DNA of 64,000 bases, taken from Paramacrobiotus metropolitanus (Eukaryota; Tardigrada; Eutardigrada; Parachela; Macrobiotidae). Within the stretch, counting starts at the first letter, position 1; the number at the start of each line of letters is the position of its first letter. The DNA lies in contig NW_026570235.1 of assembly GCF_019649055.1 (NCBI RefSeq), positions 124,001-188,000 of the forward strand. Reading direction: 5' to 3'. This document shows positions 1 to 64,000 of the stretch, one piece after another. The notes below the pieces were generated by a model, which searched no databases, was not told where the DNA came from, and worked only from the letters and a program-made list of their open reading frames with translations. The position numbers and the translations under genes were made by a program.

Positions 1-160
1 TGGGTGTAGAATTGGGAGCGCGCAATAACTATACGCAGCTAGATGCTCCGCCGAGAGCGATCGCGATGTGAATGGGACATTTTGTGTGGGTGACTGCGTG
101 TGTGTACTAACTTGTACAGGCAGCAGAGCCCTGATCGGAGACACTTTCCTCCTTTTCCAG

Positions 161-1177
161 GACAATCTGGCCAGCACCAGCACCGGGTCCGCCGGCACCG
201 TAGGCGAACTGGGCCGCACCTTCCGCAGCCGCTTCCTGGGCCGGTTCCAGTTCCGGCGCGGTGCACAGCGACCGCCCGAAGGGGAATCGCAGTATAAATA
301 CCCTAGTAAGTTCGCGCTTCCCTCCTTTTTTCGACCAGTTCGCTGGTCTTAAACGGAATTTTTGGCTAGGTCTATCCGTGCGTGAGTGGACAAGTGAAGA
401 TGTCGCCCTGTGGCTGCATTCCCTGCATCTGGGCGAATATAAGGATGTGTTCATCTCCCATGATATCCGCGGAAATGAACTCATCCATCTGGAACGACGG
501 GATCTCAAGGTTGGTTGATTTTTTCGTGCACTGCTCTTTTGTCCATTCAACGGAAATTTTGTTTTATTATATCACGTGGCTGCATTTGTGCGGCGATTAT
601 CGTATTAATTCTCACCAGTATTGCGTATTCTTTGTCTATATTACTTTTGGGAGCGATAGCAAAGTTGGATCACTAGTAAGGGTTTCAGTCAAGATTAGCT
701 ATTTCGGTGATTCGAGTTAGACGGCAACTAAATGGTAGAGTGTGTCAGATGAAAACGTTTCCATTTACACCAGAAAACATCTGCAAATACAAATATTTTA
801 TTATACTTCTTTACCGAATTTGAAGTGGAGTCTGGTTGTAGCCGTGATAATTAGAAATCGAAATGAAGACTACGGAAAAATTATTTTTATTGTCATTTGC
901 ACAATTTTTCATATGCGTCTGCAGAAATATTATTCTGTATGTCAGTCGATGACTCAATATGAAAGTAGCCCGTTTCCTCACATGCATTTTTAACCACAAG
1001 ACTACGAAATCGGTTATTTACTCTGTGATACTTTGCACGAGTGGCACATTTCTCACACTTTTAATTTTGTATTCTTGTTTTTAGGATCTGGGTATAACCA
1101 AAGTTGGCCATTTGAAGCGCATTCAACAGGCCATTCGCGATCTCATCCTCAACGTTAGCGACAGTTCGGCGTTGTGA
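161..1177 (+). CDS. Diacylglycerol kinase delta/eta-type, C-terminal part (SAM domain); 5' part outside window
   Basis: These are the last three exons of a diacylglycerol kinase, the enzyme that phosphorylates diacylglycerol to phosphatidic acid at membranes. I model exons 161-305, 370-509 and 1085-1177. The phases agree across both introns (gtaagt donor at 306, acceptors at 369 and 1084), and the stop is TGA at 1175-1177. The 126 codons contain an Arg/Ser-rich linker and then a sterile alpha motif domain, with the segments [26 protein letters not shown] and [12 protein letters not shown]. This pattern is typical of the C-terminal SAM domain of type II DGKs (delta/eta), which in the family forms helical polymers that control localisation. 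The catalytic domains lie upstream of the window. Delta versus eta cannot be decided, because invertebrates often have one gene for both. Confidence 0.85.
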
Positions 1178-1701
1178 ACACAGCTGCCCTGTGTTTCTTT
1201 CCCACAGATGTTTATTCCATGGAACCGGTTGGATAATTAATATAATGTCGTGTCTTTTGTCGGTCATGCGCGATCTTTTTTTTACTCTCCAGTGCGCGCG
1301 TTTTTTGGCGTTTTAACTCAGCGTTTCACCGGACATTTTTTGTCGATTTTTTGTGTCAAAAAAGGCATCGGGTTCTTTTTTTTGCTCCTTTTGCATACGA
1401 GATTTTTATCAGTATGGATGATCACGTTTTTTGCCTTCTTTTGCGAAATGGATTCTTCTGTGTTTTATAGAGATAGATTTTATGCAGATAACGTGAATGT
1501 GGCAAGATGTGTTTTTTGTATTTGCCCAAATCATTGCGTTGATCAAAACATTATTAAAGCGTGATGCAAGTAATCGAAACGGAATTCCATCGTTTCGCTG
1601 GGCTGTATTAGCGATTTTGAAAAATATATAATGATAAACTGCACCGGTTTCAAACAAAAACTTAATGAGTGACCTTTCAATTTATTACATAGTGTATCTT
1701 G
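1178..1701. other. Intergenic, no gene seen
   Basis: About 520 bases between the DGK stop and the first DIRS-derived repeat. It is AT-rich with T-runs, holds no convincing exon, and presumably contains the DGK 3' UTR. Confidence 0.5.
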
Positions 1702-2307
1702 TTAATTCTGTTGCTCGCGTGTGCTGTAACCGATCGACGACGGGGTTTGCCGGGTATTTTAATGGGAAACAATGATATACACAATGAATACAATGAATCA
1801 ACAACGAAAAACACAATGATCTAACAACAAGCACAAACGCCCCCCATGGGGAATATTGAACACAATGAAAGAAAACAATGAACCAATAAAAATAAACACC
1901 CCTTCCACAGCTCTTCCCAGGAAAAATGGGATAGGGTGGGTGGGAAAATCGCGTTCGACGTGAACTACATCAAAACTCTTTGCAAATGAACACTGATGTA
2001 AAGCTGCTAAAGGCAGCATGAAACCAGAGCAATCTCAAGGAATACCATCTGACCACCCAGATGGCCAGCAATAAATCTCAACCGCGACAGCACATTAATG
2101 TCAAAGGCGAGACAAAAATCATGCCGCTCGCCAGAATTAACATTCATTATCTCCGATAATTCCTTTTAATTCTGTTGCTCGCGTGTGCTGTAACCGATCG
2201 ACGACGGGGTTTGCCGGGTATTTTAATGGGAAACAATGATATACACAATGAATACAATGAATCAACAACGAAAAACACAATGATCTAACAACAAGCACAA
2301 ACGCCCC
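1702..2307. repeat. Pair of direct repeats (1702-1842 and 2165-2307) flanking a DIRS terminal segment (1951-2164)
   Basis: The block at 1702-1842 (starts TTAATTCTGTTGCTCGCG, ends near CAAACGCCCC) recurs nearly identically at 2165-2307. Between them, 1951-2164 is almost identical to 8746-8966, and the reverse complement of 8530-8740 is related to it. The same family of end sequences bounds the recombinase copies at 6018-6400 and 8400-8740. Terminal, inverted and internally repeated segments of this kind are characteristic of DIRS-like retroelements, which lack LTRs. This looks like the remaining terminal region of a mostly deleted, minus-oriented copy. Confidence 0.6.
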
Positions 2308-2309
2308 AA

Positions 2310-3930
2310 ACAAACCCCCAAACAGGAACATAAGAATATCCAATCAATGACCAACGTGGCAGCTGCACCACTGATACGGAAACTGTAGAAAGGAAGGCAA
2401 TGTCGGTAACAGACGACGCAAACTGCGCTTAAAATTAATTCCGAAATCACGGTGACCGATTATAAAGCAGAGAAATGTGCATCAGCGTCAAATGTCAATT
2501 GACACACAATAGTAGGAATATGGAATAAATAAGTACAGAAACTGTACAAGTGACGAATCAGCAGGATTAAAATATACTGCACAACCATAAGAGAATTGGT
2601 CAGTTTTGGAAAGTAGGATTATACGGGAAACTTGATGATCGCAAAACCGTAAAATGACGAAACTTATCGTCACGACTTATCAATGAGCGATAACGCAAAT
2701 TCAGACACAATGAATTCAGATACGCTGTGTGACAATGAAGAAACCGCAATGCGGGTTTCAGTAAAACACAGATGATATCAAGGGATATAGGCCAACAAAG
2801 AATTCAACGGGAACCAAACGTTGAATTCCTGTAAGTGCAACATGGGAATATTTGATCCCATACCGGTATTAACGGACGATAAATTAAACACTTCAGCTTC
2901 ATTAATGAGCCACGCAACACAACGTGGAAAATGTAGGAACTGTAGAAAGCGGCTCAGTGCCCCGGAATATATTTTCGGCATGGACACAGAAATGTGATGC
3001 TGGATAACATGTCTGAAGGTAAAATTGGAAGAACAAATGGTAATAACGTTGGCGTGCGAGCATCCGCGTTTCGCCTCCGGTTTGGTGATCGGCATATCCA
3101 CTGCTTTCCATCTCGTCCCATTGCGAATCAGTTAATCCGAGGCGTTAGATACAGTAGGATAAAAAAAAATTTGAGAACACCAAAACGAATCGGATACGGT
3201 TAAGTCTCTGGGATGATAACGTAAAAACGATTAAAAGTCATGTTTGATGTGAAAATCCCACGGAAACAATACCAACATAAATTTAGCTGAGCAAAGATGC
3301 AAAGGTAGTCAGAACGCAAACAACTGAAATCAGAATTCTACGCATCCGGCAAGTTACCGGACCGAAAGAACAGAGCAGCCGCTAACACGCTGGCAGTCGC
3401 AAATGAAAAGTGCAATTATGATATATACTATAATATAATATAATATATTGTAATCGCGTTCGACGTGAATAGCCAATAGGCCCAATACATGGTGATGGAC
3501 TGTATAAGCAAAATTATGGGACGCAAATAATATCTCGCGAACAAGACGAAAACGCACTTGATATCCAACAAATGTCCAGATCGATCAGCAAGATTAAAGA
3601 ACAAAACTGTTTAATGACGAGAGAACTGGTAAAATTTATAATTATGAATCACTATATAAGCGATTAAGAGAACTTTATGACTGTCATCAGGCAACAAGTT
3701 ACGTAACCGAACAGTATGGTCATCACTGAGGAATGAAGGGAACTGAGGTGCAAGCAGAAGGCAATGCATATTGTACACCCAAATAAGAAGCCATCAAAGG
3801 GAACCGAAATGACAACGAAGGAATCGTGATGCTGGTTTCCACTAAACACATGTGACCAACGGATATAAGCATTAAGCGATTATCAGGCATCAAGGGGAAC
3901 CAAACGATAAAATCATTGAAACACAATGAG
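2310..3930 (-). pseudogene. Decayed tyrosine-recombinase relics of DIRS-like elements
   Basis: Short minus-strand translations retain recognisable pieces of the recombinase that is intact at 7630-8397. At 2488-2673, SKTQFS-type wording survives as LLSKTDQFSYG, against SSKTDQFSHG in the intact copy. Near 3800-3930, MPDNRLMLISV matches MPDSRMPVSLDI, and a related piece lies around 2780-2830. Stops and frame changes separate the pieces. At least two overlapping relics seem to be present, because similar upstream wording (VWFPL) occurs in both blocks. Confidence 0.45.
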
Positions 3931-4996
3931 ACACAATGAAATAAAAATAAACAGATAAGAACTGCAGTGCCGCCGAATATGCCGCCGAAACGTTTTCTGC
4001 GTAGACACGGAAATGTGATGGTGGTTAACGGGTTTCACGGTAAAATCTGGAAATATTGACCAAAGGCAACCAGAAAATATTGGCAATAAGTATTTAACGA
4101 TAAATACAAGGCATATATATTACGGAACACACCATTAAGGTTACCCCTGTTTTGGCTTTTACCGTTCGCGAATGTGGAGATCCTGCGATATCGACTCAAA
4201 ACCCAGTCTTGACCATTCTAAAGTGTTTCTTAGTTAAAATCATGAAAAATTCAACCCCTGTAACCAGTATCATAGGTTCAATAGTAAACTTTAAAATTCA
4301 ACATTTGGTAATTCCGCTTAAAAATTAACTAGTCTGACTAGATTGAACTGAGATTTTTTGTTACCGGCCTGTAAAATATAAAACGCGATTCTCCAGCACC
4401 TTGCGAGAGCTTTTTGGAAAAAGTCCATTTTAAAGTTGCAACTTGCAAAAAACACTTCGTCGGTTGCTTGATTCGACAATAACTCGAGCAAAATCAACTT
4501 TTTTCAAAATCGCCCTCGCAATTAGACTTTTACGATATCCATACATCCACTGTCAAAATTTCAAAATTCTACTTAATTCCATTAGTGACTAGTTAATTTT
4601 CAAAGCCTGTTAACCGCATTTTTTAGCTGTAGGATTCGAAAGTTCATGCAGGGATAAATCTCATTTGAAGATGTTGGCAGTCTCAGTTCACCACACATAC
4701 CACGTAGGAATAGCCCGAAAGACCAACTAGACAGCCGAGTGTGCGCTGCCCAGCTACACTCATGTGTGATCAAAGTCTTTTGTCTTCAGAGTTTGCATCC
4801 ATTTTGCTACGGTTTTATGACCCAGTAAAATAAAAGATACAAATCGCAAACAGGTGCTCCCCATTCATTTGACTGCATGTCCAAATCTAATCGCTTGCAT
4901 ATACGCAGGCATGCAAATGGTAAGCCGGGCCGGTCATTAATTACAGTACTGGCTGCTCTGGGTCGAATACTTTAAAAATTTATATCTCGCCTCCCA
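3931..4996. other. Stretch without recognised gene
   Basis: AT-rich sequence between the recombinase relics and the inverted DIRS copy. I see no exon and no clear terminal repeat. It may be decayed element sequence. Confidence 0.4.
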
Positions 4997-6017
4997 GTTG
5001 CTCAACGAAACTGCAAATTCGGAGATACGCAAAAAACCAAAGAAAGCGAAACACATTGCACACCAAAGTAATGATTGGTCATATAACGATAAGGACGAAG
5101 CAATGATTCTGGTTTTCAACAATCGCATTATATCCAGTGAAACTGGCATTCGGCTATCAGGCATGATAGGAGCCAACCGCTGAAATCCTTTCAATGCATG
5201 TTGAACATTCATAGACACTACGGGATCAGATACACCGCTTTCAAGCGCATAGTTAGAGATTCCGGCAAGATATGTTCGCACCGACGAAAACTTATGGCCG
5301 CAACGATACAAATGAGCAATGAAATTCAGCACATTGACTTCGGTAAAAGTGATGAATTGTAAAATGGAGCAGACAGGAACCGCAAAACTGATTCAATGCA
5401 GTCAAATACGTTTTCCTAGTTGACGCGGAAATATGATGCTGCATCAAATGGTAGACTGTTGCATCTGCAAGATATCAGACCAAAAATCAGGCACATTTAC
5501 TGGACGCATGCAAGCGTTCGGAGCAGCTGCACGGAAACGATCGAATTCAAAACGGGAAAGTGAATCGGCAATTATGTTATCAATGCCCGATACGTGTTTT
5601 ACAGTCATCGTAAAGTTATTCAAAGCTGCAACCATTAAAATTTTTCGCAAGGCGTGCAGAATATCAGAATTTTTCGAATTAAGAGAACACCAGCAGTGAA
5701 CCACCGCCATGTTGTCACAATGAAAAATAATTTTTTGTTTTCGAAATTTTTCTGCCCAAACTAAACACGCAACATAAACAGGAATGATTTCCAAAAACGC
5801 AATACACCGTTGCGCAATTTCCTGCGACGGCCAGCGGCATGCAAACCATTCGCCGTCAAAATACGCAGCTAAACCAGTGCCGGCAGCTGCATCTGTATAC
5901 AGATGAAGGGCGTCAGGATGAGACCAATTAACAGACAAGAATGAAGCACAACCATTCCACTTTGGCAGAAACTCTGCCCACCAACGAAGATCGTCATAAA
6001 TATCATTAGTGATAACG
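4997..6017 (-). pseudogene. DIRS-like element, segment A: RNase H domain and N-terminal half of tyrosine recombinase
   Basis: Read on the minus strand, this block gives an RNase H-like domain (YTDAAAGTGLAAYFDG, later HCDNMAVVHCW and NIIADSLSRF) and then the N-terminal half of a tyrosine recombinase (NFIAHLYRCGHKFSSV to FFGFLRISEF). It is nearly identical to the plus strand at 6940-7960, so it is an inverted copy. The recombinase stops abruptly after SLSN at 4997. Its RNase H frame is intact across an A6 run that has become A5 in the plus copy. No reverse transcriptase domain is present, although autonomous DIRS elements encode RT-RNase H. Confidence 0.7.
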
Positions 6018-6873
6018 ATCGATGTGAACTGCATCAAAGATTTTGCAAATGGTAGATGGGCATGCAAGACTGCGAAAAGCAGCATGAAAACCAGAACAAC
6101 ATCAGGAAATGCTATCTGACCACCCAGATGGCCACCAATAAATCTGTCGCGCGACAGAACATTAACGTCAAAGGCGAGGCAAAAGCATGCCGCTCGCCAG
6201 AATTAACATTAATTATCTCCGATAATTCCTTTTAATTCTGCCGCTCGCTGTGGACGTAAACAGAACACCGCATCGTGGGTTTGCCGGGTATTTTTTATTC
6301 AAAACAATGAGTACACAATGAATATACAATGAACCAAAACAGAAACGCCCCAAACAAACCCCCAAACAGAACTCAGTACATGCGGAACGATTGAATTGGC
6401 AGATTCTCCCGAATATAACTTGAAAATGCCGAAGATTTCCAACGTCCAGCAGACTGTACTTGCTGACAAGATGAGCCCATCGCTAACGCAGTGGTTGCGG
6501 CTCCAATACGAAAACTGTGAGAGTGAATATCAGGAAATTCCGGTAATAACCGATGTAAATAACACTCAAAATAATTTCGAGACAATGATGAACCATCACG
6601 AAACACGAAAACGGCGCTTGAGCATCAGTACGGACACGGCATCGCGAATAACGAACATATGCACGAACAGGACAAATGGAACGCTCAGTAAAATTAAAAT
6701 GCACTGTATAACCATGAGAAAATTGGTCCGTTTTAGAACTTGGAATAACAAGTGACACATGATGCCCATCAAAGGTGACATGTCGAAATTGAATAGTGTG
6801 CTTATTGCTCAACGAAACTGCAAATTCGGAGATACGCAAAAAACCAAAGAAAGCGAAACACATTGCACACCAA
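6018..6873 (-). pseudogene. DIRS-like element, segment B: C-terminal half of tyrosine recombinase and terminal region
   Basis: On the minus strand 6863-6373 encodes the C-terminal half of the recombinase, including HSFRIGAATTALAMG and the terminal GRWKSSAFSSYIR. The frame changes near 6606 (QAPF followed by FRDG in another frame). The remaining part to 6018 is the terminal region, inverted relative to 8400-8740. Relative to the plus copy (A then B), the two inverted blocks lie in permuted order, A' then B'. They also share about 70 bases duplicated at 4997-5065 and 6806-6873. Confidence 0.7.
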
Positions 6874-7546
6874 AGTGTGTTCCTGCTGGACGTTTATTCA
6901 CGCGTAGACTAATTAATCTGTTGTCTTCGCCAGATCCAAATCGAATCGTTATCACTAATGATATTTATGACGATCTTCGTTGGTGGGTAGAGTTTCTGCC
7001 AAAGTGGAATGGTTGTGCTTCATTCTTGTCTGTTAATTGGTCTCATCCTGACGCCCTTCATCTGTATACAGATGCAGCTGCCGGCACTGGTTTAGCTGCG
7101 TATTTTGACGGCGAATGGTTTGCATGCCGCTGGCCGTCGCAGGAAATTGCGCAACGGTGTATTGCGTTTTTGGAAATCATTCCTGTTTATGTTGCGTGTT
7201 TAGTTTGGGCAGAAAAATTTCGAAAACAAAAATTATTTTTCATTGTGACAACATGGCGGTGGTTCACTGCTGGTGTTCTCTTAATTCGAAAAATTCTGAT
7301 ATTCTGCACGCCTTGCGAAAAATTTTAATGGTTGCAGCTTTGAATAACTTTACGATGACTGTAAAACACGTATCGGGCATTGATAACATAATTGCCGATT
7401 CACTTTCCCGTTTTGAATTCGATCGTTTCCGTGCAGCTGCTCCGAACGCTTGCATGCGTCCAGTAAATGTGCCTGATTTTGGTCTGATATCTTGCAGATG
7501 CAACAGTCTACCATTTGATGCAGCATCATATTTCCGCGTCAACTAG
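6874..7546 (+). pseudogene. DIRS-like RNase H domain, plus-strand copy, frameshifted, RT missing
   Basis: The sequence enters in the connection region (VPAGRLFTRRLINLL) and continues into the RNase H domain (LRWWVEFLPKWNG, YTDAAAGTGLAAYF). The frame breaks at about 7230, where an A5 run replaces the A6 of the inverted copy, and it continues in another frame (HCDNMAVVHCW, NIIADSLSRF). Everything upstream of the connection, including the polymerase domain, is absent. The boundary at 6874 abuts the inverted copy directly. The stop at 7544-7546 overlaps the recombinase frame, as is usual for the last two frames of DIRS elements. Confidence 0.7.
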
Positions 7547-7629
7547 GAAAACGTATTTGACTGCATTGAATCAGTTTTGCGGTTCCTGTCTGCTCCATTT
7601 TACAATTCATCACTTTTACCGAAGTCAAT

Positions 7630-8397
7630 GTGCTGAATTTCATTGCTCATTTGTATCGTTGCGGCCATAAGTTTTCGTCGGTGCGAACATATCTTGCCGG
7701 AATCTCTAACTATGCGCTTGAAAGCGGTGTATCTGATCCCGTAGTGTCTATGAATGTTCAACATGCATTGAAAGGATTTCAGCGGTTGGCTCCTATCATG
7801 CCTGATAGCCGAATGCCAGTTTCACTGGATATAATGCGATTGTTGAAAACCAGAATCATTGCTTCGTCCTTATCGTTATATGACCAATCATTACTTTGGT
7901 GTGCAATGTGTTTCGCTTTCTTTGGTTTTTTGCGTATCTCCGAATTTGCAGTTTCGTTGAGCAATAAGCACACTATTCAATTTCGACATGTCACCTTTGA
8001 TGGGCATCATGTGTCACTTGTTATTCCAAGTTCTAAAACGGACCAATTTTCTCATGGTTATACAGTGCATTTTAATTTTACTGAGCGTTCCATTTGTCCT
8101 GTTCGTGCATATGTTCGTTATTCGCGATGCCGTGTCCGTACTGATGCTCAAGCGCCGTTTTTCGTGTTTCGTGATGGTTCATCATTGTCTCGAAATTATT
8201 TTGAGTGTTATTTACATCGGTTATTACCGGAATTTCCTGATATTCACTCTCACAGTTTTCGTATTGGAGCCGCAACCACTGCGTTAGCGATGGGCTCATC
8301 TTGTCAGCAAGTACAGTCTGCTGGACGTTGGAAATCTTCGGCATTTTCAAGTTATATTCGGGAGAATCTGCCAATTCAATCGTTCCGCATGTACTGA
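7630..8397 (+). CDS. Tyrosine recombinase of a DIRS-like retroelement
   Basis: An uninterrupted frame of 255 codons encodes a tyrosine recombinase, the enzyme DIRS elements use instead of a DDE integrase to insert a circular DNA intermediate. Catalytic landmarks in order are Arg in GFLRISEF (about residue 101), His and Arg in HSFRIG (about 213-216), and the nucleophile candidate Tyr in SSAFSSYIR near 245. No ATG starts the frame. Homologous sequence (TRKTYLTALNQFCGSC) precedes it in another frame from about 7540, and an extra T around 7612 separates the two. The real start therefore lies upstream and this copy is probably inactive or needs frameshifting. The segment is 98-99% like the inverted halves at 4997-5332 and 6373-6863 by eye. 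Confidence 0.75.
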   Translation: MLNFIAHLYRCGHKFSSVRTYLAGISNYALESGVSDPVVSMNVQHALKGFQRLAPIMPDSRMPVSLDIMRLLKTRIIASSLSLYDQSLLWCAMCFAFFGFLRISEFAVSLSNKHTIQFRHVTFDGHHVSLVIPSSKTDQFSHGYTVHFNFTERSICPVRAYVRYSRCRVRTDAQAPFFVFRDGSSLSRNYFECYLHRLLPEFPDIHSHSFRIGAATTALAMGSSCQQVQSAGRWKSSAFSSYIRENLPIQSFRMY

Positions 8398-8966
8398 GTT
8401 CTGTTTGGGGGTTTGTTTGGGGCGTTTCTGTTTTGGTTCATTGTATATTCATTGTGTACTCATTGTTTTGAATAAAAATACCCGGCAAACCCACGATGCG
8501 GTGTTCTGTTTACGTCCACAGCGAGCGGCAGAATTAAAAGGAATTATCGGAGATAATTAATGTTAATTCTGGCGAGCGGCATGCTTTTGCCTCGCCTTTG
8601 ACGTTAATGTTCTGTCGCGCGACAGATTTATTGGTGGCCATCTGGGTGGTCAGATAGCATTTCCTGATGTTGTTCTGGTTTTCATGCTGCTTTTCGCAGT
8701 CTTGCATGCCCATCTACCATCTTGCATGCCCATCTATCGAATTTCGCGTTCGACGTGAACTACATCAAAACTCTTTGCAAATGAACACTGATGTAAAGCT
8801 GCTAAAGGCAGCATGAAACCAGAGCAATCTCAAGGAATACCATCTGACCACCCAGATGGCCAGCAATAAATCTCAACCGCGACAGCACATTAATGTCAAA
8901 GGCGAGACAAAAATCATGCCGCTCGCCAGAATTAACATTCATTATCTCCGATAATTCCTTTTAATT
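8398..8966. repeat. DIRS terminal region with imperfect inverted repeat (8530-8740 / 8746-8966)
   Basis: Downstream of the recombinase, 8530-8740 and 8746-8966 are imperfect reverse complements of about 210 bases meeting near 8743 (outer ends AATTAAAAGGAATTATCGG and CCGATAATTCCTTTTAATT). The second arm matches 1951-2164. A short tandem CTTGCATGCCCATCTA occurs at 8701-8735. The structure fits fused left and right termini of DIRS-type elements. Confidence 0.6.
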
Positions 8967-9312
8967 AGTTTCGTTGTTCTACCTCTCGATCATTATTTTC
9001 CGAAAATTCCTTTCTCGAAATCAACGAATACCACGATCACTAATTTATACTTCCACTGTTGTCATTTTTCTTTGTAACATCGTTAAACAGTGATTATGCA
9101 TTATCGCCGATCAGTCGCTTTTGCGGCTGCGTGAACCATGCCTTCGGGTAATTCTGCATTACATAGAAACAAATGCTGTGTTTCGTAAAAATGTTCCTCA
9201 ACCACAAACAAGCTTGAGGTAAAATGCTAGTGCAGTATCTCGAAAGAAAATGGTATCTGACAAGTCGTTCTGACGGAATAATCCCAGTTTTTAACCCACA
9301 ATAACGTCCACA

Positions 9313-12103
9313 ATGTTCAAACGGAGCGTGATGCGATCTCCTGTGAAAGCCTGTGATCTTTTTTATCCTTTCTGCATTTTTGGGCTGTTTATCAGCGTCT
9401 CTGCTCATATACGGTAACGTACACATACAGTTGCTGTATCTAGGACAGTTGTTGTTTTTATCCCCGGAAAAAAGGAATTTAGTGATTAGTGCTGAAAACT
9501 GAGCCTATTTGATACACAGTTTTAATACATCGTAATCTTCACGCCGTCCTTGTATATCAAGCGTACATATGCTGCAATTCAACGATATTAAATTTTGCAG
9601 GTTGATGTATCCTTTTCCGAGGAAGTACGCCATCGACTCTCTAAATAACAGAATAAACCCATACGGAGACTGCGGAATGCCACGAGGAAGCGGTAAAATA
9701 GAACGCTATCGGGATACATCACTTATATCTGTATACGCCTTTCAATTTTTTTTAATTAATATATCTATAGATTATCCGTACTTACAAAATCAAACTATTT
9801 CATGCTTTGCAGTGAACACGGAGATCTTGATGGGAAGTTCATTTACAGTTACATGGGCCGTTGGTCAACCACACGATGTATGCTAACATGTAAATTTTTG
9901 TATTTGATGGATGTCGAAAGGTCGCACGCTGCATGTGTACGGTCTGTACTATACTTCGATTTCTTATTTTCTTATAAAATAATTTCCGTGGCCGATCTTT
10001 GCGTTTTTGGGAATGTAAAGAATTTTAATTCATAACGTCGTTTTCTTGATAATGTATGTATGTACGACATTTGCAGGCGCGTTGACTCAGCATGAGGGTG
10101 ACCTTTGTAATCTGCAATAAATGACACAAGGAGTATCATAGTGAAAAGATATATGTACTATGTAGTATGTACTACGTATCGTCTCGCGACACTGTATAAT
10201 GAATAACATTCTAAATTTGTTAGGGCGGACACCGGGTGGAGTTGCTGGATAAAGAATACAATTTACTGGCCACACTCGTGCCATCGAACGGAACAGCCGA
10301 CGAATTCTATGGCAACAACACGGTTGCCAACATGGCCCGCGTAACCCTGCCCGCCGACATCTCCTGTCCACACTGCATTTTGCGGGTGATCAAACAGGGC
10401 GAGATGACCCCTGACCATGGCTCACCGTTCAGTTATGTCTACCGGAGCTGCGCCGATATCGAAATTGCCGATAAAGTGTCAAGTAAGAACACAGAGCGGG
10501 AACGACATTTGACAGGTCACCGTTAAAATTCTTTATACACCTCATTGCGGTATGTTGCTATGTTTTTATTCTTCTAGCAAGAAAGGCAAAGTGCTCGCAC
10601 CGTGGTGTATGGAACGGTACCGCGTGCCGATGTAATAAGCCATTTCTGGGCAATTTTTGTGAGTTTGAAGGTAGATATTGACCTTTAAGCATGTGAATAA
10701 GTTATATGCAACCGTTTAATTTCAGCGTCGTTTAGATATGGCTTACGCCTTACAAGTTATAATTCAGCTGCATTGATATTGTTGCAGAAGAATGCTTTGA
10801 CGACAGTGACTGCGCCAACGCCGGCATCTGCATCGATACACATGCTCAGTTCTTTCTCAGACGACAGTGTTACTGTCCCCGAGGGTGGCTAGGACCCCGC
10901 TGTGCCACTATGTCGGCGCACAATATTGTGACCTTTAACTCTTCTCTGTACCGAAAACTCGCAGCGCCCTATGCGGTGTTTACGCTGTACTGGAGAGTGA
11001 TTAAGGTCACGCATGAAGTGGAATTTGTTGTTCATGCCAAGACGAAAAATTGGCTGGCTGTCGGCTGGCGACCGGATGGTAAGCAGAATAATTAAAACTT
11101 CTAGAGTAAGTGGGAGCACACAGTGCCACACACACACACTGAACAGCAAAGCGTATGTTAAAGATATATCGAATTTTGCAGATATTGACGTATCTTGCAG
11201 GAAATTTCCACCTATGGATAAAGAAAACGTCATTTCCCTAAATGATACAAGTACGTGTATTCGCACTGTACAGTGTACATACAAGTGTGCTGCAAGACAT
11301 AAAATCGTAAAAATTTTGCCTTTGAAAGCAGCACATGTTATTTTGATTTTCTACGCAGATGGCAGATTAACGGTGAAAACTGTGGATTATCTTGGAACAG
11401 AATTCGCTAAAGGTTAGAAAGCTTTCCAGAAATATATGTATAAGCAAGTGTATACATATATATATATATATATATGCAAAGTGATATGCACAACCCTGGA
11501 ACATATATAATAAATTATATGGAACATACTGTTACATACAGTGTTATTATTCATCAACGCCAATATTAAGTACACATAGGAGTACATGGTTTTAGTGCCA
11601 TTACATCCAATGTCATGCACTGATGTGGTATATGCTAATGCGTACGGAAACCTGTGCCGTCTTCGTGACATGTACATTCGGGATTTTCACACTCCGGTGC
11701 TGGATGAGACATTTGGTGGTCAGCAAAGTTTAACGGCTGGTCAGTGCTCCGAAGACGACGGTACTGGCTATATACAGGCCATGTTTCGCCGAAAATTGAT
11801 CGGTAGGAGTGTCACGGCTTAAGTGACCTTTGTAAAATTAATTCAATTGTTTACACTTAATATAGTTATATGGTTGCAGCCAGTGATCCGGCTGATCATT
11901 CGTTAAACACCGGGAAAATGCATGTGATTTGGGCTGTCGGAGTAGATCCGTACATTCCTCCGCCGAAAAATCGCACTACCATCGACGATATTTACAGCGA
12001 AGCGAAAATTAAGACATTTTACCGGAAAGGAGAGTTGAACAGTCATGCACATTCACCGCGTACTAGAGGAATTTTTAAAATCGATTTTCTACTCGACTTA
12101 TAA
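9313..12103 (+). CDS. Secreted LPMO-like copper domain + EGF-like + DOMON protein
   Basis: The ten-exon model is 9313-9413, 9601-9692, 9813-9877, 10224-10482, 10578-10670, 10788-11078, 11182-11250, 11359-11412, 11596-11802 and 11880-12103. All phases agree, giving 484 residues. Exon 1 encodes a signal peptide ending ISVSA, so the mature protein would start with His (HIRLMYP). An N-terminal His is the first ligand of the histidine brace in lytic polysaccharide monooxygenases. A second candidate ligand is in AVGQPHDGGHRVELL. CPHCIL and YRSCADIEI resemble the conserved end of AA15/AA16-type domains. Two Cys-rich EGF-like modules follow (the second has CFDDSDC and RQCYCPRGWLGPRC), then a DOMON domain (heme or sugar binding in the family). 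Oxidative attack on chitin-like material is an inference. The DOMON could act as redox partner or binding module. Confidence 0.75.
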
Positions 12104-13020
12104 TACAGTCAACTATATCTGGTGCGTAATAATATCGCTGATTCGTAGTTCATATTGAACGGAATTTAATGACTATGCTGTCTATGCAGTGTTGCAGCGT
12201 CTGCAAATGTTGTTATCCTGGCGCCCGTTCAACAATATAAAAAAAATTGAATAGCTACGATTTTCAGAAAAAATGTCATATGGGATAAAGTTATAAACCT
12301 TCAACGAGTTACACGAAATTAAAAACTTGAATAACATTTTTTTAGCATCTCAGAATCCTGAATGAGTATTATTCTGATGTTAAATCAGTGGTGCTTAACC
12401 GGAATGATACCATACGAACCATTTTTGATAACACTACGATCTGCAATGCTTACTTACGCACTCGTACAAACTACAAGATAATTATTATTATTATTACAGT
12501 AGTTTTGTTCTGAGAACCTTTACGCATTACCCCAAAGACAATAATTACAAAATTTAGTGATCCGCAATCTGCCACATTATTATTCTTTTGAAAAGCAATT
12601 TGATCACCGATTTACGCCTTTTACGGTTAAAGTAGCGATTTATTCGTTGAGATCTTGGGAACTTTAGGACTCGGATCAAAGCACTCACTATGGAGTGGGT
12701 GGCTCCGTGTAATTATGACATCATCGAATGGTACTGTTCGTTATATCGCGTGTAGCCGCCGTACCGTGTAAGGTACCGCACCACGAGTTCACAACGTGGG
12801 CTATTCAGAAATCACAGGTCAGAATGAATGATAAAACTCAAGGCTCATATAAAACCATTGCCAGGAGAATTCGTGTTTAGTTATCCGAGAGGTCTTTAGT
12901 GCGATCATCGATTTGGTTGGCTTTGTCGAAATCGGCGGATAATTTAGGTTGTTTCCGCATCCGATTTCCACATTTGAGGTGCCATTAGCTACATCTTGTT
13001 CTAACGAATTACCGTCCAAA
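12104..13020. promoter_or_regulatory. Intergenic region and NFX1 5' UTR/promoter
   Basis: The first half is AT-rich without coding signal. From about 12660 the sequence becomes GC-richer and leads to the NFX1 start (context CCAAAATGTCG at 13021). No TATA box stands out. I see no other gene here. Confidence 0.4.
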
Positions 13021-16000
13021 ATGTCGGATCAATCCCAGAATCACGGATACAACCCTAACAACAGGGGATCGAATCCTCGCGGAGGACGCAACCGCGGCGG
13101 ACGAAATCGCCCCCAGTACGGATATTATCATACTGCTCCCGCGGCCCATTCCCGGGAGAATCATCAGTATCCCGAATCCTACGAGTATCAGAACCCCAGC
13201 TACGGGAATCAGCGACAGTATGGGGATGCTCGCCAGGATCCCTTCCCCCATGCTCCCCACCATTCCGCCCCGTCCCAGCGTCCACAGGCCGTCCCGTATC
13301 AGGAGGATTATCACCATCAGCCGTACGATTATGGATACGGCGGTGAATCGTATTATGGAATGGAGTTTCATCCGCGCGGATCCCGTGGTGGACGGGGAGG
13401 GGGACGGGGTTCGCGACGCGCTGCGCCTCGCAGCAACGGACACGCCACGGCTCAGCAACCTCAGCCGCGACGGCAGTATCCCCAGGCTGATGATAATTGG
13501 CAGCGGAATAGTGGCCAGCCTCTGGGAGAGAGCGCCAATAGGGAAAGTAAGTTTTCTTGGAGGGAATTCCGAACTCGAATTTGTCTGATGCACGACTGAC
13601 GATAATTCTTTTAACTCTTAACTCTAGTTATCTAGTAGCTTTACTAGTAACTAACTATTCCTCCTGTTTTTTAATTGAATAATTTTTGCGATTTTTTTTT
13701 ATTTTTTTAAATTTTTATTCATTTTATTAATTTTTCCTCAAATGATTTGTATTTATTTTTTTAATTCACCCTTTTTTTAATTGTTGGGTAGTACTGCATC
13801 AGTTTGATGGTATTTTGTTTGTGAATTTTATACCACGGTTTCTCGTAATTTCTGGAAGTACAGTACTTGCTTGCGTTATAATATGAATTGGATTGTTACC
13901 TTTGAATTTTGATGTTATACAGTACCTATTGTCGGATTTGTACAGTTTTCGTTTTATCGAATTATATTACTGTGTGTTAATTGGTTTTAGTGAAGTTATC
14001 GAACTGCATTATTTCGTAGATCTGCTGCCGGTTGTTTCAAATCCAGTGCAGCCAGCTAAACCGAATAATGAACCGGCTAAAGTGATTCCAGAAACAGTGC
14101 CGTCCACTAGACGCCTTCCGGCCGCTAACCGTGGTAGTAACCGCGGAAGAAATACGCGGAATGATGATCGCAATCAGCGCGGTAAGACTGTGGTTTTCGG
14201 CAGTTTGAGAGCGTTTCTTTTCTGCATAATTTAGAAGTTTTAATGATATTGTGCGTTAGGGCGTATGGTGTATCTGGCTGATCTTTCCTTGTTTTTGTAC
14301 GACGAAGATTGACGACCTAATTTTTATGTACATGTACAGTAAATTTTTGCACGCTTGTGCTGTAGACTTCCATTGTACAAAAGTAACAACTGAAGAGTGT
14401 ACTGTATTTTTTTTAATAAACTGACTGTAGAGTATAGACCGTACTATCTTTTTTCTTGTTTCCAGAGAGATTGATTGATGATTTAACAAAAGAGCGACTG
14501 GAATGCCAGTTCTGTTATGATCGTGTGTGGGCCAAGCAGCAGACCTGGAGTTGTGATAACTGCTTCAACGTCTTCCATTTGAAATGCGTTCGAGGATGGG
14601 CCAACTCGTGCAAACGCGAATCCGACGGTATGCTCGTCTCTTTCTATGCTCACTGTCAATAGTCAGTGTCTGTGTAGTTATCGTTATTTATTGATTCTTT
14701 GTTTGTCTAGTTTTTAACAGTTATGTTCTGTGTTTAGACGACACCTGGCGGTGTATGATCTGCCAGTCCGTCTTCCAGGATGAACCGAAAACCTACTGGT
14801 GTTTTTGTCGCAAGCACGAGAATCCCGAGATGGACCTCGGCCTAACACCGCACTCCTGCGGAGAGACCTGCGCGAAGAACAACACCAAGCCCAACTCCAG
14901 CCGCAACTGTCCGCATCCCTGCACGGAGCTCTGCCACCCCGGTCCGTGTCCGCCCTGCCACAGTCTGGCGACGAAACCGTGCGCCTGCGGTCGCACCACC
15001 GTCTCCGAGCTGTGCTCCATCCAATCCGTCCACGTCTGCTCCAGTCTCTGCGGGAAAAGGCTCAACTGCGGCCGGCACACCTGTTCCGCCACGTGTCATC
15101 CGGGGGATTGCGAGAAATGCTCGGTGATGGTGGAGATTCCGTGTTTCTGCGGGAAGGATATGCGCAGTGTGCCGTGTATGGAGGCGGGGCTGGGGGAGTA
15201 TGCCAGCGGGGGGTTTGCCTGCGCGGAGGTGTGCGGGCGGCGGTTGGGGTGTGAGAATCATGGGTGTCAGCGGCGCTGTCATGCCGGGGAGTGTGGAGTG
15301 TGTCCGCAGGCGCCGGAGGTGGTGACGACGTGTCCGTGTGGGAAGATGGCGTTGAAGGGGATGCAGCGGCGCAGTTGTCTGGAGCCGGTGCCGACGTGTG
15401 TGGAGGTGTGCGGGAAACGGTTGGAATGCGGGACGGCGAAGAATCCGCATTTCTGCGAGAAAATGTGTCATGAAGGCCCGTGTGGAGCGTGCGGGAAGAA
15501 GACGGCGGTGACGTGCTTGTGCGGATCTTCGACACAGGTAAGAATGATAATCTTTGGTTAAAAGAAAATTTTTGCTCCTTAAATAATAAAAAATTTACGA
15601 ACGGTGAAACAGTTTATGTAATGGCAGAATGTAGATATGAAGTATGCCAGCACCCAGCTAGCTACGCACCAGTAGCAATCATTTTTTCTTTGTTTATATA
15701 CGGTTCTGTAAGAACCTATGATTGCAATTTTTTTAGGTTTTTACATTTCGCACTAAAATCCCAGTTGTATAGTGGTCAGAACACGGGCGTATTGGTTGAT
15801 ATGACCGCGCCATACGGCTCGACAAAGCCGCATCCAGCGCCCATTGCAGTTTAATCTATTTTGCGCAGACGAACTGTAGCCAAATGAAAAGCAAAAATAT
15901 AAGCGTTCAAAAAGTCTTGCAGATTATCGGTACATTTGCCAGTAAACGCCGATATTTTTCAAAACTTATCAAGCTATCAAAGTGAGAATTAAAGCCACTC

Positions 16001-18572
16001 ACTAGAAAGTTAGGGATGTGTTAGTCCATAAATGGGATATGCTAATGTTGCGTGGGATGTTTTAGTCCAAAAAGGTTTACCTTCCCAGACCGGAATATTA
16101 CAGAAATTGTAGCTTCCACTAAAGCCCTTCTGTGGTTCCAAATCGGCCATTTTTTAAGTTCTCCGGTATTTGTTGCCCTCGAAAAATTTTCGTTTAACAG
16201 TAATGATTATGGTTATTTTTAATATCTAATTTTCTGTCATTTTAAATTCGTGGCATATAAGAGCGCACACTGGCTGTTGCCTATTATAGGGCAAGTTTTG
16301 TTACCAATTGTAGGTGGTGCCTTGTGCGGAATTGACGCCGGAAGTGAAAATGTGGCATTGTACCAAGAAGTGCCAGAAGAAAATGTTATGTGGTCGGCAT
16401 AAATGCGACAATATCTGCTGTAATTTTGATGAGCATGTTTGTTTGCGGACCTGCGGGAAGCGTTTAACATGCGGGCTGCACAACTGTGAAGATCCATGTG
16501 GTCACCCGGTAATTTTCGTCTTTGTTCTCTGCTGTGTTTACATTTAGGAAGGAAATTTTTTTTGTTTGTGTAGGGATTTTGTCGTCGATGCTACAATACA
16601 TCATTCGAAGAGCGAACCTGCCGCTGTGGTCGCACCGTCCAGCACCCACCCATTCCCTGCGGCGCTGCGTTGCCGGATTGCCCCTATCCGTGTTCGGAGG
16701 TGCATGCGTGTGGGCATCCACCCACGCATAACTGTCACGGAGACGAGCAGTGTCCGGCGTGCACGTTCTTGTGCGAAAAGGTGTGCTTTTGTGGCCATGA
16801 GACACGGAAGAATGTGCCGTGTTTCACTACGGGGATTTCATGTGGGAAAGCATGCGGGAAGCCGTTGGAGTGTGGAGTGCACGCCTGTCGCAAGATCTGC
16901 CATTCTGGTAATGCATTTTGAACTGAGGAAATATGTTTAAGTTATTTATTAGCAGTACATTAGAAACTTGTGACACGTGATCTAAAATTTACTGACTCCT
17001 TGGCAATCACCGGTAAATCGTGACAATGATATCGTAGTGTTAAGGCTTGAATATCTGCCTTTGTGAACAATCGTTAGCTTTGTACACTTAGATATACTCG
17101 TACAATACGTTGTTGTGGTTAATAGTTTGGTTTGTAAAGTTTGGTTGATACGGTCGGTGTTTAATATTTTTCGGATTTTTATTGACGGTGGTTGAGTTCC
17201 GCGGTTTTTTTATGTGTGTATTTGCGATTCGCATAGGTGAGTGTCAGCCGCCTGGTGAGAAATGTGCCCAGTTGTGTCCGGTGGTGCGGAAATGCGGTCA
17301 TCCTTGTGGAGCTCCCTGCCACGGGAAATCTCGCTGCCCGAACACGTCATGCAAGGCCAATCTGGCGGTATCGTGCGAGTGTAAACTGCGCCAGAAGACC
17401 ATTGTGTGCTATCAGCATGACAAACTGCTGATGGACTATCTGCGCCGCAAGCAAGGAGAAACGGGCGCAGTTAAGACCGGAGATTTGGAGAGCCTGCGCT
17501 ATATGATGCCAACCGATATGTAAGAACAAAATTCGTTAACTAGGCGTTGTCATCTTTTGATTTTCCGAAAAATTGTTATACGTAAAGAAAAATTTCCTAC
17601 AGGTTTGTGTACCTGTATTCCTTTAAATGTGTGAAATGCTATCGTAACGGGATGACATGGATTTAGATCTAGCGCAAACTGCTATTGGACTACGCTTTCT
17701 ATCACTTCTTTTAGTTTTTTTGTGCGTAGTACTTGACATCTTTACTTAACACAATCGAACACTTTTTCAAGTTTGAGTCACTTTTATGTAGCGACTACTG
17801 GAGCTGGTTTCTTCTTACTCCTGAATTCAGGCAATCTTTATGTTATGTATGCCGTACGTATTATCGTTTGGTTGAGTTGCTATCAGTAAACCGGTTTGGG
17901 GTGACTAATTTCCAGCATTTGGGAAATTTCTGTCTTGGTTTACAGTTTTAAGTTACAACTTGATTGCAATTCGGCTGTTGATACGACAGCTGTATATTGT
18001 ATTTTAGTTTGGAATGCGATGAAGAGTGTCGTCGTGTGGAGCGCAACAAGAACCTGGCGGCCGCCTTGAAAATCGACGAGCATGTGGAGGAATCCAGCGC
18101 GCCCTGTCCGCCGGTCTACAGCGAAGACCTGAAAAAATTTGCCCGTGAACACCAGCGTTTCGCCACCCAACTGGAGCAGAAGCTCATGTCATTGGTGGAG
18201 ACGGTGAAGAAGTGCGCCACCCGCAAGGTCCACAATTTTGAGCCGATGAAATTTGATCAGCGCAAGTTCGCCCACGAGCTGGCCGGCTTCTACGGATGCG
18301 AGACGAAGAGCTACGACGACGAGCCCATCCGCAGTATCATCGCCGTCGCGCGGCCCGACAGTGTGATGCTGCCGGTGGTGCCGCTGTACCAGGTGGTGCA
18401 GGCGGAGAAGCCGGTTAAGCAGACCGCCAAATTCCCGGCGTCCGTCTTGAAGGGGGTGGCCGCGGCGCCGGTGCCGGTGGAGAAGGAGAGATCATCCGGC
18501 TGGCCCACCCATCTGCCGGTTGTGGATGCCAAGAAACAGCCGGTTATTGATTACTTTGATTTTGAGCAATAA
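13021..18572 (+). CDS. NFX1: NF-X1-type zinc finger protein (RING, NFX1 repeats, R3H)
   Basis: The eight-exon model is 13021-13546, 14020-14181, 14466-14627, 14738-15537, 16314-16508, 16574-16907, 17237-17519 and 18008-18572. It keeps frame throughout and gives 1008 residues, similar to the family. The N-terminal 175 residues are rich in Gly, Arg, Tyr, Gln and Pro (RGG-type, disordered). Next come Cys/His RING-PHD-like residues (CQFCYDRVWAKQQTWSCDNC to CMICQSVF), then a long run of NFX1-type zinc fingers of the form CG-x-H-x-C-x3-CH. The C-terminal exon holds the R3H region (ELAGFYGC). The family binds X-box promoter DNA and RNA and works in transcription and mRNA regulation; RING ubiquitin-ligase activity is reported for relatives. 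ATG 13021 is chosen for its context and because no in-frame ATG precedes it. Introns are 65 to 776 bases. Confidence 0.92.
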
Positions 18573-18574
18573 AA
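18569..18574 (+). terminator. Poly(A) signal AATAAA overlapping the NFX1 stop
   Basis: The last codon and stop (CAA TAA AAT) create AATAAA at the very end of the coding region, implying an extremely short 3' UTR if used. Confidence 0.45.
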
Positions 18575-19619
18575 TTAGATAGATAAATGATGAATTTTTT
18601 TGAATGAAATGAGCAACGAGACGAATGTTCTTGAGATTATGAGTACAGAGTGTGTAATGCTGGTGATCCTGCGTTCGGAATGTGTTCGATTGACCGATGT
18701 TCTGTTTTGCTTTTTTGATAGTTTTCTAGTTCGATATGTTGGAGCATTTCTGATGGGATTATTGCTTTATTTACTTTGATTTGTGATCTTTACGTCAGAA
18801 CCTGGATTAAACCGAGAAAAAACGATAAAAGAAACAGCGAGGCAAGACGTTGGTAGTTTTCGGTACGTGATTATGGTAAAACGGTAAAATTTAATATGAG
18901 TCCATACGCATTTATGTGCTTCCTCTGGATTTCCTTATGCTTATCTATTGCTAGCACGAGAACTGATTAACAGTAATTCGGCACAAATTTGATTTCAATT
19001 ACTGAATTATTTCGATTACGAAATTTTAATTCAAAATTTCAAAACCTTTAAACAATTAAACCACAACGGCAATTTACTGAATTATTTCGATTACGAAATT
19101 TTAATTCAAAATTTCAAAACCTTTAAACAATTAAACCACAACGGCAACGGCAAACAGACTTGATCTACGGCAATTTGTAGCACTTACTTGGCGCCTGCAG
19201 TCAGTCTCTGTATCAAATTATGGGCTAATGTTTTAGGCGCAAGATGATGAGTCTCTGTCATGGCCAGTCAATTCAAAAGTAGGCGCACTGCAAAGTGCAT
19301 ACCTTCATATTTTCCAAATCGAAATTTTTGGTTCGTTCTTGTTCCTTCGGACAGATTTTGTCTGGAATTACAGGAGCATAATTTTTCCATTTCGCTATTG
19401 CCATTTTATCTATTTTCACCCATCTTTATATTTATGGTAGCTAGCAGGTGAGACTAGTGATCCATACAGCAGTTTCGCTGCATCGTACTTACAGCTGTCG
19501 ATTAATGAGAATTTGCAGTGATTTTACGCTCCCTAGTTTCCAGTTCTCTGAGTCTTCTGGATTACGGTTTTGCTCACTATTGCATACTGTGAATTATAGC
19601 TGATTATTCTGCGGATATA
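18575..19619. other. Intergenic between NFX1 and MPP-beta
   Basis: AT-rich sequence with no recognised exon apart from the 75-bp tandem duplication listed separately. The last 100 bases presumably hold the MPP-beta promoter. Confidence 0.4.
18999..19148. repeat. 75-bp tandem duplication, two copies
   Basis: A unit starting TTACTGAATTATTTCGATTA and ending ACCACAACGGCAA is repeated exactly twice with a period of 75 bases (second copy from 19074). The copies look identical, so the duplication is recent. It contains no gene. Confidence 0.85.
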
Positions 19620-22600
19620 ATGGCGTCGAAGCTGTTGCGATTGTCGTCGGGAGTTCTGACGCAGGCCACACGGAGACCTTCGCTGGTACTTGCTTATCTC
19701 TCACTTCTCAGCAATTCCGTCTGTGCTGAACGCACTACTAAACATTTTGGCACGTAGGTGTCGCAGCGTTTCAAGTCTCCCTTAGCGTTCAATGAACGGC
19801 CCAGCCTGAACGTGCCGGAGACCCGCGTGACGACGCTGTCCAATGGCCTGCGTGTGGCGTCGGAGGACTCAGGATTGCCCACTTGCACCGTACGCACTCT
19901 GATTTCACGCGAAGAATGCAATGACGCTCTGGAAATGGTTGATTATCTAGGTGGGGTTGTGGATCGATGCGGGCAGTCGGTATGAGAATGAGAAGAATAA
20001 CGGTGTGGCGCATTTTCTGGAACACATGATCTTCAAAGGCACCAATTCCCGATCACAACAACAACTAGGTACGTTTTCCTGCGACAAATAATAAAAAATT
20101 GCTGGCTGTTTTCCTGTGTTCATACCATAGTTGAAAAATTCTGTGGCAGATTTCTCTCTGATTGTTTTACAAACTCAAATGGGAAAAAATTGTTTTCATC
20201 TTCGGTGGATTAACTTCGATTTTGTAAAAATTTAGTAAGTAAAAGGGAAAGATTTTGATAAATTAGAGGGAATTAAATAAAACAATAATAGTAGTAATTT
20301 AAGCAGAAGCAATTTGAGCGCAGAGAAACTGATATTTAATATTCAAAACAATGCGGGTGGAATGGTGTGACTGTATAATGCTACGTATAACTTATTGCCG
20401 AAAAAATAATTTTTTTTGATCTAGTGATCCATTTAATTGTACTGATAGAACAAAGTGCCTTTTATTTTTTCTCTATAATTTAAATATTATTGGATCAAAC
20501 TTTTCTTGTTGTTTTAAGAAATGGAAGTGGAGAACATGGGTGCGCATTTGAATGCCTACACCTCGCGTGAGCAGACGGTGTACTATGCCAAATCCTTCTC
20601 CAAGGATCTGGAGAAGGCCGTGAATATTCTGTCGGATATCACGCAGTACAGCACTTTCGGGGAGGATGAGATTGACCGCGAACGGGGCGTTATCCTGCGG
20701 GAAATGCAGGAAGTGGAGACCAATCTGCAGGAAGTAGTCTTTGACCATCTGCACGCCACGGCCTACCAGGGCACGCCGCTGGGACGCACCATCCTCGGAC
20801 CCACCCAGAATATTCAGTAAGCGTTAAATATTTCTTAAGATATTTCTCGGAAAAATGTTTGGTTTCCTCGAATTTTGGCTTTTCCTGGGTTTTTATTTAT
20901 GATTATTAATGTCACATTTGCGCGCTTTGTGTGTTGTGAATATTACTCCTTTTATGATCATTTTATTTGTAGGTCAATTTCCCGCCAGGATATTACCGAC
21001 TATATTAATAATCATTATAAAGCGCCGCGGATTGTTCTAGCGGCTTCCGGAGGTATGATTGTTCTGCTTGTCCAGTCCGCAGTTGCAGGCAGCATCGCGC
21101 AGAATCGGGTTGTGGTTTGTAGGTGTCAACCACGAACAGCTCGTGTCCCTGGCTGAAAAGAATTTTGGCTGCATTGGAATTACTTATCCCGGGGAGATCC
21201 CGCGGCTGGATCCCTGCCGTTTCACTGGAAGCGAGGTGCGTATATTCTTAGATTTGGTGTGATTTCTCTGCGTTTTTTTATCATGAACGATTAAACCGCA
21301 ACCACAGTACCAACCTAATCAGTGACGAATAACGTAGTGTGATGTAGCGGGCATGGTTGATCGTACTCCATTCATAGTGCTTAAGTCGCTTGTCCTGACA
21401 AGAACAGTTTTCTTCATGGTGGTTGTTAGATATTTATTTTTCCAGTGAATTTGTTCTTTTTTATGAATGCACTCCGGTTTAATATTCCAGCACCGATTTG
21501 CCGCATTTCCCGGAAATTTAAGTTATTTTCTCCTGTTTGAAGCTTTTAAAATTTTTTTAGAAAAAACTTTTGAAATGGCATTATTGACCCTGCTACTTAT
21601 TGTTAGTAATATACGCGTAGGAGAAGATCCTCGTTGTAGAAAATTAGAAATGGTGTTATTAGTTATACTTATCAGTTACTCTGTATATGCTCATTTTATG
21701 GTGACATGCTATTGCTTAAAATGATCGCTGTCATATTAACTTCGCATGACAAACTCCTGGCCGATGTAGATTCGCGTTCGGGATGATGATATGCCTTTAG
21801 CGCATGTTGCCATCGCTGTGGAGAGTGTCGGCTGGGCACATCCGGACAATATTCCCCTGATGATTGCCAATACCGTAAGCATTTATGACGGCAAAAAAAA
21901 TTGATATGGAGAATTTTGAACTCATAATTTTTTGCACAGTGGGAACCTTTTGAAATGATGGATATATTTTGTGGGGTGAAATAATCACAGATGTGTGCTT
22001 TCTACTTTTAGATTGTGGGCAGCTGGGATCGATCACACGGGGCAGGCGCGGTACGATGTACACTGTGCATGTCCGCTTTTATGATAGAAATTGCATTAAA
22101 ACATATAAATCTGGAGTGTGTCGTTGGGTGTAGAATGTGGCCAGTCGGTTGGCGCAAAATGTGGCGCCGTTAAACCTCTGCAACAGCTTCCAGTCCTTCA
22201 ACACCTGCTACACCGACACCGGCCTGTGGGGCGTGTACTTCATTGTGGACCGCATGAAGATCGATGATTTCATCTACAACCTGACGAACGAGTGGATGCG
22301 TCTGTGTAACAGTGTAACGGACTTCGAAGTGGAACGGGCCAAGAACTTCCTCAAGGCCAATATTCTCCTGCAACTGGACGGCACGACACCCATCTGCGAG
22401 GATATTGGTCGGCAGATGCTGTGCTACGGCCGTCGAATCCCCTACATCGAAATGGAAGCCAGAATTGATGTAGGTTCCACAGGTTAATTTGCCGTTGAAT
22501 TTTTGAATTAAGCGCACTAAAAGCCTTCATGGCTCCGGTTTGTTAATTTATTAGAACTTGTTCGGTGTATCTGTGTGCTTTTGTACTATTCGAAAATGTC

Positions 22601-23225
22601 TTTTCAAGATAAGCGAATTATGTATCGATTTATATGGGTTTACGTGTACCACTAAAAATGGAAGGTGTCATGTCTTACAAAATTCAAAATAGGTAATCTT
22701 ATAATTAGTTGTGCGGTACTGGCGGAAATTATCGGCGAACGTTAAGGTTTATCCTCAAATTATATTGTTCGACTACGCAGTCGTTTGACGGGGATGCGAC
22801 GGTCGCATTGTATCTGTATTTTCATCTGTAATAATTTTTGTTGCAGGCGGTGGATGCAAATATTGTCCGTGAAACATGTACTCGATACATTTATGATCGC
22901 TGTCCGGCTGTGGCAGGTGTTGGTAAGTGATGAGCAGCCATTAAACATAAGCATGGATGAAACATAAAGCAACACTGCGTAATTTCATTAAATACACTCG
23001 CCAAAACTTCCAGGTCAATGTTTACGATAAGTTTAACTGGGCGTTTTGCCCGATTCTTGGTCATTGTTGAGTGGAACTTATGAATTTTTTCAAATTATTT
23101 TTGTTATGCATCCTTTTTTTGCAGTTATGAGCGTTTCACTGATGGCTGCTTATTTTGTAGGACCTATTGAAGCTTTGACCGACTACAACCGACTCCGTAG
23201 CAGCATGTACTGGGCACGTTGGTGA
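19620..23225 (+). CDS. PMPCB: Mitochondrial processing peptidase beta subunit
   Basis: The eleven-exon model is 19620-19685, 19758-19889, 19951-20068, 20519-20816, 20973-21052, 21123-21235, 21770-21874, 22012-22050, 22134-22469, 22847-22922 and 23161-23225. It sums to 475 residues with every phase consistent. The N-terminus ([19 protein letters not shown]) is a typical Arg/Ser-rich matrix targeting peptide. The inverted zinc-binding motif HFLEH (HxxEH) is present, with the downstream Glu in the region [10 protein letters not shown], so the catalytic beta subunit rather than alpha is encoded. The M16 peptidase domains are complete, through [14 protein letters not shown] to the C-terminus. With the alpha subunit it removes presequences from imported precursors. 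Nothing is broken. Confidence 0.95.
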
Positions 23226-24292
23226 TCAGGGAAAACTATAACATTATGGTTATCTTTTACTAACGGAAAGTGGTACTGATGTTTGTACAAAATTATCGGT
23301 TTCTGTCGACCTGCACATTTATGAAAATGGGATGAAAGACGTTGTGAACTTGTGCGGTGAATGTCAATGTTCAGTAGTCACGTAGTGCGATTAATTTCTG
23401 CAACATTTACTTCGAAAATGGTTGAATGTGAATCCAACATAAAAGTATTTGATTACAAATATCTACAATGTGGCGTAGGAAATCATCCCATAAAATACCA
23501 GAAAAAGTGGGAACACTGCGAGACATATCCGTCTTTCGATCGCTGCGGTGCAGCCTTAATTGAGCTCGTTGGCACCGACATGTTCATCAATGACTTGCGC
23601 TGTCTGGAGAGTGGAGACCGTCGACGATGGGCTGCCGTTGCCCGCACGGTCGCACACCGGCCCGACTGCGCTTCGGGTTGTCCTTTTGCAACCAAACTGG
23701 TCGACCTGGGTGTGATTTTCTTAAATCACACCCGCTAATTACATTGATTACATTAATATTGTTTAAAATTTCAGAAATAATTTGTCCGAAATTAATTTCA
23801 GCAAGTAATACATTGTGCGAATATTTTCAGACAGGCCGCATTTCTGGGCGCTGCCGCTGAATCATTACAAATATTTTTCTTGTTACGATTCTGCTAAAGT
23901 TCCTTAAAATTAAATTATTATTTTTCCGAAGTATGAATCGCTGTGATTCCAATGAATTTTAATTTTTGAATCGCATTTAAATAATTACATTCCCCCAAAA
24001 TTAACACAAAAAACGCAAACAGCCAAACAACCGAATCGGTCAAACGTATAAAAAAATCGTCCACAAGTTTGATGCAAACCACCTTTGCCGGTACGACCAC
24101 CAAAGCAGTCGAAATTCATTATTTGGTAGTTACTGTGAAACAGGATAACACGACGACCCAGTGATACAGCACGTCAATCAGAGATTACAATTAATAAATG
24201 AAACCAAGGGTGAGCGCAGGAGCGGAGCTTGCTCCGTCCAAGGATAAGAGTAATAAAAAGCGGCATCCCCAACGGAACCGCCGCGACGGCGC
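23226..24292. other. Convergent intergenic region between MPP-beta and the CAHS gene
   Basis: This holds the two 3' ends. A plus-strand open stretch at 23361-23738 has no recognised homology and no splice context. A 21-base block at about 23368-23388 (ATGTTCAGTAGTCACGTAGT core) recurs at 28002-28022 inside the CAHS intron. Confidence 0.4.
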
Positions 24293-27200
24293 TTAGCGGC
24301 CCAGGAAGGTGTCCTTGATCTTCTCGCCCACAGGCTTGTCCTTCTCGTTAACATCGCTGGGAGTGGTCACGGATTCGGGAACAGTCGTACCGCCGCTCAC
24401 AGTGCGCCTGTAAAAGGAAATTAACCCAAAATCAATTCACCGAAGCAGGATAATTCTCCAACAATTATTAATCACTAACAAGTTAATCACAATCAAAATC
24501 ATCCGAAATTCTTTTGTGGAAAATTTTGAATTTACAATTTCAAAAAAATTTCAAGGTATACTGCGTATTATTTTATATAAAATTAAAAAAAATAGTAATT
24601 AAAAAAACGAAGTCAGTTAAAAAATAATTACCTATAATGCTTTGAAAATTTTATTTTAAAATCCAAAAAAACAGATTTATGCAAATTTGTTACCCAGCAG
24701 CGCTATCCATGGAGACTTCGATGTTGGCGGCCATGCTGCTCTTGTCCAAGGCGGTCTGGGTCAGCTGGGCACCACGCTCCACCTCGTTCTTGGCATACTT
24801 GGCCACATGCGCATCCTTGGCCTTCTCCAGTTCAGCCTCGCGTTTCTGGCGCTCAATGGTTACGTCACTGGAATCCTTGCGGATTTTTTTGGCCTCTTCC
24901 TGCACAAATCAATTCACCATGTTTAGAAAATTCTTAAAAAATTCCGGACTTCGTCAACATAAAAAACAAAACACCAGCAAAGATTATCCCCATCTTGATT
25001 AGTTTTTCTTGATTATCTATTTCGTCATTAATTTATCAATTCATCATCGTAATTAATACAGGGGTGCCGCGCCAAGTTCGGACAGTTGCGAAACATTTAT
25101 TTAAAAAAAATTACCGTATACATTTATGTTTTCGTCTTTGTATTTTCTAGTACAACTTTTAATTGGGAACCCAAAAATATCAAAGTGGAGCATATTCGCT
25201 ATGATAATAAGGGGCGGGGCGAGTGTTTAGGGGAAGGGGTAGTGGTCATTTTTCTGGCGCTTATAACTGCACCTCTGAAAAATGTAGCAAACGACATTTC
25301 TGGGTGAGCGTTTCTGAAAACTGTTAAGCGACCCAGAAGGTGTCCGTCGGGTGCCAGCAGAGGGAACTAACGCCCTCAGCGCCCGCGGCGAACTCGAAAC
25401 AAGACTCATCTCCCATAGACTTGTATGTTAAGAAGCACATCCAAAGAAATGCGGTTGCCAAGAGCACTGTTAGCATCAGATAAGATGTTAGTGTTTAAAA
25501 GAGAAGGAAGAAGGTTCCACTAGGTGGCCATAATATCGTTTAAAACTTTTCAGCTTCCTCCAATTTTTAAATACTTGTCGAATGAACTCGATTATTTCTT
25601 AGTAAGCAGTGCGATTTTTGCACCAAAAATTAAATTCTAAATTTGGCTGCCGTTCCTGAGCCTCATCTTTTTGCATGGAAACAAAATTACTGAAGGTGCT
25701 ACAGACCAAGCACTATCACGCAAAAGTTTAAAAAAAATTTAGATTTCACTGGTAGGAGTAGAGGAATTTTTTTAACTGTCCGAACTTGGCCCCCCTATTA
25801 ATAACATTTATATGGAAAGACAGTTTCATATGTTTCGGATGAGTGGCTCACAGATAACCGCATATGATTCACAGGAGTGCATGTCGGTTCATGCAAATCG
25901 TTTACAGAGCTGACTGATAACGCCTAGGCAGTTATAACTTTATCTCGTTCGTAACGATTAGTGCCGTGGTTTGGCAAATTTTGTTCGAAAATACAAAAAC
26001 TATACTTTAGCTGCCAACTGCCAAGCACCGGTGGCTGTCGGCAGCTGGTTTACATAAACATACAAACCTGCATTTTTACCACAGCTCAGCTTGGCCCAAG
26101 CATTTGAATACTCTTATATAACATTATTATGTTTTACTAAATATTTTTTCCATCATTATAACTTTTAAAAAACGAAAATACTGAAGTTGATACACGCTCA
26201 TGCATCGTCATCCTGAAAAACTGTAAATATACTGTGAAACTGTGATCTAAAGAGCGATGTGTGTATAGATTACAGAGAATACGCACAATAACCGAAATAT
26301 GACTTACGGACTTCTGTATTCTGAAAGCAGCTAAAAAATAAGTAGACACTGTAAATGAAAGTCGGCATGTGTAATTTTTCACACGCGCCATAAAATACTA
26401 ACCGATTACGTTAATTACTTGAAAAACTTATTGGCCTTGTATCTGTAAATTAAACTGATTCCTAATCATGGTAAGCACAAAACCGAAACGGTCCGCCTTT
26501 ATCTGCAGTAGATACTGCTAAATTCTAAAACAACTGTATGTTTATAAACTTATGATCAGTGCAAAATTAAATTATTTCAAAAGCGCAAGTACCTGGTATA
26601 CCGGCGGTAAAGTTGAACTCATCTCATTAAATACAGCTCGATATATTGATACTTAACATATGTGCCTATATTGGTATATGGCTATATGACATATGTATAC
26701 TGTATGCTATATGACATATGTACACAGTCACAGTATACATGTACTTACAGTATATAAAGAAAACCGCCGAAGTAAGTACTGTAATACTTTGTTTATTTTT
26801 TTAATTTTTTAATACTTTGTTTCCTATTTCTATTCATTAATATGATTAATTAACAGAAGACATTAAACAGTAATGGCTGACCTCCCATAGCAGACGCGCA
26901 CGGACGCGTACATGATAGTATTACTGTTATCAAAAGCCTCTTATCAGGATTTCACACGGAATCGCGTCGCAACGGCTGAATGCGCCAAGTTCAACTGTGC
27001 GCGCGGCAAAAGTTGTCAGTGTGGTGAAAACCCAAAACTTGATATTTCACTCGATCGCAAGCTTCATACCGCGCTGCACCACTAAATCTTGATTTCACTG
27101 GTCTTACGTTTCCAATTAATAATCATCGGCGGCAGCTTATATGGAACTATTTAATTTATTGGGATAACAACCGGGAGCATCAGGCTGTGTCATTGCGTCT

Positions 27201-29422
27201 TTAGGCAAAGATTTTGAAATCGCTTGAACAGTGCAACCGCATTTTATTACGAATTGATGCTTGCCTGCGAATGGCTACGATACTCGTATTTCTTTGTTTT
27301 GGCGAATTGTTGCACGGTTACTGTGCGCATTGCACCGTTATGAATCTCTGATTGCTTCACAATCGAACCGCACGTTTAAATTTTAATGCTAATCAAGCCA
27401 AATTGGAGTGAATGGTTTGTACAAACCATCCACAAAGAAACCCGCAGCTGTCTGCAGAATGCAGTGAGCAAAAATTCTTTTTCCAGGAAAGGATGAATAT
27501 AATTTTGCCCAAACTGTGATTAATTAACTGTTCGATGACGGTGTCAATTTTGTATCAGCCGAAAACTATTGCATCATTTTACACATACACCACAGCTACC
27601 GAATCCAAATCTCCTGCTGATTAATAAAGAATAAAAGCGCCTAAACAAATGAATCCACACAAGCGCATTAAAATTACTAGTATCGTACTACAGAATACAT
27701 ATACCGGATAATATAATATTTGGAATACAACCGCAATTAATTTCATAAACGATTGGGAGGCGGGGACGGCACAATTTGTACCGACAAAATTATTACCTTA
27801 TGTCGGATTACGACAAAAACTTCCAGGACAAATTTTGTCTTTTTCAAGACAAAAAAACACTGATTTAAGGGTGATTGTGATTCATACGTTTTCCGTATGA
27901 GTTAACGTCTAAATAGATGTACCGATATTACTATGATTCATAATTTTATTATTGATGGGGCCCGGCACCCCTGTATTATTACTTAACTTCTAAATATTAA
28001 ATGTTCAGTAGTCACGTAGTCGTTCATGCATTCTATGCGGTGTAATTGCATTTTCTTGGCGGATGAGTATGCACATATGATTTCAGTCAGATATGCCAAA
28101 CAAAGAAAAGAATGCCACAGGCCTACAGTTTTATGCAAACTAAAGTAATTTGCTGTGCATGCTATTCCAGAAACTTGCTCCTATATTGCCTATGGCAGGT
28201 CGACACAGCAAAGCAGTCTAATAAGCTCACAAAATACAAGATGCAAAAAAATCAAAACAGTTACAAGTGCGAAGTAAATAACTGAAAAGTGCAGTTCAAG
28301 AGAACGGGAAACGATCAGCACATACCTCATCTTCTTTTGGGGATGTCTTTTCGAGTTTCTTCTCGTGACCTCGGTCAACAGCGTCCTTTTCGCCGGTATG
28401 CTGCTTCTCCAGCTCCTTGCGGAACTTCGGAAATTCCTCCTATACTAGAATTATACATAACATCAACAAATCAGCAAACTGAAATGTAAATACTCAATAA
28501 TTCAAGATAAATACCCAAATACCAAGGCGGTTTACCGAAGATAAATACACTTCAATAATAATTTACAACGAAGTTTTTTGTACGGAGGTGTACGTATAAG
28601 AGAGGTTTCACTGTACTGTATAACTATTATGAAAGCGCCTTTAGAATTTAGAAGACAAGTGTACGTTTACTACTAAAAGCGTACATGAAGTTCAGGTTTT
28701 ACCCAGTACTTTAGCTAATATGGCGCATTTCGGTACAGAATTTATCGTACGTAGTAGAGAGGTGTACGTTTATTTAGAAAGGGTGTACATATGGCAAGGT
28801 TTCACTGTACTTAGCGAAGCCTCTGGCGTTGTCGAACTTCTCGCTCTTTCCATCCAGGTATAACTCAACGGTACGTTCGTCGACCGAGAGCACACCGACC
28901 GGTCCATTCAGGCTGTCTGGACTCACCAGCCCGTGGAACTGTGGGCCAAGCGTAGGAGACAAGCAACCCAGCAACACGTTGACCTTGGGTGGCGCATGGT
29001 CGAACGTGAATTCCTTAAGCTCAGGTATTTTCGGGAAAGCTTGACCTTTTGCTGAAAAACAGCAAAATGCTATGTGTAAACAGCGAGAAAAAGCAGATCA
29101 ACGAATAATACTACCGTACATACAACGTAAAAAGTTTGTTTTTACCGAGTGGTGCTCGCTGATTTGCATATTGTAAACAAAATATTTAGCTAGTACGTAA
29201 AAAGTCGCCATTTCATTGATTTCAATCTTCAAACTACTAAAAAATCCGTTGAGAAATAGTATTCATAACTTGGGCGCAGGAAAGCGAAACGTTAGACAAC
29301 TACGTTATTTCAGCAATGACATTACAGAGACTGTTATTGTACTTACAGATGCGCAATAGAATATAAAACGGAGCATCGAAGGTCGTGTCGTCTTTCTTCG
29401 CGTCCTTCGTTTTGTCAGCCAT
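24293..29422 (-). CDS. Cytosolic abundant heat-soluble (CAHS) family protein
   Basis: Minus-strand exons are 29347-29422, about 28789-29051, 28326-28439, 24694-24899 and 24293-24407. Exon 1 reads MADKTKDAKKDDTTFDAPFY. Exons 3-5 carry the CAHS core: FRKELEKQH, then EEAKKIRK, IERQKREAELEKA, KYAKNEVERGAQLTQ, NIEVSMDSAAG and TVSGGTTVPES. That Lys/Glu-rich amphipathic helix is what lets the family form filaments and gels on drying. The end of exon 2 is uncertain: a good donor at 28810 leaves the wrong phase, while one at 28788 restores it (257 residues in total). The N-terminal half (HAPPKVNVLLGCLSP, SVDERTVELYLDG) is divergent from common CAHS. Intron 3 is 3.4 kb and full of repeats, unusual for a family with compact genes. 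It is divergent to NOG1 with about 30 bp between. Confidence 0.8.
25059..25796. mobile_element. Small TIR element (MITE-like) in the CAHS intron
   Basis: The left end CAGGGGTGCCGCG continues into GCCAAGTTCGGACAGTT. The same 17 bases appear inverted at the right end (AACTGTCCGAACTTGGC, 25774-25790), followed by CCCCCT. The 7-bp direct repeat ATTAATA flanks it (25052-25058 and 25797-25803) as a probable target duplication. Length is 738 bp with no coding frame, so it is non-autonomous. A CAGGGG start is common in hAT-like elements, but those make 8-bp duplications, so the family is left open. Confidence 0.65.
25804..27973 (+). repeat. About 2.2-kb interspersed repeat, copy 1 (in CAHS intron)
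   Basis: This block is present in inverted orientation at 30726-33167. Matching landmarks are AACATTTATATGGAAAGAC at one end, GTCGGTTCATGCAAATCG and TTTATCTCGTTCG inside, and TTATTATTGATGGGG at the other. The two copies differ by many substitutions and indels. No coding frame survives. The right side ends with CGGCACCCCTG at 27963-27973, the complement of the MITE's outer end, so a larger TIR element (25059-27973) with the MITE end reused is possible. Confidence 0.7.
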
Positions 29423-30725
29423 GGTGTGAATATGTAGAGGGAATGCTGGTAGCGAGTGCTATATCAAAGATCCTTCGCGGATCAGATTCTAGACATAATC
29501 CTGTCGAAGACCCAGCGCAAGACCCTGACCGTCGTCCATCGACATTACCAGATTTCCCGCATCCGCTCCTTCTGTATGCGTAAAGTTCGCTTTGCGCAAC
29601 AGAATTTCCATGATAAATTATCGCAGATTATCCAGGATTTCCCCAAATTAGAGGTAGGGATGCTGCGAACCGTGTGCATCGTTTCCGTGCAGTGTGGGAA
29701 AGGATTACGCATGCTTGCTGAAATATGGAGATTCTCTATATCGGTGCAAACAACTTAAACGGGCAGCATTGGGACGGTAAGCGATGTAGAACTTTTTTTG
29801 GTCATTTTATTTGCAAGTTTTCGGACTTTCGGGTTTAGGAGCACGTTTATTCCATCAAAATCGCCTGTTTTATCGGTTTTGAACTGCAACCTGCGTGCAG
29901 CAGTAATCTTCGGTAAATTTGTGCGGAAGCGTGATGTTTCACCACGCTTTTCGAATTGCTGGAACATTACTGAAGCTATTGTTAAAAAAGAAATGACAAT
30001 TGACGCAGAATTGTGCCGTGGTTTTTGGATTATTTAAATTTGTTAATTGTGTCACGTGAGTCTTTTGGTTGTCTAACCGGATCATTCATTGTATTCCTTG
30101 ATGGTTGGATTGTAGAATGGCCACCATAATGAAACGTCAGAATTCCAGTTTGTCCTACCTGGAACAAGTCCGCCAGCATCTCAGTCGTCTGCCCAGCATC
30201 GATCCCAACACGCGCACCCTCCTCATTACCGGCTTTCCCAACGTGGGAAAGTCCAGTTTCATCAATAAAATCACGAGGGCTGATGTTGATGTCCAGCCGT
30301 ATCCCTTCACCACCAAATCCCTCTTTGTTGGCCACATGGACTATCGGTATCTGCGCTGGCAGGTGAGATCGTGTTTCTTTGCGCGCTGATTATCGGTACT
30401 TCGATACGGAGTCGGAATACTAAAATAAGAATTAGAGGCGGAATTGTTGAGTTATACTTATGGTTAGACCACGTTACTGTCTATTTTTTTCAGTTTTCGG
30501 TACGAGTACTATATATTTACCATCATTAATTTTTATTCTGGTTAATTTCGGATGACCCGTTTTACATTCGAGTACTTATTTGCCTTTCTTGGCATTCGAA
30601 AAATTTGCTTTTACCGTAATTTTATGGAGAGCGGAAACGCTTTTTTTCTAATGATTGTGTAGCATTAAAGGAACAGATCTTTTCGCTGCTCAGTTTTTAA
30701 TGTTGTCAGGTGGTCGACACACCCG

Positions 30726-33167
30726 CCCCATCAATAATAAACATATGAATCATAGTAATATCGGTACATCTATTTAGACGTTAACTCATATGGGAAACGT
30801 ATGGATCACAATCACCCTTAAATCAGTGTTTTTTTGTCTCGAAAAAGACAAAATTTGTCCTGGAAGTATTTTGTCGTAATCCGACTTAAAATATTAATTT
30901 TGTCGGTATTAATTGTGCCCTCCCTTGCCCCCAATCGTTTACGAAATTAACTGCGGCTGTTTTCTAAATATGTATTATATTAAATGTCTTGTGTAATACA
31001 TGTACAATATTAGTGATTTTAATGAGCTTGTGCGCGTTCTTTTGTATAGTCGCTTTTCTTTATTAATCATCAGGGCGATTCAGATGGTGTATGTACGTAT
31101 AACTGTTGCAATAGTGACTGATGCACAAAAGACACCGGCATCGAAAAGTTAATTAATCCCAGTTTGGGAAAAATCATTTTCATCCTTTCCTGGAAGAAAA
31201 ATATTTGCTCACTGCATTCTGCGGACAGTTGCCGGTTTCTGTGTGGATGGTTTGTACAAATCATCCACTCCAATTTCGCTTGATTAGCATTAAAATTACG
31301 TAAAACATGTGCGTCGATTGTGAAGCAATTAGAGATTCATAACGGTGCAATGCGCACAATAATAATTGTGCAACAATTCGCAATCGCTGCTTCCAAAAGC
31401 AAAGAAATAAGCATAATTCGTAACAAAATGCGGCTGCACTGTTCAGGCGATTTCGGAATCTTTGCCTAAAAACGCAATGACGCAGCCTGAAGCTTCCGGT
31501 TAATATCACAATAAATTAAATAGTTCCATATGAGCTGCCGTGGATAATTACTTATTTGTAAACGTAACACCAGTGAATTCAAGATCTAGATTTAGTGGTG
31601 CAGTGCGGTATGATCGACTGAAATATCAAGTTTTGAGTTTGCATCGCACTGAGAACATTTGCCGCGCGCAATTGAACTGTATGGCGCATTCAGCCGTTGC
31701 GACACGGCTCCGTGTGAAATCCTGATAAGAGACGTTTGATAGCAGTAATATTATCATGTACGCGTCCGTGCGTATCTGCTATGGGAGGTCAGCTATTAAC
31801 TGTTTAACGTCTTGTGCTGATTAATCATATATATGGTTAATGAAAAGAAATAGGAAAAATAAAATAAACAAGGTATTACAATACTTCGGCGGTGTCCCAT
31901 ATATGCTGTATTAAAGTATACTGTTGCCGTATACATATATAAGTGCCTACATATAGCGATATAGGTACATATATTGAGTACTATTTAAGTATAATTATAT
32001 GTATATATTATATCGGTGGCACTTTACAAATATTATGTTACAATCACAAATCTAGAGAGAAAGAGTACGTAGAGTACGTGGATTGCAGAGAGTACGTGCA
32101 ATAACCGAGATATGATTAAATTTATGAACTTCTGTATTTTGGGAGCAGTTAAAATGAGTAGGCACTGTAAATGAAAGTCGGCAAGTGTAATTTTTCACAC
32201 GCGCCATGAAATACTAACCGATTATGTGCGTTAATTAACCAAAAAATTAATAGGCCTTGTATTATACTTAAATTAAACCGATTCCTAATCATGATTAAAG
32301 CACAAAACCGAAACGGTCCGCTTTTATCTATAGCACTTATTGCTGAATTCTGAAATAACTGCATGCTCACAAGCTTGTGATAATGCAAGAATAAATTATT
32401 TCAGAAGCCCACATACATGGTATACTGGCGGTAAAGCTAAACTGATCTAACTAAATACAGCTCGAGATACATACGTACGTAATGCAGATGCATAATGATA
32501 AATGTTGCATACTGCGCCTCATGCATAATTACCGATTAGGGTCACATTTCATAACCGGTTACATATTAAGAAAAGAAAACAAAGAAAAACATAATATTTT
32601 AAAATACGTCAAGATTTATAGAGGTTTCTTAGGATTTTATTTAATAGGGTTCTGTAATACAGTCGGAAGTCTCGCAACGCATTGAAAATTATACCGTACC
32701 TGCGCAAGCAAACGCGCACAATGGGTGACTAGAAAGTGAAGCGGCTGATCACCTTATTTTCACAGTTTTTCACAATGACGATGCATGAGCGTGTATCAAC
32801 TTGAGCATCTCTTTTTAAAAATTAGAAAAAGGAAAAAATATTTAATAAAAACCAGGCAAAAATGCATAAAGTATTTAAAAATATACAAAGTGTATGCAAC
32901 TAAGCTTTTGCCGATAAAATGCAGGATTACAGCTAGTATGTGTATAATATAGCTGCCGATAGATGCTTGGCACTGCAGTATTTTCGAATAAAATTTGCCA
33001 AACCACGACAATACTCGTGCCGAACGAGATAAAGTTATCACTGCCCAGGGGTTATCAGTAAGCGCTGAAAGCGATTTGCATGAACCGACATGCAAACCTG
33101 TGTAACACATGCGTTTTTTTGTGAATCACTCATCCGAAACATATAAAACCGTCTTTCCATATAAATG
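30726..33167 (-). mobile_element. Interspersed repeat, copy 2, inserted inside a NOG1 exon
   Basis: It is the inverted homologue of 25804-27960, about 280 bases longer, and sits between the two halves of one coding exon: VVDTPG wording ends at 30725 and GILDAQL resumes at 33194. CCG/CCCG is shared at both edges, compatible with a very short target duplication. No coding frame. There is no GT at the left edge and no in-frame AG at the right edge, so it cannot be removed as a normal intron without losing the G3 motif. Confidence 0.65.
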
Positions 33168-33219
33168 TTCCAGCTGTGCATCGAGGATACCGGCCGGTAT
33201 CCTCGATGCACAGCTGGAA
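33168..33219. repeat. Perfect 52-bp palindrome at the repeat/exon junction
   Basis: Arms of 26 bases (33168-33193 and 33194-33219) are exact reverse complements without spacer (centre ACCGG|CCGGT). The right arm is NOG1 coding sequence (GILDAQLEE). The left arm is an inverted copy of it added to the end of the inserted repeat. Confidence 0.95.
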
Positions 33220-35000
33220 GAACGAAATACGATCGAAATGCAAGCGATCACAGCGCTGGCCCATCTCCGAGCTGCTGTTTTATACGTCATGGATATCTCT
33301 GAACAGTGCGGTCGGACACTGCAGGAACAAGTAAATTATCCGTTTGCCGTTTTGGTTGGCAAAAACTTACGCAGCGAATCTGTTTTGCTTAGGTGCAACT
33401 TTTCAACAATATCAAGCCATTGTTTGCCAATAAGCCCTTAATCATCGTTGTCAACAAAACTGATATTACTCGACCAGAAGATATGCGACCCGATGAAAAG
33501 GTGAGTGAGGAAAAGCATTATAAGTTAGCATAAATCTGGTGGTTACAAAATTTGTTGACATATACGTTGGCTGGAAATGGCTGAAGAATACGTTCTCGAT
33601 CTGAAAAGTAAGACTTGGGTTTTGGCGGATTGCGCACTTTGTGCAGTGTTGGCAATAAGCCTGATGTGTGTGGTGTTGCGTGTAGAACATTATTTGGAAA
33701 TTCCGGAGAAGGAGCGCTATGATGTCATTCCGGAAATGTGGAACGGAAAGAATATCGCGGATTATGTTGACCCTGAAATTTTTGCTGTGAGATTTTCGGT
33801 TTATAGCGCCACAAGTTGAGGTTCAAATGAAAATTGCTTTTGTTTTTTCATCAGAGATTAGAACAATTAGAAAAGGAAGAGGAGGAAAGGGAAGCGCGGG
33901 GCGATTATGACGATGAAATGGAAGAGGACGATGAGGAAATGGAAAAGATCAGGATACAGGCCAAAGAGTAAGCAGTTTTACCTTTTGAGCGGTGCAGTGG
34001 AGACGTTTGGAAGTCAACGTATTTGTTCGTGTTATGATTCCATTTGTGTTTTGTATAGGATTCGGCGCCGGAAGGCAGTGATGCACGAGGAATCCCGCGT
34101 TAACAGCACCAATAAACCGCGTATGGCCCGTGCGACAGGCCGCAAACGCGATCGCAGTGAGAGTCGACTGCGTGCGCAGATGGAGGATTTGGGTATCGAC
34201 GGGGAGGAATTGAGCGGAAAACGACAGGCACGCTCCGTGACGGAGGGCAGTCGGGTACGGGAGGCCAAAGCCAAGCGACAGCGCCTGATCAGTGCCAGCG
34301 CCGGCAGTCGGGTGCGCTCGTCATCACGCGTGCCGCGAGATCAATCTGGACTGCGGGATGAGAAGGTCAGTTGCTGCTGTTATTACCACCTAATTGTTGT
34401 GTATGTGTGGGTTGCAGTATTGTCCAAAATTTGCACGAGTAGCTTTTTGTTTCGGTTCCCAGTACCTCCGTATCATTATTGGTTGGAGTATGTCGTGCTC
34501 TGCATTTTTATCGTTGTAAACCAATGTTTCTAACTTTGTACTGTAGATAGTAATTGAAGACTGTTATGATTTTGCAGTATTGGTTTACTTGATATGATCT
34601 TATTGGTTTACTTGTTAGTTTGTTAGCATACGGTAATCTTGACCTGTTGAGGAGAGCAGACTTTGTTCGACATTTGTTTGAATGAGATGGAGTTGTATAA
34701 TGTTTGTTACGTGTATCGCAGAAGCCTGGGTCGCAGCACTGCGCTGATTTCATATACTGTAGTAACTGGATGTATGAAAAAAATTTTTTTCCTATCAGAT
34801 GGTCGAGAAGGCGAAGAAGATGAGGAAACATGCTCAGAATCGTATGAACCATCAAGCCAAGAAGGGTGAAGCCGACCGAAAGATTCTCAATATGAAACCG
34901 AAACATCTCTTCGCCGGCAAACGTACTGTTGGAAAGACCGCTCGCCGGTAGTTGTTTCTTCTTTCTTTTTTTTAAAAGGACACTATGTTGTGGGCGCAGA

Positions 35001-35007
35001 ATGAATA
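35001..35007 (+). terminator. Poly(A) signal downstream of NOG1
   Basis: AATAAA (in GAATGAATAAAGAG) lies about 50 bases after the NOG1 stop at 34951, a normal distance. Confidence 0.4.
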
Positions 35008-35388
35008 AAGAGAACTAACGAATACGACTTCTATAAGGACAACTGTTTTATTTTGCTTGATGATTGGCTTTAACTTTTAACAGTGAGTGGTATAAAAATC
35101 ACGTCGTCTGCCTTGTCATACTGGCAACCAGTACAGAAATCTCATCCAAATAATTTTGTAAAACTGAGCAAAATACGGTGACGTGTAGTTAACAAGAGAT
35201 CATATAATTATGCACAAAACAGATCCGAAATTATCCAGAAAAGTGCGTTATATCTTTTATGAGATGGAGCACAGGAATGTATGCAAGAATGCAAAAGCAG
35301 ATTTTCAGACTACATTCTTCCTAAATTCTAGCAACTGAAAAGCAATACTGAGGCGGCACTTACATCCTCAAAGGCTCAAACAACATAT

Positions 35389-35911
35389 CTATCGAACCCA
35401 TGGCAGACAATAATCGCCGTTTAACATACGACGCGCACCACGCAGCGCCAGATGTTTAGCCTGCTCGTGGCCTAAGTTGCCAGACTGCGGATGAAGTATT
35501 CCTGCAACAACAGGGAATTTCACGCAAAACCTTCGCAATTTTACCGCTCTGATGCAAAAAAAAACAAGGCCATCGTTGTATCGATACTGACAAATTTTCT
35601 AGAACAAGATGGCAAAATAGAAGCAGATAATGCTGCATGGGAAGACACCATGAAAGATAGAAATCTGACAAAAAAAATGCAGCGCGAGACGGGATTGTTT
35701 AAAAAATTAATAACTAAATGACTTTAAAGCTCGAGAGAACAGTTGCGTCATTAAACCATTCCAACAGATATTACCATTCGAATCCGCTCGCCACCGAAAC
35801 GCTCCATAATTTTATCCAGTTCTATGAGATCCTCCGCATAAGCAACAGGCTGATTATGGATATCCAGCCAGTGGTCTGCTTTCCACCCTTCCATCCATCC
35901 CTCCAAAATAC
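35389..35911 (-). pseudogene. RNase H-like C-terminal fragment
   Basis: The minus-strand exon 35911-35775 encodes a segment (EGWMEGWKADHWLDI, AYAEDLIELDKIM) like the handle and helix region of RNase H1. The block ending at 35389 encodes a segment with LGHEQAKHLALRGARRM, like the final NEEADRLAREGA helix. The phase between the blocks does not match (first ends in phase 0, second needs phase 1), and the intervening motif is not seen. No upstream exon with the catalytic Asp and Glu is found. RNase H1 makes the best fit, but a retroelement RNase H cannot be excluded. Confidence 0.45.
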
Positions 35912-36255
35912 CTGGGAATTAAAAGGAAATAATGTCGTTAATGCATATATTACGGTATTTACGAGCACTCAGTAAAACGGGTCAAAAAAACCTTCCACTA
36001 TCTGAAGTTGATAAATGAGGCAAACACTTATATATCCAATTCGACTCAAAACGAAGGTCAATGCAGCAAGCGAAAAACATGCAAAATACAGTCGCATGGT
36101 ACGAGCTCGATTTAATACGGATCGATTCACACAAAAACAATACGCCAAATAGCCAATAGTACGAGTAACTGATATATCACACAAACATAGATAAGCCAAT
36201 AATAATTAAATTATAATAAAAACTCATAAGTAAATAAAAATAACAAAAATATCGG

Positions 36256-37977
36256 TCAGCGTTTGGTTTTTGGCGCCAGTGCGGTCCTCCAGTGGAATTT
36301 AATACTGAAAATACGGTAAACCATTAAACATAGTCAGTTACGATACTGCATCTTACAGTATGTCGCCACAAATACCTACTTTCTTTGTCAGTTAACCTGA
36401 CACCAACTGGAAATTGCACATAACTGCAGCGTGCGACTAAATAAAATAATAAGAATATTTTATTGGTACTCGTATGATCGTATCGAAAAACATCAGCCAT
36501 CAGGTGGGTGATATTACTGAACTCAGTACACCAAACCATAAAGGAGCAATTTGCACCTGATTTTATCGGGCTGATTAATTCCCTGACACGTTACAACATC
36601 CGACCACTGATCAGAAACCGATGATGCAGAGAAACTGATCTTGCATTCGAAATTATCAATGGGATCGAAATGGCTGGTGTGGTCGTAATCCGGGACCTTT
36701 ACACGCACCGTCGCGGTCTACAAAATAAATATATAAGAGTTCCATGGTGTCAAAACTACTAATTGCGGTAATCTACAAATAAGAACCCACGTAATGCTAT
36801 TGGACATAGGTCAAGATGCTCTAACTGACTTGGTAGCGAATTATTTTCACAACAATGCGAACACAGAATAAGTATAATATGTACTTCAGACGCCTTTATG
36901 CAGCAATATCGGTATAACTTCACCGAAACATTATTTAAATTGCACCGATATTCCATTAACCTGATATACTCTAACAGTAATAACTACTCCGAGATTTACC
37001 GTACTCGTGCATCTACTACTTTTTTCCATTCAAAATCTATTCTTGGTAACACCATAATAATTACAAAGTCGGTAAATCAAACGCGTTATATGGTGAACCG
37101 CTCCGATAAATGATCGCAATGCTAGACTAACAAGTCAGATAAATTTAGGCGAAGCGTAATGTAATAATGTATAAGATGTACTAACAAGTAAATAAATGGT
37201 AACTGTACAGTACAGGGAGGGATAACAATTATATTACAGCATTATCATCTCACCCAGTAACAATTTGTTTAACCTAAAAATTATTCAGAATTTCGTCGAA
37301 CCTGCGTATCGTTTGACCGGACGGAAATATCCTTGAGAACTGTTTCATTCAAGTCAATGATATTCTTGTCCCACAGACTCCGGATCTTCTGAAAGTTGTG
37401 TAAATCCTGCTGAAAATCTAGTCGGCGAGCGCTCGGATTTTCTCTGCAATCATCACATATTGTTTACTGTTATTCACAATCGGTGACGTAACATCTGTAT
37501 TGAAACCCTTATACAAAAATATATTGACAAATTAACCTGACTTTCGTCTTATTAATTAATCTGCTTCATTGAAAAGCATGCATACAGCACAGATCTACGT
37601 AAGCGAAGATAGTGGGGGTCGCACGGTGTCACGACATCGCAGCGTTTCCGGTTGTAAAGAATACCGTCGGGATTGCTGAACTGCACCAGCTTCACTTTGA
37701 TACGAAACTGCGTCGCGGCGCCGTCAGACTCCGCCGACACCTGCAATAAATTATTATTGTCACTTGCCATATGATTTTAAAATGTCGAATCTTCCTGGGT
37801 GCCATAATTCAAATAATGCACCATATATGCCGCCGTTTGTAATAATCATTCAAGTCCTTGACAATACGCTATGCGCGTTATTGTACAAATGTGAAGCATT
37901 ATTACCCGTAATAATAACGAACACATCAAAATGACCTCCAGAATCCATATGAACGTCAACATTGTCGTTCTATCCAT
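36256..37977 (-). CDS. Small secreted Cys-containing protein, possibly C2/MNNL-like fold
   Basis: The minus-strand model has exons 37977-37906, 37740-37586, 37443-37302, 36717-36557 and 36304-36256. All donors and acceptors are canonical, and 579 bases give exactly 192 residues. The N-terminus is hydrophobic (MLTFIWILEVILMCSLLLR), a likely signal peptide. The mature part has about four Cys (RKRCDVVTPCD, NFECKIS, VTCQG) and strand-like segments FRIKVKLVQFSNPDGI and TATVRVKVPDYDH followed by DPIDNF. The last resembles the loop of C2-type domains, including the N-terminal MNNL domain of Notch ligands, but no DSL or EGF module follows. No family is assigned. It is the only gene that looks whole in the 29-46 kb zone. 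Confidence 0.6.
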
Positions 37978-38613
37978 AAGGAACCCCTTGTCAACGCTGA
38001 CCACCAATATTACCCAAGTTTCCGCATAAAATGTCGGTTCACTGTTGCTCATCAGGAACCTGCGCTGTACAAGTAAACATCATCGTAATATGTTGCTTAA
38101 AACGCGCGCACGTAATCAGCTACAAAAAGGTGTGGCAACGATTTTCATATAAGCAACTTCGCCGAAAAACAGAAGTATGCGCTGTACTGCTTAATGTTTT
38201 CAACCTACTATTGTTATCGTTAGAAAACTCTTCGTTGTGTTCTTGTGATTGATTACAGTAAGAAATACCAACACAATACAAGTACGAGTACAAGTACCGC
38301 TGGGCGCTGTGCATCCCTGGTGAAAATCTGTTTCTTATCGATGATGATCTAAAAAGATTGCATTATCTTTCTAAGTTAAGATACAACTGGTATTTTCTCC
38401 AGCATTACATTTTTATTTACCGACTTTGCACATGAAATATTCCATAAAATTCATTAAATACAATACCGCATCTTAGATTGTCTGTAGCTGCACAATAATC
38501 GTCCAACCGCGCAGATTAGTGCAGTTCAATAAATAATAAGGCTAAAACAAATAACAAGTCACTCCATCAACACATCATACCACTAACTTGCATCAGTTCG
38601 ACAGATCACACAT

Positions 38614-41274
38614 TCACGCCGGTTTCTGCCGGAAAAACTGCACCACCGCAAAATTCCCTGACGTCATCCAGTTGTCATCCTGTGCCTGCATCTCCTCGGC
38701 GCGACCTTTGGGCAGTCCCACCACCGTGTCGCCCTTCAACGCCCGCAGCACACACCACGCCGCCGGCGCAAAACCCTGGACGCCGCGCTGCATGGGCGTC
38801 GCCGGCGGCCACTGGAGATCCCCGTCCAGCTTGCGATAATTCAGATCCCCTTTGAAGATAATCAACGACGCTGTCCCCAGATCACGGTACAATTCCGGCG
38901 CACGCTGTGCCATATGGTCGAAATCCCATGGCAGCGACCAGAATCCGTCGCTTTTCACGATAAACTGCCCGTTGTGCAGATATTCTTCCCATTTGGCACT
39001 GATTTGGGGATTGTGCTGCTTGGCTAACTGGATGGCGTGGTAGAAATCGGATATTGTTGCGTCGGAGACGTAACACGGTAACTGCATCACGTGGTAGTGG
39101 ATCACGCCGGCTAATTTGGTCTCCAGTAAAACTGTCCCGAAGACCAGATCGGTGTTGAGCTCCAGACCGGCGTTATCACAGACGATGTCGATCCGTAATG
39201 GTTGGGAAGACGTTGTAGGGAGCTTAGATATGTAATCCCAGATTTCATCGGTTTGGTCCATTACGACTGTTCGCTCTTTGGATTCATCATCAGATTTCTT
39301 TTCTTTTGGGTTTTTGGAGTCAGCGTGATTAGATGAATCCGAATTGCAGCATTTCTTTCCCACTGGATGGGATAGATCGCCTTCTTTGCCCCAAAGCGAC
39401 CGCTGAAAACATGAAAAATTGAATACTACAGACACCTACTAAGCACATAGTGATTTTGACATGTTTCATACCAACTCGAACAATTTTTGGCAAAACAAAA
39501 CATAATTTCCGTGTATTTCAGATGTACTGTATAAGAAAGAGACTTCAGGAGCAGATAGTGTTACTGTATACTGCAACAAAAAATTTCTGGAAAGATGCTT
39601 CTTATCATTAAATTTACCTACATAAAAAACAGAAAAAAATACCAAACACATACATTCCAACTGTACAAACTAACTTTCACCAGCAGATTATGCGAGCACA
39701 TAAGAAATCTAATACCGCAAGCACCCAATGGAGTACAGTATTCAAGCTTAATACAGTGCACTACAATGATTATGATTAATATTTCTTGACAAACTCATAT
39801 GAAATTTCGGAAGGACTACCAGAAGATAAGAAAACGCGCAACGGAAACATTCAAAGATTTCGTCTTCACCTTGAGAATTTCCTTAAATCTTCCTGCAACT
39901 GCGTCCAAGGAAACGTCTTTGCCACTGACATCCTTTAGCAAACAATCCAAAAACTTGAGAATGTTCCCAATATTTTCCTTATTATCTTCTGCCGACTAGC
40001 CTTCTCCCACTGGAAGGGACCCATATCGTGCAAATAGGTCCTACAAATGCAGAGCCAATTTTTATTCGAAAGGTTTCACAAACGTCATAAAAGTCATCAC
40101 TCCGCGTACGTTTGTTGAACGGCGAACATAACGCGCCGATACAGATAGGCTTCCACAAACATCCACGGCGATTCGAACCATTTCGGCTGTTCGTCGGCAT
40201 AGAGCAGATTCTGAGCAACAGGCGCGTTCAGGGCTTTATTTTATTCCGGAAGATCGGCGAAATAATTACGGTGGTCACTGGTTTCCGGTGGGATCGGGAA
40301 AGGCGTGATGAGTTTATTTGTCTGCACTTCATTGCGCAGTTTGGACAGGGCTCCGACAATCTGCTTTAGTTCTTCTTCCCTTTCCTGAAATAACAAAATA
40401 ATTTAGGATAACCGACTTAACGCTACCACAGCAGTGATAACTTTTGACTACTGTACACAGAAAACACGCTATTAAAAATTAAACACATTGTTACAAAATT
40501 CTTTATGCTGCTAAATAAAATGGAAAAATATTTTCCAACAAAATGTATCCAGAAAACCCATAAAAAATCTGTAAACGTAACAAATGCTCACTGCTCAGCA
40601 GACAGTATGCTATCAAAAAATACTTTGCAGGTAAAAAATCACAGCGGTGAGAAAAAAAATTACTTAGAGGAAATCAACTGCTGCAATTCTGTAATTACAT
40701 ATTGCCAAACACAAATGAAGTAGAAAATCAACAGTTTCTGAATTTCAATTTCAATGACTGAATCTTTCTCGTTACACGGAAAACAACGATTTAACAAAGT
40801 CTGAAAATTTAATTATTCATTATTCATCATTTTACAAATTTTATTACTCCAAGGCAAATTCAAAAAAAGTGAAAAGCACAAGACATGCAACAAATGCATA
40901 TAAATTTGTTGCACATACTGCATCGCTGCATTCGTACGTTTTGATGTGATGATCGCTCTTCTGACGGTCTCCTGCCAGTTCGTGGATCATGCAGATACGT
41001 CCTATAATTCCCGGAAGAAACCTCATCCTTATGGCGGCTGAGATGGTCAACAATTTTGGTCAGCGTAACGGGCAATCTGGTCTGTACTGATTTGTAGGCG
41101 TAAGAACTGCAAATACAAAGTTCGATCCCAGTTAGTGCAACATTCTAAACGAGGTGTAGAAATCCGAATCCTCCGCTAAACCGTATTCACAGGCGCACCT
41201 TTGGAAAGCTGCGGAGCGAGGCGGAGGAGAGATGAGTCCTTTGGATTGGCGATCTGAGATTCCGCATCGGCCAT
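38614..41274 (-). pseudogene. ARMT1: ARMT1-type damage-control phosphatase / carboxyl methyltransferase, N-terminal half broken
   Basis: The last exon (39402-38614) is an intact 263-codon block with DUF89 landmarks: SLWGKEGDLS, IVCDNAGLELNTDLVFG (metal-site Asp-Asn), YVSDATISDF, FKGDLNYRKLDGD. Upstream, 40384-39870 encodes LSKLRNEVQTNK, WFESPWMFVEAYLYRR, DDFYDVCETF and SRQKIIRKILG. It carries an in-frame TAA at 40243-40241 (where the family has Trp-Asn) and two frame changes near 40115 and 40040. Block 41106-41022 encodes SYAYKSVQTRLPVTLTKIVD, and a possible first exon starts at ATG 41274. The family dephosphorylates sugar phosphates, and methylation of PCNA glutamates is also reported. As written, the copy cannot make a full protein. 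Confidence 0.75.
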
Positions 41275-41577
41275 TGCGTGCTCCCTCGAAGCAATAAACA
41301 ATAAGAAACTGGATTATGTTTTTACTGCAGCTGCTGCTTGGTAGGAAACTTCCACTCAGACACAGAATGTTCGTGTTTAAATAAGACTGATTCCTGCCAT
41401 GGAGCAGTTCATAAAACAGTGCAACAAGAACTGAAAAATGGAAAATAATCAAAAAATAATTTTGGTAAACATTGAACACTAAAGTTAAACAAACAGTGAT
41501 GAGCGATGCGGATTTTTCCTTGTCCGACTTCATCTTCCATTTCCGGTGGGTCTGCACAGTTCCCTGTAGCAGTACCT

Positions 41578-41626
41578 CTATACTAAGAAAATAGAAAGTG
41601 AGACTTTCTATACTTCTAGTATAGAC
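41578..41626. repeat. Imperfect hairpin
   Basis: CTATACTAAGAAAATAGAAAG pairs with CTTTCTATACTTCTAGTATAG over most of its length, around a GTGAGA-like loop. Confidence 0.6.
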
Positions 41627-41726
41627 GGCTTGTTTGCGATTTGTCTATGGAAATCTGTAACCAAATTGTTACACGCATGTGATTGGCCCAAATTAGGGGG
41701 TGGTTAAGTACTCATATACTGTATAG

Positions 41727-41757
41727 GATCTCCATGTATAACTTATACATGGAGATC
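41727..41757. repeat. Perfect 31-base hairpin/palindrome
   Basis: A 15-bp stem starting GATCTCCATGTATAA is repeated in exact reverse complement after a single central C at 41742. Confidence 0.85.
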
Positions 41758-43392
41758 TTGTGCTTTCTTTACGAGAAAAATTAATAAGATGCATGAACAG
41801 TCATGCGTTTGTTATTAAAAAAATTCAGAATTTTCTTCTACACCTTTTGGTATGAAATTTGGATAGGTTATCTCGAGACTCACGAAGCGTGAGCGTTAGA
41901 AAGTAGCTTTTTGTACATGGTGCAAAACCCGCGGTTGCCCGTTAAGTAATCTGCAACGAGCGCGAAGCGCGAGGTGCTACTCTATGCCTTCGTCAAGCGA
42001 TGCACGCATTCATAGCATTCCATAGCAGAGTATACGCTTCCCGTAGCAGAGTTTGTCTGTCGCCCACGAAAAGCGTCGGTCACGCTTTTCCAATTCCACA
42101 AATTTTCATTTCTATTGGCAGTGGTATTTCATAGCCTACGCGCTGTTTCAAGGATGTCATTAACATCGTTTTCTAATGGTACTGGAAGCGCGCAATAATA
42201 CTTGGTGTCGTTAATACCTTAGCATGAAATTTTCTGGTCAGAATTTCGATAAAAACCATTTGTTTTTATCCACAGCGAAATCTTTTTTGAATGTTTTCCC
42301 AAATGTAGTGTTCTGTAGTGTTTTCCTGAATGTAGTTTCCCAGATTGACAGTCGATCTCGGGATCGTAACAATAGACTGGAACACGCCAGCGCAAAACTT
42401 GCACCAGCGAGCTTATATTACATACGATATACGCTGGTTACAGTTTACACCATTCCCGAAGAGCGCCATCAGAACTGGGTTCGCGCGCCATGTCGAATCA
42501 TAGTTTCACATTCCCAGCGGACCGGCGCTCGCGCTCGGTGCAAGGATGTGGTTAACAACCACCACTAGTAATAATATGTGCAAAGTTGCAGACCTCTGGG
42601 CGTGTGACTCGTGTCTTTGTACTTACACGGTAATCTCGAATGCACGCGACTGCTTCAGCTTTCGTCGAAACCCAGAACCAACGTCTCAAAACCAATAAAA
42701 AAAGTTGGAAGATTGTTGATACTATACAGTATGCAAGTGGTTATTTGTGGCAACTGATGCGAGGTAAAGTGATTTCCAGTTTCTTTCGTAGGTCTAACAT
42801 ACAATCAACACGGCGATTTTCTTTTAAATGCTAAATCTACGAGAATTGCCACATACTTGAAGTCCATTTGGGGTTGTTTGCTCTTGTGCCGTAATAATAG
42901 CAATAAAAAGCAACTTCTTGAATTTTTTTCTGCCTTTCTAGACGTTGTTTCGGGAGTTTTCACAAAAACTGAGCGAGATGCGAGCGTTGCACTTAACACC
43001 GTGCAGTCCGTTATCCACGTCCAGAGTACACTTAACTACTGTTAATTAACCGTGTATGGTTGCACTATGTTTGCTTGCAAGCACAGTACAGTAGCGGATG
43101 GGAAGGCTGGTTGGGCTTGTATCCTTGCTGCGGCTCGTGTGTAGCGTATTCCAAATATCTATATTTCACTTTTGAATCCAGACCCACCGGAAGTAATTTT
43201 CGAAGAAAATTTGTCACGCAGTGTTTTTTCCTTGTCTCGCATCCATATTCCATACAATCCATTGAATATGCACGTAACGACGACGAGGGGGGTCGTGCGC
43301 TACGCACTCGAGCAGGAAACTTCACCGTGCACAAAGATCTCCCTTCCTTTTTTAATTTTTATACGTACAAAACAGGCAACAGGTTTTTACAG

Positions 43393-43569
43393 GAAACAGG
43401 CGAGGTACGGGCGACGGAGTGTCTGCCCCAGCCGATCAGCATCGAAGTCCTACGCGGAAACGCTGCCTCTGTCATGGGAACAGCTCCAGCCACCTTGGCT
43501 CCAGGATCGGCTAATTTTGACGAAATGTTCGGCGTGATTACAGGCCGCATATTTTCGTTGTCGGCTGAG
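43393..43569 (+). CDS. Isolated coding-like exon, unidentified
   Basis: A good acceptor (TTTTTACAG at 43392) and donor (GAG|GTTGTG at 43570) bound 59 codons with balanced protein-like composition (ATECLPQPISIEVLRGNAAS, FDEMFGVITGRIFSL). I do not recognise the family and find no partner exons. It may be one more fragment. Confidence 0.3.
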
Positions 43570-44306
43570 GTTGTGTACTCGATGAAAATCTACTTTCATA
43601 GAAAACATGTGAAGGTTTCTGTACCGCTATTCCTTGTATATAAAAGTATATCTATATTTTATACTAGTACAACTGTAAACATTATAAGAACGGAGTGTCT
43701 ACGCATTTAGTCTCCAAAAGATTTTATTTTTATTTAACTATATTGTAGATTTTTTATCCGCTTTTCGCGTTATTCTGCTTGCTCTTTAAAATGAATTCAC
43801 CGTCGTTACGTAATTTTACTCAATTATTTTGCACCACCAGTAGGACAAAATGTGTGGCTTTGTTAGCGTTCTGAAGAAACCAGCATGCCAGATGTACGAT
43901 TACACAAGTACAAGTTAAATTAAAGGGATTTCCGGTACTGTACATAACTTGGAAATACAGTAATTTATTATTCGTTTTTAACTACATTCTCCATACAACC
44001 ATGGAAGCATGAACAAATTTTTGGTAGTTTATGGATGTAAAGTGCAGTAAACAAAGAACTCTCATTGCTCGTTAAAAAATAAGTCAACGAACAAAGTTGT
44101 TGCATAAACGTTTTAGAACACAAACGTATCCAGTTCTGCAAAACTGCATCCGTATTCCGTAACGAAACGCCCCGAATGTGACCTTTGAGGCTTTGATGGA
44201 TCTTGTCGTTACTGTCCGGTGATCCTGTTGCAATGTAGCTTGTTAATACGTTTTCGTAAGGAAGGATTTCTTTATAACGTTACTTCTACGTACGTGTCTT
44301 ATTTGC
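43570..44306. other. Stretch without recognised gene
   Basis: AT-rich sequence with no exon signals I trust. Confidence 0.35.
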
Positions 44307-44510
44307 TCAGCTGTGGCCCGAGGGTCCGTGTTCCTCAACAGAGGCCAGGTCTCCCGATCCAGCCGGATTATACATGAAAGCGTGATTAGGTGACGTATTA
44401 GATGGTCTCGCCTGAAAACGCTTATAACGCTTCCCCAAACAATCCCCCAAGCTAGAGCGACAAGCTTGCCGAAACCGAGCGGATACGACTGAGTATAAAA
44501 AGGGATTCAC
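44307..44510 (-). pseudogene. Orphan last exon of a rhodopsin-like GPCR
   Basis: After an acceptor (TTTTTAG just above 44510), the minus strand reads VNPFLYSVVSARFRQACRSS and continues for 67 codons to a stop at 44307. NPFLY is the TM7 NPxxY motif, followed by the helix-8 pattern ARFRQAC and a Ser/Pro-rich tail. The preceding six helices should lie at higher coordinates on the minus strand. I find none, and plus-strand P450 sequence begins 490 bases away. It is therefore a fragment, or its first exons lie far off beyond the LTR element. Confidence 0.6.
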
Positions 44511-45000
44511 CTAAAAAGGATTCACCTATAAAGGTCAAAGTACAGATATATGCAGTTTCCATTGTGTATAGTAATACGCCCTGAAAGATCACAGAATATG
44601 TGTTTATACGGGAATGGATTTAACCAATAACTAACTAACAATCATTAATATGTAAAAATAATTTTATACATTTACATTTATACACATATGTACTCTTATC
44701 AGAAATTTCAGAGCAGTTTCGAAAAAATATGTATGTATATGTCGACATTAATATGTGTTCGACTTTTTGGTATGGAGAAAAACACCGATTATATACAGTA
44801 GTACATGCTGCACCTACCGTAGCTGCACCATAATAAAACACGCCTGTATAACAAAGAAAATATGAGTTTTCAGAAAAATATTTGTATTTCGACTCATTAA
44901 AATCTATAGTGACTTAATGACCAACAGCGGCATAAATCGTTATAGCCACAACTGACAGCAAATATAAAAGCTATGTACATTCTACAATATGTGACATTAG

Positions 45001-46011
45001 CCTCAACGAAGCCGATGTGCTGGTTGAGGAATTCCGGCGCACCAACGGATCACCGTTCAACCCACGCAACGCGCTGACCACGGCGACGGCCAATATCATT
45101 TCCGCCCTGTTAATTGGTAAACGCTTCCACCATGAGGATGCGGGGTTTAGTTTCATTGGGGAGAAGATGAGTGAGGCGTTGAAGTTGGTCAATTCGGCCA
45201 TGTTGGTCAGCGCATTTCCCTGGTTGCGCTTGCGGCCGCATAAAGACTACCGCGTGTATCTTGGAAATTTTCGCGATACCAAGACGTTCATTCGCGGATT
45301 GATTAAAGAACATGAAACGACACGGGTACCGGGGAATCCGCGGGATTTCGTGGATGCCTGGTTGGATCACGGCGAATCGGATAAGAACACCAAGAACATG
45401 TTCACGCGTGATCGGCTGCTAGCTGTCGGTACTGATTGACCTTTTTGATGGAGGGTTCGATACGAGCGCGACCACCTTGCAATGGTGATTATTAATACAT
45501 TACTGTATGTTACAAGTGCCAACTCCCTTATTTAGCAATTAAGCTGAGTAGTGAATCTTGATCGGATCAGGCTACTATTACAAATTATTTTAAACTTACT
45601 TTTGAAAATTTTATAAGTACTTTTTTGATTTTATAGTTGAAATAAAATTTACCAACCTTAGGAATCGATAACAACTTTTAAATGGTTACGACTGGCAGGC
45701 ATTTAATTTTACAGCAAATTATGTTGCTGCTTAAACTACACATTTATGTCATTGTTTTGGATTTTTTCATCAGATGACCTTTACCTGCCGTTTGGTATGC
45801 ACTAACAAGTCGAAGTAATACTTCGAACTGCTGCTTCTACATACTTTAGCATAAGATAAAGGTCCGGCTCACTTTACAGGGCTCTTTTACTGCTGCTCCT
45901 CCATTCCGATGCACAGGACCGCATCCATCGGGAAATGGATGAAGCCGTGGACCAAACCCAGCAGATCACCTGGGATGACCGCGACAAGCTGCCCTACACG
46001 GAGGCCTTCAT
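45001..46011 (+). pseudogene. Cytochrome P450 (CYP2-like), middle fragment, frameshifted
   Basis: Exon 45001-45476 encodes the helix C-G region (SPFNPRNALTTATANII, GKRFHHEDAGFSFIG). Near 45427 the frame shifts by one base and continues as LFDGGFDTSATTLQW, the oxygen-binding I-helix. The donor there joins 45881-46011 (LLLLLLHSDAQDRIHREMDE, WDDRDKLPYTEAF) and then stops at a possible donor (AT|GTGCAG). The ExxR helix, the heme-binding Cys loop and the N-terminal anchor are all absent from the window. The giant LTR element begins about 0.6 kb downstream. The missing 3' exons could lie beyond it, which would place the element in a P450 intron. Confidence 0.75.
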
Positions 46012-46619
46012 GTGCAGAGCCGGCTACCCATGCCCGCGCTTTGCAGAAAGAGATCAGACAGAACATAGCTTGAGAGAGAAGATTAATGGGTATGCTCCGG
46101 CCACAGGACAGCATCAGGTGTTCTGTCTGAGATCTTCTGCGGCATATCGGCCATGTGGTTGGCCATGGCTAGCCGATAACATCACTGCATTTACTGCGCC
46201 GCTGCTGACCCAGCCTTGTTTTTTTACTTATAACTTGTGATCACAGTTTACTGTGCCGTATCGGGGCACACTCTCTGGAAGCCCGAAAAATTTCCTACAA
46301 GCTGATGTTAAAATTCGAATCATATTTAAACGAAAAGTCATCTCATAGTGGTCGCCTTAAGGCTGCGAGTTCACCTGCAGTGGTCAAGAAAACCGCATTG
46401 AAAACCACACATCAAGCCTTTCACTCCAGTACTGTACTGTACTCCTGTCCTGTACTTCACTAGTACTCCTGTACTTTGCTGCAGTGCTGCAGAACAGCAG
46501 GAGTATCTATGAAAATGTTGTTTACTGGAATGGTTATAAATATATTCCTTTATCATCAGTTTTTCTCTTGAATTTCGTTTGAGCAACTATAAATTATCAC
46601 GACCTCAAAGTGTCTATCA
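46012..46619. other. P450 fragment to LTR gap
   Basis: No recognised exon. It contains short repeated words TACTGTAC/TCCTGTAC around 46430-46475. Confidence 0.35.
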
Positions 46620-47056
46620 TGTTGTCAGAGGCACATGACTGCGCCTGGTGCATACGGCCCACCATGGACGTACTTGCACTCATGCTTGTCATATCGCCTC
46701 TCTCGCTGTACGTACGTGTGCTGCTGCACTGCACTCACATCCGCTGAAGCGGATATACGCGGCGCACACACTGAGCATACTTGCTCTTTCGTCCCTCTCT
46801 CGCAGTATGACTCAGCGTTCATACGCTCGCGTTGGATCGAGTCCAGTCTGCGCATCATCACACAGCTGATGGCACACACCACGTGCTTGCCGCCAGGGGC
46901 TTTTGACGCCTTGGCAAACGCTCAAGAGCTTTTTAGCATTCACTTGCTTGCTTAGCCATCAGTGCTTTGTTTTGCTTTCCCTGCTATTACGCAGCATTGT
47001 TCCCTTTATTTGTACAATAAAGCACACTCGTGATCTCCTCGCGCTTGCCTGTTACA
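46620..47056 (+). repeat. Candidate 5' LTR
   Basis: The proposed unit starts TGTTGTCAGAGG and ends CTGTTACA, directly before a primer-site-like TGG. AATAAA at 47019 would be the poly(A) signal of the R region. The right edge is better supported than the left. Only a second copy beyond the window could prove it. Confidence 0.35.
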
Positions 47057-47076
47057 TGGTAAGCAGGATCGTTTGG
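47057..47076 (+). promoter_or_regulatory. Candidate primer binding site
   Basis: TGGTAAGCAGGATCG follows the proposed LTR end immediately. It resembles, with small gaps, the complement of the 3' end of initiator tRNA-Met (TGGTAGCAGAGGAT in animals). Confidence 0.3.
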
Positions 47077-47619
47077 TTTTCTTTCGACGGACCCTTTGAG
47101 GAGACGGTGAAGGCTCAATTCACGGAGAAATTGTGAGGAACCTGAAAGTCACTGTTAGATCGATTGCTGAAGCAATCTCTACCTTGACTTTGATCAGAAC
47201 GGTCGCATCGTCTTACAGCTGAGGAAAACGAGGATCACTGAAGTGATTCTTGCCCAGCTGGTGAGCACAGTTTTTCTTGGTCTCTTCCACATTGAAGAGC
47301 GCATTCCCAACAGCACGGACTTTTCTCAACTGACGGATCAGACTCGAACGAGAGTCTGCAGCGCGATAGGATTACTCCAATAATACGGGGACCTTCGCTT
47401 TGAACAGCGACCCGCAACTTTACTCGCGGATTTCAGCTCGGAAACGACGAATTTCCGACCTCGGACGGAGGAAATCGACCGGAACCGACACCGACACCGA
47501 CACTGGTAAAGTCACGGTTATATATCGATTTTAGCCGAAACTAGGTCGGCTTTTCAATTTCTAACGGTAGAAAACGATTTCTATCCGTAAAATTTAACTT
47601 TTTAACGGTGAAAAAGTAA
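47077..47619 (+). other. Leader between primer site and pol frame
   Basis: No gag-like frame. Possible splice donors are CTG|GTGAGC (47261) and CTG|GTAAAG (47505). They could feed spliced mRNAs for pol, which lacks an early ATG, and for the downstream frames. Confidence 0.4.
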
Positions 47620-50600
47620 TTTCTGATAACGCGACATGTACCTGACCCATTACCGCCAATAGAGGAGCATACTCCGACCACAGTGCACTTCGCGAGTAGC
47701 CCACCGAAACTCCAGGACGATGTAATCCTGGACGAAACGGATAAATCCTACCAGTGTACCATCTGCAAGGACAACATTGACGGGGTTGTACGGGCCATAA
47801 AGGCCCATCACGACTTAACTTGGTCGGACGACAGACCGTGGTCGCCGTCACCGCCGCAACAGGAACGGAAGGTAGACCGTTTTCGGAAGCCCCAACAGAC
47901 GCGCATCCAATGGTTGAGCGACATAGGCTCACAACCAGCCGACCTTGAGAACCAGGACGGAGCAAGTCGACCTACCCAACCGACGGAGCAAGTCGACCAA
48001 GCTGAAACGACCACACAGGTCGAAGTCGATAATACACCACAAGTCGGACAGGAGGACGGAACAACCGTCGAAAACGAAGATTTTCAGTCGGACGACTCGG
48101 ACATACAGAGTACGAGCGACTCGGCGGATACCGACTCCGATAACCGACCTTCGGAAGAATCCGAAGAGGAAGACGACGAAGAATTCGACCTGTCAGTCCG
48201 ACACTGTAGGACGGATAAACCGAGCATAAACGACTCGGACGACTCGTCATCGGAAGACGAAGAACTGACTTACGATGTCCGACTAACCACAGCACTGCGG
48301 ACTATAGTTCACACAGAATTTATAGTCGAGCAACCGGAACAAACCGAACAACCGAAGCCGGTCGACTCCGAACAGCAGGAGGAACTCGACCAACTTAAGG
48401 CTTTGTGGGAGTTCGGAGGAGGTAAATCAGAGGAAGACGATTTCCGACCTCCAACCATAGTCGTCCAGCAGTTGTCAACGGAACAACCGACCTTGGCTAA
48501 CCTGACCGACCAACAGAAGTCGGAGCACTGCAACTCATGGAAGGCACGAGTCGCCAAAATAACGACGATCGAGGAGTTGGACCTAGACAACAAATGCCCA
48601 GAAGTCCACCACTTAAAGCTGGATTCCCACATAGAGACGAAAGCGTTAGACCGACAAGTTGTCTTCAACAGCGAACGAGTCTCTCTCCCACCATGGTCAA
48701 CATGTTCGATCAAGGTACGGACGGCCAAACCAATGGATCCGAGAAGACCAATTTACTTCTCTACCCTACAACGGGTAGTCCGACCTATTCGGCCAATCGA
48801 AGCCAAGATCGACATTCGACCGACAAACGACACGGCCTGGATAAACATTCAGAACACGACTCACCAAACGAAGGTGCTGAAGAAAGGTGTTCGACTCGGA
48901 CATATGCAGTATGCCGACGTTTATGAACCAGAAATCAACAACGAATTTGTCGAATGGGAACTCCCACACAGAGTGGCGAAGACTTGGCCCCCGACTCGGG
49001 AAGTGAAGCCAAAACCCCAGTTCGAAGTTTTCGAGGCAACAGGAGTCCGAGCCCAACGGAAGGTCAAACTCATTCCTCGAGCCGTAACCATGGTAGAAGT
49101 CGTCCTGGACGTACCGGTATCCAAGGACCAAAAACTGATGTACCTCGGTGAATCCGACCCCAAACGGGACGGAATCGAATTCATGGACGGCGTAACCAAA
49201 CATGACGGGAAACGATTCACCATCATGGTGGCAAATCATACTCATCGGGAAGTTACCTTACGTAAAGGTGCACCGATGGGTCGAGCCGAAGCATTCACTA
49301 TGATGACGGACGACCAGAAAGTCGAAGAGGCACGAGTCAACACGGCTGAAGTCGAGCAAGAAGACGCGGAATCCCAAGAGGAGCGACGAAGAATCATCGA
49401 CTCCATGAACTTCGGTAAAAATCTAACCGATGAACAACTAGCCAAACTGAAGGCAGTGGCATGGGATTACCGGACCGTATTTCCGATTTCGAAGAAACCT
49501 TATGGAGACGAAAAAGAGGTAACACATACCATTGATGTCCAAGGGGCGCAGCCGATTAAGATGAACCCCACCAGGACAAGCTGGAAGGGACGTGAATTCA
49601 TCCAGAAACACGTGCAAGAGATGCTCGACCAAGGAGTCATCGAACCGTCATCGGCTGCATGGAGCTTCCCCGTCGTCTTAGCCGCAAAACGGAACGGAGA
49701 CGGCACAGTAGGAACACGCTTCTGCATCAACTATATCAAGTTGAATGCCGTCACGAAGAAGAACAACTACCCATTACCGAATCCGGACGAGCTACTGGAC
49801 CGATGTGCCGGAATGGAATACTACGGCAAGGTAGACTGTCAGTCCGGCTTTTGGCAAATTCCTATAGACGAACAATCCAAGGACTACACGACCTTCGTAA
49901 CACCCGAAGGCTTGGGGCGATTTAACCGTATGCCGTTTGGAGTCTGCAACGGACCAGCAACCTTCCAAATGCATATGGATAAAATCACAGCATCAGCTCG
50001 GAAGAAGGGTGTGTTCGCCTACATTGACGACATTATCTTCTTCGGCAAAACGTTCGAAGACTTCCTTGAGGCTTTCCGAGCAACTCTCGAATGCCTCCGC
50101 GGTGCTGGATTCACGGTCAAACCCTCCAAATGTGAGATCGGAACGGACAGACTGCTGTTCCTCGGACACGTTCTCAGTAAAAACGGAGTCCAGACCGACG
50201 ACGAGAAAGTGGCCTGTATTGCAGAACAAAGCTGCCCGAGAACTGAACGGCAACTTAGGTCGTTCCTCGGCCTGGCCAACTATTACCGGAAATTTATCCG
50301 AGGATATGCTCAGAAAACTTCGAAAATGTACGAGCTCCTCCGGAAGGACAAAAATATCAAGCTCGACTGGACGGAAGCCCACACGGCTGAGTTCAATGAT
50401 ATCAAGAAGGCGCTAACAGAAGCACCCGTACTGGCAAAGTTCGACCCGACTAAGAAGACAGTCATCGAATGTGACGCAAGCGGAGCCGGACTTGGCGCGG
50501 TGATCTCACAAGACGATCACCCAATCGCCTATGCCAGTCGAGTCCTACGCGGACCGGAACTCAATTATGGAGTTACCGAATGGGAATGTTTGGCCGTGGT

Positions 50601-53181
50601 ATGGGCCGTGCAGAAATTCAAGCACTTCATCGACCACGGACCATTCACCGTAGAAACGGATCACCGAGCACTGCAGAATCTGCTCCGATGCGAGTCGAAC
50701 CGACCTGGCATCAACCCTCGACTAACGAGATGGGCACTGGCTTTACAAGGACGGGACATAACCATCGAGTATAAGCCGGGAGTTTTCTGCGACAATGCGG
50801 ACGCCCTGTCGAGATGGTCACTCGAACGCAGTGACGACAAAGATCCACACGAAGAGTTGGACCAAGTCCCCAACTTCGAGGACTTCAAAGACGAAATCAA
50901 GGTCTGCACAATACGGACTCTCAGACGTCTGAAGGCAAATGCCTCGAAAAAAAGGAAGAAGGATCTAAAGGAACCACCGAAAATCCCCCTTCCACCGGTT
51001 CTCCCCGGATGCAATGTCATAACCGACTGGGACGACTTGAGCACGGCAGAAGTCCGAGTCATTAACATCCCAGCACCGGAGACACCGGAACCGACAGTTC
51101 GAACCGTCAACACGGCGGAAGACGAGGAGTTGGAAGTCGAAAAGACACTCCCACCTCCACCCGAACCGAACGTGGAACTTCGGAAAGCGCAGTTGCGAGA
51201 CCCACAACTACGCAAAATTATCGACGAACTGGAACACCCAGAGAACCTCGACCATAAGTCGCAACATCTGGAACATTACCAGATGGCGCAAGGAATCTTG
51301 TACAGACTGAAGACCATCAACACAAAGTTGGAACGGTGCTTCGTCGTACCACTCTTCATGCGCAACCAAATCATCCGATCGCTCCACGACGGAAAAACCG
51401 GAAACCATTTCGGACGGGAAAAGACGATCGAAGCGCTGAAGTTGCGTTACTATTGGCCAAGAATGAACAGTGACGCCATCTCCTATGTCGAGAAATGCCG
51501 ACAGTGCATTATGACGAACAAACAACGACGCCCACCACCCGGTAAACTCCAAAAGATGGAAGTCGGTGAAGCCTGGTATCGCATCTACGCGGACTTCAAA
51601 GGTCCTCTTCCTCGGACGGAGACGAAGGGATACCAGTACATCGCAGTGGTAACCGACCAGCTGACGAAGTTCACCACAGCCCGGGCGACAAAGACGAACA
51701 CCGCGAGAGAATTCGAAAGGTTCTTCGTCAAGGACGTCTTACTGAAATACGGAAAGCCGACCTTCATTCACTCGGACAGAGGGACACACTTCACAGCGAA
51801 GACGTTCGCTAAGGTCGCACGGATCTTTGGCATCCAACATACGCTTGGAACTGCCCATCATCCGGAAGGACAAGGACAAGTCGAACGGCAAATGCAAACG
51901 ACTTGGGACGGAATAAGGAAGTTCTGTGACGTAAAGGACGGACATCGATGGCACAGAGCCTTGGATTATGTCGTCTGCGGAATGAACCGAGCCGTCCATG
52001 CCGCGACTAAGTTCTCACCGTTCTACATGTTGTATGGTCGAGAGATGACCATGCCACAGGACACAGTGGCCGAAACGAATACACCGGAAACCTTTACGGA
52101 CAAGGAACAGTATATCCGACGGATTAAGGAACGACTTCAACGCTCGCACGAGATTGCTCGCATCAACATTGATGAAGCATTCGAACGAAATGCAGAGCAC
52201 TACAACAAGAAGAAGTCGAATCCGACCTTCAAACCAAGGGATAAGGTAACGGTGGAATTCCCGACCAAGGACCCAGCTCGGAAGGAACGTTATGACGGAG
52301 TTTGGACGGTCATCAACTACGTTGGCCCAAACAACTTGCTCCTCCGATGCGAAGACGGACGTGAAGACACGGTAGCCGTCGACCGAGTTAAACATTGCCG
52401 AGTCGAGGCAAGTCGACCAGCAACTCGGTCAACTGGCCCGGTAGCCGACCCGACAGAAGGGAAAGCTACTCGGAAGCCGAAGAAGAAACCGGACGAAACC
52501 GTCGGAAAGCCTTCGAATCCGACTAACGAAGCGGATAAAACTGAACCGAAGATAAAGAACAAGCGAGGTCGACCTCGGAAGAAACCACCGACCGACTTCG
52601 AGACACCTGCATTGACAGAACTGCAGAAGCAAGATGTGATAGCAGCTGACCCAGCACCGACCTCGGAGGAAGTCGACGAGCACAAAGCTCAGCCGACCAC
52701 CGAGCAGCCGAAGAAGTCGGATGATAAGTCGGAAACGCCGGTCCAGCCAGCCAACCAACCAACAGAGAAACCGAAGTCGGCAACAAAGCCAGCTCGGAAG
52801 AGAACGGTGAAGAAAACCGATCCGTCGGCACCGACCACAGAGGTCGCTGTAACCGACTCGGCAGTCCAACCGACCAAGCCAAAGCGCAAGTACACGAAGC
52901 GGAAGGTCGACTTACCTAACACATCGGCGCCGACCACGGAAGCCGTAGCAGCCGACCAGGCAGTCGAACCGACTAAGCCGAAACGGAAGTACGGAACAGC
53001 TAAGAAACCGAAGCTGACGGCACAACAGATGCTGGAAGAAACAGAAGTCGCTGAAGACGAAGCCCACAAGGAAATCCTCGAACGAATTACCGAAGGACGG
53101 GCAGACTCGGAGAAACCAGTCAAAACAGCAAAACCCAAGACACCTAAAACAGCAGTCACAACAGAACAGACTCAGTCATAG
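47620..53181 (+). CDS. pol: Pol polyprotein: RT, RNase H, integrase, AT-hook tail; no visible protease
   Basis: One open frame of about 1850 codons. Numbering from GTG 47683: a Cys-x2-Cys/His motif (YQCTICKD, about 23-30) and a long acidic linker. Then come two beta-rich segments of the kind that precede gypsy RT (SLPPWSTCSIKV, LIPRAVTMVEVV). Next is RT (RFCINYIKLN, DCQSGFWQI, YIDDI about 779), then RNase H (ECDASGAGLGAVI about 928, ETDHRAL). The integrase follows, with an HHCC finger (HFGREKT to KCRQC) and DDE residues in YADFKGP, HSDRGTH and GQVERQ (about 1302, 1363, 1400). The last 270 residues are Lys/Pro/Thr-rich with a canonical AT-hook (KRGRPRKK) and repeated KPKRKY units. No DTG/DSG protease motif is seen. 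The first ATG is deep in the frame, so expression probably needs splicing. Confidence 0.85.
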   Translation, partial: FLITRHVPDPLPPIEEHTPTTVHFASSPPKLQDDVILDETDKSYQCTICKDNIDGVVRAIKAHHDLTWSDDRPWSPSPPQQERKVDRFRKPQQTRIQWLSDIGSQPADLENQDGASRPTQPTEQVDQAETTTQVEVDNTPQVGQEDGTTVENEDFQSDDSDIQSTSDSADTDSDNRPSEESEEEDDEEFDLSVRHCRTDKPSINDSDDSSSEDEELTYDVRLTTALRTIVHTEFIVEQPEQTEQPKPVDSEQQEELDQLKALWEFGGGKSEEDDFRPPTIVVQQLSTEQPTLANLTDQQKSEHCNSWKARVAKITTIEELDLDNKCPEVHHLKLDSHIETKALDRQVVFNSERVSLPPWSTCSIKVRTAKPMDPRRPIYFSTLQRVVRPIRPIEAKIDIRPTNDTAWINIQNTTHQTKVLKKGVRLGHMQYADVYEPEINNEFVEWELPHRVAKTWPPTREVKPKPQFEVFEATGVRAQRKVKLIPRAVTMVEVVLDVPVSKDQKLMYLGESDPKRDGIEFMDGVTKHDGKRFTIMVANHTHREVTLRKGAPMGRAEAFTMMTDDQKVEEARVNTAEVEQEDAESQEERRRIIDSMNFGKNLTDEQLAKLKAVAWDYRTVFPISKKPYGDEKEVTHTIDVQGAQPIKMNPTRTSWKGREFIQKHVQEMLDQGVIEPSSAAWSFPVVLAAKRNGDGTVGTRFCINYIKLNAVTKKNNYPLPNPDELLDRCAGMEYYGKVDCQSGFWQIPIDEQSKDYTTFVTPEGLGRFNRMPFGVCNGPATFQMHMDKITASARKKGVFAYIDDIIFFGKTFEDFLEAFRATLECLRGAGFTVKPSKCEIGTDRLLFLGHVLSKNGVQTDDEKVACIAEQSCPRTERQLRSFLGLANYYRKFIRGYAQKTSKMYELLRKDKNIKLDWTEAHTAEFNDIKKALTEAPVLAKFDPTKKTVIECDASGAGLGAVISQDDHPIAYASRVLRGPELNYGVTEWECLAVVWAVQKFKHFIDHGPFTVETDHRALQNLLRCESNRPGINPRLTRWALALQGRDITIEYKPGVFCDNADALSRWSLERSDDKDPHEELDQVPNFEDFKDEIKVCTIRTLRRLKANASKKRKKDLKEPPKIPLPPVLPGCNVITDWDDLSTAEVRVINIPAPETPEPTVRTVNTAEDEELEVEKTLPPPPEPNVELRKAQLRDPQLRKIIDELEHPENLDHKSQHLEHYQMAQGILYRLKTINTKLERCFVVPLFMRNQIIRSLHDGKTGNHFGREKTIEALKLRYYWPRMNSDAISYVEKCRQCIMTNKQRRPPPGKLQKMEVGEAWYRIYADFKGPLPRTETKGYQYIAVVTDQLTKFTTARATKTNTAREFERFFVKDVLLKYGKPTFIHSDRGTHFTAKTFAKVARIFGIQHTLGTAHHPEGQGQVERQMQTTWDGIRKFCDVKDGHRWHRALDYVVCGMNRAVHAATKFSPFYMLYGREMTMPQDTVAETNTPETFTDKEQYIRRIKERLQRSHEIARINIDEAFERNAEHYNKKKSNPTFKPRDKVTVEFPTKDPARKERYDGVWTVINYVGPNNLLLRCEDGREDTVAVDRVKHCRVEASRPATRSTGPVADPTEGKATRKPKKKPDETVGKPSNPTNEADKTEPKIKNKRGRPRKKPPTDFETPALTELQKQDVIAADPAPTSEEVDEHKAQPTTEQPKKSDDKSETPVQPANQPTEKPKSATKPARKRTVKKTDPSAPTTEVAVTDSAVQPTKPKRKYTKRKVDLPNTSAPTTEAVAADQAVEPTKPKRKYGTAKKPKLTAQQMLEETEVAEDEAHKEILERITEGRADSEKPVKTAKPKTPKTAVTTEQTQS

Positions 53182-53357
53182 GGCCATAGGTGTAAAACTT
53201 AGAATAAGTTTTAGGTAGCTTAACAGTAGCTAGGTATAGATGGACCTTTGGTGTCGAAATGGAATCTCTTCAGTTGACCGGAACATCTTCAGTTGAATGT
53301 ACGGGAGTTGGTAGAATTCTAACGCGCCGTATTTCCTTTCCTTGACAGCAAGCAACA
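53182..53357 (+). promoter_or_regulatory. Spacer with acceptor-like signal before ORF2
   Basis: It contains ATAGGTGTAAAACTTAG and then a pyrimidine run ending TTGACAG at 53342-53348, ten bases before the ATG of ORF2. The same pair of elements recurs at 63748-63807. Confidence 0.45.
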
Positions 53358-54722
53358 ATGTCAGGCCGTCACCGACACGACCCACCTTCCAGCGGATCCA
53401 ACAGCGGACGTAGTGGCAGCGGGTCGAACCGATCGCAGCCCTACCCGACTCATCGCTCAACATCGCGATCGGATAATTCGCGGTCGGCCACGCAGACGCC
53501 TTTACCGCAGGTAGATAATCCTAGCGCTAACTTAACAGCTAATGTGTTAGCAGGTCTTACGGTCGGGCCCCAACGCGGAGCGATACCGCCGCAGGTTTTG
53601 CCGCCGAACACAGCAGTCGATAACACAGGCTGCTTTTGGAATCTCGGCACTGGAACGAGTCAAACGACTCCGGTAACGGCAGCAGACCCACATGGTCAAG
53701 TGCCACCGTATCAGTGGTCGGCACCGACAACAATAGTCGGACCGACCAGCTCGGCATCAACAATGATGACCGGAGCAGCTTACCCGACACCGACAATGGT
53801 GCCAGGGATGGCGAACACGCCTGCAACGATTTACATGGTGCCCACAATGGCGCCAGGAATGGCTAACACGGCTGGTCCGATCTACACGACGCCCACATTG
53901 GCGCCGAGTAGCTTCCCATACAGCCCACCAGCGATGCGATTCGCATCAATCCGGCCAACGTCGGGAATGCCACCCCCACAAATTGCGACGATCAGTATGA
54001 TCAACCCAAATGGCACAATTTCGCCACCAAGGCCAATATTGCTCACGCCACCGACTTCGCCGACTCATCTTCGACCACCCGGACAACAAAGTTCCTGGAT
54101 GGATCCGAACGCGACGACTCACTTAATGAATCGGCTGAACCAGCACAGAAGTCAGGTCGGAGGACAGAGCCAACAAGTGCCTGTCTGGACGACGGCCACA
54201 CAGGTCGTAACGTCGATGCCTCCACCTTTCGTGGTCGTCCAAGAAATCAACACCAACGGAAGGACGGACGAAGAACTGCGCCAACAAGCAAAGCTGGCTC
54301 GTGCTCACATAGACACGATTAACCAAGCACTGACGCAGACTTCACAGATGGACCCAAGTCACGCCGACTACCGAGCGGCGTTACTAGGTCAACTTTCTCT
54401 AAACGAAGCACGCTTGAATGACGCCAACAAGACGCTCTACGAGAGGGAACAACAGTCTCTCCGAATTTGTCAACAAGCGGTAGCTCGACATGTGGCTCAA
54501 CGATTGGGAGATCCCGACCCCGGCCCTCCGCAGATAACCACACAGGCCATCGTACCGACGTCTCAGCCAACTCCGTCGACTTTGGTAGGCCAACAAGTGC
54601 CTGGCCGAACACCGTCGCTGGAGATCGGAAAACTCCGCGTCCAGAAGGAGGACGCGATGAAGGAGGCAGTGAAGCTCAGAATGAGTTACACAAGGCTCCC
54701 AAACAACGAGAATACGAACTAG
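53358..54722 (+). CDS. Element ORF2: Pro/Thr/Gln-rich segment with helical C-terminus
   Basis: 454 codons from an ATG in good context (AACAATG). The first 290 residues are low-complexity, rich in Pro, Thr, Ser and Gly, with near-repeats (PTMVPGMANT, PTMAPGMANT). The last 150 form a helical, charged module (LARAHIDTINQALTQ, AALLGQLSLNEARL) of the type repeated in ORF3. It ends at TAG 54720. The natural continuation (ELHKAPKQREYELGRIGREE) is in another frame (to 54844) and then passes into ORF3 after a second frame change, so ORF2 and ORF3 were probably one frame. No known domain. A gag-like structural role is possible only by composition. Confidence 0.65.
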   Translation: MSGRHRHDPPSSGSNSGRSGSGSNRSQPYPTHRSTSRSDNSRSATQTPLPQVDNPSANLTANVLAGLTVGPQRGAIPPQVLPPNTAVDNTGCFWNLGTGTSQTTPVTAADPHGQVPPYQWSAPTTIVGPTSSASTMMTGAAYPTPTMVPGMANTPATIYMVPTMAPGMANTAGPIYTTPTLAPSSFPYSPPAMRFASIRPTSGMPPPQIATISMINPNGTISPPRPILLTPPTSPTHLRPPGQQSSWMDPNATTHLMNRLNQHRSQVGGQSQQVPVWTTATQVVTSMPPPFVVVQEINTNGRTDEELRQQAKLARAHIDTINQALTQTSQMDPSHADYRAALLGQLSLNEARLNDANKTLYEREQQSLRICQQAVARHVAQRLGDPDPGPPQITTQAIVPTSQPTPSTLVGQQVPGRTPSLEIGKLRVQKEDAMKEAVKLRMSYTRLPNNENTN

Positions 54723-54797
54723 GAAGAATAGGCCGGGAGGAACAACAACGTACCGATCAGGCCGCTCATTTGAAGAAGATACGAGCTGAGAACAAAC

Positions 54798-57700
54798 TTG
54801 CGCTCATCCGGAATCTCGGCACCGACCACACAGGCGGTGATTGACGAAGAAATCCGACTAGCTCGGTTGGACGCCTTAGCGCAGAAACGCAAGGAATACG
54901 TTCATGAGACAAACACGACGATGGAACGTCTGGCCACTCTTGATCCAACGAAGGAACATTACCACCAAGCCGTCCAGGGCAATCTCGAACTGATCGACCA
55001 CTGGACGAAGAAATATCTGGAGAAGGAGAATGAAATCCGAGCACTCCAGCCGACAACGACTCAACCAGTAGTCGTCCCAACAAGTGGACCGCAACAACGG
55101 ATAGCGGTGAATGTGGGCTCGGATGCGCCACCAATCATGGTCCCGGCCTTCCAGCCGAACCCGATACAGCAAGTCCCACAAGGACTACCTGTATTGCCGC
55201 TCCCAACACTGCAGGAGCTACGGGCATTCTTACGAATGGCTGGAATAGTCGTGGAACGAATGGGCGCGGTCATGGAAGATACACAGGCCGGAACTCCTGA
55301 ATGGCAAGCCCTTGAACACAACGGGAAAGTCATTCGTGACTACATGGCAGGACTTCAGTCATACTTGACTACCGGACTGCCAGCAACGACGGCAGAACTG
55401 ACCGTCATCCGAACAAGGATGCAGAATGCACAAAACCGAATCAACCGGCATCATCACCTGACCCAAAACTTGGAAGCCGCGGAACGGAGGTCGTCAGCCG
55501 TACCAATGCCTCAAATAACGGACGTACGGGCCGCCATCCAGGTCGGAAATCGAATCCTCGACGGCATAAGGATGACGCAAGGCGGAGACTTACCAGCTAT
55601 CGCCAACAGAGCTCAGATAGTTAACGACCTCCACCGAAGCTTGCGCATCGCCCGCCAATTACTCGAACTACGTGACGGGATAACGACAGATGACCAAGCC
55701 GTCCGACTGAACATGCATTACCGAAGGATTCAACAGATACTCCAGAGCCAGACGGGTGGAACCGAACAACAGGTCCCCCAGCTCAGGTACCATGCAATGG
55801 CACTTCAGATTGGTCAGGATGACCAGACGACAGAAGTCTGGAAAACCATCCTCGACGGCAAAGAAGCCCTCCAAGCCGTCTATGGACGAATAGCCAATGG
55901 GATTCAGAGTCTCACTGATGTAGATCCCGTTCGGAAAATTAACGATCTCATAGCTCATATAGGGCTAACTGAAGATCTTACTCGGTATGGTTTGCCCACC
56001 ACAAAGGTGGACAAACACCGACTCCGAACAGCCATGGATCAGGTGAAGATGGCTGTCTTAATGGAAAAATCTCCGACCTCACAAACGGATAACGTCCAAC
56101 CGACGACGTTACAACCGGGAGCCATTAGGACTTCACCGATATCATCGCCTCCACCGCCGACCACACAGGTCGACAGCGGAGCACACCCGCCGAATACACA
56201 AGTGTTCGACCCGGCACGACTTCGGACGCTCGAAACACTGAAACAAAAGCGGGACGAGGTGATTAATCAGTCGAACGCGATCAAGGAACGGATGCAGAGT
56301 CTCCCAACGAGCGGAGCCGACCATCCTCAAGACTTCCAAGTCTTGCTGAACCAGTACAAACAAGCGTACAATCGCCATAAGGAACTCGACAAAATAATCC
56401 ATGTCGAGCAACAGATGATTCAGCTGACCGCAACACCACGGTCTCCACAGACAATGCAGGCACTAGCGACGCCAGCCACGAACGGTGAGAAGACAATCAC
56501 CGACGCCAGGAGAGCCCTACGAGAGGCAAAGCAAATCCTGGAGAAGATACGCGAACGCTCGCAACAAGGTCTGGAACGCTATGCCTTACAGAAGATCGAA
56601 GACTTCACAGCTTACATAGAGCTCGTCGAAAGTCTAATCCAAAGCGGGACGCCACAGACGATGGCACATCAAAGGTTACTAGAGCCAGGGGTTGCGCTAC
56701 TATCAAAGCTCAACGAGGAGCATCGAAGCCTTTTACCCGCATCATCGACGACGACCACACAGGTCGTAACGTCGAATACCTCACCCGACAGGACGATCCT
56801 CTACGCCAAAGGCGCCATCAAAGCGGCGGAGCGCACACTGAAACGAATCAGGCGACGCGCGGCGAAGGGAATCGAACCGAATGCACAGAAAATAGTATCC
56901 GAGTTCGACACTCACATACAATTAGTGAGAAACCTGATACAAACAGGTACAGTCGAACCAGAAGCCCATTTTCAACTCACGATGGATGCCATCAACCGGC
57001 TGCAGGACTACAGCCGAAAGCAGAACCGACTACCCGACTCCGACACGGAGACTTCGGATGCATTACCGTCGACCTCATCGGCGGCGGAGATGCACTCGGC
57101 AATGCGGAAAAGCCGCAGGGAAAAGATGGCTTCCATAATCGGCGATGGATGGAATCTACTAGATCACCTCCAGAGATCCTTCGTCAACGAGACACCAACC
57201 GACGCCGAAACGCTCCAGGCAGCAAGGCAGAAGATGAATGACTTAACGGCCTACCTGAAAAGAGCTGATCATCTAATTATGAAAGATGAACCAACCGAGG
57301 TCGACGAACGACAACTCAGAGCGGTAGTCGAACGGATCACAGAGATCCTCGACGCGGAACCGGCATACACTAAACGGATTCCATCGCCATCGTCACCTCG
57401 CCGAGCAGCACCGACTACGACAGCGGTGATGACTCTAGTCGGCACCACACCGATGGAAGACTTAACGGCCAACATGGACATAATCTGTCAAGCCGGACAA
57501 GACTTGGCTGATATTTACTATCACCGACTCAGTGGAACTCTAACGGAACAGGAGCAAACTGACCTTGAACGGATCAACCGAGCATTACGACTCGAGTTGG
57601 ATTGGGCCGATACTTTAGGCTCATGGGAAATTCCACCGCCAGGTCCGAACCGAGACCGGCTAATCGAAGCGCTTAAGTCGGTGATCGACCATGTCAAGCG

Positions 57701-58514
57701 GTACTTGGCAAACCCAAACAAACCGGGAACGCCAGCACAAGGTCGAGAGAGAACACCTTCTCCAGTCCCATCAGTCGGACTTGACGTTGAACTTCCATTC
57801 ACCGAAGTAGTTGAACGGAAAGAAGTCAACATCGGCGAGGTCGAAGATCAGTACCGGGAAGCGGTTGAAGTTATGGAGAAGCTCGGAAAACAACTCCGCG
57901 AGCTCGACCCCAACAACGCTATGGAGAAACAGATGCGTGATGCCTTGGATCAGCAGTACAACATCTGCTCAAGGCGGGTCGAAGACTTGTGGAAAATCCT
58001 CGAGGCTAACCCACAAAGGGTTCAGCCGACCTCCACTCAACCGCATCCGACTGCTTCGCAAAAACCACCCGAGCCCACATTGGCAGACCAGAGGAAAATA
58101 CTCGACCACAAGCTGGCTCGTGCACAAAAGATTGCCGCCGACTTACAACGGCAAGTCGACAGCATGGACGGAACAGATCCGACCATCCGTAACATACGGA
58201 CAGCAATCGGAGATCAACTAAGATTTCCCAGATGCACGTCCAAGACATTGAAGCAGAGATTGATATGCTCCGACGTGATTGCATGGCGGAAAGAATACGC
58301 CGAGAAAAGCGTGGCCCGCAACAGTCGACTACTACCAGCCAGCCGACTTCGACAACAGCTCGGATTCAACTCCAGCCGACCTCAACAGCGAGTTTGGCCC
58401 AACCGAAGCCGTTGGAAATGGCCGACCGGCCCATGTCTCCGGCTACGGAAGCTCGGATCATGGAAGCCATACCGGACACTGACGGGTTGCCGAGTACGGT
58501 CGCGCCACATATAG
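54798..58514 (+). CDS. Element ORF3: long helical-repeat protein
   Basis: 1238 codons of mostly amphipathic helix broken by Pro/Thr/Gln linkers. Two module types recur. The first is a coiled-coil pair (LARLDALAQKRKEYVHETN; LRTLETLKQKRDEVINQSN; QYREAVEVMEKLGKQLREL). The second is a bundle-like unit of about 70-90 residues (ARRALREAKQILEKIRERS; AKGAIKAAERTLKRIRRRA), each ending LIQxGT. Linkers repeat TTTQVVTSN and TTQVDSG wording. Homology leaves this frame near 58225 and continues in the frame of ORF4, so the last 95 codons here are probably spurious. No recognised domain. It could be structural, as gag or spectrin-like scaffolds are, but this is inference. Confidence 0.65.
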   Translation: MRSSGISAPTTQAVIDEEIRLARLDALAQKRKEYVHETNTTMERLATLDPTKEHYHQAVQGNLELIDHWTKKYLEKENEIRALQPTTTQPVVVPTSGPQQRIAVNVGSDAPPIMVPAFQPNPIQQVPQGLPVLPLPTLQELRAFLRMAGIVVERMGAVMEDTQAGTPEWQALEHNGKVIRDYMAGLQSYLTTGLPATTAELTVIRTRMQNAQNRINRHHHLTQNLEAAERRSSAVPMPQITDVRAAIQVGNRILDGIRMTQGGDLPAIANRAQIVNDLHRSLRIARQLLELRDGITTDDQAVRLNMHYRRIQQILQSQTGGTEQQVPQLRYHAMALQIGQDDQTTEVWKTILDGKEALQAVYGRIANGIQSLTDVDPVRKINDLIAHIGLTEDLTRYGLPTTKVDKHRLRTAMDQVKMAVLMEKSPTSQTDNVQPTTLQPGAIRTSPISSPPPPTTQVDSGAHPPNTQVFDPARLRTLETLKQKRDEVINQSNAIKERMQSLPTSGADHPQDFQVLLNQYKQAYNRHKELDKIIHVEQQMIQLTATPRSPQTMQALATPATNGEKTITDARRALREAKQILEKIRERSQQGLERYALQKIEDFTAYIELVESLIQSGTPQTMAHQRLLEPGVALLSKLNEEHRSLLPASSTTTTQVVTSNTSPDRTILYAKGAIKAAERTLKRIRRRAAKGIEPNAQKIVSEFDTHIQLVRNLIQTGTVEPEAHFQLTMDAINRLQDYSRKQNRLPDSDTETSDALPSTSSAAEMHSAMRKSRREKMASIIGDGWNLLDHLQRSFVNETPTDAETLQAARQKMNDLTAYLKRADHLIMKDEPTEVDERQLRAVVERITEILDAEPAYTKRIPSPSSPRRAAPTTTAVMTLVGTTPMEDLTANMDIICQAGQDLADIYYHRLSGTLTEQEQTDLERINRALRLELDWADTLGSWEIPPPGPNRDRLIEALKSVIDHVKRYLANPNKPGTPAQGRERTPSPVPSVGLDVELPFTEVVERKEVNIGEVEDQYREAVEVMEKLGKQLRELDPNNAMEKQMRDALDQQYNICSRRVEDLWKILEANPQRVQPTSTQPHPTASQKPPEPTLADQRKILDHKLARAQKIAADLQRQVDSMDGTDPTIRNIRTAIGDQLRFPRCTSKTLKQRLICSDVIAWRKEYAEKSVARNSRLLPASRLRQQLGFNSSRPQQRVWPNRSRWKWPTGPCLRLRKLGSWKPYRTLTGCRVRSRHI

Positions 58515-59707
58515 TCAAGCTATTGGCTAGAGTAGCAGAACTCATCATAGAGATGAGGGCCCGCAGAAACTTCTGCGTCGACAATAGCCAAGAAGCTAAC
58601 GACTTGGATCGAGACATCCTGGCATGGGGAAACAACGCTCGGTTTATACGACGACTTTGTCACCCGGACGCCCCACAAACGACCAGGACTCGGCAACACC
58701 TTATCCGAACTACCTCATGGTTGGAAACAAGGGTGAATGAGTATGAGGAAGAGAAGGAACGAGACAAAGAACAGGAGTCAACCAACCTGGCAACAAATGC
58801 CATGGCCGAAGGTCGGTCGTCTCGGATCACAAAGATCCAGACGGCTCGGAAACCGACTTTCGACTCCGTCCGACTTCCACCTCCAGCCCCACCAGCCAAA
58901 CCCGACCTCGAGTGGATAAAAGCAGTCAACACACAGTTACTGCGAGCGGACGCTGTTATTGTCGAACTTCGAAAAATGATGGACGAAACCGACCAACGGA
59001 GTCCACAGTATTGTCAGATCGACATCAACCTCGGACACTTGGAGAACAACACCAAGGAAGCCCGATTCATTCTCCGACCAACCACAGTGTGGTCGGAAAA
59101 GAACCAAGAACGGCTGCAAACACTGACAGCCATGATTCAGTCCTTTGTAGACGACTTCTACAAGCGGAAGGAAGCGGAAGAGCAACGTAAGCTGAAGAGG
59201 CCGCCCTCCGCCAAAAAGCCAAAGGTACAACCTGTCAAACCGACACAGGTAGTTCCACCGGTGAGTCACCAAGACGAGCCGATGGACGAAGTACCAGTAC
59301 CACCACTCGAAGGCGACGATGAACCGATGGATACGTCGGAGGAAGTCGGAACAACAGAAGTAATCCGACCTAAGCCCCTGGAACGACCTACAACGTTACC
59401 CGGGCTCTCACAAAGAGAACCACAGAGTGAACGAACACCTGATGGTCGACTCATCCTCCAACCAGGCGGATCGAATTCACCGAAGTTGGCACGGAAGCCG
59501 AAAACGACGGGCAACGTCGAGGAGCACGGACCACGTAGGCGGCTCTTCCCGTCGAAGTCGCCATCACCAGTCAGGACCAAGGAACAACTCTTGGAAATCC
59601 TGAAGGCGGCCCCGTCTTCCCTACCACCGGCCGAGGAGAAACCGAGCCCAGCACGGAAAGTGAGGGGAGCAAAAGCCTTGTTTACTCCGGCTGTCCACAA
59701 GAAGTAA
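58232..59707 (+). CDS. Element ORF4: continuation of the helical polyprotein
   Basis: 491 codons overlapping the end of ORF3 in the minus-1 frame. The segment MHVQDIEAEIDMLRRDC completes the coiled-coil module begun in ORF3, so the overlap marks a frameshift. It contains another bundle-like region (EWIKAVNTQLLRADAVIVEL) and a Lys/Pro/Glu-rich tail (PRRRLFPSKSPSPV). The stop TAA at 59705 is followed in the same frame by ORF5. Confidence 0.6.
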   Translation: MHVQDIEAEIDMLRRDCMAERIRREKRGPQQSTTTSQPTSTTARIQLQPTSTASLAQPKPLEMADRPMSPATEARIMEAIPDTDGLPSTVAPHIVKLLARVAELIIEMRARRNFCVDNSQEANDLDRDILAWGNNARFIRRLCHPDAPQTTRTRQHLIRTTSWLETRVNEYEEEKERDKEQESTNLATNAMAEGRSSRITKIQTARKPTFDSVRLPPPAPPAKPDLEWIKAVNTQLLRADAVIVELRKMMDETDQRSPQYCQIDINLGHLENNTKEARFILRPTTVWSEKNQERLQTLTAMIQSFVDDFYKRKEAEEQRKLKRPPSAKKPKVQPVKPTQVVPPVSHQDEPMDEVPVPPLEGDDEPMDTSEEVGTTEVIRPKPLERPTTLPGLSQREPQSERTPDGRLILQPGGSNSPKLARKPKTTGNVEEHGPRRRLFPSKSPSPVRTKEQLLEILKAAPSSLPPAEEKPSPARKVRGAKALFTPAVHKK

Positions 59708-60376
59708 GTCGGCCAAGCTAAAACGCTGGACCTTCAACGGATACTCTACGAAGCACAACTTCAAGGAGGTATCCGAGATCGGACCATGACGGAAGACCAA
59801 CAGACTCAAATGGCCCAGAAGATCCACGCTACAATTCAGGATAGAGATAAAGTCCTAAGACGGTTGGTAACTTTGCGATGCGGAAAGCAGGAGCTACGAC
59901 AACTCCCGCTGGACACCAACATGATCCAGACGATTCAACGTCTCCGCAATCCGAGCATCAACCCGGGTGCCTATACACTGGAAATCCAACCTCGGCCCGG
60001 AGAAGAGGTGACCGAGAAGATTCCGATAACAATGTCGCATAGCAGTGAAGAAGAGGAGAATGCGGACAACATTGACTCCGATGACTCCATTCACCAAAAG
60101 GCAGAGGCACCTACGAAGGGATCCACACCGAGACGAGGCAGATCGCCGGTAAAACAGATATCACCGACCCGAATGGCATCCAGCCGACCAAACTGCCAAG
60201 TCAACCACCGATTGAGAAACCGCTTAGGTTCTCACCTCGGAATACTCCGACGAAACCGAAGAAAACCGAGGAAGAGATGGACACAACATCCCCCTCGGAA
60301 GCGCAAGTTGGAATTACGGTTGAAACGTCACCATAAAGGGACGAACCGACCTCCGTTCAATCCGGTCCACGCCTAA
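59708..60376 (+). CDS. Element ORF5: segment in the same frame as ORF4 after one stop
   Basis: The frame continues directly past TAA 59705-59707 (GQAKTLDLQRILYEAQLQGG) with an ATG at 59786. It holds a short helical domain and a charged stretch (SHSSEEEENADNIDSDD, STPRRGRSPVKQIS). After about 60175 protein-like sequence shifts to the next frame (LPSQPPIEKPLRFSPRN), so the last 65 codons are out of frame. Confidence 0.5.
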   Translation, partial: VGQAKTLDLQRILYEAQLQGGIRDRTMTEDQQTQMAQKIHATIQDRDKVLRRLVTLRCGKQELRQLPLDTNMIQTIQRLRNPSINPGAYTLEIQPRPGEEVTEKIPITMSHSSEEEENADNIDSDDSIHQKAEAPTKGSTPRRGRSPVKQISPTRMASSRPNCQVNHRLRNRLGSHLGILRRNRRKPRKRWTQHPPRKRKLELRLKRHHKGTNRPPFNPVHA

Positions 60377-61872
60377 CAATAGACGAGTCTCGAACGAACG
60401 AGTCGACGACCGAGTCGGGTAACATACCAACCAAACGGAGTACGGCTAAGGAGAAACCACCTCAGGACTCGTCGCGGGAATTTCACGACGACCTAGCCCT
60501 ACAACATGTAAAGGACTTAACGAGGTCGGAACAGGATGCCTGCATCGACATGGCATACCCAGAGGATAGGGAGCTCTGGCACTCGTTGAGAATCCGACGT
60601 GCCAGTATAGTCGGAAACACCACGGAAGCTCGGCGTGACCACGACCGACTCACCGAGAAGATGGCCGACGTTATGAAACGAATGGGAGAACATTATCGAG
60701 CGGAAAGGAGCCGACCAAAAGCCCTACAAGCGGCTGCACCGACTCCACGCAAAGCCACCGCCCCGGAACCCAAGTCGACCAAGAAGACGGTACAACCACC
60801 CGTCGTCAAAATGAAAGTCCCCCCTTCGACCAGACAACCTTCTGTCCAAATCGACGACGATCCGGATACACGGGTCATCAACTCGGCTAACTCCGCGAAA
60901 TCCCACAAGGATAAACGGAAGGCCAAGAAGGAAGCAGCAAAACAGTCTGCCAGGCCGCAACCGACGGAAGTCCAGAAGAAACCAGTCAAGTCGGAAGCCA
61001 AGGAGCCGGCCAAACCGAAGTCGGACTCCACGGTTAAGACGCCCAAGCCTAACCCGGCTAAACGACACAAGTCGTCCGACGACTTGGATATTTTGGATGC
61101 CGGCCCACAAAGGACCGAACAGAAGGAGAAGGCCCAAGAGCCGCACGACAAGGAGGCGGTCGAACGGAAATTCAAAGAAGTCATGGAACGAGCAGGTACA
61201 AAGCCGGCTAAGACTTCAGGAGGTCGACTACGGAATCCACCAAAACCGCCGACTCCGCCCGAACAACCCCAGCCTTCAACATCCAAACAACAGTCGGACG
61301 ACGAGCCCGATAAAACCTCGGACATTGAGGAAAAGGATTCAATCTCCGACCATGGGGAGGGCGATCCCTACGAAGGATATAAAGGCGACCTGAGGGAAAT
61401 GTTCGACCACGGAGCGGACACGGATGAATCACAGTGGCCAGCCCCGGACGATGTACGCGAACGCCTTCCGGACGAACAGCCAGACGATCCGGTCGATACG
61501 CTAATTCGCAAAGTTCGAGTACACGTCGAGGTCGTCCGCAGCATTCGGAACGCCAAGGAAAACGCTAAGGACATTTACCAGTCCTTAGTACAGGACTTGT
61601 CGAACAACATACAGGTCGAAGGCGAAACTGGAAAGTGGTTAACGCATCAATTCATGATGCAGATTGTTGCCTGGACCCTCGATTATGGATTAGCGGTCGC
61701 CGTTCACCGACAATGGGGACGGATGGCTGAACTCATCCAACCGGACCTCATTAAGTCACTTAAAAGCGCAGCGGCAAGAAATGCGGACGACACACCGACT
61801 AGAATTGCACGGTGCATCGGATACATTCGGAACCCTCGTGGATCGAACCTGGTCCAAATTGCCCGTGTATAA
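60337..61872 (+). CDS. Element ORF6: Lys/Pro-rich linker and helical domain
   Basis: The frame is open from TAA 60334; the first ATG is 60550. It has a helical head (AYPEDRELWHSLRIRRA), a 200-residue Lys/Pro/Glu linker (SAKSHKDKRKAKKEAAKQ), and a globular-looking C-terminus (TLIRKVRVHVEVVRSIR, TGKWLTHQFMMQIVAWTLDY). It ends at TAA 61870 and the frame continues as ORF7. Confidence 0.55.
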   Translation, partial: RDEPTSVQSGPRLTIDESRTNESTTESGNIPTKRSTAKEKPPQDSSREFHDDLALQHVKDLTRSEQDACIDMAYPEDRELWHSLRIRRASIVGNTTEARRDHDRLTEKMADVMKRMGEHYRAERSRPKALQAAAPTPRKATAPEPKSTKKTVQPPVVKMKVPPSTRQPSVQIDDDPDTRVINSANSAKSHKDKRKAKKEAAKQSARPQPTEVQKKPVKSEAKEPAKPKSDSTVKTPKPNPAKRHKSSDDLDILDAGPQRTEQKEKAQEPHDKEAVERKFKEVMERAGTKPAKTSGGRLRNPPKPPTPPEQPQPSTSKQQSDDEPDKTSDIEEKDSISDHGEGDPYEGYKGDLREMFDHGADTDESQWPAPDDVRERLPDEQPDDPVDTLIRKVRVHVEVVRSIRNAKENAKDIYQSLVQDLSNNIQVEGETGKWLTHQFMMQIVAWTLDYGLAVAVHRQWGRMAELIQPDLIKSLKSAAARNADDTPTRIARCIGYIRNPRGSNLVQIARV

Positions 61873-62619
61873 AACGTTATGTACATGGACAAGAAGGGCA
61901 ACATTGATGATATCATCAGCCATATCGAGGGCCGAATAGAAGAACTGGTCGCCGCACATACCCTCCAAACGACTAACGCAGAACGCGACGTGCCAGTTCG
62001 GTATACTGTGCCGAATTTCATACCGGAACAACATCGGCGTGAATTCAACCTCCGGATGTCCTATGTCAACACAGACAAGCCTCCGGCGGGCACGGAACCG
62101 ACCGAAGAATATAGCGATTCCAACGAACAACCGTCGGAAGACGCAGCCACCTTGCTGCATATAGCTCGTACGGCTGCACAATCGTCACAAAGACGAGTTC
62201 AAGCCTTAACCCGACCTCGAGCACCCCATGAACCGACAACATATGTCGGCACGGCATCAGCTCCGGCGGGACGAGCAAGTACAGCCAAACCAACTCGGAG
62301 TGCGAAGGGACGGTTCTTACCGAAAGACGTACAGTCGCTTCCACCACCTTCGCCGATGGAGATTTCGCCGGAACCAGAAGACTTGACCCAACAGAAGGGA
62401 AAGTCCAAGTCGACCAAGACGAAGTCGACTAAACCGGCTAAGAAAAAGGAACCGAAGTCATCCGAGCTGATCTCGTCATCCGAGGAAGAAACCGAAGATG
62501 AGGATGACGATGACGACGAGGATTTCCAAACACCTGGAAATATCTCACCCAGGGATGACGACGATGACGATGACGACGGAAACGGTAAACCTCCACCACC
62601 GTCGAGCTCGGCACCTTAA
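61873..62619 (+). CDS. Element ORF7: same frame, acidic C-terminus
   Basis: It starts at or after the TAA at 61870 (ATG 61879, MYMDKKGNIDDIISHIEGRI). The helical head is followed by basic/Pro-rich linkers and a strongly acidic tail (EEETEDEDDDDDEDF and DDDDDDDDG). It ends at TAA 62617, again with the frame open beyond. Confidence 0.5.
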   Translation, partial: NVMYMDKKGNIDDIISHIEGRIEELVAAHTLQTTNAERDVPVRYTVPNFIPEQHRREFNLRMSYVNTDKPPAGTEPTEEYSDSNEQPSEDAATLLHIARTAAQSSQRRVQALTRPRAPHEPTTYVGTASAPAGRASTAKPTRSAKGRFLPKDVQSLPPPSPMEISPEPEDLTQQKGKSKSTKTKSTKPAKKKEPKSSELISSSEEETEDEDDDDDEDFQTPGNISPRDDDDDDDDGNGKPPPPSSSAP

Positions 62620-63183
62620 CAGCAGGCCGAACCGGAGATACCGGCTAAACAACCCGAAGAGAAGGATAGCGGCGACAAGGCCGACGATTCCAAAAGTAAC
62701 GAAGATGACGGCGGAGTATACGTCCCTCGTCAGTACGGTAAACGAGTACCACTGACGCCCGACTCCGACCATCAGCCACTTCGTTCGGACTTTCATGAAG
62801 ACATGATAGAAGTCCTACCAGACGACATTCCTCCATTGGTCAACGTTAGGCTGAAGTACACCGGCATCAAATCGGCTTCGAAACCCAAGCCGAGCGTCTC
62901 AGAATACGACGCGGGATGGATGTATACATTCGCCGCGCTGAAGGCCTTGGCTACACGTGGACCAAAGTTCGCCACACCAAGGATCGCCTTCAAACTCCTC
63001 CAACACTGGAAGGTAGATGAGTCGGGCGACTGGCGACAACTTAGCCAGAACAATGTACGACATTACTGCGACCTAGGCTACCATGCCGGGAAGTTGATAC
63101 GTACATACACCAGCGGAAAACGGATGTACTACGAGTTCCCACCGGCTAAGAAAGATCCGGCCCCTTCAACATATGAAGGATAG
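62620..63183 (+). CDS. Element ORF8: winged-helix-like domain
   Basis: Same frame as ORF7, first ATG at 62803. After an acidic linker, about 80 residues (GWMYTFAALKALATRG, RIAFKLLQHWKVDES, LIRTYTSGKRMYYEF) have the helix-helix-helix-hairpin pattern of a winged-helix DNA- or protein-binding domain, with a basic hairpin. The fold call is by eye. It ends at TAG 63181. Confidence 0.45.
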   Translation, partial: QQAEPEIPAKQPEEKDSGDKADDSKSNEDDGGVYVPRQYGKRVPLTPDSDHQPLRSDFHEDMIEVLPDDIPPLVNVRLKYTGIKSASKPKPSVSEYDAGWMYTFAALKALATRGPKFATPRIAFKLLQHWKVDESGDWRQLSQNNVRHYCDLGYHAGKLIRTYTSGKRMYYEFPPAKKDPAPSTYEG

Positions 63184-63591
63184 ATACACGCCATTGAAGC
63201 GTGCATGGAAATGTCCTGGCACCCCGACGGACTTACCCGCGGAGAAATACTTCACCAACTAATAGCGCGGTTTGAGTTCCAGTGGACATCAGCGGAACCG
63301 CAGTTGGTCGACCCTAAATACAAGGCCAAACCAGACGCAGTTGCCGGACGGAAAAAGTACTCCCTGGATGACGAACTAGAATTCGTCATATCGAAGGCAC
63401 TCCACCAACAACGATTTGCCACGAATACCGACAAAACCCAAGGCGGTCAACGGTTTATCGCCTTAAACCCCTCAACCCACCGCTATGGACATTTACCGAA
63501 GGAACGACCCATCTCGGCACAATCGACCGAGTTGGCCGATTCGCATCAAGCAAGTCGGCTCGCGTCGCCAGAAGTACCTACACGGGAATGA
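63184..63591 (+). CDS. Element ORF9: second winged-helix-like domain
   Basis: Same frame again after the TAG, first ATG at 63205. The sequence LTRGEILHQLIARFEFQW to YSLDDELEFVISKALHQQRF and GGQRFIALN resembles the recognition helices and wing of H15-type winged-helix domains. It ends with a Pro/Ser tail and TGA 63589. Confidence 0.4.
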   Translation: MHAIEACMEMSWHPDGLTRGEILHQLIARFEFQWTSAEPQLVDPKYKAKPDAVAGRKKYSLDDELEFVISKALHQQRFATNTDKTQGGQRFIALNPSTHRYGHLPKERPISAQSTELADSHQASRLASPEVPTRE

Positions 63592-63807
63592 GGAAACGCG
63601 GAAAGCGTTGGGAGAGAGGCATAACCGACCTCCTTCCATTGACACCACATAAGCGTCATCGACCAACAGAAGTCGACTTACCTCATTAGACGACCACAAA
63701 GGCGTCTTGGACCAGTTCGAGAACCGACCTGGCCCGACCGTAGTAATCATAGGGTGTAAATTATAGGATGCAACCGAGAAACGGTTTGCTGACTTTTGTT
63801 TTGACAG
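63592..63807 (+). promoter_or_regulatory. Spacer with second copy of the acceptor-like signal
   Basis: ATAGGGTGTAAATTATAG at 63750-63767 parallels 53183-53199, and TTTTGTTTTGACAG at 63794-63807 parallels the site before ORF2. This suggests a spliced or re-initiated message for the next frame. Confidence 0.45.
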
Positions 63808-64000
63808 ACTCGTACGGAAGAGCCCCGAACGGAAGCCTTCACGGTGGACTGCCAACAGTGCATGGACAACGCGACGAGGGACAACAACAGAATGCCCTGC
63901 GCGCTGTGTATCGTATCCTTCACGAATGAACGAATTTCCGGCACCGGAGCGCAACACCGAGCTCAAGCAGCGGCACTCTACCTAAACGTCGTCGCCGGCA
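63808..64000 (+). CDS. Start of a further element frame, cut by the window edge
   Basis: Open from the acceptor-like site to the edge (64 codons). It has two CxxC knuckles (DCQQCMD and PCALCIV) and a downstream His (GAQHRAQ), reminiscent of the Cys motif at the start of pol. Incomplete, no function assigned. Confidence 0.4.

Follow-up and report, generated by a model that had tools for sequence, protein, structure and literature searches.

Burro elements of planarians are giant gypsy-like elements of more than 30 kb with a typical gag containing a CCHC knuckle, and in the sections of the review that deal with giant elements they represent the animal LTR elements of this size (PMC6431247). According to the same sections, the extra domains of Burro (BIR, BCL2, ankyrin and env-like) lie inside one gag-pol polyprotein and in accessory ORFs, and Ogre of plants is a very large Ty3/gypsy element that owes its size mainly to long LTRs and has one or two extra ORFs (PMC6431247). 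The element described here, from the tardigrade Paramacrobiotus metropolitanus, is a new variety of giant Ty3/gypsy element, to be compared with Burro. Cer1 of C. elegans, which encodes the protein CERV, is much smaller than the tardigrade element.

Burro and the tardigrade element, as far as the review describes the former, are alike in being multicopy, of Ty3/gypsy type and longer than 30 kb, and in having a CCHC gag and many extra coding kilobases (PMC6431247). In the tardigrade element, however, gag and pol are in separate frames, the extra proteins come after pol, one product is spliced, and the LTRs are just 0.43 kb. No Pfam match to BIR, BCL2, ankyrin or env-like domains was found in the window (the whole stretch of 64,000 nucleotides that was analysed) or in the copy C69, although those of Burro were, in the review's account, partly found by HHpred-type searches. 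The region between protease and RT, L017:6900-7850, likewise gave no Pfam match; in Burro a dUTPase-like domain is a trait of this place. Ogre shares the very large size and the extra ORFs, but the bulk of the tardigrade element is coding sequence after pol (PMC6431247). The intronless genomic copies described below indicate that ORF4 comes from a spliced mRNA with a common upstream exon, as in Cer1, with the difference that ORF4 shares 51 codons with ORF3, whereas the N-terminus of CERV is, in the part of the Cer1 report that treats it, shared with gag (PMC10309623).

In an RT tree of 32 rows, of which 30 were database matches and none a classical reference element, the nearest relatives were the Ty3 families P0003-P0006 of the host genome, which form one clade with the window sequence (support 100/100), set apart on a long branch. 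Identity to the window over the RT-RNase H stretch was 69-84% for P0003/P0004 and 66% for P0005/P0006. With a second, different design of more than 30 kb, from a phylum other than that of Burro, ideas on how large a packaged RNA can be are put to the test.

The window copy and the complete element

The window carries a damaged copy (the C15 copy; Table 1), whose pol frame at 47620-53181 matched RVT_1 (5e-26), RT_RNaseH (3.2e-31) and rve (7.8e-12) in Pfam, in line with an earlier note, made from the sequence of the window, that had called these motifs clear. No Pfam match to a chromodomain, a chromovirus trait, was found in this frame. The same note had described a layout with neither gag nor protease. 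That is true of the window copy, in which no gag or protease frame lies upstream of RT, RNase H and integrase, but not of the element, as other copies have both upstream of pol; the suggestion that the extra proteins replace gag falls with the finding there of gag, its CCHC knuckle and the protease.

Table 1. Features of the window copy in Paramacrobiotus metropolitanus (window coordinates unless stated; a slash marks a splice junction).
Feature	Position	Strand	Description	Basis
5' LTR	46623..47056	+	434 bp, TGTCAG...TGTTACA, contains AATAAA signal	direct repeat found
Primer-binding-site candidate TGGTAAGCAGGATCG	47057..47071	+	abuts LTR	sequence
5' leader	47057..47622	+	common to other copies	
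Deletion junction	47622..47626	+	joins C69 element positions e1013 and e8410	
Residual 3' part of pol frame	47626..53181	+	RT, RNase H, integrase, basic tail	
Reverse transcriptase (RVT_1)	49714..50172	+		Pfam
RNase H	50368..50748	+		Pfam
Integrase	51349..51864	+	H2C2 zinc-binding domain and rve core	Pfam
Predicted 3' splice site TTTCCTTTCCTTGACAG	53332..53348	+	upstream of ORF3 ATG	
ORF3	53358..63591	+	about 3.3-3.4 kaa; frame here interrupted by stop codons and frameshifts	
Exon common to ORF3 and ORF4	53358..53510	+	51 codons here, 55 in C69	
Intron of ORF4 mRNA	53511..63807	+	donor CAG/GTAGAT, acceptor TTTTGTTTTGACAG/ACT	
Class B three-helix repeat array	55206..57353	+	units 55206-55448, 55515-55745, 55842-56060, 56487-56717, 56787-57017, 57132-57353	
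ORF4 start (second exon)	63808..64000	+	runs on to window-equivalent 65996	
3' LTR	C15:193192-193599 (L011:5692-6099), beyond window end		repeat of 46623..47056	

A possible splice donor, ATG/GTAAGC, is found at the same place as the primer-binding-site candidate, and the leader contains the further donor-like sites CAGCTG/GTGAGC and CACTG/GTAAAG.

Five near-complete copies (C69, C69b, C27, C38 and C138), each of 30.3-30.8 kb, share the order LTR, leader, gag, pro-pol, ORF3 (about 3.3-3.4 kaa), ORF4 (730 aa), 3.2 kb of non-coding sequence and LTR, the LTRs being direct repeats with the ends TGT...ACA. Gag of the fuller copies consists of a coiled coil, a capsid-like region and a CCHC knuckle, which in C69 has the form CX2CX4HX4C (CRHCMFNNHDESRC). 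The capsid was called from position and residues, its Pfam match being weak and below the cut-off (DUF4939, E=0.016), while the C69 protease matched gag-asp_proteas (5.9e-8) and RVP (1.2e-5). The order within pol is protease, RT, RNase H and integrase, with the protease seen in C69 and absent from the window copy. Gag and pro-pol do not share a frame in C69, C138 or C38, and pro-pol is probably expressed by a -1 frameshift at the candidate site G_GGA_AAC, where the stem folds only modestly better than shuffles (z -1.6, -1.7). Target duplications of 4 bp, scored by eye in 14 copies, were found in eight, the LTR pairs of which are 0-2.1% apart. Two copies have identical LTRs and two have a single LTR difference, and all four have the duplication; some copies were therefore inserted recently.

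Among the copies listed, the distance from LTR to RT is 9.8-12.5 kb in all 19 other measurable copies versus 3.4 kb in the window copy, the only one of 20 with a short distance. Relative to C69, about 7.4 kb are missing at the e1013/e8410 junction, namely gag, the protease and the beginning of pol. In C69 the absent stretch encodes a gag with CCHC knuckle and, fused to pol, an aspartic protease. The junction is not at GT-AG sites. As read from the compared sequences, the pol-first layout without gag and protease is a deletion in one copy, and caution is needed because a layout taken from a single repeat copy can be a deletion artefact. Very probably, the window copy derives from a Ty3/gypsy-type LTR retroelement with the complete layout gag, pro-pol, ORF3, ORF4, and is old, rearranged and deleted for gag and protease. 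There is a slim chance that it instead belongs to a genuine propagating subfamily that has no gag left and depends on complete copies for mobilisation in trans. Mobilisation of internally deleted copies does occur, as seen in C133 (16.0 kb) and C176 (20.4 kb), both with LTRs that are identical and with a 4-bp duplication, but among the 20 listed copies with a measurable distance only this one is short, though a few more may exist in the genome, three other short copies (C205, C186 and C85) retain the gag region, and the window copy has LTRs that differ at 20 of 405 sites. The 3' LTR that the earlier note expected past 64000 is indeed there (Table 1), but the accompanying target duplication is not, as no 4 bp are duplicated at the flanks.

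Proteins encoded after pol

The earlier note had reported about 10 kb of Pro/Gln-rich coding sequence after pol, and composition analysis agrees, with Pro, Thr and Gln enriched. Its ORFs 2-9 are not separate ORFs, but correspond to one open frame of 3302 codons in C69 (ending at the equivalent of window position 63434), which has decayed in the window copy. ORF4 (730 aa) follows ORF3 and is open in C69 and C138; in the window copy it is interrupted by a frameshift. No 3' LTR precedes ORF2 of the earlier numbering, or occurs anywhere before 64000. Nor was a free-standing ORF2-ORF9 block seen, 6 of 16 ORF3 candidates having been compared with RT matches; the candidates at C69, C334, C3, C104, C113 and C27 have a same-strand RT match at about the expected distance.

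With C69 as reference, dN/dS was 0.02-0.05 for the pol core and 0.06-0.35 for the remaining pol blocks with enough changes, 0.11 and 0.22 for the main gag frame, 0.05-0.24 for ORF3 and 0.01-0.09 for ORF4, as against 0.60-0.92 in all frames of the 3' non-coding region. In the diverged copy C60, the ORF4 of which is 73.7% identical, the ratio was 0.16. These ratios indicate that gag, pol, ORF3 and ORF4 are under purifying selection. Since the ORF3/ORF4 block is also found between LTRs in other copies, it belongs to the element, and the earlier note was right to propose a giant gypsy-like element in which pol is followed by a large block of unexplained coding sequence.

Database searches found relatives of ORF3 and ORF4 within the host genome but none outside it, and no tool used found a fold or family for either. 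The winged-helix-like domains suggested earlier had no Pfam match in the window frames or C69, and an AlphaFold2 model of the ORF3 C-terminus was unusable (mean pLDDT 34.9). With about 12 kb of coding sequence that is under selection and has no known relatives, the element offers an unexplored protein space. Tentatively, and as a guess, ORF3 might serve as a scaffold by which this very long genomic RNA is packaged or organised; by analogy, and as a slightly more doubtful guess, ORF4 might have a regulatory role like that of CERV of Cer1 or of Rev.

An origin of both by capture of host genes, which would then be passengers without a role in the element, is very improbable. ORF capture downstream of pol is documented for LTR elements in the relevant part of the review (PMC6431247), and some copies were inserted without these genes: C133, with its identical LTRs and its duplication, retains hardly any of ORF3 and nothing of ORF4, and most of ORF3 is missing from C176, so that neither protein is needed in cis. 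Passengers would, however, hardly be expected to show purifying selection across copies, in the case of ORF4 also across diverged subfamilies, or long ORF3 frames retained in several subfamilies, and the lack of detected relatives beyond the host genome also argues against capture. Less likely still, and the least probable explanation considered here, is that ORF3 or ORF4 is an envelope and the element an endogenous retrovirus. A location after pol and expression by splicing would fit env, the gag stretch EPPSYR resembles, in our reading, a PPxY late motif, and env homology is noted for Burro in the review's treatment of it (PMC6431247). Against this, the 19-residue Kyte-Doolittle mean did not exceed 1.36 in nine C69 frame pieces (1.27 in ORF3 and ORF4), so there is no evident transmembrane anchor or fusion peptide, and the Pfam searches of window and C69 gave no envelope match.

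Splicing and intronless copies

By removal of a 10.3-kb intron ORF4 acquires the first 51 codons of ORF3, and the exact junction CCGCAG/ACTCGTACGG is present in C176 and five more copies. Genome-wide, these six spliced junctions, all exact, compare with 59 unspliced acceptors (38 exact and 21 with one mismatch), and reversed sequences used as controls gave 0. As the genome holds six exact intronless copies, spliced RNA was reverse-transcribed, and probably several times, judging by the sequences of these copies. It is improbable that the junctions arose by chance deletion or were spread from a single spliced copy by repeated gene conversion, as all six are at the identical base and at GT-AG sites. 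Copies are generally likely to exchange sequence by gene conversion, and the pairs C46 and C180, whose 3' sides are only 5.2% apart, and C99 and C14 (1.9% and 3.3%) may each share one event; C99, however, has closer relatives in C69 and C138, which bear the intron, than in the other intronless copies, and ORF4 differs by 22.6% between C176 and C152. In the six reverse-transcribed copies, splicing and packaging have left a natural record, so that genome data are enough for a study of alternative splicing in an LTR element.

By analogy with complex retroviruses, this giant Ty3 lineage of tardigrades may, at somewhat less than even chance, have independently evolved a similar mode of expression. 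Gag would be extended to pro-pol by the -1 frameshift at G_GGA_AAC, ORF3, a repeat protein of 3.3-3.4 kaa that organises the 30-kb RNA, would come from a singly spliced mRNA, and ORF4, an export regulator like CERV or Rev, from a doubly spliced one. Failures of this control would have left the reverse-transcribed spliced copies in the genome.

Expression of ORF3 from a singly spliced mRNA would make use of the predicted acceptor at 53348. A pattern search with three candidate donors found no copies in which the leader is joined to this acceptor; the acceptor sequence TTTCCTTTCCTTGACAG itself is identical in all five copies compared.

Pol, LTRs and copies of the element

The earlier note's claim of reverse transcriptase (RT), RNase H and integrase motifs holds, as Pfam matches to RVT_1 (5e-26), RT_RNaseH (3.2e-31), H2C2 (1.2e-18) and rve (7.8e-12) were found in the pol region. 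The 3' LTR that it proposed to look for beyond position 64000 was located as well, on contig C15, of which the window covers 124001-188000; with this partner the window's copy has an LTR-to-LTR length of about 23 kb. Aligned to the copy on contig C69 of the same assembly (169.8 Mb, 533 contigs), it carries a deletion: e1013 is joined to e8410 (element coordinates in C69), a few additional bases lie at the junction, and there is no GT-AG. The C69 stretch lost in this way codes for a coiled coil (our reading, for which Pfam gives weak matches to coiled-coil families), a capsid-like region assigned from position and residues (Pfam: DUF4939 alone, E=0.016, below its cut-off), a CX2CX4HX4C knuckle, and, in the same frame as pol, an aspartic protease (gag-asp_proteas 5.9e-8, RVP 1.2e-5).

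Coordinates of the element and neighboring features (window numbering, or numbering matched to it, unless a contig is named)
Feature	Position	Remarks
5' LTR, window's copy	46623-47056	
pol domains	47620-53181	
ORF3, C69	53346-63434	matched numbering
Class-B repeat	56769-57032	also in C48 and C38 (more diverged); absent from C69 and C138
ORF4, C69 and C138	63805-65996	matched numbering
3' LTR, window's copy	C15:193192-193599	L011:5692-6099
L093, genome piece	C133:44400-48300	16.0-kb copy with RT; its LTRs are identical and its 4-bp duplication is perfect
Related Ty3 family (P0005)	C58:772359-780416	and 17 other scored candidates
Inverted duplication	4998-8720	
NF-X1 zinc finger and R3H pieces	14695-18569	Pfam 3.6e-9 and 1.7e-10
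Palindrome-like arms	25803-33169	
ARMT1-like phosphatase exon	38617-39435	Pfam
Cytochrome P450 fragments	44936-46237	Pfam 8.5e-16 and 4.4e-9

In the three copies examined there (C69, C138 and C38), gag ends with CCG GGA AAC GCC CAA GGT CGA TGA, and the -1 frame continues through G_GGA_AAC into that of pro-pol. The two frames overlap by 27 nt in C69 and C138, and in C38 the downstream one is interrupted. A stem, GGUCGA...UCGACC, begins 6 nt downstream, and its folding energy improves only modestly on that of shuffles (z -1.6 and -1.7; matched by 15 of 200). Judging from the sequence, pro-pol is likely reached by a -1 frameshift.

By probing the genome with LTR, RT, late-ORF3 and 3'-LTR probes (best 40 of 107 to 550 candidates per probe), we found that 20 of the best 40 LTR matches had a listed RT match downstream, at 3.4 kb in the window's copy vs 9.8-12.5 kb in all 19 others; among the matches listed, the remaining 20 had none. 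Copies C69, C69b, C27, C38 and C138, with both ends among the matches listed, span 30.3-30.8 kb, and further ones 29.9 kb (C15b), 32.9 kb (C122) and 36.4-36.9 kb (C94 and C7), with shorter copies of 16.0-22.3 kb in C85, C205, C186, C133 and C176. C133 joins e14458 to e28838, away from the splice sites, and is a short form that was mobilised and inserted recently despite having lost ORF4 entirely and ORF3 almost entirely. Inserted copies without these genes show only that the genes are dispensable in cis.

By eye, 4-bp duplications were identified in 8 of 14 copies (CTTT, CATT, TTCC, ACTG, CCTT, AAAT, TCAT and TTAT), the LTR pairs of which differ at 0/436 (C133), 0/431 (C176), 1/434 (C186), 1/434 (C7), 3/437 (C27), 4/434 (C94), 5/438 (C205) and 9/434 (C122) sites. 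In the six copies without duplication the pairs are 9-20 sites apart (20/405 in the window's copy), and the 5' LTR is nearest to an LTR of another copy in five and tied in the sixth (C38). We read these six as recombination products between copies or assembly chimaeras; the split is not clean, since C122 and C205 carry a duplication and yet have a 5' LTR closest to one from another copy.

Coding frames downstream of pol

ORF3 of C69, read as two pieces (L018 and L019), is a single frame of 3302 codons, and at 16 scored places ORF3 frames of 2.1-3.4 kaa were found (at least 3.0 kaa in 11), some of them interrupted by a stop within the match. ORF4 is 730 aa in both C69 and C138. Nei-Gojobori dN/dS between C69 and as many as four other copies (C15, C138, C48 and C38) was 0.02-0.05 in the pol core, 0.11-0.35 in the spacer before it, 0.06-0.14 in the integrase tail, and 0.11 and 0.22 in the main gag frame (two copies). 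The ORF3 blocks gave 0.12-0.24, 0.08-0.15, 0.05-0.14 and 0.07-0.09, and ORF4 0.01-0.09; in the final 3.2 kb, all three reading frames gave 0.60-0.92. The protease block had too few changes for an informative value. The diverged copy C60 has an ORF4 with 73.7% identity (dN 0.18, dS 1.13, ratio 0.16).

Repeats within ORF3 were evident from 20 directed tile pairs at E < 1e-4 (vs 0 in five shuffles) and 69 at E < 0.01 (vs 20 in the five combined). A profile built from the window's six class-B repeats finds a number that differs among copies, with five each in C69 and C138. The repeat is predicted to be a three-helix bundle (pLDDT 84), for which no specific fold match was found.

Among 5.8 billion proteins, the only relatives found were P0001 for ORF4 and, for ORF3, the P. 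metropolitanus protein P0002 (58% identity over 37%), in a search that depends on common 5-residue words and scored about 8000 candidates per query, so that distant relatives may escape. P0002 is a 99-100% match to contig C68 of the same genome. In an RT-RNase H tree of 32 rows (classical reference elements left out), the window, C69 and four other P. metropolitanus proteins group together with 100/100 support, on a branch 1.04 changes per column long. The 26 further database matches used, out of 320 at E <= 1e-30 (120 of them listed), include no close kin. Frames of 2.5-3.2 kaa are listed for the related P0005-type family, whose main match is stop-free in 8 of 18 scored candidates. No publication on such a giant gypsy element in tardigrades was found among titles and abstract starts of a partial literature (without Repbase), nor any paper there linking tardigrade, retrotransposon and Paramacrobiotus; a paper on repeats of the tardigrades Hypsibius exemplaris and Ramazzottius varieornatus (PMC11071193) names Gypsy among LTR elements and does not use "giant".

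Splicing of the ORF4 mRNA

The first ATG of the C69 ORF4 frame is codon 20. In five of five copies the donor CCGCAG/GTAGAT follows ORF3 codon 51 (55 in C69), and the acceptor TTTTGTTTTGACAG (AACAG in C48) lies directly ahead of the ORF4 frame. Copy C176 lacks exactly the donor-to-acceptor stretch, CCGCAG being joined to ACTCGTACGG. A junction-spanning DNA probe matched unbroken at 6 of 40 scored places (best 40 of 184 candidates), the other 34 ending at the splice point, and a 20-base junction pattern, searched with up to one mismatch, has six matches in the genome, all of them exact. The unspliced acceptor, counting this sequence type only, occurs 59 times (38 exact); reversed controls for the two patterns gave 0 and 0.

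By their sequence distances, the six intronless copies are not one lineage. C99 is, on its two sides, 0.7% and 1.4% from the intron-bearing C69 vs 3.8% and 22.8% from C176, which is itself 22.6% from C152 in ORF4. C46 and C180 (5.2% apart, 3' side) may go back to one common event, as may C99 and C14 (1.9% and 3.3% apart). It follows from these exact junctions in more than one lineage that spliced RNA was packaged and then reverse-transcribed; gene conversion set aside, this probably happened four times or more. In C176, C180 and C152 the frame reads through the junction and stays open as far as the extracted piece extends; in C99 it crosses the junction and stops at codon 167, and in C14 and C46 it is broken ahead of the junction. 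A good predicted acceptor also precedes the ORF3 ATG in five of five copies; a pattern search with three guessed donors found no genomic copy of the leader joined to it.

Most probably, the element operates as follows: LTR-driven transcription would yield genomic RNA from which gag is translated and, through a -1 frameshift, also pro-pol; ORF3 would come from a spliced RNA; and removal of the 10.3-kb intron would give ORF4 with an N-terminus common to ORF3. ORF4 resembles CERV, a protein of the C. elegans element Cer1, in its position, its lack of relatives and its spliced mRNA with an exon common to another element protein, according to PMC10309623, where CERV is described as required for export of unspliced genomic RNA. 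By this analogy a CERV-like role for ORF4 is a guess, and a doubtful one; that ORF3, with its bundles and linkers, is suited to a scaffold is a tentative guess.

Other features of the window

The P450 fragments end about 0.4 kb ahead of the LTR, and the gene looks broken or truncated, because one haem-motif pattern was found on the plus strand neither up to the element nor in about 14 kb beyond it. The large inverted duplication has main arms 98-100% complementary and carries tyrosine-recombinase retroelement pieces (Phage_integrase E 6.8e-5, RVT_3 E 0.0024, neither reaching its Pfam cut-off), which to us look DIRS-like. The palindrome-like arms, about 2.2 kb with matched pieces 86-95% complementary, flank a center of about 2.8 kb without any 150-aa frame. 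Lastly, the NF-X1 and R3H host gene pieces are probably one NFX1-type gene.
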